Shown: positions 1 through 46,424 of the stretch, in pieces
How the letters are laid out: every line of letters begins with the position of its first letter
How positions within the stretch are numbered: the stretch's first letter is position 1
Source: Gammaproteobacteria bacterium
GTDB lineage: Bacteria > Pseudomonadota > Gammaproteobacteria > Steroidobacterales > Foliamicaceae
DNA length: 46,424 bases
NCBI GenBank assembly: GCA_028821145.1
Contig: JAPPHC010000040.1
Location: 1 to 46,424, forward strand
Direction: 5' to 3'
Notes under the pieces: model-generated
Database searches by the model: none
What the model saw: the letters and a program-made list of their open reading frames with translations, nothing else
What the model was told of the DNA's origin: nothing
Made by a program: the position numbers and the translations under genes

Positions 1-2
1 CC

Positions 3-1250
3 GCCATCGCCAGGCGCTCCGCGTACCTGGCGCTGCTGTACGAAAACGGACCGGCACGCGACCGCCTGGTGCATGTCTGCGGCCTAGGCGAGACGCTGGC
101 CAAGCAATTGTGCTCGGTTCCGGCGCTGGTGGACGAGTTGCTCGACGCCCGCATTACGCAGCAGGTAATGGATCTCGAACAACTGGAAGAGGAACTGGAC
201 TTCCGGCTGGTGCGGACCGCCAACGAGTCGGAGGAATTGCGGCTCGCGGCGATCAGCGAATTCAAGCAGGCGGCGGCCTTTCGGGTGGGGGTGCTGGACC
301 TGGCCGGCGGCCTCCCGCTGATGCGGGTGAGCGATCTGCTGACCAGAATTGCCGAACTCGTGATCGACCGGTCGCTGGAGCACGTCTGGGAAGAACTCGC
401 GGAACAGCACGGCTCGCCCGGCTATACCGTCGACGGCGAACGAAGGCCGGCCGGATTTGCAGTCATCGCGTACGGCAAGCTGGCAGGACTGGAAATGGGC
501 TACGGCTCGGACCTCGACCTGGTATTCGTCTATGACGCGCAGGGCGAAGACCAGGTGACCGACGGCGTTGCGGGCATCGCCAATTCGGACTTCTTCTTCC
601 GGGTCGCGCGCAGGGTGATTTCCGTGCTTACAACGCGGAGCATCACCGGAAGAATGTACGAAGTGGACACGCGGTTGCGGCCCAGCGGCCGCTCCGGAAT
701 GCTCGTGTCTTCGCTTCAGGCCCTCGAAAAATACCAGCGTGAGTCCGCCTGGACCTGGGAGCACCAGGCGTTGCTCAGAAGCCGGGCCATCGCCGGCGCC
801 GCCCATGTGCGGGAAGCGTTCGAAAAGCTGCGCATGAGCGTTCTGCGCGAGTCTGTGCGGCGCGACGATCTGCGTGATCAGGTAATCGAAATGCGCCAGC
901 GAATGCTGGCCGAAGCGCCAAGGGTGGGCAAGGGACGCTTCGATATCAAGCACGCGCGCGGCGGATTGCAGGACATCGAGTTCATCGTGCAGTACCTGAT
1001 TCTGAACCACGCCCACCAACATCCCGACCTGGTGGCCTGGCCGGACAATGTGCGCCAGTTGGAAGCCCTGGCGCGGCACGATGTGCTGGCCGGGGAAGAC
1101 GCCGACGTCCTGACGCGATGCTATCTCGAATACCGGGAGATCCTGCACCATCGCGCGTTGGCCGAACGGCCGCCTCATACGCCCGCCGACGAAGTCGCCG
1201 AGCGCGCGGAAACGGTTTCCGGCCTATGGCGGCGCTATCTGGGCGAATAA
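3..1250 (+). CDS. glnE: GlnE, bifunctional glutamine synthetase adenylyltransferase/deadenylase (3' part)
   Basis: GlnE adds and removes AMP on glutamine synthetase in response to PII, in the cytoplasm. The reading frame is open to the left edge, so the 5' end lies outside the window; the first in-window Met (69) is internal. About 415 residues are visible. They include an intact nucleotidyltransferase signature (KLAGLEMGYGSDLDLVFVYD, near 475-534), the downstream VDTRLRPSG metal/nucleotide motif (near 663-690) and the GGLQDIEF stretch (near 960-980) typical of the family. Family members are about 950 residues, so this is the second adenylyltransferase half. It ends with TAA shortly before a small zinc-finger gene. 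It is a useful internal comparison for the degenerate GlnE-like domain fused to the AlkB-like protein at 32809-34851. Confidence 0.96.
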   Translation, partial: AIARRSAYLALLYENGPARDRLVHVCGLGETLAKQLCSVPALVDELLDARITQQVMDLEQLEEELDFRLVRTANESEELRLAAISEFKQAAAFRVGVLDLAGGLPLMRVSDLLTRIAELVIDRSLEHVWEELAEQHGSPGYTVDGERRPAGFAVIAYGKLAGLEMGYGSDLDLVFVYDAQGEDQVTDGVAGIANSDFFFRVARRVISVLTTRSITGRMYEVDTRLRPSGRSGMLVSSLQALEKYQRESAWTWEHQALLRSRAIAGAAHVREAFEKLRMSVLRESVRRDDLRDQVIEMRQRMLAEAPRVGKGRFDIKHARGGLQDIEFIVQYLILNHAHQHPDLVAWPDNVRQLEALARHDVLAGEDADVLTRCYLEYREILHHRALAERPPHTPADEVAERAETVSGLWRRYLGE

Positions 1251-1307
1251 CCGAAATATACTCTCGTTATGGCTCAACAAGGTAGCGGACGGAGAGTGAC
1301 TTCAAAC

Positions 1308-1490
1308 ATGGAGCGGCGTTATACCGTGTCCAAAAAGGACCTACCGGTGTCCTGCCCGCTCCCTTGGACCGTTCGCTGGAACTCTCATCCGCGAGTTTAC
1401 CTGCCGCTCCAGCCCGGGATCGACGCCACCTGCCCCTACTGCGGGGCCGTTTTCTCGCTGGCCCCCGCCGACCCGGCCGATCAGGGCTGA
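1308..1490 (+). CDS. CHCC zinc-finger domain protein (NDUFS6-like fold), 60 aa
   Basis: A small cytoplasmic protein made almost entirely of the zf-CHCC domain. Its ligands are visible as Cys in VSCPLPW, His in NSHPRVYL, and the two Cys of CPYCG; the pattern LPxQPG between them is typical. In mitochondria the same domain is in complex I subunit NDUFS6; the role of the short bacterial stand-alone form is not established. I chose ATG 1308, which leaves a short lead before the domain and has GGAG 13 bases upstream; ATG 1269 in the same frame would add 13 residues but has no ribosome-binding site. The 3' end overlaps the convergent glycosyltransferase gene by 10 bp. Confidence 0.85.
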   Translation: MERRYTVSKKDLPVSCPLPWTVRWNSHPRVYLPLQPGIDATCPYCGAVFSLAPADPADQG

Positions 1491-2542
1491 AGATTCCGGC
1501 CCGGCAGCGCCCAGGCGCGCTCAACCATTTCGATCACGCTCCCGGCAGCGATTTCGTTCATTACGTCGCCGGACCGCAAGCGGCGCCCGAAGCGCACATC
1601 CTCGACCCCTTTGCCCAGCGACTTGCGCACAGCCTGCGGATAGCGATTGACGGTGAATTCCCGGTTGCCCCAGGGGCCCGAGCGGTCCGGATTGGAACCC
1701 GCATACAGACCCACCACGCGCGTACCCAGCGCCGCGCCGATGTGCGCGGGTCCGGAATCCGGGCAGACGACCAGCCTTGCAAGCCCGATCAGCGCCACGA
1801 GCTGCTTGAGCGTCGTGCGCCCGTTCAGGTCGGTGACGCCCGGCTGAGCGGCGATCGCCGCAGCGTAGTCCCGCTCCTTCGCAGTCCCCGATCCCGTCAG
1901 CAGTACCTCGCCGCCGAGCTGCTCCACGACATGCCGGGCCACGCTCGCGTAGCGCTCCGCCGGCCAGTTCCGAAACGCGCCGCGGCGCTGGCTGCTCAGC
2001 GGACTCAGGACGCAGAACGGCCGTTCGGGCGCCATGCCTGCCGCCGCCTGCAGGTCTTCGGCGCTCAAGGGGAAGTCCCAGCGCGGCCCCTCCGGTCGCT
2101 CGATCCCGAGGTGTTCGGCAAAACCGAACAGCGCTTCCATCACGTGCTGCCGGGGCCGATGGGCGATCCGCTCGGTGGTAAACAGCCACTGAAAATCCCG
2201 CGCCCGGCGCCGGTCGAATCCCACCCGGCGCCGGCAGCCGGTCATCAGCGCGACCCGGCTGGCCCGCAACGAATCCTGCATCTGCAGCAACAGGTCAAAC
2301 CGGCGCGCCTTCAGTTTCTCCTTCAGTTCGCGCATTCCCCGGCGGCCGGCACGCTTGTCCAAGACCAGGAAGTCCACTCCGGCAAGCCCTTCCAGCAGGG
2401 AATGCTCGACTTGGCCGATAATCCAGGTAATGCGGGTCTCCGGCCAGGCGCTTCGGATGGCCTGCACGACAGGCAGCGCGTGACAGCAATCCCCGATGGC
2501 GGACAAGCGGATCACGCACAGGCTGCGCGGCGGGCTCGACAT
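1481..2542 (-). CDS. Glycosyltransferase family 9 (heptosyltransferase-like), LPS core
   Basis: 353 residues. GT9 enzymes transfer heptose from ADP-heptose to the inner core of lipopolysaccharide at the cytoplasmic face of the inner membrane. The N-terminus (CVIRLSAIGDCCHALP) is the usual GT9 start, the middle carries a PLSSQRRGAFRNWP acceptor-side stretch, and the C-terminal half has the CPDSGPAHIGAALGTRVVGLY motif split over the sugar-nucleotide pocket. Start ATG 2542 places the first strand eight residues in; a longer frame reaches 2710 but is low-quality sequence overlapping the Kdo kinase. The neighbouring Kdo kinase supports an LPS-core role. Which heptose position it serves (WaaC, WaaF or another) cannot be told from sequence alone. 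Confidence 0.88.
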   Translation of the reverse strand: MSSPPRSLCVIRLSAIGDCCHALPVVQAIRSAWPETRITWIIGQVEHSLLEGLAGVDFLVLDKRAGRRGMRELKEKLKARRFDLLLQMQDSLRASRVALMTGCRRRVGFDRRRARDFQWLFTTERIAHRPRQHVMEALFGFAEHLGIERPEGPRWDFPLSAEDLQAAAGMAPERPFCVLSPLSSQRRGAFRNWPAERYASVARHVVEQLGGEVLLTGSGTAKERDYAAAIAAQPGVTDLNGRTTLKQLVALIGLARLVVCPDSGPAHIGAALGTRVVGLYAGSNPDRSGPWGNREFTVNRYPQAVRKSLGKGVEDVRFGRRLRSGDVMNEIAAGSVIEMVERAWALPGRNLQP

Positions 2543-3254
2543 GCTTGAAGAATTACGAACAAAGGGGAAGGATCGCATCCTACACGATGCGCAAGTCGCT
2601 CGATCGGTGACGCCCGAGTGGTTCGAGCACGGATTCTGGCACCAACGACAACAATGGACGGCCGTTGCCGGTGGCCGCGGCGCCGGCGGGCGAATCGGCG
2701 AGGCCGGCAAGTGGTTTCTGCGACACTACCTGCGGGGCGGCAAGGCCGCGTTGTTCAGCAGGGACCGCTATCTTTTCCTGGGAACGCGGCGTGTTCGCTC
2801 ATTCGCGGAATTCCGTCTGCTGGCGAGCATGCGCGAGGCCGGGCTGCCGGTGCCGCGGCCGATCGCCGCCCATTTCAGGCGCAGGGGCCCCAGCTACTCG
2901 GCCAACCTCATCACCGAGTGGATCGACGGAGCGCGGCCGCTGGCCGTTGCATTGCGCGAGGGGAGTGATACGCGCGAGATCATGCGGCGCGTGGGCGCCG
3001 TCGCGGCGCGTTTTCATCGCGCCGGCATCTGTCACGCCGACCTGAACGCAAACAACATCCTCGTCGGCCCGGACGGCGGCGTATGGCTCGTCGATTTCGA
3101 CCGGGCGCGCCGCCGCTCGCCCGGAGGCTGGCCCAATGCCCGGCTGCTGCGGCTCAAGCGATCGCTGGAAAAACTGGGGCTGTACGAGCAGCGGACCTTT
3201 CAGGCCTTGCGCGAACGCCACGACCGCACCCTCGCTCCCAAGTCTCAGTCGTAG
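2541..3254 (+). CDS. kdkA: 3-deoxy-D-manno-octulosonic acid kinase
   Basis: 237 residues. KdkA phosphorylates the Kdo residue on lipid A of the LPS inner core, using ATP. The protein-kinase-like fold is recognisable: RHYLRGGKAA near residue 57-66, the ARxFHRAGICHADLNANNIL catalytic loop (Asp and Asn of HADLNANN, near residue 166), and the metal-binding LVDFDRAR. The ending NARLLRLKRSLEKLG also matches the family. Start ATG 2541 aligns with KdkA N-termini; ATG 2496 would add 15 basic residues. Its start codon overlaps that of the divergent GT9 gene, so each promoter must lie inside the other gene or further back. The 3' end overlaps the convergent acyltransferase gene by 10 bp. Confidence 0.92.
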   Translation: MLEELRTKGKDRILHDAQVARSVTPEWFEHGFWHQRQQWTAVAGGRGAGGRIGEAGKWFLRHYLRGGKAALFSRDRYLFLGTRRVRSFAEFRLLASMREAGLPVPRPIAAHFRRRGPSYSANLITEWIDGARPLAVALREGSDTREIMRRVGAVAARFHRAGICHADLNANNILVGPDGGVWLVDFDRARRRSPGGWPNARLLRLKRSLEKLGLYEQRTFQALRERHDRTLAPKSQS

Positions 3255-4147
3255 GGATCGGGCAACGGCGCCGGGCGGCGCTTGAAGCGCCGGTGGATCC
3301 AATAGTATTGCTCGGGCGCCCTGCGCACCTGCTCCTCGATCAGCGCATTGACGCGTTCCGCTTCTTCCTGCGGGGAATCTCCGGGAAAGTCCTCCGGAAC
3401 GGACAGCAACTCCACCCGGTACCTTCCGTCCTTGAGGCGGCGGGTAAACCAGGACACAATCGGGGCGCCGCTGATCCGCGCCAGACGCCCCAGCGCGGTT
3501 CCGGTCATTGCAGGCTCCCCGAAGAACGGCGCCAGCTCGGCGGACTTGGCGTCCGTCATCTGGTCGCCCGCGTACCAGAGCACCGCCCCGGAGCGCAAGG
3601 CCTTTACCATGCCGCGCACGTCGTACTTGGAAAGCGTGTCGGAAGCGGTCCTGAGCCGGGCGCGATTGATAAGGTAAGCGAATACGGCATTGCCGCCCGG
3701 CCGGTAGACCGCCACCAGTCCCGGAGGAGGAAAATCCAGCGCGCGGGCGGTAAATTCCAAAGCCGAAAAATGCCCGCTCATCGCAATGACGCCGCGGCCC
3801 TCACTTAGCGCAGCCTCAAGATGTTCGGCGCCCTTCACTTCGACGAGATCCCCTATTTGCGGGTCGGGGCACCAGGCGGCCATGGCCAGCTCCACCAGTC
3901 CCATTCCCAGCGACTCGAAATGCGCCTTGAGCACCGCCTTCCTGTGCGTGTCCGACCACTCGGGAAAGCACAACTGAAGATTGCGCAGCGCGATCGCCCG
4001 GCGCTTCCTCATTACCCGCATGGCCAGACGGCCGGCACCGCGGCCGATTGCGAGGCGCAGGCGATGGGGCAACGCCACCGTCATGCGTATCAGCGCGAGC
4101 GCCAGCAGCGCCGGCCAGTTGGAAGGATTGTTCAGGGGAAGCGCCAC
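3245..4147 (-). CDS. LpxL/HtrB-type lipid A late acyltransferase
   Basis: 300 residues. This family moves an acyl chain from acyl-ACP to Kdo2-lipid A at the inner membrane. The HX4E catalytic motif is present as GHFSALE (near residue 124), followed by the YRPGGN region and the C-terminal PEQYYWIHRRFKRRP signature. The N-terminal stretch (LLALALIRMTVALPH) is the single membrane anchor. The length is typical. Neighbouring GT9 and Kdo kinase genes fit an LPS/lipid A role. The acyl chain and whether it acts as LpxL, LpxM or an ornithine-lipid/aminolipid acyltransferase cannot be decided here. Confidence 0.88.
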   Translation of the reverse strand: MALPLNNPSNWPALLALALIRMTVALPHRLRLAIGRGAGRLAMRVMRKRRAIALRNLQLCFPEWSDTHRKAVLKAHFESLGMGLVELAMAAWCPDPQIGDLVEVKGAEHLEAALSEGRGVIAMSGHFSALEFTARALDFPPPGLVAVYRPGGNAVFAYLINRARLRTASDTLSKYDVRGMVKALRSGAVLWYAGDQMTDAKSAELAPFFGEPAMTGTALGRLARISGAPIVSWFTRRLKDGRYRVELLSVPEDFPGDSPQEEAERVNALIEEQVRRAPEQYYWIHRRFKRRPAPLPDPYD

Positions 4148-4191
4148 GGTGTGCCCGCTCTATGCCGGCGCATTCTATACACCCGGCCACG

Positions 4192-4402
4192 GTGGTATAG
4201 TGCGGGGCGATTCGTCGGGTGAACGGGAAGCCGGTGCAATTCCGGCGCTGCCCCCGCAACGGTAATCGAGTCAAACGCCGCTCACGCCAGCGTCATGCGC
4301 GTGAAGGCAGCCACTGTCTCAGGGCAGGAAGGCGAGCGGCGTGGATTGCAGGACCACCTGTAATCCGCTCGAAAGCCCGGAGACCGGCCCGAGCGAACCA
4401 CG
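4192..4402 (+). promoter_or_regulatory. Cobalamin (AdoCbl) riboswitch aptamer
   Basis: A cobalamin riboswitch upstream of btuB. The conserved core is visible: GGGAAGCCGGTGCAATTCCG from 4225, followed by GCTGCCCCCGCAACGGTA to 4263, and the B12 box AGCCCGGAGACCGGCC at 4374-4389. GGTGGT at the 5' end (4191-4196) can pair with ACCACG just after the B12 box to close stem P1. In this class, coenzyme B12 binding turns off the downstream uptake gene. The element also explains the 350 bp gap between the acyltransferase and btuB genes. Confidence 0.95.
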
Positions 4403-4454
4403 TTGGCAGCGCGGCGGGCGCGAGCGGCGTAAGGGGAATCCCTTCGGCCCGACA

Positions 4455-4487
4455 CCCGTTCCTGCCTTGGGCAACAAATGGAACGGG
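4455..4487 (+). promoter_or_regulatory. Hairpin covering the btuB ribosome-binding site
   Basis: CCCGTTCC (4455-4462) is a perfect complement of GGAACGGG (4480-4487), with an inner GCC/GGC pairing in the loop. The 3' arm covers the first half of the GGGAGG Shine-Dalgarno sequence (4485-4490), which sits five bases before ATG 4496. No T-run follows, so this looks like a translational rather than a transcriptional expression platform for the riboswitch. The switching mechanism is inferred. Confidence 0.6.
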
Positions 4488-4495
4488 AGGTTCCC

Positions 4496-6505
4496 ATGGC
4501 CTGCATTAAATCTGCAGCGGTACGCCAACTGCTGGTATTCCCATTATTTCTGCTGCTTTTCGCCGCATGCGCGCATGCCCAGACACAGGGCGAACCGGAG
4601 GAATCCGGAAACGAGGCGCCGGAGACCATCGTGGTCACGGCATCGCGCATCCCGATTGCTTCGGACCAGGCCGGGGTATCGTTTACGGTGCTGGACGAGG
4701 AGTATCTTGATCGGCGCCAGGCGCTGACCGTGGAGGAACTGCTGCGGGGAACGCCCGGAGTGGCCGTGAGTCGCAGCGGCGTGCTGGGATCATTTTCGCA
4801 GGTCCGCATGCGCGGGGCCGAAGCCAATCACACGCTGGTCCTGCTGGACGGAATCGAGATCGCCGATCCGGCCCTGGGCGGAGAGTTCGATTTCTCGCAC
4901 TTCCTGGCGGCAAACCTGCGCCGTATCGAAATCGTTCGCGGTCCCTTGAGCGCGCTTTGGGGCAGCGACGCGGTGGCCGGAGCAATCAACCTGATCAGCG
5001 CCCCGGAGGCATTCGGGCGATCGCTCACGACCTCCGCCGAGGCCGGGCAGTTCAACACGCGCAGGGGAGCCCTGAGCGGGTCAGCCGGTGGCGATGGCTG
5101 GGGCGTCGGCGTTTCCCTGGATCACCTGAGCAGCGACGGACAGAACATTTCCCGTTCCGGCGACGAGGCCGACGGCTACCGGAACAACACCGGACACGTG
5201 GTCGCCCGGTTCGACCCTTCCGGGCAAGTCTCTCTGCGCCTGACCGCGCGCCGTTCCCAATCGGAGAACCAGTTCGACGCGACCTCGTTCCTTTCGGGCA
5301 TACCGGCGGACACGGACAGTTCAACGAAGCGAATCCATACCGTGGTGGGCCTGCAGGGTCTGTCGACGACATCCGGCGGGCGCTGGACGCACCGCGCCAG
5401 CCTCACGCACACCGGTTCGGAAAACCGCGACTTCGCTTCCGGGTCGGAGACCGGCGAAACCAGCGGAGACAAGTTGAATCTCAGCTATCAATCCACTTTT
5501 CTTTTTCCGCGTTTCGCACGGAGCAACGGGGACCGAGGCGTATCGCCTTCCATCACGATAGGGCTGGGGCATGAACGCGAGGACTACCTGCAGCGCGCCC
5601 CGGCCTCATTCTTCGGCGATCCCAACCGGGACCTCAGTACGCAGTCAACCGACGCATTGGCGGAATTCCGCCTGGACGCCAGGGGCGACTGGGCGGCGGC
5701 GGCGGCATTGCGCTTCGACCGCAACAGCGACTACGACGATGCCGTATCCTGGCGCGTCAGCGCACTCAAGCACATTGGCCTGGGTACCGCGCTGCACGCA
5801 GCTTACGGAATCGGCGTCAAGAACCCCACGTTCATAGAACGCTTCGGTTATTTCTCCAACTTCATCGGCAATCCCGACCTGATTCCTGAATCCTCGCGCG
5901 GATGGGAACTGGGCGTTCGCTATGGCAGCAGGGACAGGAGGGTGACCGCTAGCATCACCTGGTTCAGCGAACGACTGGAGGACGAGATCAACGGCTTCGT
6001 TTTCGATCCGGCGTCTGGAGGATTCACGGCCGGCAACCGGGACGGCACAAGCCGCCGACGCGGCCTCGAATTGCAGGGGCAAGCGAGCCTCCTGCCCCAA
6101 CTGACGCTCTCCGGCGCGTACACCTGGCTTCGCTCTCGCGAACCGGCTCCCGGCGACACCATGGTTCAGGAGCTTCGCCGGCCGCGCCATGCCGGCAGTC
6201 TGAACGCACACTACGAGATTACCGACCCGGCGATCGGCATCAATCTGCACCTGGCCTATACCGGCGAACAACCGGACATCTTTTACCCGCCGTGGCCCAA
6301 TCCCTCGCGCCGCGTGTCGCTGGATTCGTTCCTGCTCGCAAGCCTGACCGCTACCTGGCGGGCCACGTCCCGTTTGCGCTGGCATATCCGCGCGGAGAAC
6401 CTCGGCGACACGCGCTTCGAGGAGGTCTATGGTTTCCGTGGGCCCGGCCGGAGCATACACTTGGGCGTGCAGTTCTCGTTCTTCGAGGAAGCGGACGGAA
6501 ACTAA
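4496..6505 (+). CDS. btuB: BtuB-like TonB-dependent vitamin B12 outer-membrane receptor
   Basis: 669 residues. It imports cobalamin across the outer membrane using energy from TonB. There is a signal peptide (FPLFLLLFAACAHAQ), then a TonB box (ETIVVTAS, near residue 44), a plug domain with VRMRGAEANHTLVLLDG and IEIVRGPLSALWGSDAVAG, and a 22-strand-type barrel ending in LGVQFSFFEE. The start is ATG 4496 because GGGAGG lies five bases before it; ATG 4478 in the same frame would precede that site. The cobalamin riboswitch upstream and the adenosyltransferase five bases downstream support the substrate call. The last barrel strand is followed by a short acidic tail (EEADGN), slightly unusual for an outer-membrane protein, which normally ends in an aromatic residue. 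Confidence 0.93.
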   Translation: MACIKSAAVRQLLVFPLFLLLFAACAHAQTQGEPEESGNEAPETIVVTASRIPIASDQAGVSFTVLDEEYLDRRQALTVEELLRGTPGVAVSRSGVLGSFSQVRMRGAEANHTLVLLDGIEIADPALGGEFDFSHFLAANLRRIEIVRGPLSALWGSDAVAGAINLISAPEAFGRSLTTSAEAGQFNTRRGALSGSAGGDGWGVGVSLDHLSSDGQNISRSGDEADGYRNNTGHVVARFDPSGQVSLRLTARRSQSENQFDATSFLSGIPADTDSSTKRIHTVVGLQGLSTTSGGRWTHRASLTHTGSENRDFASGSETGETSGDKLNLSYQSTFLFPRFARSNGDRGVSPSITIGLGHEREDYLQRAPASFFGDPNRDLSTQSTDALAEFRLDARGDWAAAAALRFDRNSDYDDAVSWRVSALKHIGLGTALHAAYGIGVKNPTFIERFGYFSNFIGNPDLIPESSRGWELGVRYGSRDRRVTASITWFSERLEDEINGFVFDPASGGFTAGNRDGTSRRRGLELQGQASLLPQLTLSGAYTWLRSREPAPGDTMVQELRRPRHAGSLNAHYEITDPAIGINLHLAYTGEQPDIFYPPWPNPSRRVSLDSFLLASLTATWRATSRLRWHIRAENLGDTRFEEVYGFRGPGRSIHLGVQFSFFEEADGN

Positions 6506-6510
6506 GCGAC

Positions 6511-7056
6511 GTGGGACACCGTCTTTCGAAAATCTACACGCGAACCGGCGATGCCGGCGAAACGGGCATCGACGCGAAGCGCCGTTACCGCAAGCACCAT
6601 CCGCGCATCTCCGCCTTCGGCGACCTCGATGAGCTGAACGCGGCGCTGGGCCTGTTGCTGGCCGAACTTCAGCCGGGCGACATCCCCGACCTGTTGCGGG
6701 AAGTACAGCATCGCCTGTTCGACACCGGCGCGGAGCTGTGCGTGGACGAGTTGAAGTCCACGTCGCCGGAACACGTGCGCTCGCTGGAAGACGCCATCGA
6801 CGAGCACAACAGCGAACTGCCCCCGCTGAAGGAATTCATCCTGCCCGGGGGCGGACCGGCCGCGGCCGCCTGCCACTTCGCCCGCGCCGTGTGCCGGCGC
6901 GCGGAACGCTCGCTATGGGCCCTGCAGGACGAGGAAGGAGGGCTCAACCCCGAGTCGTTGAAGTACCTGAACCGCCTGTCCGACCTGCTCTTCGTCCTGG
7001 CCCGGCGGCTCGCCGAAAGCGAGACCGAGTGGCGCGGAACGGGACGCCGCCGCTAG
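6511..7056 (+). CDS. PduO-type cob(I)alamin adenosyltransferase
   Basis: 181 residues. It transfers adenosyl from ATP to cob(I)alamin to make coenzyme B12 in the cytoplasm. The N-terminus YTRTGDAGETG is the ATP-binding signature of this family, followed by FGDLDELNAALG, FILPGGG and the C-terminal RAERSLWAL and LKYLNRLSDLLFVLARR helices that bind ATP and corrin. No ATG is suitably placed, so I chose GTG 6511, five bases after the btuB stop; an open frame continues further upstream inside btuB but is not family sequence. It is probably in one operon with btuB and so under the riboswitch. The last 4 bp overlap the convergent peptidase gene. Confidence 0.92.
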   Translation: MGHRLSKIYTRTGDAGETGIDAKRRYRKHHPRISAFGDLDELNAALGLLLAELQPGDIPDLLREVQHRLFDTGAELCVDELKSTSPEHVRSLEDAIDEHNSELPPLKEFILPGGGPAAAACHFARAVCRRAERSLWALQDEEGGLNPESLKYLNRLSDLLFVLARRLAESETEWRGTGRRR

Positions 7057-8747
7057 TAGCCGGCCTCAAGCTCCGCCAGGGCCGCGGCGCGCGCAGCGGC
7101 AAACTCGTCCCCGGGGTTCCAGGACTGCATCTCGTTCGCCTGGGCGATCAGGTAGGTGGTCAGCAATCCGAAGCGCGTGTCCGCGACCATACCGTCGAAT
7201 ACCCAGTCTTCGGTCAATTCATCGCTGGGTTGATGGTAGTCCCTGGTGATGTAGGCATTGATCCGCATCCTGCCCCATCCTTCCGGCTTGCCGATGATCT
7301 CAACGCCGCCGTCCAGGTAGACGCCCGGAACGCCGACCTTCGCAAAGCTGAATTGATCGGACCGGTAGTAGTAGCCCTGGTCGGGAAACTGGTCGCCCCG
7401 CAGGGTCCTTCCGACGTGCGAGGCCACATCGGCGGCGACCTGGTCGAGCGAGGACTTCCCCAGGCCGATGAAGATCATGTCGCTCGCCTCGCCCCATATG
7501 CTCACGCCGTCCAGGTTGACGTTGGCTGCAATGCGCCCCGCATGAAAGGTGGGATGCCGGGCGTAGTAGGCCGATCCGAGCAGCCCCTGCTCTTCCGCCC
7601 CCACCAGCGCGAACACGATCGAGCGCCGCGGCGGAGAGGGCAATCCCTCCAGGGCCTCTGCCAGCGAAAGCACTGCCGCCACGCCGGTCGCGTTATCGAA
7701 GGCGCCGTTGTAGATCACGTCCTCGCCCTCCGAAGCAGCGACGCCTTTGCCCAGATGGTCGTGGTGCGCGGTCACGACCACGGCCTCGTTCTTCAGATTC
7801 TCGTCGCATCCGGGCAGTACGCCCAGGACGTTGGCGGTCTCCACGCGCTCAAGGCCGGCCTCGAGTTCGAGGCTCGTGCTTATCCCCAGCGGCACAGGCG
7901 CGAAGTCACGGCTGCGGGCCGACTGCACAAGCGCGTCCAGTTCGTGGCCGGCGGAGGCCAGCAACGCTCTCGCCGCCGATTCGGTGATCCAGGCGGCGAC
8001 TTCCAGGCGCGGCTCGCCTTCGGCCGGAATTTCGTACTGCGGGCCGCTCCACGAGGTTTCGACAACCTGCCAGGGATAGCCCGCCGAAGGCGTCGTATGA
8101 ATGATGATCGCGCCCGCCGCGCCCAGGCGGGCGGCGATCTCGTACTTGTAGGTCCATCGCCCGTAGTAGAGGCGGCGCTCGCCGGCAAACAGGCCGCGAT
8201 CCCATTCGGGGTCGTTGTTCAGCATCACCAGCACCTTGCCGCTCATGTCCTGCGACTTGTAATCGTCCCATTCGTATTCCGGCGCCTGGATGCCGTAGCC
8301 CACGAATACGAGTTCGGCGTCGGCGAGCGAAGCCAGGGATGTTTGATTGCCCACGTTGGCGACGAATTCGGCGCCCGGCGAAATGGAAACGCCGGTGGAA
8401 AACGGCCAGGCGGCCGGCAGTTCGGTCGTGACGGACACCAGCTCGAACGGCTGTTGATAGCCCTGGTCCGCGCCGGGTGCGATGTTCGCTTCGGCAAGCT
8501 GCGCCGCAATCCATTCCCGCGCCCTGAGGTCACCTGCGGTGCCGGGCGCCCGGCCTTCGTACTCGTCGCTCGCCAATTCCGCCACAACGGCCCGCAACTC
8601 GTCGCCTCGAATCAAGTGCGCGACCTGATCCGCATGAGCGAGGGCCTCGTCCGTTGCCGCCGGACCGCACGACTGAATGACTTCCTCGCCCACTTCGCCA
8701 CACGCGGACCCCAGAAGGCAGAGCAAAACAATGCTTGGCACACGCAT
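7053..8747 (-). CDS. Exported M28-family zinc metallopeptidase with PA domain
   Basis: 564 residues. M28 enzymes are di-zinc aminopeptidases or carboxypeptidases; this one should act in the periplasm or on the outer membrane. The N-terminus MRVPSIVLLCLLGSACG is a signal peptide with a lipobox-like ending, so it may be a lipoprotein. A protease-associated (PA) domain is inserted around residues 170-250. The metal centre follows in order: AHHDHLG, NGAFDNATG, GAEEQGLLGS, NLDGV, then RSDQFSFAKVGVPG and DYHQPSDEL, whose His is the likely last ligand. Start ATG 8747 was chosen because it begins the signal peptide; a frame from 8804 would overlap recG. The substrate is unknown. Confidence 0.9.
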   Translation of the reverse strand: MRVPSIVLLCLLGSACGEVGEEVIQSCGPAATDEALAHADQVAHLIRGDELRAVVAELASDEYEGRAPGTAGDLRAREWIAAQLAEANIAPGADQGYQQPFELVSVTTELPAAWPFSTGVSISPGAEFVANVGNQTSLASLADAELVFVGYGIQAPEYEWDDYKSQDMSGKVLVMLNNDPEWDRGLFAGERRLYYGRWTYKYEIAARLGAAGAIIIHTTPSAGYPWQVVETSWSGPQYEIPAEGEPRLEVAAWITESAARALLASAGHELDALVQSARSRDFAPVPLGISTSLELEAGLERVETANVLGVLPGCDENLKNEAVVVTAHHDHLGKGVAASEGEDVIYNGAFDNATGVAAVLSLAEALEGLPSPPRRSIVFALVGAEEQGLLGSAYYARHPTFHAGRIAANVNLDGVSIWGEASDMIFIGLGKSSLDQVAADVASHVGRTLRGDQFPDQGYYYRSDQFSFAKVGVPGVYLDGGVEIIGKPEGWGRMRINAYITRDYHQPSDELTEDWVFDGMVADTRFGLLTTYLIAQANEMQSWNPGDEFAAARAAALAELEAGY

Positions 8748-8796
8748 GAAGCGCACCTCAGGATTTAGTGAGAAGGCGCCACGATACACGAAAGGC

Positions 8797-10893
8797 CTAA
8801 ACACCGGCGTAGCGGCCGCCTTCGCCGACCCAGCGGCTTATGAGCTGCTCCACCTCGGGGCCGTTTGCACGGAGCATTTCGTCGGCTATGCGCTGGGCCG
8901 GCTCCGCCAGCGCTCCGTCGCGCACCAGGTCGGCCACGCGGAACTGCAATGCGCCCGTCTGCCGGACACCGAGGATTTCGCCGGCGCCGCGCAATTCCAG
9001 GTCCTTGCGGGCGATCTCGAATCCATCGTTTGTATTTCGCATCGTGTTGAGTCTTTCCCGGGCCATTTCTCCCAGCGGGGACCGGTACATCAGAACGCAA
9101 TGGCTCAGGTCCGCACCCCGGCCCACGCGCCCGCGCAACTGGTGCAACTGGGCCAGACCCAGGCGTTCGGCGTTTTCCACGATCATCAGGCTGGCCTTCG
9201 GAATGTCCACGCCTACTTCGATGACCGTCGTGGCCACCAGCACGCCCAGCCTGCCGGCGGCGAACTCGCCCATTACCCGATCGCGCTCGCGCGGCGTTGC
9301 ACGGCCGTGCAGCAGGCCGACCCGTATGCCGGGCAGCGCTTCGCTCAACTCGCGGTGGGTGGGCTCGGCGGCCTGTGACTCGATGTAGTCCGATTCCTCG
9401 ATCAACGGGCACACCCAGTAAGCCTGCCTTCCGGCGCCGCAGGCCGCAGCCACCCTCTCGATGACTTCGTGGCGCCGCTCCTGCGAAATCAGCGCGGTGT
9501 TGACCGGCTGGCGTCCGGGCGGCATGTCCCGTATGGCGGAGATGTCCAGGCCCGCATAGAACGTCATGGCCAGCGACCGCGGGATCGGCGTGGCGGTGGT
9601 CACCAGCTGGTGTGGCGCCTGCCCGCCGACGGAGCCCTTTTCGACCAGGCTCAGCCGCTGATGGACCCCGAAGCGGTGCTGTTCGTCCACCACCACCAGT
9701 CCCAGTGACCGGTACCGGACGCCTTCCTGGAACAGGGCGTGCGTCCCGATCGCCAGCTGGGCATCACCGCCGGCAAGCTCGGCCTCGAATACCCGGCGTT
9801 CGGAGCGCGACATGCCGCCGGCCAGCCAGGCCAGGCGCACACCCAGCGGCGCAAGCCATTCCGACAGCGTGCGCATGTGCTGTTCCGCCAGCAATTCGGT
9901 GGGAGCCATGATTGCCGCCTGCCGCCCGGACTGAATCGCCGCAAGCACCGCGGCCGCGATCACCACGGTCTTACCGCAGCCGACATCGCCCTGCAGCAGA
10001 CGCATCATGGGCATGTCGCGAACCAGGTCGGCATCGACCTGTTCGATCGCCTGGCGCTGGCCCGGGGTCAGCGCGAAAGGCAGACGGCGCAGGAAACCCT
10101 CGCGGAGCGGGCCTTGGGGGGTCAACGGAAAAGCCTGGCGCTGCTGACCCGCTTCCCGCATCCTTCTCAAGCCCATATGCCAGGCCAGCATTTCTTCGAG
10201 CGCCATGCGCTTGCGGGCCGGATGCCGTCCGGACAGCAGCGTTTCCAGCGCCATGCCCTTCGGCGGACGATGCACGGTGCGCAAGGCGTCGTGCAGACCC
10301 GGAAAATCGAGCCCGGCCAGGAAACGGGCAGGAATCAGGTCCGGCAAGTCGTCCAGGGCATTCGCAAGCGCGTGATCGGTCAGTTTGCGAAGCCGGGGCT
10401 GGGTGACGCCCTCGGTGGAGGGATAGACGGGCGTAAGCCGATCCTGGACGGGCGCGGGTTCGGATTCACGCAGCCTTCGGTACTCGGGGTGAACGATCTC
10501 GTATCCCCTGGGCCCCTGGCGGACGTCGCCGTAGCACAGCAGGCGGGTCCCGGCGCTCAGGCCCGACTGTTGCTGCCGGGTGAAGTGAAAGAAGCGCAGC
10601 GTGATTTCCGCCGTCTCGTCGCGCAGCGCGCAGAGCAGGCTCCGGCGGCGGCCCATGATGACCCGGGCGTGGGCGATCATTCCCTCGATCTGCGCCCGCT
10701 GTCCGGGCCTGACCTCGATGATGGGGCGTATGCGGGTGCGGTCCTCGTAGCGGATCGGCAGCAGGAACAACAGGTCGCGTACCGTTCGCAGGCCCAGCCG
10801 CTCAAGCTTGCCGGCAATGGCAGGGCCGATGCCCGTGAGCGTAGTGAGTTTCGGGCTGTCTTCGACCGGCGGGGAGGCGGAATCGGCAGGCAA
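8797..10893 (-). CDS. recG: ATP-dependent DNA helicase RecG
   Basis: 698 residues. RecG remodels stalled replication forks and branched recombination intermediates. The N-terminal wedge/OB domain (TLTGIGPAIAGKLERLGL onward) precedes the two helicase domains: Walker A GDVGCGKT, then PTELLAEQH, the DEQH box (VVDEQHRFG), TATPIPRSLAM, and the C-terminal ATTVIEVGVDIP and QLRGRVGR motifs. The Cys in Walker A replaces the more common Ser and is a conservative change. The length matches the family. It is the last gene of the leftward gmk-rpoZ-spoT-ridA-recG block; E. coli has the same order with trmH where ridA is here. Confidence 0.97.
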   Translation of the reverse strand: MPADSASPPVEDSPKLTTLTGIGPAIAGKLERLGLRTVRDLLFLLPIRYEDRTRIRPIIEVRPGQRAQIEGMIAHARVIMGRRRSLLCALRDETAEITLRFFHFTRQQQSGLSAGTRLLCYGDVRQGPRGYEIVHPEYRRLRESEPAPVQDRLTPVYPSTEGVTQPRLRKLTDHALANALDDLPDLIPARFLAGLDFPGLHDALRTVHRPPKGMALETLLSGRHPARKRMALEEMLAWHMGLRRMREAGQQRQAFPLTPQGPLREGFLRRLPFALTPGQRQAIEQVDADLVRDMPMMRLLQGDVGCGKTVVIAAAVLAAIQSGRQAAIMAPTELLAEQHMRTLSEWLAPLGVRLAWLAGGMSRSERRVFEAELAGGDAQLAIGTHALFQEGVRYRSLGLVVVDEQHRFGVHQRLSLVEKGSVGGQAPHQLVTTATPIPRSLAMTFYAGLDISAIRDMPPGRQPVNTALISQERRHEVIERVAAACGAGRQAYWVCPLIEESDYIESQAAEPTHRELSEALPGIRVGLLHGRATPRERDRVMGEFAAGRLGVLVATTVIEVGVDIPKASLMIVENAERLGLAQLHQLRGRVGRGADLSHCVLMYRSPLGEMARERLNTMRNTNDGFEIARKDLELRGAGEILGVRQTGALQFRVADLVRDGALAEPAQRIADEMLRANGPEVEQLISRWVGEGGRYAGV

Positions 10894-10923
10894 CGGGCGA
10901 CGTGTTCCGCTAGCGAGTTCGTA

Positions 10924-11310
10924 CTACGGAACGACCAGAATCGCGTCGGCCTCTACCTGCGCGCCCCTGGGCAGTCCCGCCACCTCGATCGCGGCGCGGG
11001 CGGGAAAGGGCTGGGCAAACATCCCGGACATGACCTCGTTGACCAGTCCGAAATGGGCCAGGTCCACCAGAAACACCGTGATCTTCACGGCGTCCCTGCC
11101 GAGATCGCAACCGGCGGCCCTGGCCACCGCCGCCAGGTTGTCGAAAACCTGCCTGATCTGCGCGCCGATATCGCCTTCAACCATTTCGCCGGTCTCCGGG
11201 TCCAGCGGAATCTGCCCGGATACATAGCAGAAGCCGCCCGCGACGATGGCCTGTGAATAGGAACCGATCGCCGCCGGAGCGCGGGACGTGTGTACAGGGG
11301 TGCGTTGCAT
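10924..11310 (-). CDS. ridA: RidA/YjgF family enamine/imine deaminase
   Basis: 128 residues. RidA hydrolyses reactive 2-aminoacrylate and related enamines released by PLP enzymes, protecting the cell. The family core is clear: [25 protein letters not shown], then [11 protein letters not shown], and the C-terminal [18 protein letters not shown] with the substrate-binding Arg and the Glu. Start ATG 11310 gives the usual length; the frame continues to 11409 only inside spoT. It lies 37 bp after spoT and 30 bp before recG, so it is probably cotranscribed with both. Confidence 0.92.
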
Positions 11311-11347
11311 GGGCGACTCGGGGGTCAATAATATGCCAGACAGGGTA

Positions 11348-13498
11348 TTAAACACGCTGCACGCGATGCACGCTGGGCAGCGTGCGTATTGCCCGGATGA
11401 CCCGCGCAAGCCGGTCCCTGTCCTTGACCAGCACCGACAGGAACAGTTCGGTGCTTTCCTCGGGGCGGTCCTGCATGTTCACCTGGGCGATATTGTGGCC
11501 GGTCTCGGCCACGCGGGCGGCGACTTCCGCGAGCACGCCGGGCCGGTGATCGATATGGATGCGCAACCCGGACGGAAACTCCAGCCGGATGCGGCGTTTC
11601 CAGTTGACCGGGATCCAGCGGTCCTTGTGTTTGCGCTCGGCGCGGAAATTGCCGCAGGTGTTGCGATGAATGACGAATCCGCGCCCGCTGGAAGTATGTC
11701 CCACCACTTCGTCGCCCGGTATCGGATAGCAGCATTTGCCGTAAGTCACCACCATGCCCTCGGCGCCGGCGATGTCCACGGGCGTCAGCTCGCGCTGCCG
11801 GTCGCCGGCCCGTTTCCTTCCGGGATTCATGACCACGGCCGCCGCCAGGGTCGCCAGGCGTTCCCCCAGGCCGATCTGTTCGTAAAGTTCCTGGCGGCTT
11901 GTGACCCCGAGCTCCTTGAGCGCTTCCTCTAGCGGGCCACGCCCCATCTTGCGCAGCGAAGATCCCCGGTCGGCCAGCGCCTGGTTCAGCAGCACGGCGC
12001 CAACCTCGCGGGCCTCCCTGGTCTGGGTGTTCTTCAGGTAATCGAGAATGGCCGAGCGGGCCTTGGCCGTGGCGACGTATTCCAGCCAGCCGGCGTTCGG
12101 ATGCGCGTTGCGCGACGTGAGTATCTGCACGTTCTGGCCGTTCTTCAACTGCGAGCGCAGCGGCGTCACCTGGCCGTCCACCCGCGCCGCGACGCAGCGG
12201 TGCCCGACATCGGTATGCACGGCATACGCGAAATCCAGGCAGGTGGCGCCCCGCGGCAGGCGAAGGATCTCGCCCTTGGGCGTGAACACGTAAACCTTGT
12301 CGGGGAACAGGTCCACCTTTACGTGATCGTAGAACTCCTCCTCCTGGGCGGTGGCCTGCATTTCGGTAATGCGCCGCAGCCATTCCTGGGTGCGGAACTG
12401 CGCCGGGAGCACGCTCTTGTCCTCGGCCTTGTACTGCCAGTGCGCGGCGATTCCGCCTTCCGCCACGCGATGCATCTCGGGCGTGCGGATCTGAAATTCC
12501 AGCGGCATGCCTTCCGGGCCCAGCAGCACCGTGTGCAGCGACTGGTAACCGTTCACGCGCGGGATCGCGATGTAATCCTTGAACCTGCCCGGCATCGGGC
12601 GGAACAACTGGTGCGCAATGCCAAGGCACCGATAGCAGGCGTCGATGTCCGGAACGATGACGCGCAGGCCGAAGACATCCGCGATTTCCTTGAATGTCAG
12701 CTGCTTCTCGCGCATCTTGTTATAGATGCTGTAGGCGGACTTGGCCCGGGCGGAAATGCTGCCTTCCAGGTTGGCCGATTTGAGCGCACGCCGCAGGCGG
12801 TCCGAAACGCGCCTGAGCACCGCGCGCGGGTGCCTGGGCCGCTGGTTCAGGTGCCGGTTGATCACCCGGTAACGCTGCGGCCATGCGTAGCGAAAACCCA
12901 GGTCCTCCATCTCCCGGCGAATCGTGCGAATGCCCAGGCGATTGGCGATGGGCGCGTAGATCTCCAGCGTCTCGCGCGCGATTCGTTGCTGGCGTTCCCG
13001 GTCCAGCGCGTCCAGCGTTCGCATGTTGTGCAGGCGGTCGGCCAGCTTGACCAGGATGACGCGGATGTCATCGACCATGGCCAGCATCATCTTGCGGAAA
13101 CTGGCCGCCTGGGTTTCCGAATGACCGGCTTTCCTCAGGCGGGTCAGCTTGGTTACGCCGTCAACGATCGCGGCCACCTGCTGCCCGAAATGGTCTTCAA
13201 GATTGACCCTGAGCGTAGGCGTATCTTCGATTACGTCATGCAACAGCGCGGCGATTATGGTTTCCGAGTCCAGCCGCAGCTGGGCGAGGATGGTGGCGAC
13301 GGCGACCGGATGGGAAATGTACGGCTCGCCGGAACGCCGCCGCTGATCGTGATGGGCGCGCGCACCGTATTCGTAGGCCTGCCGCACCTGGTCGCGCTCT
13401 TCCTCGGACAGGTAGTCCAGGTCGGCGAGCAGCCTGCGGATGCCGCCGCCGGATACCCGGATTTTCTGCGTGCCGGGCAGAACAACCGCCTGCTGCAT
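11348..13498 (-). CDS. spoT: SpoT/Rel bifunctional (p)ppGpp synthetase/hydrolase
   Basis: 716 residues. It makes and degrades (p)ppGpp, the stringent-response alarmone. The N-terminal HD hydrolase domain has its metal ligands (H50 region, H63, HD at 87-88, and D154 in [12 protein letters not shown]). The synthetase domain carries RFKDYIAIP, whose RxKD charge pattern marks the bifunctional SpoT/Rel type rather than RelA, then NGYQSLHT and EFQIRT. A TGS domain (residues about 395-460) and a C-terminal ACT domain (about 640-716) complete the standard architecture. It sits between rpoZ and ridA in the conserved gmk-rpoZ-spoT order. Confidence 0.96.
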
Positions 13499-13576
13499 GG
13501 TTCTTGCCGTGTCCCCGGTTACGGGATGGCGGACGCTCGGACCTTGGACTGCCGGTACAAGCGCCGGCCGTCCGAC

Positions 13577-13828
13577 CTAATACTCGCGAACTTCTCCCGG
13601 AGTCGCGAATGCTTCCTCGACGGACCTTTCCTGCTCGTTGAGGCTTTCTTCCGTAACAAGCCCGGCCGCGATCTCGCGCAGCGCGACCACCGAGGGCTTT
13701 TCGTTCTCGCGCGGAACCAGGGGCTCGGCGCCGTTGGCAAGCCTGCGCGCGCGCGTAGCCGCCACGCGAACGAGGTCGAAAATGTTCTCGATCCGCTGCT
13801 GGCAGTCTTCTACGGTAATTCGCGCCAT
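13577..13828 (-). CDS. rpoZ: RNA polymerase omega subunit
   Basis: 83 residues. Omega helps assembly and stability of RNA polymerase and, in proteobacteria, forms part of a ppGpp-binding site. The N-terminus [20 protein letters not shown] and the following helix [11 protein letters not shown] are family signatures, then [15 protein letters not shown]. The C-terminal tail is acidic and variable, as usual. It lies between gmk and spoT, the normal gammaproteobacterial arrangement, and is probably cotranscribed with them. Confidence 0.96.
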
Positions 13829-13894
13829 TGCCTTTGCTCTGTGGAGAAGTCCTTACCCGGAATTCTGCATCACTACGCCTGCCGCCGCAAGGTA

Positions 13895-14518
13895 CTACCA
13901 GTCGCCGGCCCCGATAAGTTCTTCGACGCGCGCCCGGTGCCTTTCGTCGGACACCGCGTACTGCGCCCCGTCGCCCTTCAGGATCTTCGACATCCTGCGG
14001 CAGGTCTCATCGATGTCGTCATTCACGAGCACGTAGTGAAAGTCGGTCCACTTCCGTACGTCGTGGCGCGCTTCGGAAAACCTCCGCTCCACCACCTCCG
14101 GCTTGTCGGTGTTGCGGCCCCTGAGGCGCTTCTCCAGTTCGTCGCGGGAAGGCGGCAGAAGGAAAATACACTGCGCGTCGGGCTTCGCGCGGCGCACCTG
14201 CTCGGCGCCCTGCCAGTCGATTTCCAGGATTACCTGGCGGCCGCTTGCAAGTTTCTCGTTTACCTCCCGCCGGCTGGTGCCATAGCGGTTGCCGAATACG
14301 TCTGCGTGTTCCAGAAACCCGTCATAGCCGCGGATTTCATCGAAGGCGGTATCGCTGACAAAGTAATAGTCCCGCTGGTCCTGCTCCTGTTCGCGGGGCG
14401 GGCGCGTGGTGTGTGAAACCGCCAGGCTGACGCCCGGGTTCTCCTCGACCAAACGCTTGACGATCGTGGTCTTGCCGGTGCCCGAGGGGGCGGAAACGAC
14501 AAACAGGCGGGGCGTCAC
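13895..14518 (-). CDS. gmk: Guanylate kinase
   Basis: 207 residues. It converts GMP to GDP with ATP. The P-loop SAPSGTGKTT is at the N-terminus, followed by SHTTRPPREQEQDQRDYYFV (GMP-binding), EIDWQGAEQVRR and the lid region RGRNTDKPEVVERR. The start is GTG 14518, which overlaps the yicC stop in a GTGA junction and puts the P-loop at the normal distance from the N-terminus; upstream ATGs in this frame lie inside yicC. The overlap suggests translational coupling with yicC. Confidence 0.95.
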   Translation of the reverse strand: MTPRLFVVSAPSGTGKTTIVKRLVEENPGVSLAVSHTTRPPREQEQDQRDYYFVSDTAFDEIRGYDGFLEHADVFGNRYGTSRREVNEKLASGRQVILEIDWQGAEQVRRAKPDAQCIFLLPPSRDELEKRLRGRNTDKPEVVERRFSEARHDVRKWTDFHYVLVNDDIDETCRRMSKILKGDGAQYAVSDERHRARVEELIGAGDW

Positions 14519-15381
14519 AGGATATTCTGGGCCTGCTCGCGCATTTGCTCGACGAGAACCCGCATATCCACGGCTTCGTGCGTTCCGCGCGCGTCTCCCG
14601 ACTTGGCGGCCAGCGTATTGGTCTCGCGGCCGATTTCCTGGAGAAGGAAATTCACCCGCTTTCCGACCGGTTCGCTGTCCTTGAGCGCGGACCGCAGCGC
14701 CACGAGGTGGGCTTCCAGCCGATCGAGCTCCTCGCTGATGTCGTAGCGCATCAGCAGCAGCGCCACTTCCTTCTCCAGGCGCTCGGCATCGACCCGCACC
14801 CTGATCGCGTCGAGGCGTTCCGTCATGCGGACCATGGCCCGCTCTCTGAGTTCGGGCGTGCGGGAACGGAACTTCTTGAGGATCTTGTCCATCTTGGAGC
14901 AGCGGCTCTCGATGGATTTCTTCAGTTTCCTGCCCTCGCTGGCCTGGGTCGCGCGCAGGGTGTCGACTGCCTTGTGCAGTAATTTGCGGACCTCTCCGGA
15001 CATGTGGCTCTGGTCGGCGGAATGTTCCTCGATCACGCCCGGCCAACGCATGACGTCAAGCGGGCTGACCGCCGCCGGACGGCGCATCTGCTCCGCCAGG
15101 ACCCGCGCGTATCCGATGACCCGCACCGCCAGGCCGGTATTGACCTTGATCCGGTCGGCGAACTTTTCCGCCGGGCGCCAGCTCAGGCGGGCGTCAACGT
15201 GCCCGCGCCCGACGTGGGTCGCCAGCAGATTGCGTATCTCGGGCTCCATCTCGCGAAACGCGCTGGGCATGCGGACTTCGACATCCAGATGGCGATGGTT
15301 GACCGACTTCAATTCCCACTGCAGCCAGCCACTCTCGCTGCGGTATTCCTCTTTGGCATAGCCAGTCATGCTGCGAATCAT
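14515..15381 (-). CDS. yicC: YicC/YloC family endoribonuclease
   Basis: 288 residues. YicC-family proteins are endoribonucleases linked to RNA turnover and stationary phase. The N-terminus MIRSMTGYAKEE and LKSVNHRHLDVEVRMP are diagnostic, as is the C-terminal part with GKRVNFLLQEIGRETNTLA and AVDMRVLVEQMREQAQN. Length matches the family. It is the first gene of the leftward block and is divergent from rph across a 126 bp gap; its stop overlaps the gmk start by 4 bp. Confidence 0.95.
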   Translation of the reverse strand: MIRSMTGYAKEEYRSESGWLQWELKSVNHRHLDVEVRMPSAFREMEPEIRNLLATHVGRGHVDARLSWRPAEKFADRIKVNTGLAVRVIGYARVLAEQMRRPAAVSPLDVMRWPGVIEEHSADQSHMSGEVRKLLHKAVDTLRATQASEGRKLKKSIESRCSKMDKILKKFRSRTPELRERAMVRMTERLDAIRVRVDAERLEKEVALLLMRYDISEELDRLEAHLVALRSALKDSEPVGKRVNFLLQEIGRETNTLAAKSGDARGTHEAVDMRVLVEQMREQAQNIL

Positions 15382-15507
15382 TGAAACGGCCTTTTTCTGC
15401 CCCCGCCCAATTAATGCCGGCTAATTTTAGCTTCGCTCCGAGGTATAGGTAGCGGAAACGAGGCCCGAATGCAAAAAGTCGCGGCCGGCGCTAACATATT
15501 TGGACAG

Positions 15508-16245
15508 ATGCGCACAAAATCCACTTCCGCCGTGCGCCGTCCCAGTGGCCGAAAACCGGACCGGATGCGCACTGTCGCGTTCGAGACCGGCTACACGACC
15601 CATCCCGGCGGCTCGGTTCTCGCCCGTTTCGGCGAAACGCGCGTGCTTTGCACGGCAAGCGTGGAAGCCACGGTCCCGCATTTCCTGCGCGGCAGCGGCC
15701 GCGGTTGGGTAACTGCGGAATACGGCATGCTGCCGGGGGCCACGCACACGCGCAGCCGCCGGGAGGCCAGCAGCGGCCGCCAATCGGGACGCACGATGGA
15801 AATCCAGCGCCTGATCGGACGCTCGCTGCGCGCCTGCGTGGATTTCGAAGCTCTCGGCGAACATACGATCGTCGTCGATTGCGATGTCATACAGGCCGAC
15901 GGCGGGACGCGCACGGCCGCGATATCCGGGGGCTGGCTGGCGCTGAGCCTGGCCTGCAGCCGGCGCTCATGGCGGCGCAGGTTCGCCCGTTACCCGCTGC
16001 ACGGGCAGGTGGCGGCGGTGTCCGTCGGACTGTATCGCGGGCTTGAAGTGCTGGACCTCGACTACGCCGAGGATTCCGAGGCCGAGGCCGACGTCAACGT
16101 GGTGATGAACGAGGCCGGGGGCATCATCGAGGTGCAGGGCACGGCCGAGGCGCACGCGTTTCTGCGCGAGGAACTGGACCGCATGCTCGACCTTGCGGCC
16201 GACGGCATCAAGCAGGTCCTGGCGGCCCAGGAAGAGGCGCTCTAG
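15508..16245 (+). CDS. rph: Ribonuclease PH
   Basis: 245 residues. A phosphorolytic 3'-exoribonuclease that trims tRNA 3' ends. Signatures are [11 protein letters not shown] at the N-terminus, [14 protein letters not shown], the phosphate-binding [16 protein letters not shown], and [15 protein letters not shown] with the catalytic acidic residue. Start ATG 15508 gives the standard RNase PH length; ATG 15469 in the same frame would add 13 residues unlike the family. rph normally pairs with rdgB; here an opposite-strand gene lies between them. The last 4 bp overlap that gene. Confidence 0.95.
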
Positions 16246-18212
16246 AGTTCTTGCGCCAGGCGGGCGCCGTCCTGAACCGCCGCCCAGATGGACCGGGGAG
16301 CGACGCAGTCGCCGATTGCGCTTACTCCTTCGGGCGCCGGGTTGGCGACCGCGCCCATGGACAGCACCAGGGCGTCGAAGGATCCCAACTCCTTGCCGTC
16401 CGTCGTTATGGCGGTGTCGTCCCTCACCTCTTTCACGAATGTGCCGGCGCAAACTTCAACGCCCGCGGATTCGAGGCGGCGGGTAACCAGGGGCAGTTCT
16501 CCGGTCAGGGACAGCTCCGGGTCGCCGAACAGGGCGCTGGCCGTGGCGACGGTCACGCCGGAAACGCCGTCCATCGCTGCCAGGTATTCCACCAGGTTGA
16601 CTGCCGGCCAGTTCCCTTCCTCGTCGATCACCAGGACGCTTCCCGAGACTGACTCCTTGCCGGCCAGGATGTCGCGACCGTGAGGCAGCCGCTGCGCGCC
16701 GGGAATGCCGTCGGTCATACGCGGCCGATTGCGCCAGAGCCAAGTCCAGCCGGGCGAGCCGCCGGTGGCCCAGACGATCTCGTTTGCATCCAGTTCCGCC
16801 GGATCATGGATCGCGGTGTTCAACCGTACCGTAACGCCCAGCCGGGCAAGTTCCCGCTCCCACCATCGAAGTGCCGGCAGCATCTCCTCGCGGTGTGGGC
16901 ATATCGCGGCGAGGCGCAGGGCGCCGCCGAGTTCCCCGGTGGCTTCATACAAGGTAACGGCGTGGCCGCGCCGCGCCGCAACGCGGGCGCATTCGAGTCC
17001 GGCCGGTCCGCCTCCCACGACGGCGATGTGCTTGCGGCTCGGGGCCGGCGCCCCGCGGGGCAGTTCGAACTCCCGTCCCGCCGCCGCGTTGATGTTGCAC
17101 CCGGCCGGCAGGGCGAGCATCGCGAAGCCCAGACAGACCTGGTTGCAGGACATGCAGGGACGAATGCGCTCCTCCTCGCCCCGGCGCACCTTCAGGACCC
17201 AGTCGGGATCGGCGATGAAGGCGCGGGCCATGGCCACGATGTCGGCCTGGCCGTTGGCAACGACGGCCTCGGCTTCATCGGGGCTGCGGATGCGCCCGGC
17301 CACGGTGACCGGAACCGGCAGGGCCTCCGTGAAGCGCGCAGACTGCTCCGCCAGTTGGACCCGCGGATAGCCCATGGGTGAAATGGTCTCCGCAAAATTG
17401 GCGTTCGAACCGCTCATGACGCTTATGTAGTCGGTTACGCCCGCCTCGGCAATCGTCACCATGGCGGCCAGGGATTCTTCGATGCCGTAGCCGTCCGGGT
17501 CCCCCGGAATGGCGTGGAAGACCGACGTGCGCAAACCCACGGCCACCTGTCCGGAAACTCTCTTTCTTATCGCTTCCAGAACCTCGACGACGAAGCGGCA
17601 GCGGTTCGCCACCGACCCGCCGTAGCCGTCGGTCCTGTGATTGAGTTGCGGACTGAGAAACGAACCGAGCAGGTAGTCGGACGCGGTCTGGACCTCGATA
17701 ACGTCAATGCCCGCCCTGGCGCAGCGCTCGGCCGCGTCGGCGTAATAGCCCACCATGTCCCTGATCTCGGCAACGGAAATGGCCTTGGGCACCTGGCCGA
17801 TCTGCACGGAAGGAATCGCCGACGGCGCCAGCGCGACCGCGCCACGCCCGAAAGGAACGTTGTGGCCGCCGTGCCAGAGGATGATGGACAGCCTGGATCC
17901 GGCCTCGTGGACCGCCTCGGCGGTGCGGGCCAGGGGGTCGATGATTTCGTCCCGCCACAGTTCCAGCTGTCCGGTCCAGGTCAGGCTGTCGGGATGCACC
18001 GGTGCGGACTCGATACCCACCAGCGCGGCCCCTCCCCGGGCCCGCCGCACCAGGTAGGCATGGTAGCGCTCGGTCATCAGGCCGGATGAGTCCCCGTGCA
18101 CCATGGAGTGCCCGGGAATGATCACCCGGTGATCCAATTGCACCGGCCCCAGCGAGATCGGCGTGAATAGGTGAGGGTAGCGAAGCTCGGGCGGCGTCGC
18201 GGGATCCGGCAT
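16242..18212 (-). CDS. Old-yellow-enzyme-type Fe-S flavoprotein oxidoreductase (2,4-dienoyl-CoA reductase-like)
   Basis: 656 residues. The order is an FMN-binding TIM barrel (about residues 15-350; ILWHGGHN near 112-118 and [11 protein letters not shown] near 197-207), a [4Fe-4S] cluster motif with Cys353, Cys356, Cys360 and Cys372, then a FAD/NAD(P) domain beginning at [12 protein letters not shown] (near 398). This is the layout of 2,4-dienoyl-CoA reductase, trimethylamine dehydrogenase and bile-acid BaiCD-type reductases. The substrate cannot be assigned. Start ATG 18212 fits the family; a longer frame to 18362 overlaps rdgB. It sits antisense between rph and rdgB, overlapping rph by 4 bp. 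Confidence 0.87.
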
Positions 18213-18281
18213 GCGTTCGTTTCCTGCGTTCGGGCGCAAAGAATATCGCACCCTGCCGCCATTAAACTTGCTCGTGCTGAA

Positions 18282-18896
18282 ATGACCACTATCCGAAGCG
18301 CCGTACTGGCCTCGGGCAACCCCGGCAAGCTGCGCGAGCTCCGCGAGTTGCTCAAGGAGCAAATCCGCTTGATTGACATGCGGGAACTCGGTCTCGCGGC
18401 AGCGGAGGAGACCGGTTCAAGCTTCGAGGAAAATGCCCGGCTGAAGGCCTTCGCCGCTGCCGCGCAATCCGGTCTGCCGGCGCTCAGCGATGACTCGGGC
18501 CTGGAAGTGGACGCACTGGGCGGCGCGCCGGGGATTTATTCCGCCCGCTACGCCGGAGACGATGGAAACGCCCGGGCCAACATCCGGAAACTGCTGAAGG
18601 ATCTTGAGGGCGTGCCGGCCGGGAACCGGACCGCCCGCTTCCGCTGCGTGCTGGTCCTGGCCACGCCCGATAACGAACACGCTCCCCTGGTTGCCGAGGG
18701 CGTCTGGGAAGGACGCATAGCCGAGAGGGCCGAAGGACGCCGGGGGTTCGGATACGATCCGGTATTCCTCGACGGACGCACGGGCAGGTGCGCGGCGCTG
18801 ATGAGCGCCGCGGAAAAAGGACTCAGAAGCCATCGCGGACTGGCGGCCCGCGAGCTGGTACGGCTGCTGGAAAGTCGGTGCGCGGGGACGGGATAA
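18282..18896 (+). CDS. rdgB: RdgB/HAM1 dITP/XTP pyrophosphatase
   Basis: 204 residues. It removes non-canonical purine triphosphates (ITP, dITP, XTP) from the nucleotide pool. Signatures: LASGNPGKLRELRELL at the N-terminus, ETGSSFEENARLKA, DDSGLEVDALGGAPGIYSAR, and GFGYDPVF near the C-terminus. Start ATG 18282 gives the usual length and places the first strand at residue 5. The gene pairs with rph in most gammaproteobacteria, and does so here apart from the inserted opposite-strand gene. Confidence 0.95.
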   Translation: MTTIRSAVLASGNPGKLRELRELLKEQIRLIDMRELGLAAAEETGSSFEENARLKAFAAAAQSGLPALSDDSGLEVDALGGAPGIYSARYAGDDGNARANIRKLLKDLEGVPAGNRTARFRCVLVLATPDNEHAPLVAEGVWEGRIAERAEGRRGFGYDPVFLDGRTGRCAALMSAAEKGLRSHRGLAARELVRLLESRCAGTG

Positions 18897-18915
18897 TATG
18901 CCCACCGCCAGGCAG

Positions 18916-19113
18916 TTATTCACACCCGGCGAAAAATCGTATTGCGCAGTTCACATTGCGGCAACTTTCGCACAACATCTTTGCTAACCTTTCCTAAACT
19001 ATTGATATTAGATGGCTTTCCCGAATCTGCTGAAATCTTCCCCCGCTGTGGAAAACCGCGAGGGCCAATAGAGCCAAGGGCTTCGGGCAATGTTGTCCAC
19101 AAACTTATCCACA
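18916..19113. other. Cluster of DnaA-box-like sites; possible replication origin or DnaA-controlled region
   Basis: The gap between rdgB and the MFS gene (18897-19131) is markedly AT-richer than its surroundings. It contains TTATTCACA at 18916-18924 and TTATCCACA at 19105-19113, both perfect matches to the DnaA box TTATNCACA. TTGTCCACA at 19093-19101 and, on the minus strand, TTTTCCACA at 19047-19055 each differ by one base, and TTTCGCACA at 18966-18974 differs by two. An AT-rich run lies at 18976-19014. No dnaA, dnaN or gidA gene is in the window, so an origin role is only a possibility; DnaA titration or promoter control are alternatives. Confidence 0.45.
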
Positions 19114-19131
19114 TGACCTGGAAACGGTAGC

Positions 19132-20460
19132 TTGACCGCAGTAACCGATACGCCCCGATGGCCCCGGCGCGGCTACGCGTGGTACGTCGTGGTCCTGCTG
19201 ATGGTCCTGTACCTTTGCTCGTTCCTCGACCGCAACATCATCACCCTGCTGGTCGAGCCGCTGAAGCGCGACCTCAACCTGAGCGATGTCGAGATCGGCA
19301 TGTTGTACGGTCTGGCCTTCGCTGCCTTCTACACCACCCTGGGCCTGTTCGCCGCCGGGATGGCCGATTTGTGGAACCGCCCTGCGGTCATTGCCGCGGG
19401 AGTCGTACTGTGGAGCCTGGCTACCGCGGCCTGCGGACTCGCAACCAACTACGCGCAACTGTTCGCTGCCCGAATGCTGGTAGGCGTGGGCCAGGCGGCC
19501 CTCTCGCCCGCCGCGTACTCGCTGATCGCCGATTACTTTCCGCCGAAAGCCCGTTTGCGGGCCACCGCCACCTATGCCACGGGCCTTTATCTCGGAATCG
19601 GGCTTGCGACCCTGACCGGAGGGCTGATCATCAACTGGGTGGCGGGTGGAGGAAGCGCCGACCTGCCCGTGCTTGGCGCGCTCCGGGGCTGGCAGATCGT
19701 CTTCATCGTCGTGGGCCTGCCGGGCGTTCTGCTGGGCGTGCTCACGCTGGCCTCGGTGCGCGAAACGGCCCGTTTCGGAGAGGCGCCCGAAACCGGCGTC
19801 AGCGCAAGGTCCTTCGTCCGGTTCCTGGGCGGGTCGCAACGGACCTTGTACCTGACCCATTTTCTGGGCTTTACCTGCCAGGTCACCTATTCGTACAGCT
19901 TCGGCGCCTGGACGCCGTCCTTCCTGATCCGCGAATTCGGCTTGACCCAGGCCCAGACGGGCCTGAGCCTGGGCGCGCTCACACTGGTGACTGCGCCACT
20001 CGGAGTGTACCTGGGCAGCGTGGCGGCGCAGCGGCTTCGCCGGCGCTGGCCACGGGACGCCGAAATTCGGGTTGCGTTCGCGATCGCCCTGATCGCCCTT
20101 CCCTTCGCCGTGACCTTTCCGTTCGCGTCCACCGCAACCCTGGCGCTGACGCTGATCGGCATCACGCAGTGCCTGATCAGCATGCCCTTCGGAATTTCGC
20201 CGGTAGCGCTGAACGAGGTGACTCCGAATCGGTTCCGGGCCCGAATCATCGCCGTGTACCTGTTCTGCGTAAACCTGCTCGGACTGTCGCTGGGCCCGGT
20301 GGGCGTGGCGCTGCTGACCGAGCGGGTTTTCGGTTCTCCGGATCGGCTGCCACTGGCGCTGGCGACCATGGCAGTCTGCACCATGCCTGTTGCCGCGGCC
20401 GTATTCCGGGTCTGCGCGCCCGCCTACCGCCGGGTCGCGCGTCACCACGGCACGGAATGA
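19132..20460 (+). CDS. MFS transporter (spinster-like/anion:cation symporter type)
   Basis: 442 residues with 12 predicted membrane segments. Segment 1 ends in YLCSFLDRNIITLLVEPLKRDL, the pattern of spinster-like and organic-acid MFS carriers; the loop 2-3 motif appears as GMADLWNRPAVI, and ARMLVGVGQAALSPAAYSLIADYFPP covers segments 4-5. The first plausible start is TTG 19132, since the nearby ATG 19113 is followed at once by a stop; a start at the first internal Met would cut segment 1. Its stop overlaps the next gene's start in an ATGA junction, indicating an operon. The substrate is unknown. Confidence 0.85.
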   Translation: MTAVTDTPRWPRRGYAWYVVVLLMVLYLCSFLDRNIITLLVEPLKRDLNLSDVEIGMLYGLAFAAFYTTLGLFAAGMADLWNRPAVIAAGVVLWSLATAACGLATNYAQLFAARMLVGVGQAALSPAAYSLIADYFPPKARLRATATYATGLYLGIGLATLTGGLIINWVAGGGSADLPVLGALRGWQIVFIVVGLPGVLLGVLTLASVRETARFGEAPETGVSARSFVRFLGGSQRTLYLTHFLGFTCQVTYSYSFGAWTPSFLIREFGLTQAQTGLSLGALTLVTAPLGVYLGSVAAQRLRRRWPRDAEIRVAFAIALIALPFAVTFPFASTATLALTLIGITQCLISMPFGISPVALNEVTPNRFRARIIAVYLFCVNLLGLSLGPVGVALLTERVFGSPDRLPLALATMAVCTMPVAAAVFRVCAPAYRRVARHHGTE

Positions 20461-21143
20461 AACGGCGGGCGCTGATACTGCTGTTGTCGCTGACGGCGCT
20501 GGTGATCGCCGTGTGGCTGCTGCCGGAGCGCGAGTGGCTGATCCAGTCGGTCGACTGGGCTCAGGCGCATCCGCGCATCGCCTGGGCCGGCTTCATTCTC
20601 GCCTACATCCTGGCTGCCGTGTTCATGGTTCCGGGTTCCATTCTGACCCTTGCGGCGGGCGTACTCTTCGGTGTCGGCCTGGGCGTGGCCCTTGTGTCCC
20701 TGGCGAGCACTCTGGGCGCGTGCTGCGCGTTTCTCGTGGGAAGGTTTCTGGCGAGGGACTGGGTCGAATCCCGGCTGGAGGCCATGCCGCGCTTCCGCGC
20801 CCTGGACCGCGCGGTGGCCCGCAGGGGCTGGCTGATCGTGCTGCTCGCGCGCCTTTCCGTGGTGATCCCCTACAACCTGCTCAACTACGCCCTGGGGCTT
20901 ACGAACGTGCGCTTCGGGGCCTACCTGTCCGGCACGCTGGTTGGCATGCTGCCGGCCATTTTTCTCTATGTCTACCTGGGCTCCGTGGCGGGCAGCCTGG
21001 CGTCCCTGGAGCAGACCGGCGCTCCGATGATTCCGCAGTCCCTGTTTATCGCGGGGCTCGTCGTCACGGCGTCGCTGATTTTCCTGATAGCCCGCCTGAC
21101 CGCCCGCGCACTCAAAAGCGAATTCGACAGAGACGGCAGCTAA
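20457..21143 (+). CDS. TVP38/TMEM64 (VTT/DedA-related) inner-membrane protein
   Basis: 228 residues. The VTT domain is visible: a first membrane helix, then AAVFMVPGSILTLAAGVLFG (re-entrant region) and ARLSVVIPYNLLNYALGLTNV, both with the conserved Gly and Pro positions, and a final helix near residue 195. Members are involved in lipid scrambling, membrane homeostasis or selenite uptake; the role here is unknown. The start ATG overlaps the MFS stop by 4 bp, so the pair is probably translationally coupled. It converges on the LolA-like gene with a 14 bp gap. Confidence 0.88.
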   Translation: MKRRALILLLSLTALVIAVWLLPEREWLIQSVDWAQAHPRIAWAGFILAYILAAVFMVPGSILTLAAGVLFGVGLGVALVSLASTLGACCAFLVGRFLARDWVESRLEAMPRFRALDRAVARRGWLIVLLARLSVVIPYNLLNYALGLTNVRFGAYLSGTLVGMLPAIFLYVYLGSVAGSLASLEQTGAPMIPQSLFIAGLVVTASLIFLIARLTARALKSEFDRDGS

Positions 21144-21157
21144 GGTCTGCTGACGTG

Positions 21158-21985
21158 TCAGCGCACGCGCCGCAACGCAGCCTGGGAAAAGTCGCCGTCG
21201 CCGAGGTCCGTACCGAACTCCAGGTCCGTCCAGTTAAGCACCGTGCTCTTGCCCGTCAGATGATTCTCCATGGTCATTTCGCCGGCCCGCCAGTATCGAT
21301 CCAGGTACTGCCGGTATCCCGCGAAAACCAATGTCTTCAGATGTGAGTTCTTGCGGTCGTAATAGTGGACCATCCAGGTGCGCAGGTGCTCCTTGTCCTG
21401 CCATACCAGTTGTCGGCTGTAGCTAGATTTCGTGTCCACCGGCACCTGTTCGTTGACCGTGCAGGTCAATTCGCCGCACGGTTCCTCGCGCAGGAAACGG
21501 TAGGAGTATTTCTCGACTTCCGGGTTGCTCATGTCCTCGTAGGAGAACTCGCTGCCCATGAAGGACCCGGTACGGGTCGAGGAACTTATGCGCTTGACCC
21601 GCTTCAACGCCGGCAGATAAAGCCACTGGTCGTCCTGGGCCGTGAGATGACCGTGGGTCAGCAGGGCCGTGCCCTGAACGTCGCGCGGCTGGTCGAAGAC
21701 GAACAGGCTCTTGTCGCCGTCGCCCTCCACTTCCAGGACCTTGAAACGGATCTGGCGGCGGCTCTCCTGGCCCTGACGGTTGCGCAGGATCATGGTCAGA
21801 TTGGCCGTGAAGTTACCGAAACCATCGTTGCGGGCGGCCGCCTCGTGCGCGATCGCAAGACCGATTTCCTCCGGCGAGGGATCCTGCGCAAGAGCGGGCG
21901 ACGACACCAGTCCCGCCAGCGCCAGCAAGAGGGTGAAACGGGCCGTATCACGGAAGGGACGTGCCCGGCTTGGCTCACGATTCAT
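21158..21985 (-). CDS. Periplasmic outer-membrane lipoprotein-sorting (LolA-like) protein
   Basis: 275 residues. A signal peptide ends near SSPALA/QDPS (residue 33). The mature part matches the LolA-like family often annotated as outer membrane lipoprotein-sorting protein: FGNFTANLTMILRNRQGQE, SLFVFDQPRDVQGTALLTH, QWLYLPALKRVKRISS and SFMGSEFSYEDMS. Such proteins are typically encoded beside RND/MMPL exporters and are thought to carry hydrophobic cargo across the periplasm. The start overlaps the exporter's stop in an ATGA junction, which supports a functional pair. Cargo is unknown. Confidence 0.87.
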   Translation of the reverse strand: MNREPSRARPFRDTARFTLLLALAGLVSSPALAQDPSPEEIGLAIAHEAAARNDGFGNFTANLTMILRNRQGQESRRQIRFKVLEVEGDGDKSLFVFDQPRDVQGTALLTHGHLTAQDDQWLYLPALKRVKRISSSTRTGSFMGSEFSYEDMSNPEVEKYSYRFLREEPCGELTCTVNEQVPVDTKSSYSRQLVWQDKEHLRTWMVHYYDRKNSHLKTLVFAGYRQYLDRYWRAGEMTMENHLTGKSTVLNWTDLEFGTDLGDGDFSQAALRRVR

Positions 21986-24276
21986 AGTTTTCTCCGATCA
22001 AATGCCATCAGCAGGGGCGGCAAAAGCAGGAAGTCGGCGAGGAAGGCGAACATGATCGTCATGGCCACCAGTATTCCGAGCGCCCAACTGACCTCGAACC
22101 CGGATGCCGCGAACACCAGGAACCCGGCCGACAACACCGCGGTCGTGGTTCCCAGGGCCTTGCCCACGGTGCTGAAAGCATAACGGACCGCGTCGGCGGC
22201 GGAACGGCCCTCGCGACGTATCTTCAGGTATTTCGTCAGGAAGTGAATCGTGTCGTCCACGATGATGCCGAAGGCCACGACAGTCACCACCGAAGCCGCG
22301 ATCCCCACTCTGCCGACCAGGTAGCCCCACAGGCCGAAGCTCATGCCGGCAGGGATGAAGTTGGGGATCAGGCTCAGCAGGCCGAATCGCAGGCTCTTGA
22401 AGACCACGACCAGGACCAGCGAAATCAGCGACATAGCGATTACGGTGCCGCGCAGCATGGACTTGATGTTTCGCTCCGTGATGTGCGAGACGATGACGCT
22501 GAGACCGGTCGCTTCCGTCGTAAGGCCGGGGGCATTCTCCGCAAGCCAGCCGCGGGCTCGCTCCGCGAGCACCTGCTGCTCGTTGCTGGTTATGTCCCGC
22601 ATGACCACCGACATGCGGGTGGACGACTTGCTGATGTCGATGCGGTCGTTCAGGTCCATTCCGAACGGCAGGGAAAGCTCGTACAGCAAAAGGTACTGCG
22701 TGGCCAGCGCCTGATCTTCCGGCAATCGATAGTAGGCCGGATCGTCCTCGTGCATATTCTTGTTCAGACGTTTCATGGTGTCCGAAAACACGCGCACATA
22801 GGTCACTTCCGGCTGGCTGCGGCACCACTCGGCGAAGGCGTCGATCTGGCGAAGGTATTCGGGATCGGTGATGCCGCCCTCGCTGGGGGACGTCAGCGAG
22901 TACTCCTGCGACTCCAGCCCGGTCAGGTTCTCGATGATGTAGTCCGAATCCCGCCGGAATTCATAGCGCTCGCCGAAGTAGTTGGGCAGGCTGTCGTTGA
23001 GTTCGATGCGGGAAATACCGAGCAGCAGAATCAATGCGGGAATCGTGGTCAGCCACAGCAGCGGCTTCCGTCGTGCGACCACGAATTCGCCGAAGCGGTC
23101 GAAGAAAGTCACTTCGCCCGCGGCCGCCGGTTTCACGCGCAACGGCAGAATGGCGAGCAGTGAGGGCAGCAGCGACATCGAATACACGAAAGTGCAGGCG
23201 ACGCCGAAGGCGACGTAGTTTCCCAGCGTATGAAACGGCGGGGAATCCGAAGCGTTCAGGCTCAGGAACCCGATCACGGTCGTGAGCGAAGCCAGGAAGA
23301 CGGGGAAGGCGTTCACGCGCAACGATTCGGCAACGGCCTCCATCTTGTCCATTCCCCGGCGCATGGCCGTAAGGGTCATGGTGGTGATGTGCACCGACTG
23401 GGCGACCGTTATCGCCATGACGATGATCGGCACTCCGGCATTCACGGGGCTGAAAACGGTTTGGTTCCACCCCGCCAGACCCATCGCCGTGCCCACCGAG
23501 AACAGGATCATTACGACCATGCTCAGGGCCCCCGAAATCGAACGCAGGATCAGGTAGGCCACGGCAACGATCAGGAAGAACACGATCGGCGTCAGTCTCT
23601 CCAGGTCGTCCTGGGTAGCCTGCGCAAACGCGCGCTGCATCACGATATCGCCGGTGATATGAAAGTCGACCTCCGGGTTCTCGGCACGCGCCCGGGCCAG
23701 CATGCCGTCGAGATGCGCGTTGAGTTCCACGACCGCGGCGTCATGGGTTTCGCTGGGCGGTATGAAATTGATGGCCAGGCCGGCCACACGGCCGTCTTCG
23801 GCCAGCATGCGGCCCACAAGTTCAATGGAGTCGTTGGCGATTCCCTCGATTCGGTCAAGGTCGGCGTCGGTCAGCGACGCGGCGTCCTCCACCAACGGGC
23901 CGACGATCAGGTCATCACCCAGGGCCTCGCTGTGGTTGTAGTTGGTCAGCGAGTCAACGCGGCTCGAATAGGGCGCCTGCCACGCCTCTTCGGTCAGCCT
24001 CTCGATCACGCCCAGCGTCTCGCGGGTGAATACGGTGCCCTGTCTGGGCGTTACGGCGATGAGCGCCGTATTCGACGACGTGTACGTGTCCTCAAGGGCG
24101 TCGTAGGCGGCGAGTTGCGGGTTGTCCTCGCCGAACAGAATCCGATGGTCGTTGGAAACCGTGATGAACCGCCCGCCGGCCGCCATCGTCAGCATGACCA
24201 GGGTGGCGCCGGCAATGACCAGCCAGCGGTAGCGCAGTACCGCGGCGATGTACCGATCGAGAAGCGCCGGATTCAT
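21982..24276 (-). CDS. RND/MMPL family exporter (copy 1)
   Basis: 764 residues. There is one membrane helix near residues 15-35, a large periplasmic loop, five helices around 220-420, a second loop, and five more helices up to the end: the two-fold MMPL/RND layout of about 12 helices. Recognisable stretches are FGEDNPQLAAYDALEDTY after helix 1, ASLTTVIGFLSLN, and VDDTIHFLTKY. Related proteins move lipids such as hopanoids (HpnN) or mycobacterial lipids. It is clearly paralogous to the exporter at 41953-44304. It lies 67 bp after the MpaB-like gene and overlaps the LolA-like gene by 4 bp. Confidence 0.92.
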   Translation of the reverse strand: MNPALLDRYIAAVLRYRWLVIAGATLVMLTMAAGGRFITVSNDHRILFGEDNPQLAAYDALEDTYTSSNTALIAVTPRQGTVFTRETLGVIERLTEEAWQAPYSSRVDSLTNYNHSEALGDDLIVGPLVEDAASLTDADLDRIEGIANDSIELVGRMLAEDGRVAGLAINFIPPSETHDAAVVELNAHLDGMLARARAENPEVDFHITGDIVMQRAFAQATQDDLERLTPIVFFLIVAVAYLILRSISGALSMVVMILFSVGTAMGLAGWNQTVFSPVNAGVPIIVMAITVAQSVHITTMTLTAMRRGMDKMEAVAESLRVNAFPVFLASLTTVIGFLSLNASDSPPFHTLGNYVAFGVACTFVYSMSLLPSLLAILPLRVKPAAAGEVTFFDRFGEFVVARRKPLLWLTTIPALILLLGISRIELNDSLPNYFGERYEFRRDSDYIIENLTGLESQEYSLTSPSEGGITDPEYLRQIDAFAEWCRSQPEVTYVRVFSDTMKRLNKNMHEDDPAYYRLPEDQALATQYLLLYELSLPFGMDLNDRIDISKSSTRMSVVMRDITSNEQQVLAERARGWLAENAPGLTTEATGLSVIVSHITERNIKSMLRGTVIAMSLISLVLVVVFKSLRFGLLSLIPNFIPAGMSFGLWGYLVGRVGIAASVVTVVAFGIIVDDTIHFLTKYLKIRREGRSAADAVRYAFSTVGKALGTTTAVLSAGFLVFAASGFEVSWALGILVAMTIMFAFLADFLLLPPLLMAFDRRKL

Positions 24277-24343
24277 CGCCCCGACCCGAAGTTGCGCCGG
24301 GAAAAGGCCGGTCCGCGGGCTTCAATGGGAATCACGGTCATGC

Positions 24344-25543
24344 TTACCAGGGATTTTGCTTCGAGGTGTGCCAGTGGTCCGGCATCACGTAGCTCATTCC
24401 TTCGTCATCATATTGCGAAACATCCAGAAGCTGAAGGAAATCCGCCAGGTGGGCCGATCGGGTGCCCTTGAGCATTCGCGTAATGATCTGCTTCATGCGG
24501 AAGAAATAGAGCGTTCCCAGCCGGTTGCTCCTCGGAAACTGCAGAGCGTCGGCCAGTTCGTTGCCGATCAGCGCGCGGGAGAGCCGGAAGACCAGTCCAC
24601 GCACTGAATCGGCCTCCCTGGGATCTTCGATTCCCGCGACCGTGGGCACGTTGTGCACAAACGCCTGGGCCATTTCGATGGAATGACGCCCGGGCGGAGG
24701 TTCGCACTTCAGTGTAGTCCTGATCAGGTGTTGCGCCTGCGCTTCATCGGCGTAAAGAATGGAATCGGGTATGCCCATGAGGTGGCCCACATAGCGCCAC
24801 AAGGCCAGAAAACTCGCGATCTCGTCTTTCGTAAACTTCGCGCCCACCGACGTTGCCTGTTCCACCAGGCGAATCGAGAACACGCATATCGCGTAGCCGA
24901 GGTGCGCCGCGCTCAGCGGAGTGCCCCATGCTCCCGCATCCCAGGGCTCCGCTTTCGCCAGTAGGCTGCGGATGCGGGCGTGAACGAACCTGACCCGCAC
25001 CGATAGCTTCCACCCGTCACCCTGGCGGTGCAATCCTCCCGGCACGAAGATCTCCATCAGTTGCCGGTTGTTCTGTCTCAGCCGCCGGTCTCCGGGCCCG
25101 GTAACGGTGCGCGAGGTGATATTGAATGAGGTTGCGATCAGCGAGGTAAACCCTTCGATCAGGACGCCCGCGACGAATGCGACCAGGACGAAATTCGCGT
25201 TTGCAAAAAAGGCGCGGATTCCAGCGTCGCAGGCCTTGTAATCGAACCACTCCGGAGCGTGCTCGATTTCCTCGAAGAAATCGCGCATGGCCTTCGGCGC
25301 CCGCTTGAGTTGATCCTGCTGCTGTTCTATCCCGGCATGGATGAACCGATGCAGGGCCGGAGGCGGCAAGTCCGCGATTTCCTCCATGACCGGATCCAGC
25401 CGGGGATCGCCAATGGTCGTGTGCCGGACGTAGTTGTCGGACGCTTCCTGATCCTCAAGACGGGCTTTTTCGTATCCGGCCCTGTAGGCGGATGGAATCT
25501 CAAGTATCGGCTTCGTCGTCAAAACCCTGGCGCCGCCCTGCAA
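24344..25543 (-). CDS. MpaB/latex-clearing-like (DUF2236) heme oxygenase family protein
   Basis: 399 residues. The family is heme-binding and includes latex-clearing protein Lcp, which cleaves polyisoprene, and fungal MpaB, which cleaves a farnesyl side chain. The conserved VRVRFVHARIRSLL (residues about 182-195) contains the likely heme-ligand His188 and Arg191; GAWGTPLSAAHLGYA and FLALWRYVGHLMGI follow in the expected order. No signal peptide is evident; a hydrophobic helix at about 117-131 may insert in the membrane. The context is a run from RiPP precursor 1 through a TPR protein to this gene and an RND exporter, which suggests an oxidative step on a hydrophobic substrate; that is inference. 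Confidence 0.82.
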   Translation of the reverse strand: MQGGARVLTTKPILEIPSAYRAGYEKARLEDQEASDNYVRHTTIGDPRLDPVMEEIADLPPPALHRFIHAGIEQQQDQLKRAPKAMRDFFEEIEHAPEWFDYKACDAGIRAFFANANFVLVAFVAGVLIEGFTSLIATSFNITSRTVTGPGDRRLRQNNRQLMEIFVPGGLHRQGDGWKLSVRVRFVHARIRSLLAKAEPWDAGAWGTPLSAAHLGYAICVFSIRLVEQATSVGAKFTKDEIASFLALWRYVGHLMGIPDSILYADEAQAQHLIRTTLKCEPPPGRHSIEMAQAFVHNVPTVAGIEDPREADSVRGLVFRLSRALIGNELADALQFPRSNRLGTLYFFRMKQIITRMLKGTRSAHLADFLQLLDVSQYDDEGMSYVMPDHWHTSKQNPW

Positions 25544-25573
25544 GTGTCCGGTCGATGGATTCTAACGCCATGT

Positions 25574-26332
25574 TCAAGTGTCAAGCTCCGCCAGTTTCGC
25601 AATCACCCGATCGTGAACGATGCGGTCGTGGGCGTCCCGGGAGGGCAACTCCCTGGCGCGCTGCAGAAGGCTGAGGGCTTCTTCGAGGTGTCTGCGCCTG
25701 TCCAGAAGCAACAGCCCCAGGGCATATTCCGCGTGAACGATCTTGGCGTCCGGCGCAAGCTCAAGCGCGGCATTGTAGTGGGCGCGGGCTTCATTGCCGC
25801 TGGCCCCGAACAGCACCCTTGCCATGAATCCACCGCCCCGGATGGCCTCCGCGTGCCAGGCTCCCAGGCTCAGATGCGCCTCGGCCAGTCCCGGTTTCAG
25901 TAGCAGTGCGCGCTCCAGCGCCGCCCGCACCCGTCCGGCATATTCGCGCTTGACCCCCAGCGTGCCCACCGCCTGCGTATAGCGCCCCATGGCGTGAGCG
26001 TGTTGAAGATGCGCCGCCGGGTTCTCCGAGTCCTTTCGAATCGCCTTCTGTCCAAATTGCATGGCGCGGCCGAGCAGTTCGGCTTTCGTGTCTTCCGCAG
26101 CCAGGTAATGCCCGTGTATCGCCAGCGCTTCGGCCGCCAGCGCGTATCCGTCGGAAGTGTCCAGGGCTTCGGCGACTTCCGCGGCCTCGACGAACCGGCC
26201 CTCGCCAAGCGCCGTGCGCGCCGCTTCGATGGACTGGCCGTTCGCGGCCCCTGCGGAGAGCAGGCCAATACCGGCCGGCAGGCAGGCCAGCCATCCGGCA
26301 GTACGGAACCCGGTCAGATTCCGCAGCAGCAC
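25574..26332 (-). CDS. Exported TPR-repeat protein
   Basis: 252 residues with a signal peptide (N-terminal Arg residues, then a hydrophobic core ending near GAANG/QS). The mature part is helical tetratricopeptide-like repeats: EAARTALGEGRFVEAAEVAEAL, ENPAAHLQHAHAMGRYTQAV, PGLAEAHLSLGAWHAEAIRG split across repeats, and APDAKIVHAEYALGLLLL. The start is GTG 26332, which lies inside the codons for the core peptide of precursor 1, a 19 bp overlap in another frame; no later start is plausible before the repeats. TPR proteins mediate protein contacts; a partner is unknown. Confidence 0.75.
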   Translation of the reverse strand: MLLRNLTGFRTAGWLACLPAGIGLLSAGAANGQSIEAARTALGEGRFVEAAEVAEALDTSDGYALAAEALAIHGHYLAAEDTKAELLGRAMQFGQKAIRKDSENPAAHLQHAHAMGRYTQAVGTLGVKREYAGRVRAALERALLLKPGLAEAHLSLGAWHAEAIRGGGFMARVLFGASGNEARAHYNAALELAPDAKIVHAEYALGLLLLDRRRHLEEALSLLQRARELPSRDAHDRIVHDRVIAKLAELDT

Positions 26333-26568
26333 ATGCCGGCCGAAATCGCTTCGAGTTGCTCCTCGTCCAGCACCGGGTCGGGCGGCAGAACGACATGCAC
26401 GGTGCGCATGTCGCTTTGATGCACGTGAAACTCAATATGGTCGGGAATCTCGATGCCGAATTCCTGGTACAGGGTGCCCTTGGGATCCGCTATGAGCCCC
26501 CTGCGGAAATCGCTATCGTCAGCCGCCCTCTGAATGAGATGGCGCTGCATGTCCTCAGCGGACAACAT
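26314..26568 (-). CDS. NHLP-type RiPP precursor peptide 1, core MCCCGI
   Basis: 84 residues. The first about 78 form a nitrile hydratase alpha-like leader: MLSAEDMQRHLIQRAADDSD, FRRGLIADPKGTLYQEFGI, then VHVVLPPDPVLDEEQLEAIS. The sequence ends AISAG-MCCCGI, where Ala-Gly is a C39-type cleavage site, leaving a six-residue core with three consecutive Cys. Aligned with precursor 2, the leaders are the same length from Met1 and share ADPK, SDM, TVH, LPPDP and EEQLEAISAG. The gene overlaps the start of the TPR gene by 19 bp and lies 117 bp after ubiA. A core this short is unusual for the family. Confidence 0.88.
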   Translation of the reverse strand: MLSAEDMQRHLIQRAADDSDFRRGLIADPKGTLYQEFGIEIPDHIEFHVHQSDMRTVHVVLPPDPVLDEEQLEAISAGMCCCGI

Positions 26569-26656
26569 GTCTGTCTGCCTTAGTGATCACGGCTCTGCGC
26601 CCCGCTTATGTTTACCGCAAGTCCAACCAGACTTCCTGATCGTATCACAAAGACAG

Positions 26657-26675
26657 CCCGGAATCGCATCCCGGG
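26657..26675 (-). terminator. Hairpin downstream of ubiA
   Basis: On the minus strand CCCGG and CCGGG arms (26671-26675 and 26657-26661) flank a nine-base loop, followed by GCTGTCTTTG. The arms are short and the T-run weak, so it is at best a partial terminator between ubiA and precursor 1. Confidence 0.3.
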
Positions 26676-26685
26676 GTGTACCTCG

Positions 26686-27564
26686 TCAACCTGTGGTGAA
26701 GAGCATGTCGAGCGCCAGCCCGGCGAAGAGCAGAAAGCCCAGCAGCGAATTGTTGTTGAAAGCCTGAAAGCACCGCTCGCGGTCCCTGCCGCGTATCAGC
26801 GCAATCTGCCGGCCCGCGCACAGCATCGCGCCGGCGACACCCGCGAAGTAAGCCGGCCCAAGGCCGGCCGCCCATCCCAGCCCGATCATGCCCGCCAGGT
26901 ACGTGGCATGCGCCACGACGATGAACAGCACGTCGTGCCGGCCCAGGACGATCGCCGTGGACGGAACGCCGATCCGCTCATCGTCGTCCCGATCCACCAT
27001 GGCGTAAACGGTGTCGTAAATCACCACCCACAGGAAAGTCAGCGGCCAAAGCATCCACAAGGAGGGATTCCCGAGATCCGAAACGGCGGCGTACGCCATC
27101 GGAACGCCCCACGAAAACGCCACGCCCAATACCAGTTGCGGGGCCGGCATGATCCTCTTCGCGAAAGGATAGAATCCGGCGACTGCCGCGCCCAGTACCG
27201 CCAGCCCGATCACCAGCGGCGGCAGGCTGAAGACCAGCCAGGCTGCGCCTGCAGCCAGCAGGCCGGCCACGGCAAGCGCCTCCGCGGGCCTGATCGCTCC
27301 TGTCGCCAGCGGTCGCGAGCGGGTGCGCTTTACCAGGCGGTCCACGCGGCGGTCGGCATAGTCGTTCACCGCGCAGCCGGCCGAGCGCATCAGGAAAGTG
27401 CCCGCAACAAATACAAGCAGGATGCGGGCCGGCGGATCGCCGCCCGAAGCCAGCCACAGGGCGAACAGCGTAGGCCACAGCAAAAGCAGGGTGCCTGCCG
27501 GACGATCCAGCCGGATCAGCCCGCCGTACGCCTTCAGGCGCTCGGTCAGCACCCCCGAAACCAT
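26686..27564 (-). CDS. ubiA: 4-hydroxybenzoate polyprenyltransferase
   Basis: 292 residues. UbiA attaches the polyprenyl tail to 4-hydroxybenzoate in ubiquinone synthesis, in the inner membrane. The family start DRPAGTLLLLWPTLFALWLA, the first Asp motif NDYADRRVD followed by RTRSRPLATG, and the second Asp motif YDTVYAMVDRDDD are all present, with about eight membrane helices. Start ATG 27564 shares one base with the stop of the upstream barrel gene (TGATG). No ubiC is adjacent. The close match to the ubiquinone branch argues against a dedicated tailoring role in the RiPP locus, though it lies between the two precursor genes. Confidence 0.93.
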   Translation of the reverse strand: MVSGVLTERLKAYGGLIRLDRPAGTLLLLWPTLFALWLASGGDPPARILLVFVAGTFLMRSAGCAVNDYADRRVDRLVKRTRSRPLATGAIRPAEALAVAGLLAAGAAWLVFSLPPLVIGLAVLGAAVAGFYPFAKRIMPAPQLVLGVAFSWGVPMAYAAVSDLGNPSLWMLWPLTFLWVVIYDTVYAMVDRDDDERIGVPSTAIVLGRHDVLFIVVAHATYLAGMIGLGWAAGLGPAYFAGVAGAMLCAGRQIALIRGRDRERCFQAFNNNSLLGFLLFAGLALDMLFTTG

Positions 27565-28793
27565 CAGTAGCTGTATGTGATATCCAATCCCACGAAACTG
27601 TCCCGCCGTCCCGCGTAAGTCATATCCAGCGGATCCACCTGCAGTTGCGCGATCACTTCCAGGCGCATCGACCAGTTGTCGGTCAAGCGGCGAGTCATTC
27701 CGACGTTCAATGCACGGTAATCGCGGCTCAAATCACCCAGGACGCCGACTATGAATTCAGTGCTCTGCACGTCGTTCAACGCAACCGAGACCCCGACGAA
27801 CAGGTCGTTGGCCCACGCGTTTGTGGCCAGCGATCCACGACTGTCATCGTGCCACTCGGCGAACGCGATCACATCCGTCAAGGAGCCGAAAACTCCGTAG
27901 AAATTGCGTTCCAGGCCGAGGATGAAGGCGCGGTAATCCTCCTCCCGGCCCACCAGGTTGCGGGCGCCGTTGCGGCGAATGGCTTCGAGCTTGTAGAGCC
28001 AGTCCCCGGTCGTGAGTTGCGCGTCCAGGCCGAATTGCCGGATCTGTTCGTAGTAGGGAATAAAGGGTGTGTCCGGGCCGGGAATCAGGCCGGGCGGGAG
28101 GGCCGGAACGAAAAAGGGCTCGCGATTGGTCCCGGCGAAGGCGCTAAGGCCGAAATCGACCGGACCTATGGAGTTGCTGTAGCGAGCGGCCAGATCGACG
28201 TGACGCTCTTCGGCGCCGCTCTCGTACAAGGCGTCATCCACCAGTGGGACGCTGCCTCGGAAACGCCCGCCGAACCCCGGAAACGTGCGCTTGCGATGGT
28301 AGGGCAGGACCAGCCATTCAGCCATCCCCCAGCCGCCGGAGACGGTCAGGTAGGCCATTGGCTGACCCAGCTTGGCTTCCTCGCGAGGGTGCTCGATCAG
28401 GTCGAACTGATTGACGACATCCACGAGGTTGTGCAGCTCGACCACGCCCCAGAACACGCGGTCAACTCCCAGGCGAAGCTCCCAGGCAGTTTCGCCCCAG
28501 TCCCCGTACATCAGCAGGTAGGCCTCGCGCAAGTCCGCATGGGTGCGTCGCGAATCGGCGCTGTCGTAGCGATAAAGCGGCGTAAACGTAAAGCTGGTCG
28601 TTTCCGTAATGTCCCAGTAAAGCGTGGGCTCAACGACCACGCCGCCGCTTCCCGCACGCTGACCGGCAAAGGCCGGCGTTTCCGGAAACCAGCGGGTCTG
28701 CAGGCTCAGGTCGCCGGAAAAATCAAGAGTCTGGGCAGCGGCGCCCCATGGAACCATGAGCGCGAGAGCCGCACAGACGCCGCGGAATCGCAT
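27564..28793 (-). CDS. Outer-membrane beta-barrel protein of unknown function
   Basis: 409 residues. A signal peptide (MRFRGVCAALALMVPWGAAA, then QTLDFSG) precedes a series of alternating amphipathic strands rich in Tyr and Trp, for example TLYWDITETTSFTFTPLYRY and YLTVSGGWGMAEWLVLP, and the protein ends in a terminal aromatic (GLDITYSY), as outer-membrane barrels do. Start ATG 28793 begins the signal peptide; the frame extends to 28907 without family-like sequence. It resembles porin-like proteins of the DUF1302 kind, but I do not assign a substrate. Its stop is coupled to ubiA by a one-base overlap. Confidence 0.75.
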   Translation of the reverse strand: MRFRGVCAALALMVPWGAAAQTLDFSGDLSLQTRWFPETPAFAGQRAGSGGVVVEPTLYWDITETTSFTFTPLYRYDSADSRRTHADLREAYLLMYGDWGETAWELRLGVDRVFWGVVELHNLVDVVNQFDLIEHPREEAKLGQPMAYLTVSGGWGMAEWLVLPYHRKRTFPGFGGRFRGSVPLVDDALYESGAEERHVDLAARYSNSIGPVDFGLSAFAGTNREPFFVPALPPGLIPGPDTPFIPYYEQIRQFGLDAQLTTGDWLYKLEAIRRNGARNLVGREEDYRAFILGLERNFYGVFGSLTDVIAFAEWHDDSRGSLATNAWANDLFVGVSVALNDVQSTEFIVGVLGDLSRDYRALNVGMTRRLTDNWSMRLEVIAQLQVDPLDMTYAGRRDSFVGLDITYSY

Positions 28794-28873
28794 CAGCGCA
28801 CGCGTCGAGGTGCGGGCTGGCTGAATTTGCTGTGATCCAAGGCATCGCCCCGACTGCAAAACGCGCAGTGAAT

Positions 28874-28898
28874 ATTGTATGGCATGGTCTGTTACAAT
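28874..28898 (+). promoter_or_regulatory. Candidate extended -10 promoter and inverted repeat upstream of precursor 2
   Basis: TGT followed by TACAAT (28890-28898) fits an extended -10 element about 80 bp before the precursor 2 start; no good -35 is present. The TACAAT forms a perfect inverted repeat with ATTGTA (28874-28879), 13 bases apart, so the site could also be an operator or serve both directions toward the divergent barrel gene. Confidence 0.35.
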
Positions 28899-28977
28899 GA
28901 GTTCCACCAGCGTTGTGATTCTTTACGGGAAACGCGGCGCGGGCCTCTGAAGCAACTCAATAAGACGGGGGTTTACT

Positions 28978-29229
28978 ATGAGAAGTGGAGAACAGATGCT
29001 ACAGCAGATTGTCGAGAAGTCCGCCCTGGACGCGGAATTCCGGCAACAGTTGTTGGCAGATCCCAAAAACACCATCAGCAAGGAATTGGATATTGCGATT
29101 CCCGATTCGATGACGATCCAGGTTCATGAGAGCGACATGCAGACCGTGCATCTCGCATTGCCTCCTGATCCGAACATCACCGAAGAGCAACTCGAGGCCA
29201 TTTCAGCCGGCCTCTGCTGCTGCTGGTAA
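28978..29229 (+). CDS. NHLP-type RiPP precursor peptide 2, core LCCCW
   Basis: 83 residues. The leader is nitrile hydratase alpha-like: MRSGEQMLQQIVEKSALDAE, FRQQLLADPKNTISKELDI, and TVHLALPPDPNITEEQLEAI. It ends AISAG-LCCCW: a C39-type Ala-Gly site followed by a five-residue core of Leu, three Cys and Trp. Start ATG 28978 has GGGGG six bases upstream and aligns residue for residue with precursor 1; ATG 28996 is the alternative. It is the only plus-strand gene between 21143 and 44501, converging on the biosynthetic run, and is followed by two strong hairpins. Confidence 0.9.
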   Translation: MRSGEQMLQQIVEKSALDAEFRQQLLADPKNTISKELDIAIPDSMTIQVHESDMQTVHLALPPDPNITEEQLEAISAGLCCCW

Positions 29230-29261
29230 ACCGAACCGGCCGGCCAGGCGCCGGTCATGAC

Positions 29262-29279
29262 GCGGAACTACGGTTCCGC
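29262..29279. terminator. Hairpin after precursor 2 (first)
   Basis: GCGGAAC (29262-29268) pairs perfectly with GTTCCGC (29273-29279) across a four-base loop, within a wider GAACCGGC/GCCGGTTC pairing. It lies between convergent genes; no T-run follows on either strand. Confidence 0.5.
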
Positions 29280-29302
29280 GCCGGTTCGATCCTGAAAGCT
29301 GT

Positions 29303-29325
29303 CCCCCGCTCAACGCGAGCGGGGG
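29303..29325. terminator. Hairpin after precursor 2 (second), probably bidirectional
   Basis: CCCCCGCTC (29303-29311) and GAGCGGGGG (29317-29325) form a perfect nine-pair GC-rich stem with a five-base loop, between the convergent precursor 2 and the unknown gene at 29369. The lack of a T-run means termination is likely but not certain; mRNA end protection is an alternative. Confidence 0.55.
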
Positions 29326-29368
29326 ATGGTTCGCGCGCATATGTCCTGCGCAACGGGTTGATGGGCCC

Positions 29369-30484
29369 CTAGCCCGGCACCTCTCCGGACAACACCATGA
29401 ACACGTAAGCCTTGGCCTTGCGAAGCCTGTTCCCGGAGATGACCAGCTTGATGTGGTGAATGCCTCTTAACAATACGTAACGCCCGGTCTTTCCGAACAG
29501 CATGGAGGGTTTGGACACCCAGCCGGCAAGCGCCCGAAGCTTGTCCGCGACTACCAGGTCCTCATGGCCGAGGGCGTCCAGAAACGGGTCCCAATCGGTA
29601 AGCCCGTCAAGCCAGTAGCGCGCATCTTTCGTATATCTCTGCTTGACGATGAGCGTGAGCCCGAGCGCAGGGCCCACGCCATTTTCCTCGACGTCGATGT
29701 TCGCGCCGGAACGGACGATGTTCGCCCGCTCCCGGAAGCGTGCAATCACGGACTCCACGGCCGAAATCCGGCCGGGCCAGCCCGAGTCCTGAAGAAAAGA
29801 ACATATTTCCTGCTGCGATCCGAAGCCCATTACCGCCAGGCGTATCGCGCGCGAGCGGGACGGAAATACGCCGAAGGAATCCATTCGCGTGTCTACGGGC
29901 TGCGCCCGGTAAACCATTTCGAGGCTCTTCCGCTGAGCATCGCTCATCTCCCAGCCCACGCAGGAAACGAGCGCGTCAACCACCGTGCCCACATCGTGCA
30001 GCTGGTCACCGCCCACGATCGGACGTTCGCCGGGCCGCAGGAAGATTCCGGGTTGCGCATGCCCGTTGCCGCGCGCCGAGCCTATGTCGTATTCCAGCAT
30101 CAGTTTGCGCCCGACGATCTCGCGCAGCGGCGAGCCTTCGGATTCCATATCCCTGAACAGGCGCACGACGGCTCTCGCCGTCTCATTGCTTTCATCGCCG
30201 CGCGCAAGTTTCTCGAACCAGGCGCCCGCGCGGGTTCCGCTTGCCAGCGAAACCCCGAAATCCGCTTCCGGCCTGCGCTCGTGCAGCGGTAGTTCGAAGC
30301 CGAATGGCAGGGCGGCCATCGTTATCGGAAGTCTCCGGGCGCATTCCAGCACCCGCTGCCATTCACGGTCCCCGATGAGAACGCCCGAAATCCTGTTTCT
30401 CAGGTGCCCCAGCAGGTCGGCCATGGTGCCGCCCTCTTCCGCAAGCCGGTCCTGGGTCCGCGTTATTGCTTCGTCGATGTCCAC
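29369..30484 (-). CDS. Protein of unknown function, last gene of the RiPP run
   Basis: 371 residues, not recognised. No signal peptide or membrane helix is apparent. It looks like a soluble, mixed alpha/beta protein: an N-terminal helical part (DEAITRTQDRLAEE), a middle segment with MLEYDIGSA and a possible internal duplication (VGIFP-like DSFGVFPSRSRAIRLAVMG), then GVGPALGLTLIVKQ, and a C-terminal basic part (KLVISGNRLRKAKAYVFM). It starts nine bases after the YcaO gene stop, so it is almost certainly cotranscribed with it. A role specific to this peptide pathway is inferred from position only. Confidence 0.7.
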   Translation of the reverse strand: MDIDEAITRTQDRLAEEGGTMADLLGHLRNRISGVLIGDREWQRVLECARRLPITMAALPFGFELPLHERRPEADFGVSLASGTRAGAWFEKLARGDESNETARAVVRLFRDMESEGSPLREIVGRKLMLEYDIGSARGNGHAQPGIFLRPGERPIVGGDQLHDVGTVVDALVSCVGWEMSDAQRKSLEMVYRAQPVDTRMDSFGVFPSRSRAIRLAVMGFGSQQEICSFLQDSGWPGRISAVESVIARFRERANIVRSGANIDVEENGVGPALGLTLIVKQRYTKDARYWLDGLTDWDPFLDALGHEDLVVADKLRALAGWVSKPSMLFGKTGRYVLLRGIHHIKLVISGNRLRKAKAYVFMVLSGEVPG

Positions 30485-30493
30485 GCTGTCTCC

Positions 30494-32770
30494 TCAGGCG
30501 ATGACCGGTGCGGGATTGATGTCGGCTTCGTCCATCGGGCGGCGGCGGCGGCCCATGCTGACCGGCACCTCATACAGGCGTCCCGGAGCTAGTCGTTCCC
30601 AGAAATGGCGCAGGCCCGGCACGATGACCCGCACCACGGGCATGCCGATGTCGGGCCGCGTCTGGTCCAGGACCAGGAACTCCATGCCCGCGGCTTCGAC
30701 CAGCGCCCGGCAATGCTCCACATCCTCGCGCATGTCGGCCGTCTCGATCACCGTGTAGCGGGCGGCGTCGCGCGGCGGCATATCTTGCGCCGGCGCCAGC
30801 CAGGAACAATCCGCAAGCCGGGCGGTCTTCCACCACCAGAGCGCCAGCGGATCGTCGATCATGGGCCGGCCGTCGCGGCTCTCTGGGCGCGGCAGCCAGG
30901 TCAGGCACTGGTTCAATTCGCAAACCGCGCGCAGGGCCGCTATACGCGGGTCGGCATGGGCGCCGGCGCCGTAGATGATGTCCTCGGTTTCCGCATCCGG
31001 CCGTCGCGAGAGCGCAACGAATGCGGGAATTCCGATATCGGAGGTCACGTCGAGCATCCACAGGTCCCGCTCGAAGCGGCCGTAATAGTCCGCCGCGGAC
31101 GCAAGGTACTCGTCGTCGAAGCTGGCCAGATCCACGGCCGGCACTTCGAGCCTGTTGTACCACCAGATGGCGAAAGCATCGCGCTCGGCCAGTTCGTAGA
31201 AGCCCTGCAGTATGGCCTCCTCCAGGGTGTTGCCCGCGGCGCAGCCGTTGGAATCGGCAATCAGGTCGCCGGCTGTGCGCTGCTCGGGCGCCATGCTGTA
31301 GAGCATCGAGGTCGGCAGATAGCGATGGCGCTGCTGCGTAAACGACCATACCGGCGTCCAGTCCAGTTCGGCGTCGTGATCCAGGCGCTCAGGCACGATG
31401 TTGTACGGGTGCCCCTTGGCGTTGATGTTTTCGGCGTTGTCAAGCTGAGTGTCGCTGAAGAGCTGCGCGTCGTTGGGGTGAATTGCCTCCCCATCGGCGG
31501 CGAAATCGGTAAAACGCCTGCGGGCGCGGATCTCGTCTCCATGAAGGCAGCCCGAATACCGCTCGAGGGCCTCGCACAGCGCGCTGACCTCCGACTGCTC
31601 GCGCGTGCTGCCCTTGCCGGCGCTCTTGCTGCGCAGGCTGCGCCGGAGCGAACTCAAGGTTCGGCTTCTCATGCCGAGATTGCTCCCCGCCCAATAGACA
31701 TGCAGCCAGGAATCGGCCTCGTCGGTAGTGCGCTTCAGCCAGGTCACGACGCCGCTGATCGGGCTCACCAGGTGGCGGTATTTCGCCAGCGTGACTTCGG
31801 GCGCCACGGTGCGCGCGCCACCGCTATTGCTGACGGCCCTGGGACTCGACTTCAGCCGCAAGGCCACGGGCGCCCGGTCCGCACGGAAAAGGGCTTCGTC
31901 GCCGCAGGCCGGGCACTGCGGCCGGCGCATGACGCGGTGCCGCGAGCTCGTGAACGTTCCGATGTCCATCGTCATAGCCTGTTCGTGAATCGGCGACGCC
32001 TCGCCGAGCACCAGCCACTTGACGATCTCCGCCGCGATCAGCCCGTACAGTGCATCGAGCAGCGCGGGGTCGGCGGCAAACGGTTTGAATGCGGCCTTCT
32101 CGCCGGCGACATTCCTGAGAAACTGATGCACTTCCTGGTGACCGCCAAGCCGGTAAGCCAGGCATGCCCAGCAGGGACCTTCGCCATCCGCCCGGAATAC
32201 GGGACCGAACAGCGGCTGGATACCGCGAGGGCGCATCAGCATCCATGGCGCACCTGCTTCAAGCCGGCGGCGATTCTCCTGCGCAAGGCGTTCCTGCAGA
32301 TATTCGTCGCAAACGATCACGCTGAGCTTCGGCCCGTCGTTCCCGACGGCGGCCCCGAGTTCTTCCAGATGCCGCGCCAGGCGGCCCTCGTCGCCCGTTA
32401 TTTCGACGCGCGATTCCGCCAGGCGTTGCTCCGCCCGGCATGGCGACGCGCCGAGGGACGACCAATAGGCCGCCCGGTCCCTGTCCATTCCATGCCCGCC
32501 GGAGACTACGTAGCCCCTGGCGGCCAGTGAAGCGATGGCCGCTCGAACTTCGGAGTCGGTGTGTCCGGCCTTGAGGGAGGCGGCAATTTCTTCCTGCTCG
32601 AGCCGGCCGTCCAGCACAGGCAGGAGCTTGCAATAGATTTCGCCGTGCAGCAGCGTATTGAACGACTCGGAAACCAGCAGGGTCTGCTGCTCGCCGATGA
32701 CGTGGAACTCCAGGTGGGGCGTAAGCGCGGGCAGCTTGACGATGCCCCGGTCGGCAGCCGTCGTCTTCAT
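30494..32770 (-). CDS. Fused E1-like/YcaO azoline-forming cyclodehydratase
   Basis: 758 residues. These enzymes bind the precursor leader and use ATP to cyclise Cys, Ser or Thr of the core to azolines. Residues about 10-90 look like the leader-binding winged-helix (RRE) domain. A ThiF/E1-like part follows, with structural zinc Cys pairs CWAC (200-203) and CPAC (286-289). From about 330 the YcaO domain carries the ATP/Mg acidic motif STREQSEVSALCEALERY (388-405) and DSNGCAAGNTLEEA with YELAERDAF (506-533). The C-terminus INPAPVIA recalls the Pro-rich tail of active cyclodehydratases. The three-Cys cores of the two precursors are the likely substrates. No azoline dehydrogenase is nearby. Confidence 0.9.
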   Translation of the reverse strand: MKTTAADRGIVKLPALTPHLEFHVIGEQQTLLVSESFNTLLHGEIYCKLLPVLDGRLEQEEIAASLKAGHTDSEVRAAIASLAARGYVVSGGHGMDRDRAAYWSSLGASPCRAEQRLAESRVEITGDEGRLARHLEELGAAVGNDGPKLSVIVCDEYLQERLAQENRRRLEAGAPWMLMRPRGIQPLFGPVFRADGEGPCWACLAYRLGGHQEVHQFLRNVAGEKAAFKPFAADPALLDALYGLIAAEIVKWLVLGEASPIHEQAMTMDIGTFTSSRHRVMRRPQCPACGDEALFRADRAPVALRLKSSPRAVSNSGGARTVAPEVTLAKYRHLVSPISGVVTWLKRTTDEADSWLHVYWAGSNLGMRSRTLSSLRRSLRSKSAGKGSTREQSEVSALCEALERYSGCLHGDEIRARRRFTDFAADGEAIHPNDAQLFSDTQLDNAENINAKGHPYNIVPERLDHDAELDWTPVWSFTQQRHRYLPTSMLYSMAPEQRTAGDLIADSNGCAAGNTLEEAILQGFYELAERDAFAIWWYNRLEVPAVDLASFDDEYLASAADYYGRFERDLWMLDVTSDIGIPAFVALSRRPDAETEDIIYGAGAHADPRIAALRAVCELNQCLTWLPRPESRDGRPMIDDPLALWWWKTARLADCSWLAPAQDMPPRDAARYTVIETADMREDVEHCRALVEAAGMEFLVLDQTRPDIGMPVVRVIVPGLRHFWERLAPGRLYEVPVSMGRRRRPMDEADINPAPVIA

Positions 32771-32808
32771 TGGGGCTTGCTGAGGATTCGTTTCCGTCCG
32801 GGACGCCC

Positions 32809-34851
32809 TCAGGCGCGCGTGAGAAAGGCATCGAGTTCCGCTTCAGCGTCGGGCGCGGTCTCCGTTGCCGCCGACGCGCCCCACTCGGACAGGACGTCGC
32901 GCCGCACTTCGTCGAAGCGGGCCCCTATCCGGGAATCGCCGGTTTCGAACACGCAACGCGCCCTGGTGAGATCGGAACCCCTTGCCGCGCCGAAATTCCT
33001 GCAATGCTCGGCCAGGTCGCCTAACGGCAGCACGACACAGCGCTCCGTCCCTTGCGGGATGGGGGAGAACAGCAGGCTGTTGTGCGTCAGACCGGTCAGC
33101 GTGTCGAGAAACAGCGCGCATAGCCGCCCGCCCTCGCCCGGGCCGTCATGCACAAACAGGAAATCGGCCGCAACGCCGGGATGAGCCTCCCGACCGGCGA
33201 GATCGCCCAGGAATATCGCGGCCGCCCCACCCTCGCTCACGGGCCCGCGCCGGTCCACGAAATCCGCAACCACCGAGGCCAGCACGGTAGCGATCGAGGC
33301 TTCGGCCAGATTCGACAACGCGGTCCTCGCCTCGACAGGCGACAGGTTTCCGCGCATCACGTGCATTCCGATCTGAAATGCCTTGTCGTTCGACCAGTTA
33401 CGCACCACTTCCGCGGTGTCTTTCGCGTCGGTCGCCGGAATCTCGGCCATCAGGCCCTTCATTTCCTCAACGCTCATCTCGAACGTCCAATACACTCGCG
33501 CCAGCCCGCGACGCGCAATCGCTTCGACTTCCGGGTCGGACATGAATCCCCTGGGCAGGTCGAGATCGGTGAATTCCGGATCCTTGAGATTGTCCAGCAG
33601 CTCCGGGTTGCGTTCGATCCATCGCGCCAGCCGCGGGGCGGACCCGAAGATTTCAATGATTGCGCTCAGATGCTCAGGCCGGGCCGCGCCAACCGGGCTG
33701 TCGTAGGCGCTCCAGTCGTCTATCTCCGGGTAGAAATGCTCGCGCCATTGATCCACCAGCGGATCCATCTTTTCGAACCAGCGCTTCGGCCGCAGCACGA
33801 TATTCATCAGGTCGCTGTAGGTGCCCGGCAGGAACGGTGATTCGTCCGCGCCGGTGATCTGCAGCAGCGGATAGGGGCGGCTGGCCAGCGCATGATGGTC
33901 CGCGTGGCGCTGCATGTTGAAGAACATCCAGTTGCTGAACTTCCAGTCGGCGCTCCAGGAATGGCGCGGCGCCACCTTTTCCCAGCGGCCGTTCGGAAGA
34001 AGGACCCGTCGAAGACCGTAGTGTTGCAGGTAATTGCTGATCTTCATCGAGAACACGCAGCAGAAACCGAGGAAGAGGAAGACCAGGACCGCCCAGATTC
34101 CGCCCATCCAGAACACCAGTCCGTACCAGAATGCGACATAGATGCCGTAGCGCCAGAACGGATTGCTGTAGTGCCAGACGGGCAGTCGGCGGCGCGCCAG
34201 GAGCTGGCCTGCCATTTTCCACGAATTGGTGAGGTTGCTTACGATTTCCTTCGGAAAATAACTCCAGAAACTCTCGCCCTTGGGGGCGGACCCCACGTCG
34301 TGCGGCGTGCCCACCTGCGCATGGTGGATATAGACGTGTTCCGTCGCGTACTGCGGATAGGAGGCCGAGGCAAGCAGGAACTCGCCCCACCGCCTTTCCC
34401 AGGGAGTGCGCCGATGGACCAGTTCGTGACCGACAATAAAGACCGCCTGCGCCTCCATCGTCAGGATGATCGCCAGTATCACGTCCTCCCAAATTGCAAA
34501 CGGATTCGCAACCAGAATCTGCCACAGGCCGAAAACCAGCGTGACAGGCCAGAGGAACGCCCAGCACCAGACCGGCAGGTTGTGCCAGATCAGGCGGCGG
34601 CCCGGAGCCTTGGCCGGATCCATGTTGCGACCGTCGAGACCGAACGCCCGATCGAGCGGCGTGGCGGCGGCAAAGAACAGAAACGGCGGCAACAACCACC
34701 AGCCTCCATAGGCCGCGGCGGCAAGAATCAGGGGAAATACGCCCAGCGGCAGATAGTGCGGCAGGGCTGTTCGGATCGAAGGCTCGATCAGATCTGAGAC
34801 ATCGACATTGTGTGGCCCAAAGCCACCACTTGCGGCTGTTTCCTGCGGCAT
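32809..34851 (-). CDS. AlkB-like membrane di-iron hydroxylase fused to a degenerate GlnE-like nucleotidyltransferase domain
   Basis: 680 residues. Residues about 30-380 are an alkane-hydroxylase-type integral membrane domain with the His boxes HELVH (142-146), HVYIHH (172-177), NYLQHYGL (274-281) and HADHH (316-320). Box three normally reads NYxEHYG; here Glu is Gln. Residues about 382-655 align with GlnE: IFGSAPRLARWIERNPELLD, then AFQIGMHVMRGNLSPVEA, LSNLAEASIATVL, and FLGDLAGREAHPGVAADFLF. Compared with the intact GlnE at the left edge, GSDLDL has become GVAADF and the VDTRLRPSG Asp is lost, so the transferase is probably dead and may bind a nucleotide or protein instead. It is 38 bp before YcaO in the run. 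I know of no characterised protein with this architecture. Confidence 0.85.
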   Translation of the reverse strand: MPQETAASGGFGPHNVDVSDLIEPSIRTALPHYLPLGVFPLILAAAAYGGWWLLPPFLFFAAATPLDRAFGLDGRNMDPAKAPGRRLIWHNLPVWCWAFLWPVTLVFGLWQILVANPFAIWEDVILAIILTMEAQAVFIVGHELVHRRTPWERRWGEFLLASASYPQYATEHVYIHHAQVGTPHDVGSAPKGESFWSYFPKEIVSNLTNSWKMAGQLLARRRLPVWHYSNPFWRYGIYVAFWYGLVFWMGGIWAVLVFLFLGFCCVFSMKISNYLQHYGLRRVLLPNGRWEKVAPRHSWSADWKFSNWMFFNMQRHADHHALASRPYPLLQITGADESPFLPGTYSDLMNIVLRPKRWFEKMDPLVDQWREHFYPEIDDWSAYDSPVGAARPEHLSAIIEIFGSAPRLARWIERNPELLDNLKDPEFTDLDLPRGFMSDPEVEAIARRGLARVYWTFEMSVEEMKGLMAEIPATDAKDTAEVVRNWSNDKAFQIGMHVMRGNLSPVEARTALSNLAEASIATVLASVVADFVDRRGPVSEGGAAAIFLGDLAGREAHPGVAADFLFVHDGPGEGGRLCALFLDTLTGLTHNSLLFSPIPQGTERCVVLPLGDLAEHCRNFGAARGSDLTRARCVFETGDSRIGARFDEVRRDVLSEWGASAATETAPDAEAELDAFLTRA

Positions 34852-34929
34852 GGCAGCGTCTCTACGGGATGTTCACCCCCGCCTACATCGCGGTTCATGT
34901 TAGCACCGCATGACATCGGCGCAAATCGT

Positions 34930-36231
34930 TCAGGCGGCCAGGATTTCGACGATACGCTCCAATGCTTCGATGCAAAACGCGGTGGTCACGCTTTCGGAGG
35001 CGTGTCCTATCTGCCCTACCGTGCCCCACCTCAAAGTCTGGTCGCCAAACGCCAGCAGTTCCGGCCAGCTCCCGTCCTCGTGCTGCGATCCGATCAACCT
35101 TTCCGCCAGGCGTTTCACGTTCGCGTTTTGAAGGCATCCGATGTTGTAGAGCGCCGACACCGCCTGGGCGGTCTGCAGGACGTTGCCGAACCCCTCCTCC
35201 TCGTCGCGCAAGCCCAGGATGCGTTCGGCAAGCACCGGTCGCAGCTCATCGAAGGCGGGCCGCGCACGAATCATGGCCCGTGTGGTTGCGTAGTAGATTG
35301 CGACCGCGTCCGGATACCACTTGGAGGAACCCTCGACACGGTCCTCCCTGATCAGGTCCGCCAGCCAGGCCTGGGCGTCGGCAGTTTCCGGATGGTCGCC
35401 AAGGTAGGCGATGACATTCGCATTGACTACGGGATCGGCTTCGATTCGAAAGCGTGACACGACGTCGGGTTCGCCGTCCTCCAGCAACCAGGTCAGGAAA
35501 CGTCCCTGCTCGTCGCGGTTGGCCAGCATACGGGAAACGTTCCTTCCCAGAAGGATCCAGGGATGGTCCCCGATAACGAGTGAACAGAGCGCGGAGCTGT
35601 CCAGGTCCCGTGGCAGATGACGGTAGTAGCGCCACAAACCAGGGTATTCCATCGTGTCGGCGACGTACTGCCGCGTGCGGGTGCAGATGGCCCTGGCCGT
35701 CTTTTCACCGCAACTTTCCAGGGCCAGTGCGCAGAAGGCCGAAACGAAAGCGGGCCTTTCGAAATGCCGTGGAATATTCGGGTCGGCCGTGCTGAACCGG
35801 ATGCAGTGCCAGGCGCCATTTTCGTCCACAGCGGAATCCAGGAACGCGAGGCCGCGGCGGATGCTCTCCCTGCCCGCCGTCGCAAGCGCTCCGGGCGCAA
35901 GGGGGCCGTCCAGGGCAGTTGCCGGCTGTCCGGCCGGCGGACGAATGTCGGGCGCGGGATCGTACATGGTCTTCCTGAGATACTCGAGCGACGCCACGCC
36001 GGTCCTGGCCGCTTCGCGCTCTTCCTCGTTGAGCCTGCTCGGCGGCGGAAGCACGAGATGCGTCACGGTGTCCGTGTTTTCGTAAATGCGTATCTCATGG
36101 CCGTCGGCCATCGTCACGCCCAGTTCCGTTTCAATCGTTTCTTTCGGCGCCACCAGCAAGCGTTGGCGAAACGTGACGTCGGAGCCGGCCTTTGCGACGA
36201 GGAATTTCGCTGCGTTAAGGGGTCTCTTCAA
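34930..36231 (-). CDS. NHLP leader-like domain fused to a terpene-cyclase-like (squalene/hopene) toroid domain
   Basis: 433 residues. Residues 1-79 look like an NHLP leader: FRQRLLVAPKETIETELGV, HLVLPPPSRLNEEEREAA, ending RTG where the precursors have SAG. From about 120 the repeats resemble the alpha-alpha toroid of squalene-hopene cyclases and prenyltransferases: RGLAFLDSAVDENGAW, FVSAFCALALESCG, QTAQAVSALYNIG, SQHEDGSWPE, ESVTTAFCIEAL. The class II acid motif DxDD appears as DLDS (209-212), missing the last Asp, so cyclase chemistry is doubtful. It starts 10 bp after the ABC gene. It may be a substrate-docking scaffold, an enzyme delivered by leader recognition, or a modified cyclase. Confidence 0.8.
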   Translation of the reverse strand: MKRPLNAAKFLVAKAGSDVTFRQRLLVAPKETIETELGVTMADGHEIRIYENTDTVTHLVLPPPSRLNEEEREAARTGVASLEYLRKTMYDPAPDIRPPAGQPATALDGPLAPGALATAGRESIRRGLAFLDSAVDENGAWHCIRFSTADPNIPRHFERPAFVSAFCALALESCGEKTARAICTRTRQYVADTMEYPGLWRYYRHLPRDLDSSALCSLVIGDHPWILLGRNVSRMLANRDEQGRFLTWLLEDGEPDVVSRFRIEADPVVNANVIAYLGDHPETADAQAWLADLIREDRVEGSSKWYPDAVAIYYATTRAMIRARPAFDELRPVLAERILGLRDEEEGFGNVLQTAQAVSALYNIGCLQNANVKRLAERLIGSQHEDGSWPELLAFGDQTLRWGTVGQIGHASESVTTAFCIEALERIVEILAA

Positions 36232-36241
36232 CGGCTTGCGC

Positions 36242-39166
36242 TTATGCGATCTGCCTCTTGACCAGTTCCCGGAATACCCCTTCCACCTCCATGAGTTCCC
36301 CGAAGGCGCCGCTTTGCACGACCTTGCCGGCCTGCAGCACGTAGATGCGGTCGGCGTGTTCCAGCGTCGACAGGCGGTGGGCGATGACGATCCGGGTCGA
36401 GGTCAACACGGCCAGGTTCTGCATGACCTGGGCCTGGCTCTCGTTGTCGAGCCAATTGGTCGCTTCGTCCAGCAGCAGAATCCTGGGACCGCGCATCAGC
36501 GCGCGCGCGATCGTGATGCGCTGACTCTCCCCGCCTGACAGAACCGCGCCGCTGGTGCCGACCAGCGTCATCATGCCCATGGGCATGGACTTGATCTCGC
36601 GTTCGATTTCGGCGGTCTGGGCCGCCTGCCATGCCTCCTCGGTGGACGCTTCGTCGTGGTGGGCGACGATATTGTCCCAGAGATCCTGGGGATGAAGCTG
36701 CACCGACTGGGGGACCACGCCTATCTTCCGGCGCAGCTGCTTCAGATTCAGGCGCCGCAGGTCGCGGCCATCGAAATAGACCGACCCGGAGGATGGCTGG
36801 TCCACGCCCAGCGCAAGCCGGAACAGCGTGCTCTTGCCGGCCCCGGACTCGCCGGCAATGGCGACGAACTCTCCGGGACGGGCGCGTATCGTGACGTCGT
36901 CGAGAATCAGCGGGCCGTCGGGGTCGTAACGGAAGGAGATATGGTCGAACAGAATCTCCCCGGCCAGATATTCGACCGACTCGCCTTCGACCGCGGTCTC
37001 TGGAGCCGCGGCGAGCAGCGGGCGCATGTGTTCGAACGCCGGCCGCATGCCGGCAATTACGCCGAAGGACTCGCCGAGCCGGGCAACGGCGGCCTGGTAT
37101 GCGATAAACACTGTGTAAACGACGAGGAAGTCGCTGACCGGGACCGTCCTGTCGCCAGTTGTCGCCACGGCAAAAAGCAGTACCGCGCCCGCGAGGAAGG
37201 GGAGCGCGGCGCCGAAGGCCTGCATATGCCCCTGCATCGCGCTCAGTTCGTACTCCGCGCGTTTCTGCTCACGATGGTCCTTGGCGGACATGGCGAAAGC
37301 CGACCCTTCCGCGTTCTCGACACGCAGCTTGGCGATTCCCTTGATGATCTGGAACAGGTTGCCGGTTGCGCGGCGTACGGCGCCCATCATGCGGCCATGG
37401 AATGAAACCTGGCCGGATCCGAGCGCCACAGTCACCAGCAGCGAGGTCAGGCTGAAGACCAGGGCGATGATCCCGAGCGTGGCGTCGTAAAAGAAAATGA
37501 CGCCAAATACCGGGAGCAGGAAAATAAGCGACAACACACTGTCCGCGAGCGCTCCCTGCAATCCGTCGCGCAGGTTCTGGAATGTCATCCCCGACATGGC
37601 CAGATCGCCGGCCGGGTAGCGGCGCAGAACGCTTCGCGGCAGCCGCAGTAGGCGGTCCCAGAAGGCAGCCTCGATCCGCGACGACGAGCGGCTCTCCAGC
37701 CGCATCATCGCCGTGCCCTGAAGCAGGTGCAGAAGTGCGCCGAGCAGGCCCAGGCCCGCCAGCGCCAGCGCCACGGCGTAAAGCGCACCGGGACTTCCGC
37801 CCTGGACGATATGGTTTGCGACGAAGCCGAGAGCAAAGGCCGGCGCCAGCTTGATCAGACCGCCCGGCAGTCCCGCCACAACCAGCCGCACCAGGTCCGC
37901 GCCCGATCCTCGCAGGCCGATTCGGAGAAGATCGGCCGGTTCCGCGCTGCCCTGCGGCAATGGCGGATAGAACATCCATGCATCGTCCTGCAACGCGCCG
38001 GCACGCTCCGCCGTCACCCTGATGCTGCGCTTGCTGGCCGGGTCGAATTCCCGATAGCGACCGAACATTCCCGGCAGAAGCGCTACGGGACGGCCGTCCT
38101 CGGCCCGGAAGGCCAGCATCGCATTGCTGTCGCCCCGCCACCATTTGTCCTCTGCGCTCAATCGCACCCGCCGGGCACGCACGCCGGAGGCATCCAGGAT
38201 ATCGGCCAGTCCGACCGGTGAATCGAAGGGTCCGGAGCGCGCCGGAATCCTGAATTCGATGCCCTCGCGGCGGCCGACGATCTTCACGGCATCCGCAAGA
38301 GCCGTATCGTCCGCGACCGCGCCCCGATCGTCCGGCAGGTCATAGATATTGAACAGCCGGCGCCGGGCGACTTCCTCGGCCACGCGGCGGCTGCTTGTCC
38401 GCGCGCGTTCCAGATTCGCGCTGTCGACTACCGCGAGCCGGCGGTTGAGCCGCTCGAGGGCAAAGGCAACGACGTGAAAGGAAGCCAGCGCCGGAAGCAG
38501 CGCGCCTTCCGCCGCAAGCGTCTCGGACGACCTGGCGGAAAGCGCCGCGGCGTCGGACAGGGTGAGCCAGCCGGTTTGAGTCAGAGGAATCACGGCTTCC
38601 TGCGGACTGCCTGCCCCGCTGAGTTCGGAACAGTCGATCAGGTCCATGAAAAGGCTGGCGCCTGCGGGCGGCCGGGATACCCAAACCACTCCGCGACGAA
38701 CGGACAGCGTCCCGGGGCCCAGGGTTCGTGTCTCACCCGGTTCGATCAACGCATCGGGGCGCGGACTGTGGGTTGCGTAACGGAAAAGCGTGTCGGTAAC
38801 GCCGCTCAGCCAGGCATCGGTCTGCTCGGCCAGTTCCGCCGGGTCCACCCTGGAGAGCATGCTTGCCGGCAGGCGTTTCAGAAGCGTACCGGGCAATCCC
38901 TTCGCGATCAGGCTGAACGTCGTGTCGTCCTCGTCGGGCGCGACGCCCGGCAGAATGCCGCCGGCCTCGGCGCGCAGGAGATGCTGCGGCGCCGTCTGCT
39001 CCACACCGTCCCTGAATTCGACCAGGAACAGATCGACCGCGCCCCGATCGATGAACCATACGCTGTCCGCGTCGTCGAGCTCCACCGGCAGGTTGCCGGC
39101 GCAGGCTACGGATTCGCCGGACCGGCCGGCAAGTTCCGCGATGGATGTGTATTGCGTACGGGGCAT
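36242..39166 (-). CDS. NHLP bacteriocin-type ABC exporter, permease/ATPase subunit
   Basis: 974 residues. A long N-terminal cytoplasmic region (about 1-410) typical of this NHLP exporter subtype, with cyclic-nucleotide-binding-like sequence, is followed by six membrane helices (about 430-720) and an ATPase domain: Walker A GESGAGKST, signature VLSGGESQRI, Walker B ILLLDEATN and the H-loop IVIAHRL. It lacks the C39 peptidase domain, which is on its partner encoded 4 bp upstream, and the two probably form a heterodimer. Strongly associated with NHLP precursors, as here. Confidence 0.92.
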   Translation of the reverse strand: MPRTQYTSIAELAGRSGESVACAGNLPVELDDADSVWFIDRGAVDLFLVEFRDGVEQTAPQHLLRAEAGGILPGVAPDEDDTTFSLIAKGLPGTLLKRLPASMLSRVDPAELAEQTDAWLSGVTDTLFRYATHSPRPDALIEPGETRTLGPGTLSVRRGVVWVSRPPAGASLFMDLIDCSELSGAGSPQEAVIPLTQTGWLTLSDAAALSARSSETLAAEGALLPALASFHVVAFALERLNRRLAVVDSANLERARTSSRRVAEEVARRRLFNIYDLPDDRGAVADDTALADAVKIVGRREGIEFRIPARSGPFDSPVGLADILDASGVRARRVRLSAEDKWWRGDSNAMLAFRAEDGRPVALLPGMFGRYREFDPASKRSIRVTAERAGALQDDAWMFYPPLPQGSAEPADLLRIGLRGSGADLVRLVVAGLPGGLIKLAPAFALGFVANHIVQGGSPGALYAVALALAGLGLLGALLHLLQGTAMMRLESRSSSRIEAAFWDRLLRLPRSVLRRYPAGDLAMSGMTFQNLRDGLQGALADSVLSLIFLLPVFGVIFFYDATLGIIALVFSLTSLLVTVALGSGQVSFHGRMMGAVRRATGNLFQIIKGIAKLRVENAEGSAFAMSAKDHREQKRAEYELSAMQGHMQAFGAALPFLAGAVLLFAVATTGDRTVPVSDFLVVYTVFIAYQAAVARLGESFGVIAGMRPAFEHMRPLLAAAPETAVEGESVEYLAGEILFDHISFRYDPDGPLILDDVTIRARPGEFVAIAGESGAGKSTLFRLALGVDQPSSGSVYFDGRDLRRLNLKQLRRKIGVVPQSVQLHPQDLWDNIVAHHDEASTEEAWQAAQTAEIEREIKSMPMGMMTLVGTSGAVLSGGESQRITIARALMRGPRILLLDEATNWLDNESQAQVMQNLAVLTSTRIVIAHRLSTLEHADRIYVLQAGKVVQSGAFGELMEVEGVFRELVKRQIA

Positions 39167-39170
39167 CGCT

Positions 39171-41372
39171 TCAACCGGCCTTGACGAGCTTGTAATAGGT
39201 GCCTGCCCGATCCGCGATCAACTCGTCGTGGTTGCCGCGCTGCACTTCGACACCCTTTTCCAGCACGATGATTTCGTCACAGTCCCTAACGGTGCTCAGC
39301 CGGTGCGCCACGATCAGGCAGCTCACGCCCCTGCGACGCAATGCATCGTCGACGTATTCTTCCGTGGCCGCGTCCAGCGCGCTGGTTGCCTCGTCGAGAA
39401 TGAGCACGGTCGGATTGCCCATCAGCGCCCGGGCGATTTCCAACCGCTGTTGCTGGCCGCCGCTGAAATTCACTCCCGCTTCCTCGACCCGAGTCGAATA
39501 TCCGTTCGGCCGGCGCAGGATTTCGTCGTGGATGCAGGCGTCCCGCGCGGCGGCGATGACGGCTTCGTCCGGCACGGCCGGGTTCCACAAGGTGATGTTG
39601 TCGCGCAGGGACGCGGAAAAAAGCACCACGTCCTGATCCACCATGGAAACGGATCGCCGCAGTACTTCTTCGGGTATTTCATGCCGCGGATGGCCATCGA
39701 ACAGGATTTCGCCGGACCAGGGCTGATAGATACCCGCAACCAGGCGCGACAGCGTGGATTTGCCGGAACCGCTGGGGCCGACCACGGCAACCCGGCGCCC
39801 CGGCCTAATCACCAGGTTGAAGTCCTTGATCAGCGGTGGCCTGGCCTTGTTGTAGCCGAAGGTGACCTCCCGCAATTCGACGCGGCCGGCAAGTTGCAGC
39901 CGGCCGTTGAACGTGGGGATCGACTCGGACTCGGGACTACGGCGGGCGAAAACGGGGTCTTCCTCCGCCCTGGAGATGTCTTCCAGCCGCTGCATGTCCG
40001 TATCGAGCGCCTGGCGCTGGTCCGCGAGTTCCAGAAAGCGCCCGATAGGCGCCAGAAACATCTCCGCCAGAATGTAGAGCCCCACGAGCGTACCCAGCGT
40101 GATGTCCCCGGCCATCACCCGGGTGGCTCCGATGCCCAGGATCGCCGCGGCACGCAGTGCGGCGATGAGACCGGGAAGCGCGGCGTCGAGATAGCCCCGT
40201 TCGGAATAGCTCCGGCGCGCATCCAGTTCGCGCGCCTGCTGGCCGCTCCAGCGTGAAAAGAACCGATCGTCGGTGGCCGTCATGCGCAGGTTGTCCACAT
40301 GACTCAACATCTGCATACCGACGCCGATCAGCATTCCCTGCTCACGCCTCATCGCATGGCTTCGATCGGCGCGCAGCGACTTGACGAAATACGCCAGCAC
40401 TCCGTTCACGTTGGCCAGGGCCAGCACGGTCAGCGCAATCCAGACATCATAGGCCAGCATCGCCGCCAGAAACACCGCGCTCATCGCCATGTCGATAATG
40501 AGCACCAGGAGCTGGCCGGTCAGGTTCTTGGCGATCCGGTCGATGGAGGTGACCCGGTCGGTCAGGTCGCCGACCAGCCTGTGCTGGAAGAACTCCACCG
40601 GCAGGCGCAGCAGCCGCGACAAGCCGCTGTTGAAGCCGACCACCGAGATGCGGATCGCCAGACGGTTCAGGAAACGGTGCTTGAGCAGGGAAAGGACGTA
40701 AACCAGGATGCCGGCGCCAAGAAAGGCCGCCACCAATCCCCCCCGGGGCCGGTTGTTTGCCAGAACGTGGTCCACGAAAACACTGACGCTTGCGGGAATG
40801 ACCAGGGCCAGCAGCGCCAGCATCAGTCCGCAGGCAACCGTCCCGGCAACCACGCCCCAAGAGCCCGCGCGCCAGGTGGTCAATTGCCTCAGCAGGCCCG
40901 GTCTTTCGCCGCCCGGCCGGAAATCCGCCGTACGCTCGAATCTCAGTGCAACGTTGCTGTAGCCCTTGTCGAACTCTTCGGCGGTAACCGTACGGCGCCC
41001 GGTGGAAGGGTCGTTGAGGTAGAAATTGTTTCTGTCGAACCCTTCAAGAATCAGGAAATGGTGAAATTGCCAGAACAGGATCAGAGGCAACTCCACCTTC
41101 TTGAGCGCCGCGCTGGTCAGGCTCAGTCCGCTGCACTTGAGACCGTAGTGCCTGGCGGCGCGCAGGATGCTTGCGGCGCTGGAGCCGTCGCGGCTCACCT
41201 CGCATTTTTCGCGCAGTTCGGTAAGCGGGGCCCAGCGCCCGAAATACGCCAGGATGCTGCCAAGGCAGGCAGCGCCGCATTCGGTTGCGTGCATCTGCAG
41301 CAGAAGCGGAGTGGTGACCCTGCGTTTTACGGGTTCCGATGCGGCAGCCTCATTGGAGGCGCGCGGAGGCAT
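39171..41372 (-). CDS. NHLP-type C39 peptidase/permease/ATPase (leader-cleaving ABC exporter)
   Basis: 733 residues. The N-terminal C39 peptidase is intact: Gln26 and Cys32 in QMHATECGAACLG, His105 in FHHFLILEG and Asp121 in LNDPSTG, so it should cut leaders after double-Gly-type sites such as the Ala-Gly of both precursors. Six membrane helices follow, then an ATPase with Walker A GPSGSGKST, signature NFSGGQQQRLEIARAL, and Walker B VLILDEATSALD. It begins one base after the HlyD-like gene and precedes its permease/ATPase partner. Substrate coupling to precursors 1 and 2 is inferred from locus and site. Confidence 0.94.
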   Translation of the reverse strand: MPPRASNEAAASEPVKRRVTTPLLLQMHATECGAACLGSILAYFGRWAPLTELREKCEVSRDGSSAASILRAARHYGLKCSGLSLTSAALKKVELPLILFWQFHHFLILEGFDRNNFYLNDPSTGRRTVTAEEFDKGYSNVALRFERTADFRPGGERPGLLRQLTTWRAGSWGVVAGTVACGLMLALLALVIPASVSVFVDHVLANNRPRGGLVAAFLGAGILVYVLSLLKHRFLNRLAIRISVVGFNSGLSRLLRLPVEFFQHRLVGDLTDRVTSIDRIAKNLTGQLLVLIIDMAMSAVFLAAMLAYDVWIALTVLALANVNGVLAYFVKSLRADRSHAMRREQGMLIGVGMQMLSHVDNLRMTATDDRFFSRWSGQQARELDARRSYSERGYLDAALPGLIAALRAAAILGIGATRVMAGDITLGTLVGLYILAEMFLAPIGRFLELADQRQALDTDMQRLEDISRAEEDPVFARRSPESESIPTFNGRLQLAGRVELREVTFGYNKARPPLIKDFNLVIRPGRRVAVVGPSGSGKSTLSRLVAGIYQPWSGEILFDGHPRHEIPEEVLRRSVSMVDQDVVLFSASLRDNITLWNPAVPDEAVIAAARDACIHDEILRRPNGYSTRVEEAGVNFSGGQQQRLEIARALMGNPTVLILDEATSALDAATEEYVDDALRRRGVSCLIVAHRLSTVRDCDEIIVLEKGVEVQRGNHDELIADRAGTYYKLVKAG

Positions 41373-41373
41373 T

Positions 41374-41925
41374 TCAGGATTGCCTCCGTACGAAAAATGC
41401 GAGCGGGGACTGTCTGCCGAGTTCGATCACGATCCGGCAGGCGGGCCCATCGGCGGAAGGGAATTCCTGGCCCTCGTCGAGGATGATTTGCAATCGGTGC
41501 GGGGTCACCGGCGCCGCCGACTCAAACGGCGCCGCCCCGTCGGCCGGGGGCACGGCGGCGAGGCCCGCGACCACGCCCGCATGACCGCGCGCCTGTCCAT
41601 CGGTCATGTCGATTTCCAGTGAAGCCGGCATGCCGGACTCGATCTGGCGCACCAGGCCTCTTTCGAGCCACACCACCGCTTGCAGGGACGAACTGTCCCC
41701 CGAATGTCGCTCGCCCGCCTCGACAAGCACGCCTTCAATCGTGACACTGCGGGCCACGGTGCCGAACAACAGCCACGCCACGAACAGGAGCAATACCAGC
41801 CCCGTGACCGCCACCAGGGCGAGTTCCCCCGGCGTGGAAATGGTCAGCAGCCGGTCGAGTCGTTCGCGCTCCTTCTTGGCCTTGCCAACGGTCTTGTGGA
41901 ATGAGTCAAATGGATTGTTGAACAC
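41374..41925 (-). CDS. Short HlyD-like periplasmic adaptor (NHLP secretion protein)
   Basis: 183 residues. A cytoplasmic N-terminus with coiled basic sequence (KTVGKAKKERERLDRLL), one membrane helix (near 35-58), then a GTVARSVTIEGVLV strand and a beta-rich periplasmic part. This resembles the base of HlyD-type membrane-fusion proteins of NHLP exporters but lacks the long coiled-coil hairpin, so it is shorter than I would expect for the family (typically about 250-300). It may link to the outer membrane through another partner, or only stabilise the ABC exporter. It is the second gene of the run, 27 bp after the MMPL gene. Confidence 0.78.
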   Translation of the reverse strand: MFNNPFDSFHKTVGKAKKERERLDRLLTISTPGELALVAVTGLVLLLFVAWLLFGTVARSVTIEGVLVEAGERHSGDSSSLQAVVWLERGLVRQIESGMPASLEIDMTDGQARGHAGVVAGLAAVPPADGAAPFESAAPVTPHRLQIILDEGQEFPSADGPACRIVIELGRQSPLAFFVRRQS

Positions 41926-41952
41926 GGCGGCGCCCGGTGTGACCCGGCGAAA

Positions 41953-44304
41953 TTATGGCACGAGGGCGCTTTTCTGCGCGGTTTGTCCGCCGGACGGCTT
42001 GTCGATTGCCAGCAACAGCGCGGGCAGCAGGGACAAATCCGCGATGAGTGCGAAGCCGATAACCATCGCGGTGAGGATTCCCACCTGGGCCGTGGGAAGG
42101 AACGGAGAAAACGCGAATATGAGAAAACCGGCCACCAGCACGACCGTGGTCGTGAACAGCGCCCGCCCGGCGGTCTCGAAAGCATAGTGCACGGCCTGCT
42201 CGGGATCGCGGCCGTATTCGCGCCGCGCACGGCGGTACTTGGCAAGAAAATGCACCGTGTCGTCCACGACTATGCCTATCGTCATGGCCACCACCACGGA
42301 CAGCGAAAGTCCGACCTGCCCGACCGTCAGTCCCCAGACACCGAAACCCATCACGGCGGGGAGCAGATTGGGCACGATGCTGACCAGGCCGAGCCGAAGC
42401 GATCGCAGGGCGGCCAGGAGAATGGCGGAAATCGCGACAAGCACGACGATGGTGCCCAACAGCATGGCTCGGATGTTGCGCTGGCCGATGTAGGCGAACA
42501 GCGCCGAGGGACCGGAACTGTTGACCCCGACGATCCGGGGCGCATTTTCCTTGAGCCAGGCGTCTGCGCGCGCGTTCAGATCCAGCAGGTCCTGCGAATA
42601 CAGCGTCGTGGACGACACCGTCATGCGCGTAGCCGATCGGAGCGTGTCGATCTGGTTGTTGAGATCCAGGCCCTGGGGAAGCGAAAGTTCGTAGAGCAAC
42701 AGGTACTGGGCGGCCAGTTCCCGGCTGTCGGGAATCCGGTAAAACGCGGGATCGTCGCCGTGCATGCTCTGGTTGAGTTGCCGAAACGTGTCGGTGATGA
42801 CCGAGACATGGCGCACGGAGGGCTGCTCGCGGAACCACTCGGCAAAGTCCGATACCTCGATGAGGAATTCGGGATCGGTTACGCCGCCCGCGGCGGCCGC
42901 CTCCAGCGAGTAATCGAGCACGGTATTGCCGCTCAGGTGCTCGTCCATGAAATCGGTGTCGCGCCTGAACTCGACGCTTTCGTCGAAGAAATGGACCAGT
43001 ACGTCGTTGAGTTCGTTGCGCGGAATGGCCACGATCATCGCGATCACCACCACCGCCCATCCCCACAGCAGCGCCTTTCTGCGCCGCAGCGCAAAGTCCG
43101 CCATGGAACCGAGCAGCGGCCCCACCAGGCGCCGGTCCGAACCGGGACGGACCGGGAGCAGCGAAAGCACGGCCGGCAGGAATGTGACGGAGAGAAGAAA
43201 GGACATGCCGATCCCGAAAGCGACGAAGTTGCCGAGGTGGCGGTAGGGGGGCACCTCCGAGAAGTTCATGCTCAGGAATCCGAGCGCCGTAGTGAGGCTG
43301 GCCAGGAACACCGGGTGCAGGTTCAGACTGACGGAATGGACGATGGCATCGCGCTTCGAGTGCCCGGCGCGCATGTGCTGCTGCAATGTCACCAGCAGGT
43401 GAACGCAGTTGGCCACGACAATCATCAGCACGATGGTCGGCGCCGGCGAGATGGGCGGGGAAAACGGCAGGCCGGCCCAACCGCCCAGGCCGATCGACGC
43501 GAGAATGGAAAAGACGATCACCGTCCCGGTCGCCGCCACCCCCGCAATGCCGCGGATGAGGACCCCCAGGATCAGGGCCATAAGCGCAAGGCTGGCGGGC
43601 AGGAAGATCATCTGGCTCTCGATCGATGCTTCCAGGAAGGTCTGGTTGATCATGACCGTGCCGACCACGCGAAGGTCCATGCCGGCAAACTGTTCTTCGG
43701 CCTGTGCGGCGATCTCGCGGGCGAAGCCTGCGACTTCGGCGACCGCCTCCAGCTGGTCCCCGTCGGGCAGTTCCACCGTTACGTTCACCACGCTCACGTC
43801 GCCGCCGGTCGCCAGGATGCTGCCCTCGACACGGGGGTCGGCCAGGGCAATCGCATGTATGCGTGACCGCGCATCGGGATCGCTCAGTTGCTGTGGGTCA
43901 ACGAGGTCCCGCACATACAGGTCGTCGCCCTCGGCCGTCGTGTACTGGAAGTTCGTCAGCGAATCGACCCGCCGGGAATACGGTGTCTGCCAGGCGGCCT
44001 CCGTCAGCCAGACCGCTGCCGAGAGCGCGGTTTCCGAGGTCGCGTTTCCGTCGTCCGGAACGATCAGGAATACGACGTTTTCGTTCTTGCCGTAGGTGTC
44101 CTCCAGCGCTTCCAGCGCCAGGAGCTGCGGATTGTCCTCGTCGAAAAAGATGCGGTAGTCGCCCGAGAAACCGAGTCGCAGAATGCCGCTGGACGCGACC
44201 GCCACCAGGAACAGGGCGGCCAGGATGACCCGGTAGCGAAAAGCGATCATCCATTCGGCAAATCGGGTCGCGAATTGCCCCTTGCCTGTGTCCTGCCCGC
44301 TCAC
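41953..44304 (-). CDS. RND/MMPL family exporter (copy 2), first gene of the RiPP run
   Basis: 783 residues with the same two-fold 12-helix MMPL/RND layout as copy 1. Shared features include FDEDNPQLLALEALEDTY after helix 1, an AAQYLLLYELSLPQGLDLN segment in the second periplasmic loop and VVDDTVHFLAKYRRA near the end. It is the first gene of the eight-gene leftward run, 75 bp or so downstream of a good promoter, so its product is likely exported with the peptide system. Unlike copy 1, it is not followed by a LolA-like gene. Confidence 0.92.
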   Translation of the reverse strand: MSGQDTGKGQFATRFAEWMIAFRYRVILAALFLVAVASSGILRLGFSGDYRIFFDEDNPQLLALEALEDTYGKNENVVFLIVPDDGNATSETALSAAVWLTEAAWQTPYSRRVDSLTNFQYTTAEGDDLYVRDLVDPQQLSDPDARSRIHAIALADPRVEGSILATGGDVSVVNVTVELPDGDQLEAVAEVAGFAREIAAQAEEQFAGMDLRVVGTVMINQTFLEASIESQMIFLPASLALMALILGVLIRGIAGVAATGTVIVFSILASIGLGGWAGLPFSPPISPAPTIVLMIVVANCVHLLVTLQQHMRAGHSKRDAIVHSVSLNLHPVFLASLTTALGFLSMNFSEVPPYRHLGNFVAFGIGMSFLLSVTFLPAVLSLLPVRPGSDRRLVGPLLGSMADFALRRRKALLWGWAVVVIAMIVAIPRNELNDVLVHFFDESVEFRRDTDFMDEHLSGNTVLDYSLEAAAAGGVTDPEFLIEVSDFAEWFREQPSVRHVSVITDTFRQLNQSMHGDDPAFYRIPDSRELAAQYLLLYELSLPQGLDLNNQIDTLRSATRMTVSSTTLYSQDLLDLNARADAWLKENAPRIVGVNSSGPSALFAYIGQRNIRAMLLGTIVVLVAISAILLAALRSLRLGLVSIVPNLLPAVMGFGVWGLTVGQVGLSLSVVVAMTIGIVVDDTVHFLAKYRRARREYGRDPEQAVHYAFETAGRALFTTTVVLVAGFLIFAFSPFLPTAQVGILTAMVIGFALIADLSLLPALLLAIDKPSGGQTAQKSALVP

Positions 44305-44384
44305 GGAACCTGAGCCGCGAGTGCCGCCTTACGCATTGATTCGCGACGAAAACCGCTCATTCCACCCCCATTTGAGTGCAGCCG

Positions 44385-44414
44385 AGTATAGGGTTGGTCG
44401 CCAGGCATTGTCCA
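44385..44414 (-). promoter_or_regulatory. Sigma70-type promoter for the RiPP run
   Basis: On the minus strand TGGACA (44414-44409, 5/6 of the -35 consensus) and TATACT (44390-44385, 5/6 of the -10) are separated by 18 bases. The predicted start near 44378 gives a 5' leader of about 75 bases before the MMPL gene. The divergent halogenase-like gene begins at 44501. Position and spacing make this the best candidate for driving the whole run. Confidence 0.6.
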
Positions 44415-44500
44415 TCGGCAGGCCGATTCCACGCGCTCAAGTAGAATCAGTCTTCGGGCATGTTGACCTAGGTGGTTTCGGGGGGACCCCAGCCGTGACA

Positions 44501-45769
44501 ATGCCGGGCAGTAATTCGTGCAGGAAGATCGCCGTGGTCGGGCGGGGCACGGCGGGCGCGCTGGCCGCCGCCAGCGTGTCTCGACTGCACCCGGACAAGG
44601 ATCACGAACTGCACCACATTTACGACTCGCGCATTCCGGTCATCGGCGTGGGCGAGGGAAGCTGGCCCAGCTTGGTCCAGCAATTGCATCGGCTGTCGGG
44701 ACTGCCGCACGAGAAGGTTCAGCGACGCCTGAACGCGACCCGCAAGTACGGCGTGCAGTTCGAGGGATGGGGCCGGCGGAGAAGCGAATTCATTCACCAT
44801 TTCACGCCACAAGCGGTTTCCTACGCCTATCACCTGTCGGCCGACGTAATGGGGGACCTGCTGAGCGAGGGCACGCGCGCCCGCCACATCGACGCCAAAG
44901 TGCTGGACATCACGAAAGTGGACGGCGGGGCGCAGGTGGAGTTCGAGGGCCTGCCGCCGGAGCGCTACGACCTGGTGTTTGACGCGCGCGGATTTCCCAA
45001 ACGGCTGGATCCCGAAGAGCACATCGAAATCTCCTTCATCCCGACGAACACGGCGGTGATCCGCCGCTGTCCGGCGATCATCGAGGAACCGCCCGACGGG
45101 CCGGTCCTCAAACACACCTATACGCGCGCGATCGCGCGTCCGCACGGATGGGTGTTCGTCATCCCGCTGACCGCGCACACGTCATACGGTTACATCTTCA
45201 ACCGCGACGTGTCCAGCCTGGACGAAGTCGAAAAGGACTTCGACGAGCTGCTGGCGCAGGACGGCGTGCCGGAATTCGAAAAACGCGCCGTGCTGCGTTT
45301 TCCGAACTTCGTCCACCGACGGATCTACGACGGCGCGGTGGCCCGCATCGGTAATGCCGGCGGTTTCATGGAACCGCTGGAAGCCACCGCGATCCGGCTG
45401 GCCGAGATGCAGGTAGGAATGATTCTGCAGATGCGGTTCAACCGGCCGGCCGAATACCAGGAAAACGACGTTTCCGTCGTCAACCGCTTTCTGATCAACG
45501 ACACGCTCACCTGCGGCCTGTTTGTGGGCTGGCACTACAGTTGCGGTTCCCGACATGACAGCCCGTTCTGGCGCCACGCCCGGGATCGCGCCTGGCCGAC
45601 GTACAGAAGCGTCACTGATCCGGAGTCCGTGGGCTGTGCGGCCTTGAGCAAGTTCGATGAAATGATCGGCCTGATCAACACGCCGGTCATCGATCCGTCG
45701 GACTGGGACCGCAGGTGCGGGTTCCCCCTGACCAGCTTCGCGCAGATGTCCCAGGGTCTGGGCGCCTGA
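44501..45769 (+). CDS. Flavin-dependent halogenase-like protein (tryptophan halogenase family)
   Basis: 422 residues from ATG 44501; GTG 44495, two codons earlier, has better spacing to a GGGGGG run and is an alternative. The N-terminal FAD fold VVGRGTAGALAAASV, GVGEGSWP, and K72 in TRKYGVQFEGW (the position of the PrnA catalytic Lys) are present, as is PLEAT (292-296; Glu294 at the PrnA Glu346 position). The WxWxIP motif is altered to GWVFVIP. It is shorter than typical Trp halogenases (about 500-540). Free or peptide tryptophan, phenol, or no halogenation are all possible; precursor 2 ends in Trp, an attractive but unproven substrate. Confidence 0.72.
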   Translation: MPGSNSCRKIAVVGRGTAGALAAASVSRLHPDKDHELHHIYDSRIPVIGVGEGSWPSLVQQLHRLSGLPHEKVQRRLNATRKYGVQFEGWGRRRSEFIHHFTPQAVSYAYHLSADVMGDLLSEGTRARHIDAKVLDITKVDGGAQVEFEGLPPERYDLVFDARGFPKRLDPEEHIEISFIPTNTAVIRRCPAIIEEPPDGPVLKHTYTRAIARPHGWVFVIPLTAHTSYGYIFNRDVSSLDEVEKDFDELLAQDGVPEFEKRAVLRFPNFVHRRIYDGAVARIGNAGGFMEPLEATAIRLAEMQVGMILQMRFNRPAEYQENDVSVVNRFLINDTLTCGLFVGWHYSCGSRHDSPFWRHARDRAWPTYRSVTDPESVGCAALSKFDEMIGLINTPVIDPSDWDRRCGFPLTSFAQMSQGLGA

Positions 45770-45823
45770 CCGCGCCGGCGGATTGCGAAATACGCGGCTT
45801 TAGTGTAGAAAGTCTGCCCGAAT

Positions 45824-46424
45824 ATGAGGGCGCCCGCGAGAACACCCGCCGTGCTGTCGGCGCTTGCCTTGATGCTGGCTCTCGCGCTGAACCCCGCGGT
45901 CGCATTCGCCGCCGGGGACCTGCCGGTTCCGGAGGGGCTTCGAACCGAAATCGACTTCTGGAAGCGGGTGTTCGGGGCCACGGGCCGCGATACGGGCCTG
46001 GTACACGACAGCCTGTACGTAGGCGTTGTTTACGGCGAAGTATCCCTAAAGGACCTTTCGCCGCGCGCGCGGCGCAACACGATACGGGCGGCCGTGAGCG
46101 ACTACCGCAACGTGCTTTTGCGACTGGCGGACCGGCGGCCCGGAAAACTCAGCGAAAAAGAACAGCGGGTTCTTGACGCCTGGGGGCCCGACCCGTCGCG
46201 CGACACGCTCCGGGCCGCGGCTGGACGCCTGCGCGTGCAGCAGGGAGTGGCCGAGAAGTTCCGGGACGGCCTGGTGCGATCCGGACGGTGGCGCGACCAC
46301 ATTCTCAGGACGCTCGAGGACCACGGCGTGCCCGCGGGGGTGGCCGCGCTGCCGCACGTGGAGTCCTCTTTTCAGCCGCACGCGCGCTCGTCGGCGGCCG
46401 CCCTGGGCATGTGGCAATTCACCC
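45824..46424 (+). CDS. Lytic transglycosylase (MltD/SLT family), 5' part
   Basis: About 200 residues are visible before the window ends, with no stop. A signal peptide (VLSALALMLALALNPAVAFAA) is followed by a helical region (LPVPEGLRTEIDFWKRVFG, YVGVVYGEVSL) characteristic of MltD-type proteins, then the start of the SLT domain (VAALPHVESSFQPHARSS, AALGMWQFT), whose Glu in HVESSF is the expected catalytic acid. It cleaves peptidoglycan glycan strands to 1,6-anhydro products in the cell envelope. Start ATG 45824 follows the halogenase-like gene by 54 bp and begins the signal peptide. LysM domains, usual in MltD, would lie beyond the edge. Confidence 0.85.
   Translation, partial: MRAPARTPAVLSALALMLALALNPAVAFAAGDLPVPEGLRTEIDFWKRVFGATGRDTGLVHDSLYVGVVYGEVSLKDLSPRARRNTIRAAVSDYRNVLLRLADRRPGKLSEKEQRVLDAWGPDPSRDTLRAAAGRLRVQQGVAEKFRDGLVRSGRWRDHILRTLEDHGVPAGVAALPHVESSFQPHARSSAAALGMWQFT

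Follow-up and report, generated by a model that had tools for sequence, protein, structure and literature searches.

Which product is encoded by a locus in which genes for a ribosomally made peptide stand beside a terpene-cyclase-like protein and a membrane oxygenase? The locus lies in a stretch of 46,424 nucleotides from a gammaproteobacterial genome, hereafter the window (Table 1). A sequence-only reading had described it as an unusual NHLP-type RiPP locus, and the genes that it listed are all present. Both NHLP precursors, each with an AISAG site, score above the TIGR03793 cut-off, the E1-like/YcaO fusion scores above those of TIGR03882 and TIGR03604, and the fusion of an NHLP leader to a toroid domain exceeds that of PF13243. 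The C39 exporter and its partner fall slightly below theirs (843.9 against 853.3 for TIGR03796, and 680.8 against 709.4 for TIGR03797), while the short HlyD-like protein (183 aa) is a weak match to TIGR03794. The AlkB-GlnE fusion, the Trp halogenase, an MpaB-like protein and two MMPL exporters, the second at 21982–24276, are likewise found.

Table 1. Features of the locus, with positions in the window and supporting matches (E-values where given).
Feature	Position	Strand	Support
Second NHLP precursor, core MCCCGI without Trp, after AISAG	26314..26568	-	TIGR03793 2e-18
DUF1302, probable outer-membrane protein, recurs beside srp genes	27564..28907	-	PF06980 2.3e-7
NHLP (proteusin) precursor of SrpE type, AISAG followed by core LCCCW	28978..29229	+	TIGR03793 3.7e-18
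ABBA/PT-barrel fold, predicted peptide prenyltransferase	29369..30484	-	AlphaFold2 model, Foldseek
YcaO cyclodehydratase of SrpC type with fused E1-like leader-binding domain	30494..32770	-	TIGR03882 8.9e-41, TIGR03604 5.1e-82
AlkB-type membrane di-iron oxygenase fused to degenerate GlnE-type nucleotidyltransferase domain	32809..34851	-	PF00487, PF03710
Predicted class II terpene cyclase with fused NHLP leader; motif D209-L-D211-S and Y306	34930..36231	-	AlphaFold2 model, Foldseek
NHLP-type ABC exporter subunit 2 (permease/ATPase)	36242..39166	-	TIGR03797 2.2e-204
C39 peptidase/permease/ATPase, predicted leader removal and export	39171..41372	-	PF03412 1.8e-32, TIGR03796 9.2e-254
Short HlyD-like membrane-fusion protein	41374..41925	-	TIGR03794 0.00025, partial
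MMPL/RND exporter with sterol-sensing-like domain	41953..44304	-	PF03176 4e-30, PF12349 5.1e-13
SrpI-type flavin-dependent Trp brominase	44501..45769	+	PF04820 8.7e-49 (longer ORF)

An srp cluster and its relatives

The locus is almost certainly an srp (sponge RiPP proteusin) biosynthetic cluster. In the published passages on this system, the YcaO protein SrpC forms three thiazolines on SrpE, whose core is LCCCW, and SrpI is a leader-dependent brominase of the C-terminal Trp of SrpE (PMC10858898, PMC10286304). The assignment follows from the precursor, the E1/YcaO fusion, the halogenase and the gene order. The core of the forward-strand precursor is identical to the published SrpE core, and its leader carries NITEEQL at residues 66–72, where the published SrpE sequence has NLTEEQL. 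Eight residues named for SrpI in those passages (K84, Y102, P105, Q106, Q107, V108, S109 and Y110) are matched at six positions under an analyst-chosen numbering offset of 2, with Y102 replaced by His and Q107 by Ala. Alignment with the published SrpI numbering also places the start of the halogenase gene probably at the ATG at 44501 rather than at 44282; the Lys and FAD motif are kept in 30 of 30 halogenases. The published srp lettering appears to fit the order of the genes, with the YcaO gene as C and the precursor as E. The founding study of srp clusters is Nguyen et al. (JACS 2021), and srp is among the few biosynthetic clusters reported as common to sponge microbiomes (mSystems 2022).

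The sequence-only reading was thus right about a RiPP pathway with NHLP, C39 and YcaO components, a short core with three Cys residues, and thiazolines. The combination, which it did not recognise from any characterised pathway, is not a novel one: the srp system of sponges is already in print and rules out the view that no characterised pathway exists. A prior description of the gene set together with a known product is half in place: the chemistry of precursor, YcaO protein and halogenase is published, and no final natural product is named in the mSystems 2022 or review passages. A new, uncharacterised thiazoline lipopeptide, chlorinated or hydroxylated, agrees with the general gene content, but the srp match and the bromination by SrpI, for which chlorination was not observed (PMC10858898, PMC10286304), make it very improbable. 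The tie to a lipid that had also been proposed fares better, as the product is probably linked to something lipid-like.

One scan confirmed 116 relatives of the AlkB-GlnE fusion, 80 of which were kept for counts; their loci were located by AlkB patterns only, so that the counts describe loci with AlkB. Most of these 80 loci hold much of the same gene set, a co-occurrence across many other genomes that is beyond chance. The E1/YcaO protein has a tblastn match in 74 of them. Many loci share the order cyclase, AlkB-GlnE, YcaO and ABBA gene followed by an opposed precursor, and the first four stand in that order in at least 42/80, a lower bound because some second-NHLP matches are the toroid's own leader. 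A readable precursor core is found in 53 stretches (29 of 82 stretches are without one), and the MCCCGI core in four of the 53, namely the window, L012, L013 and L014. A search of 17 loci without NHLP or ABBA genes found no short Cys-rich precursors. One relative bears the name Spongia_Bin9, and the MAG names of the others presumably come mostly from sponge projects.

Three genes do not belong to the conserved set: the MpaB-like gene recurs in only 3/80 loci, a TPR gene in 2/80 and a UbiA gene in 3/80. No prenyl-diphosphate synthase was identified among the annotated genes of the locus. The genome of the window is 66% complete, so that absence of a gene from that genome means little.

A predicted prenyltransferase fold and a putative leader-bearing cyclase

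The protein encoded between the precursor and the YcaO gene had been left as unknown, and it does lack a sequence family, with no noteworthy match in Pfam, NCBIfam or the PDB and none to a known prenyltransferase family. Its AlphaFold2 model (pLDDT 92.2, pTM 0.91), from which the order of helices and strand pairs was read, has the fold of a prenyltransferase. All 50 matches listed by Foldseek against the PDB are ABBA-fold aromatic prenyltransferases, the best at E = 1.8e-6, with modest TM-scores of 0.40–0.55 (TMq 0.40–0.54) and rmsd values of 6.2–10.2 among the matches listed. A search for the DMATS-type family PF11991 in 398 genomes gave no match, and is uninformative because the controls were also silent. 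The fold of this protein was not found in print in the srp passages considered, which are those outside the founding JACS 2021 paper.

The ABBA gene is present in all 53 stretches whose precursor core is readable. Among 63 sequences, the strand residues E64, D75, K127, R215, D264, H343, H344, K346 and Y360 are kept in every one, and R200 (62/63), R340 (61/63) and K358 (62/63) in nearly all. Six of these (K127, R200, R215, R340, K346 and K358) are basic residues on predicted strands. The usual diphosphate site of ABBA enzymes is all-basic, unlike the present set, in which acidic residues or His occupy several of the conserved strand positions. The gene also stands beside cores without Trp (LCCC in G180, LSCCM in L078 and LCCCGI in L091), and Trp therefore cannot be the general acceptor. 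For a halogenase in G180, a PF04820 search returned one weak match (2.2e-4, positions 1–43 of 458; 21.5 bits when its neighbours are included, the cut-off being 21), which is read as the general FAD-binding end. The same search was also positive in E. coli and other controls.

The toroid protein had been called terpene-cyclase-like, a description that probably understates it. For TIGR03793, whose cut-off is 50.9, its leader part reaches 47.4 in one search and 51.2 when the genome is searched. In the AlphaFold2 model (pLDDT 88.9) the remainder adopts a beta-domain toroid fold, for which the best Foldseek matches are drimenol synthase (4.8e-12), squalene-hopene cyclases and MstE (1.8e-9); complement C4 and RabGGTase match weakly. 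D209, D211 and Y306 align with the catalytic residues D331, D333 and Y427 of the drimenol synthase AsDMS and are kept in 54/54 sequences. Neither of the canonical motifs DxDD and DxDTT occurs in these 54; DLDS is followed by T in 41 and by S in 13. Judged by fold and residues, the toroid appears to be a class II terpene cyclase capable of catalysis. It is found in 55/80 loci when the match must run past residue 150 (59 raw matches), and is absent from the whole genome of G180 and from four of 50 stretches with a Trp core, two of which (L049 and L050) break off immediately upstream of AlkB. The srp passages outside the JACS 2021 paper yielded no report of these cyclase residues.

These data bear on a simpler product, a brominated tris-thiazoline peptide modified further by AlkB oxidation only, for which the ABBA and toroid proteins would have been repurposed as leader-binding scaffolds or for other chemistry, with no terpene involved. 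The published chemistry of SrpC, SrpE and SrpI needs nothing more, and the SrpE passages describe azolines and bromide with prenylation unmentioned (PMC10858898, PMC10286304). The acidic and His residues of the ABBA protein are unusual, and the toroid superfamily has non-cyclase relatives, as the complement C4 and RabGGTase matches illustrate. Such a product nevertheless seems unlikely, given the full class II catalytic set of the toroid, its best fold matches, each of them to a class II terpene cyclase, and the constant company of ABBA gene and precursor core.

Oxidation, export and the proposed product

Against PDB profiles, the two halves of the oxygenase fusion match AlkB (8f6t, 2.7e-62) and GlnE (3k7d, 7e-13). 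The AlkB histidines H142, H146, H172, H176, H177, H277, H316, H319 and H320 are invariant in 80/80 relatives. In the GlnE half, both catalytic Asp residues are present in 0/80, and both positions are acidic (Asp or Glu) in 7/80, which leaves slight room for activity; to judge from these residues, this half is unlikely to function as an adenylyltransferase. The lost Asp pair was not found in print in the srp literature considered, again apart from the JACS 2021 paper.

The HlyD gene has a tblastn match in 43/80 loci; its lengths are biased towards that of the window because sequences below 85% coverage were dropped, and the G180 version has 295 aa. The MMPL exporter of Table 1 is matched in 33/80 loci and is 61% identical in G180. 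The second MMPL exporter has matches in 35/80, which appear to be mainly cross-matches to the first. The DUF1302 gene, absent from the sequence-only reading, has a match in 18/80 loci, often with a LolA-like gene (21/80). The sterol-sensing-like domain of the MMPL exporter, the recurrence of DUF1302 and LolA-like genes and the membrane-bound nature of AlkB would suit a pathway in which a free terpenoid or lipid of the membrane is the substrate of toroid and AlkB and is exported by MMPL, the peptide travelling with it or regulating it and the toroid leader serving in exporter recruitment. This is improbable, since the toroid bears an NHLP leader, the peptide-type maturation genes keep a fixed order, and in NctPC the same two folds act on a peptide (see below).

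A terpenoid arm of the peptide pathway is instead favoured with moderate confidence, from the ABBA fold and its conservation, the fold and residues of the cyclase, the intact AlkB domain and the precedents of NctPC and PalQ. Against it count the lack of sequence similarity to prenyltransferases and the low TM-scores of the ABBA protein, its conserved acidic and His residues, its presence beside cores without Trp, the loci without a cyclase, the DLDS motif, the failure to identify a prenyl-diphosphate synthase among the annotated genes, and the silence of the SrpE passages on prenylation. An SrpE-type precursor would be translated with its NHLP leader; by analogy with SrpC and SrpI, the E1/YcaO protein would convert the three core Cys residues to thiazolines and the flavin halogenase would brominate the C-terminal Trp. 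The ABBA-fold protein may attach to the peptide an isoprenoid in which the leader-bearing cyclase could close rings upon protonation by Asp-211 and the AlkB domain could introduce a hydroxyl or epoxide group; the GlnE-like half would be an appendage with no catalytic role that perhaps serves in docking. The C39/ABC2/HlyD exporter is predicted to cleave after AISAG and then export the product, the MMPL pump probably carrying its hydrophobic form. The outcome would be a short terpenoid peptide with a bromine and three thiazolines. Calculated neutral masses for LCCCW are 626.202 for the linear peptide, 572.170 with three thiazolines and 650.080 once bromine is added; a C15 or C20 isoprenoid would bring the last to 854.268 or 922.331, and one oxygen adds 15.995.

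Taken together, srp membership and the terpenoid arm make it somewhat probable that the locus encodes a brominated tris-thiazoline peptide, itself probably prenylated, terpene-cyclised and oxidised. More tentatively, the widespread srp clusters of sponges may lead to such a terpenoid peptide: an ABBA prenyltransferase invisible to sequence searches would attach the isoprenoid, AlkB would oxidise it, perhaps to an epoxide, the cyclase would dock through its leader as the precursor does and cyclise the chain, and brominase and Trp would be additions to an older, Trp-independent LCCC system. If a terpene is indeed added and cyclised, peptide searches of sponge extracts would have looked at the wrong masses. 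An enzyme would also be seen to bear a RiPP leader as its docking tag, and a lineage of prenyltransferases would have come to light through fold prediction only.

Comparison with known systems

The window shares with the srp clusters, as published in part, the LCCCW core, the YcaO protein, the Trp halogenase and the proteusin leader. It differs in having a second precursor (MCCCGI) and in that its halogenase gene adjoins an MMPL gene, whereas in srp clusters the halogenase is placed after DUF1302. The AlkB domain has the conserved histidines of the AlkB alkane monooxygenase (PDB 8f6t, 8sbb), from which the fusion is distinguished by its degenerate C-terminal GlnE-like domain and its operon with YcaO. 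With AsDMS and MstE, as described in the relevant passages, the toroid shares the fold, the catalytic Asp pair and the Tyr; it has DLDS in place of DxDTT, and its N-terminal partner is an NHLP leader and not a HAD phosphatase (PMC12365925, PMC9128629).

PalQ prenylates the C-terminal Trp of the NHLP precursor PalX in Paenibacillus alvei (PMC10853753), and an NHLP precursor with a C-terminal Trp and a prenyltransferase, here a predicted one, recur in the present locus. According to the same passages, PalQ has an isoprenoid-synthase fold and not an ABBA fold, and the three-gene Pal cluster is without YcaO, brominase or cyclase. Cyclised isoprenoids on peptides have a precedent: NctPC, in which an alpha-beta-beta-alpha prenyltransferase is joined to an MstE-like cyclase, attaches a geranylgeranyl chain to Trp in a ribosomal peptide and cyclises that chain (PMC13290415). 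The original study of the NctPC/ChrPC peptides is that of Hubrich et al. (2024). The present locus pairs predicted domains of the same two kinds; as far as the published passages describe NctPC, however, its domains are fused, whereas here they are separate genes and the cyclase carries an NHLP leader, and unlike NctPC/ChrPC the locus holds a YcaO protein predicted to form thiazolines, a brominase and AlkB.

Layout and identity of the locus

All the parts listed in the sequence-only reading are present in the window. TIGR03793, run against the genome that contains the window (66% complete), gave three matches, all within the locus: the two precursors and the leader of the leader-toroid, an NHLP leader fused to a class II terpene-cyclase-like domain.

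Features of the locus and its flank; the minus-strand series runs from 44304 (MMPL) down to 29369 (371-aa protein)
Feature	Coordinates	Strand	Remark
LolA-like/DUF1329-like gene adjoining second MMPL gene	21158-24276		away from the srp operon
Second precursor	26314-26568		core MCCCGI
Precursor	28978-29229	opposed to the minus-strand series	core LCCCW
371-aa protein (predicted ABBA fold)	29369-30484	-	
E1-YcaO		-	
AlkB-GlnE fusion	32809-34851	-	
Leader-toroid	34930-36231	-	
ABC2		-	
C39-ABC		-	
Short HlyD	41374-41925	-	
MMPL		-	
Halogenase		+	far end of locus

Judged by its sequence, the locus is an srp cluster, the sponge proteusin system of published reports (PMC10858898, PMC10286304), because it shares the core of SrpE, the YcaO (SrpC), and residues of the SrpE leader and of the Trp brominase SrpI. 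The window precursor reads NITEEQL at residues 66-72, where SrpE is reported to have NLTEEQL. K82, P103, Q104, V106, S107 and Y108 of the window halogenase, numbered from the ATG at 44501, have the reported SrpI counterparts K84, P105, Q106, V108, S109 and Y110, while SrpI Y102 and Q107 differ. The combination, earlier described as unrecognised from any characterised pathway, thus belongs to a published family. The toroid, AlkB, YcaO and 371-aa protein would correspond to A, B, C and D, with the precursor then as E; this assignment fits the published letters C (YcaO) and E (precursor). In other loci, a LolA-like gene is found beside DUF1302 and the brominase.

Recurrence of the gene set and variation of the cores

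A neighbourhood search had been proposed, and with the AlkB-GlnE fusion as query it shows that the gene set recurs. Among 369 genomes of the same class there were eight matches at 1e-40, only two of which cover both halves: the window's own and that of a related genome, G180 (53% identical, residues 20-660). G180 retains NHLP, MMPL, 371-aa protein, YcaO, AlkB-GlnE, HlyD, ABC1 and ABC2 at 40-63% identity; its srp-like cluster has the core LCCC and lacks the toroid. Its HlyD partner is 295 aa long; a family length list, biased by its coverage filter, gives ~183 aa, and the NHLM HlyD model spans 421 positions. A second AlkB-type gene (L011:4923-6074; 27% identical over 237 residues) lies a few kb from the G180 cluster.

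A scan of a species-genome collection confirmed 116 relatives, the best 80 of which were retained. Many of their contigs end early. The number of loci, out of 80, with a tblastn match was 74 for YcaO, 62 for the 371-aa protein, 59 for the toroid (55 after removal of leader-only matches), 54 for each ABC subunit, 39 for the halogenase and 33 for MMPL. The order AlkB, YcaO, 371-aa protein occurs in 57 of these 80 loci, and is preceded by the toroid in at least 42. Record titles point to many phyla, with Gamma- and Alphaproteobacteria, Acidobacteria, Nitrospinota, Binatia and Opitutales among the names; one of the 80 carries the name Spongia_Bin9, and the remaining titles are presumably those of sponge projects. 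At six loci (L067, L070, L071, L077, L081, L090) AlkB-GlnE adjoins YcaO and other srp genes are absent from the stretch examined; a pattern search of those tested among them gave no Cys-rich precursor. In three others (L064, L066, L087) the srp cluster is rearranged, so that AlkB and YcaO form a pair lying apart from the cyclase and ABBA genes.

A core was readable in 53 of 82 stretches (the window, G180 and the 80 loci), and the 371-aa protein gene is present in all 53. LCCCW was read in 49, four of which also have MCCCGI; LSCCW, LSCCM, LCCCGI and LCCC were found once each. Within the stretch examined, Trp-core stretches contain the toroid in 46/50 and the halogenase in 33/50, whereas neither is found in the three Trp-free stretches (G180, L078 and L091, the last reaching only ~3 kb beyond AlkB in one direction). 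No toroid was found in the whole G180 genome, and a PF04820 search of it gave a single weak, partial match. On this pattern, an older Trp-free system would have gained Trp, brominase and cyclase later; with three Trp-free stretches and loci that are related to one another, this is a lead.

The AlkB-GlnE fusion, the leader-toroid and the 371-aa protein

The AlkB half aligns to AlkB structures over ~315 residues, with nine His kept in 80/80 relatives. The other half aligns to the GlnE adenylyltransferase domain and is probably non-catalytic, since both Asp are found in 0/80 and both positions are acidic in only 7/80. Relatives are shorter than 700 aa in 6/80 and at least 760 aa in 74/80; the window protein stops roughly 110 residues short of the C-terminal end of most of them.

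The N-terminal part of the toroid is an NHLP-like leader that also matches the MprE7 leader structure 8tb1. The best structural relatives of the toroid domain are the drimenol synthase AsDMS, squalene-hopene cyclases and the meroterpenoid cyclase MstE (model pLDDT 88.9). In a profile alignment, D209, D211 and Y306, kept in 54/54 toroid sequences, fall on AsDMS D331, D333 and Y427, which are reported to be catalytic; D331A, D331N, D333N and Y427F abolish all activity (PMC12365925, PMC9128629). The toroid motif is DLDS, neither DxDD nor DxDTT.

The 371-aa protein has no match in Pfam, NCBIfam or PDB sequences. Among 398 genomes from the phylum, that of the window was the single one to contain it, and it was not seen outside srp loci. 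Its AlphaFold2 model (52 homologues; pLDDT 92.2) has five strand pairs with helix pairs between them. Foldseek against the PDB gave 87 matches at E <= 0.001, and all 50 of those listed are ABBA-fold aromatic prenyltransferases (DMATS1, PriB, IptA, AmbP3, CloQ and others; best E 1.8e-6, TMq 0.40-0.54, rmsd 6.2-10.2). On the predicted strands, E64, D75, S79, K127, E131, R215, D264, H343, H344, K346 and Y360 are invariant (63/63), and R200 (62/63), R340 (61/63) and K358 (62/63) nearly so. One Glu and several basic residues are expected of DMATS enzymes; the additional conserved acidic and His residues of the protein are not.

Proposed chemistry and comparison with known systems

For srp relatives, published reports show thiazoline formation and bromination. 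In the proposed pathway, the ABBA protein would additionally prenylate, AlkB would oxidise, the leader-bearing cyclase would perform cyclisation, and C39/ABC2/HlyD and MMPL would serve export. Against the terpenoid arm stand the modest TM-scores and lack of sequence kinship of the ABBA protein, the co-occurrence of its gene with cores that have no Trp, the fact that some loci have no cyclase, and the failure to identify a prenyl-diphosphate synthase among the annotated genes of the locus. The closest precedent for this arm is NctPC, a fused ABBA-fold prenyltransferase and MstE-like cyclase described in a 2026 review as geranylgeranylating the Trp of a ribosomal peptide and cyclising the chain (PMC13290415); a terpenoid RiPP as such is therefore not new. 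The new point is the likely terpenoid arm of the srp locus, the founding srp paper lying outside the literature compared. The window locus is itself a member of the published srp family, from which it differs in having a second, Trp-free precursor.
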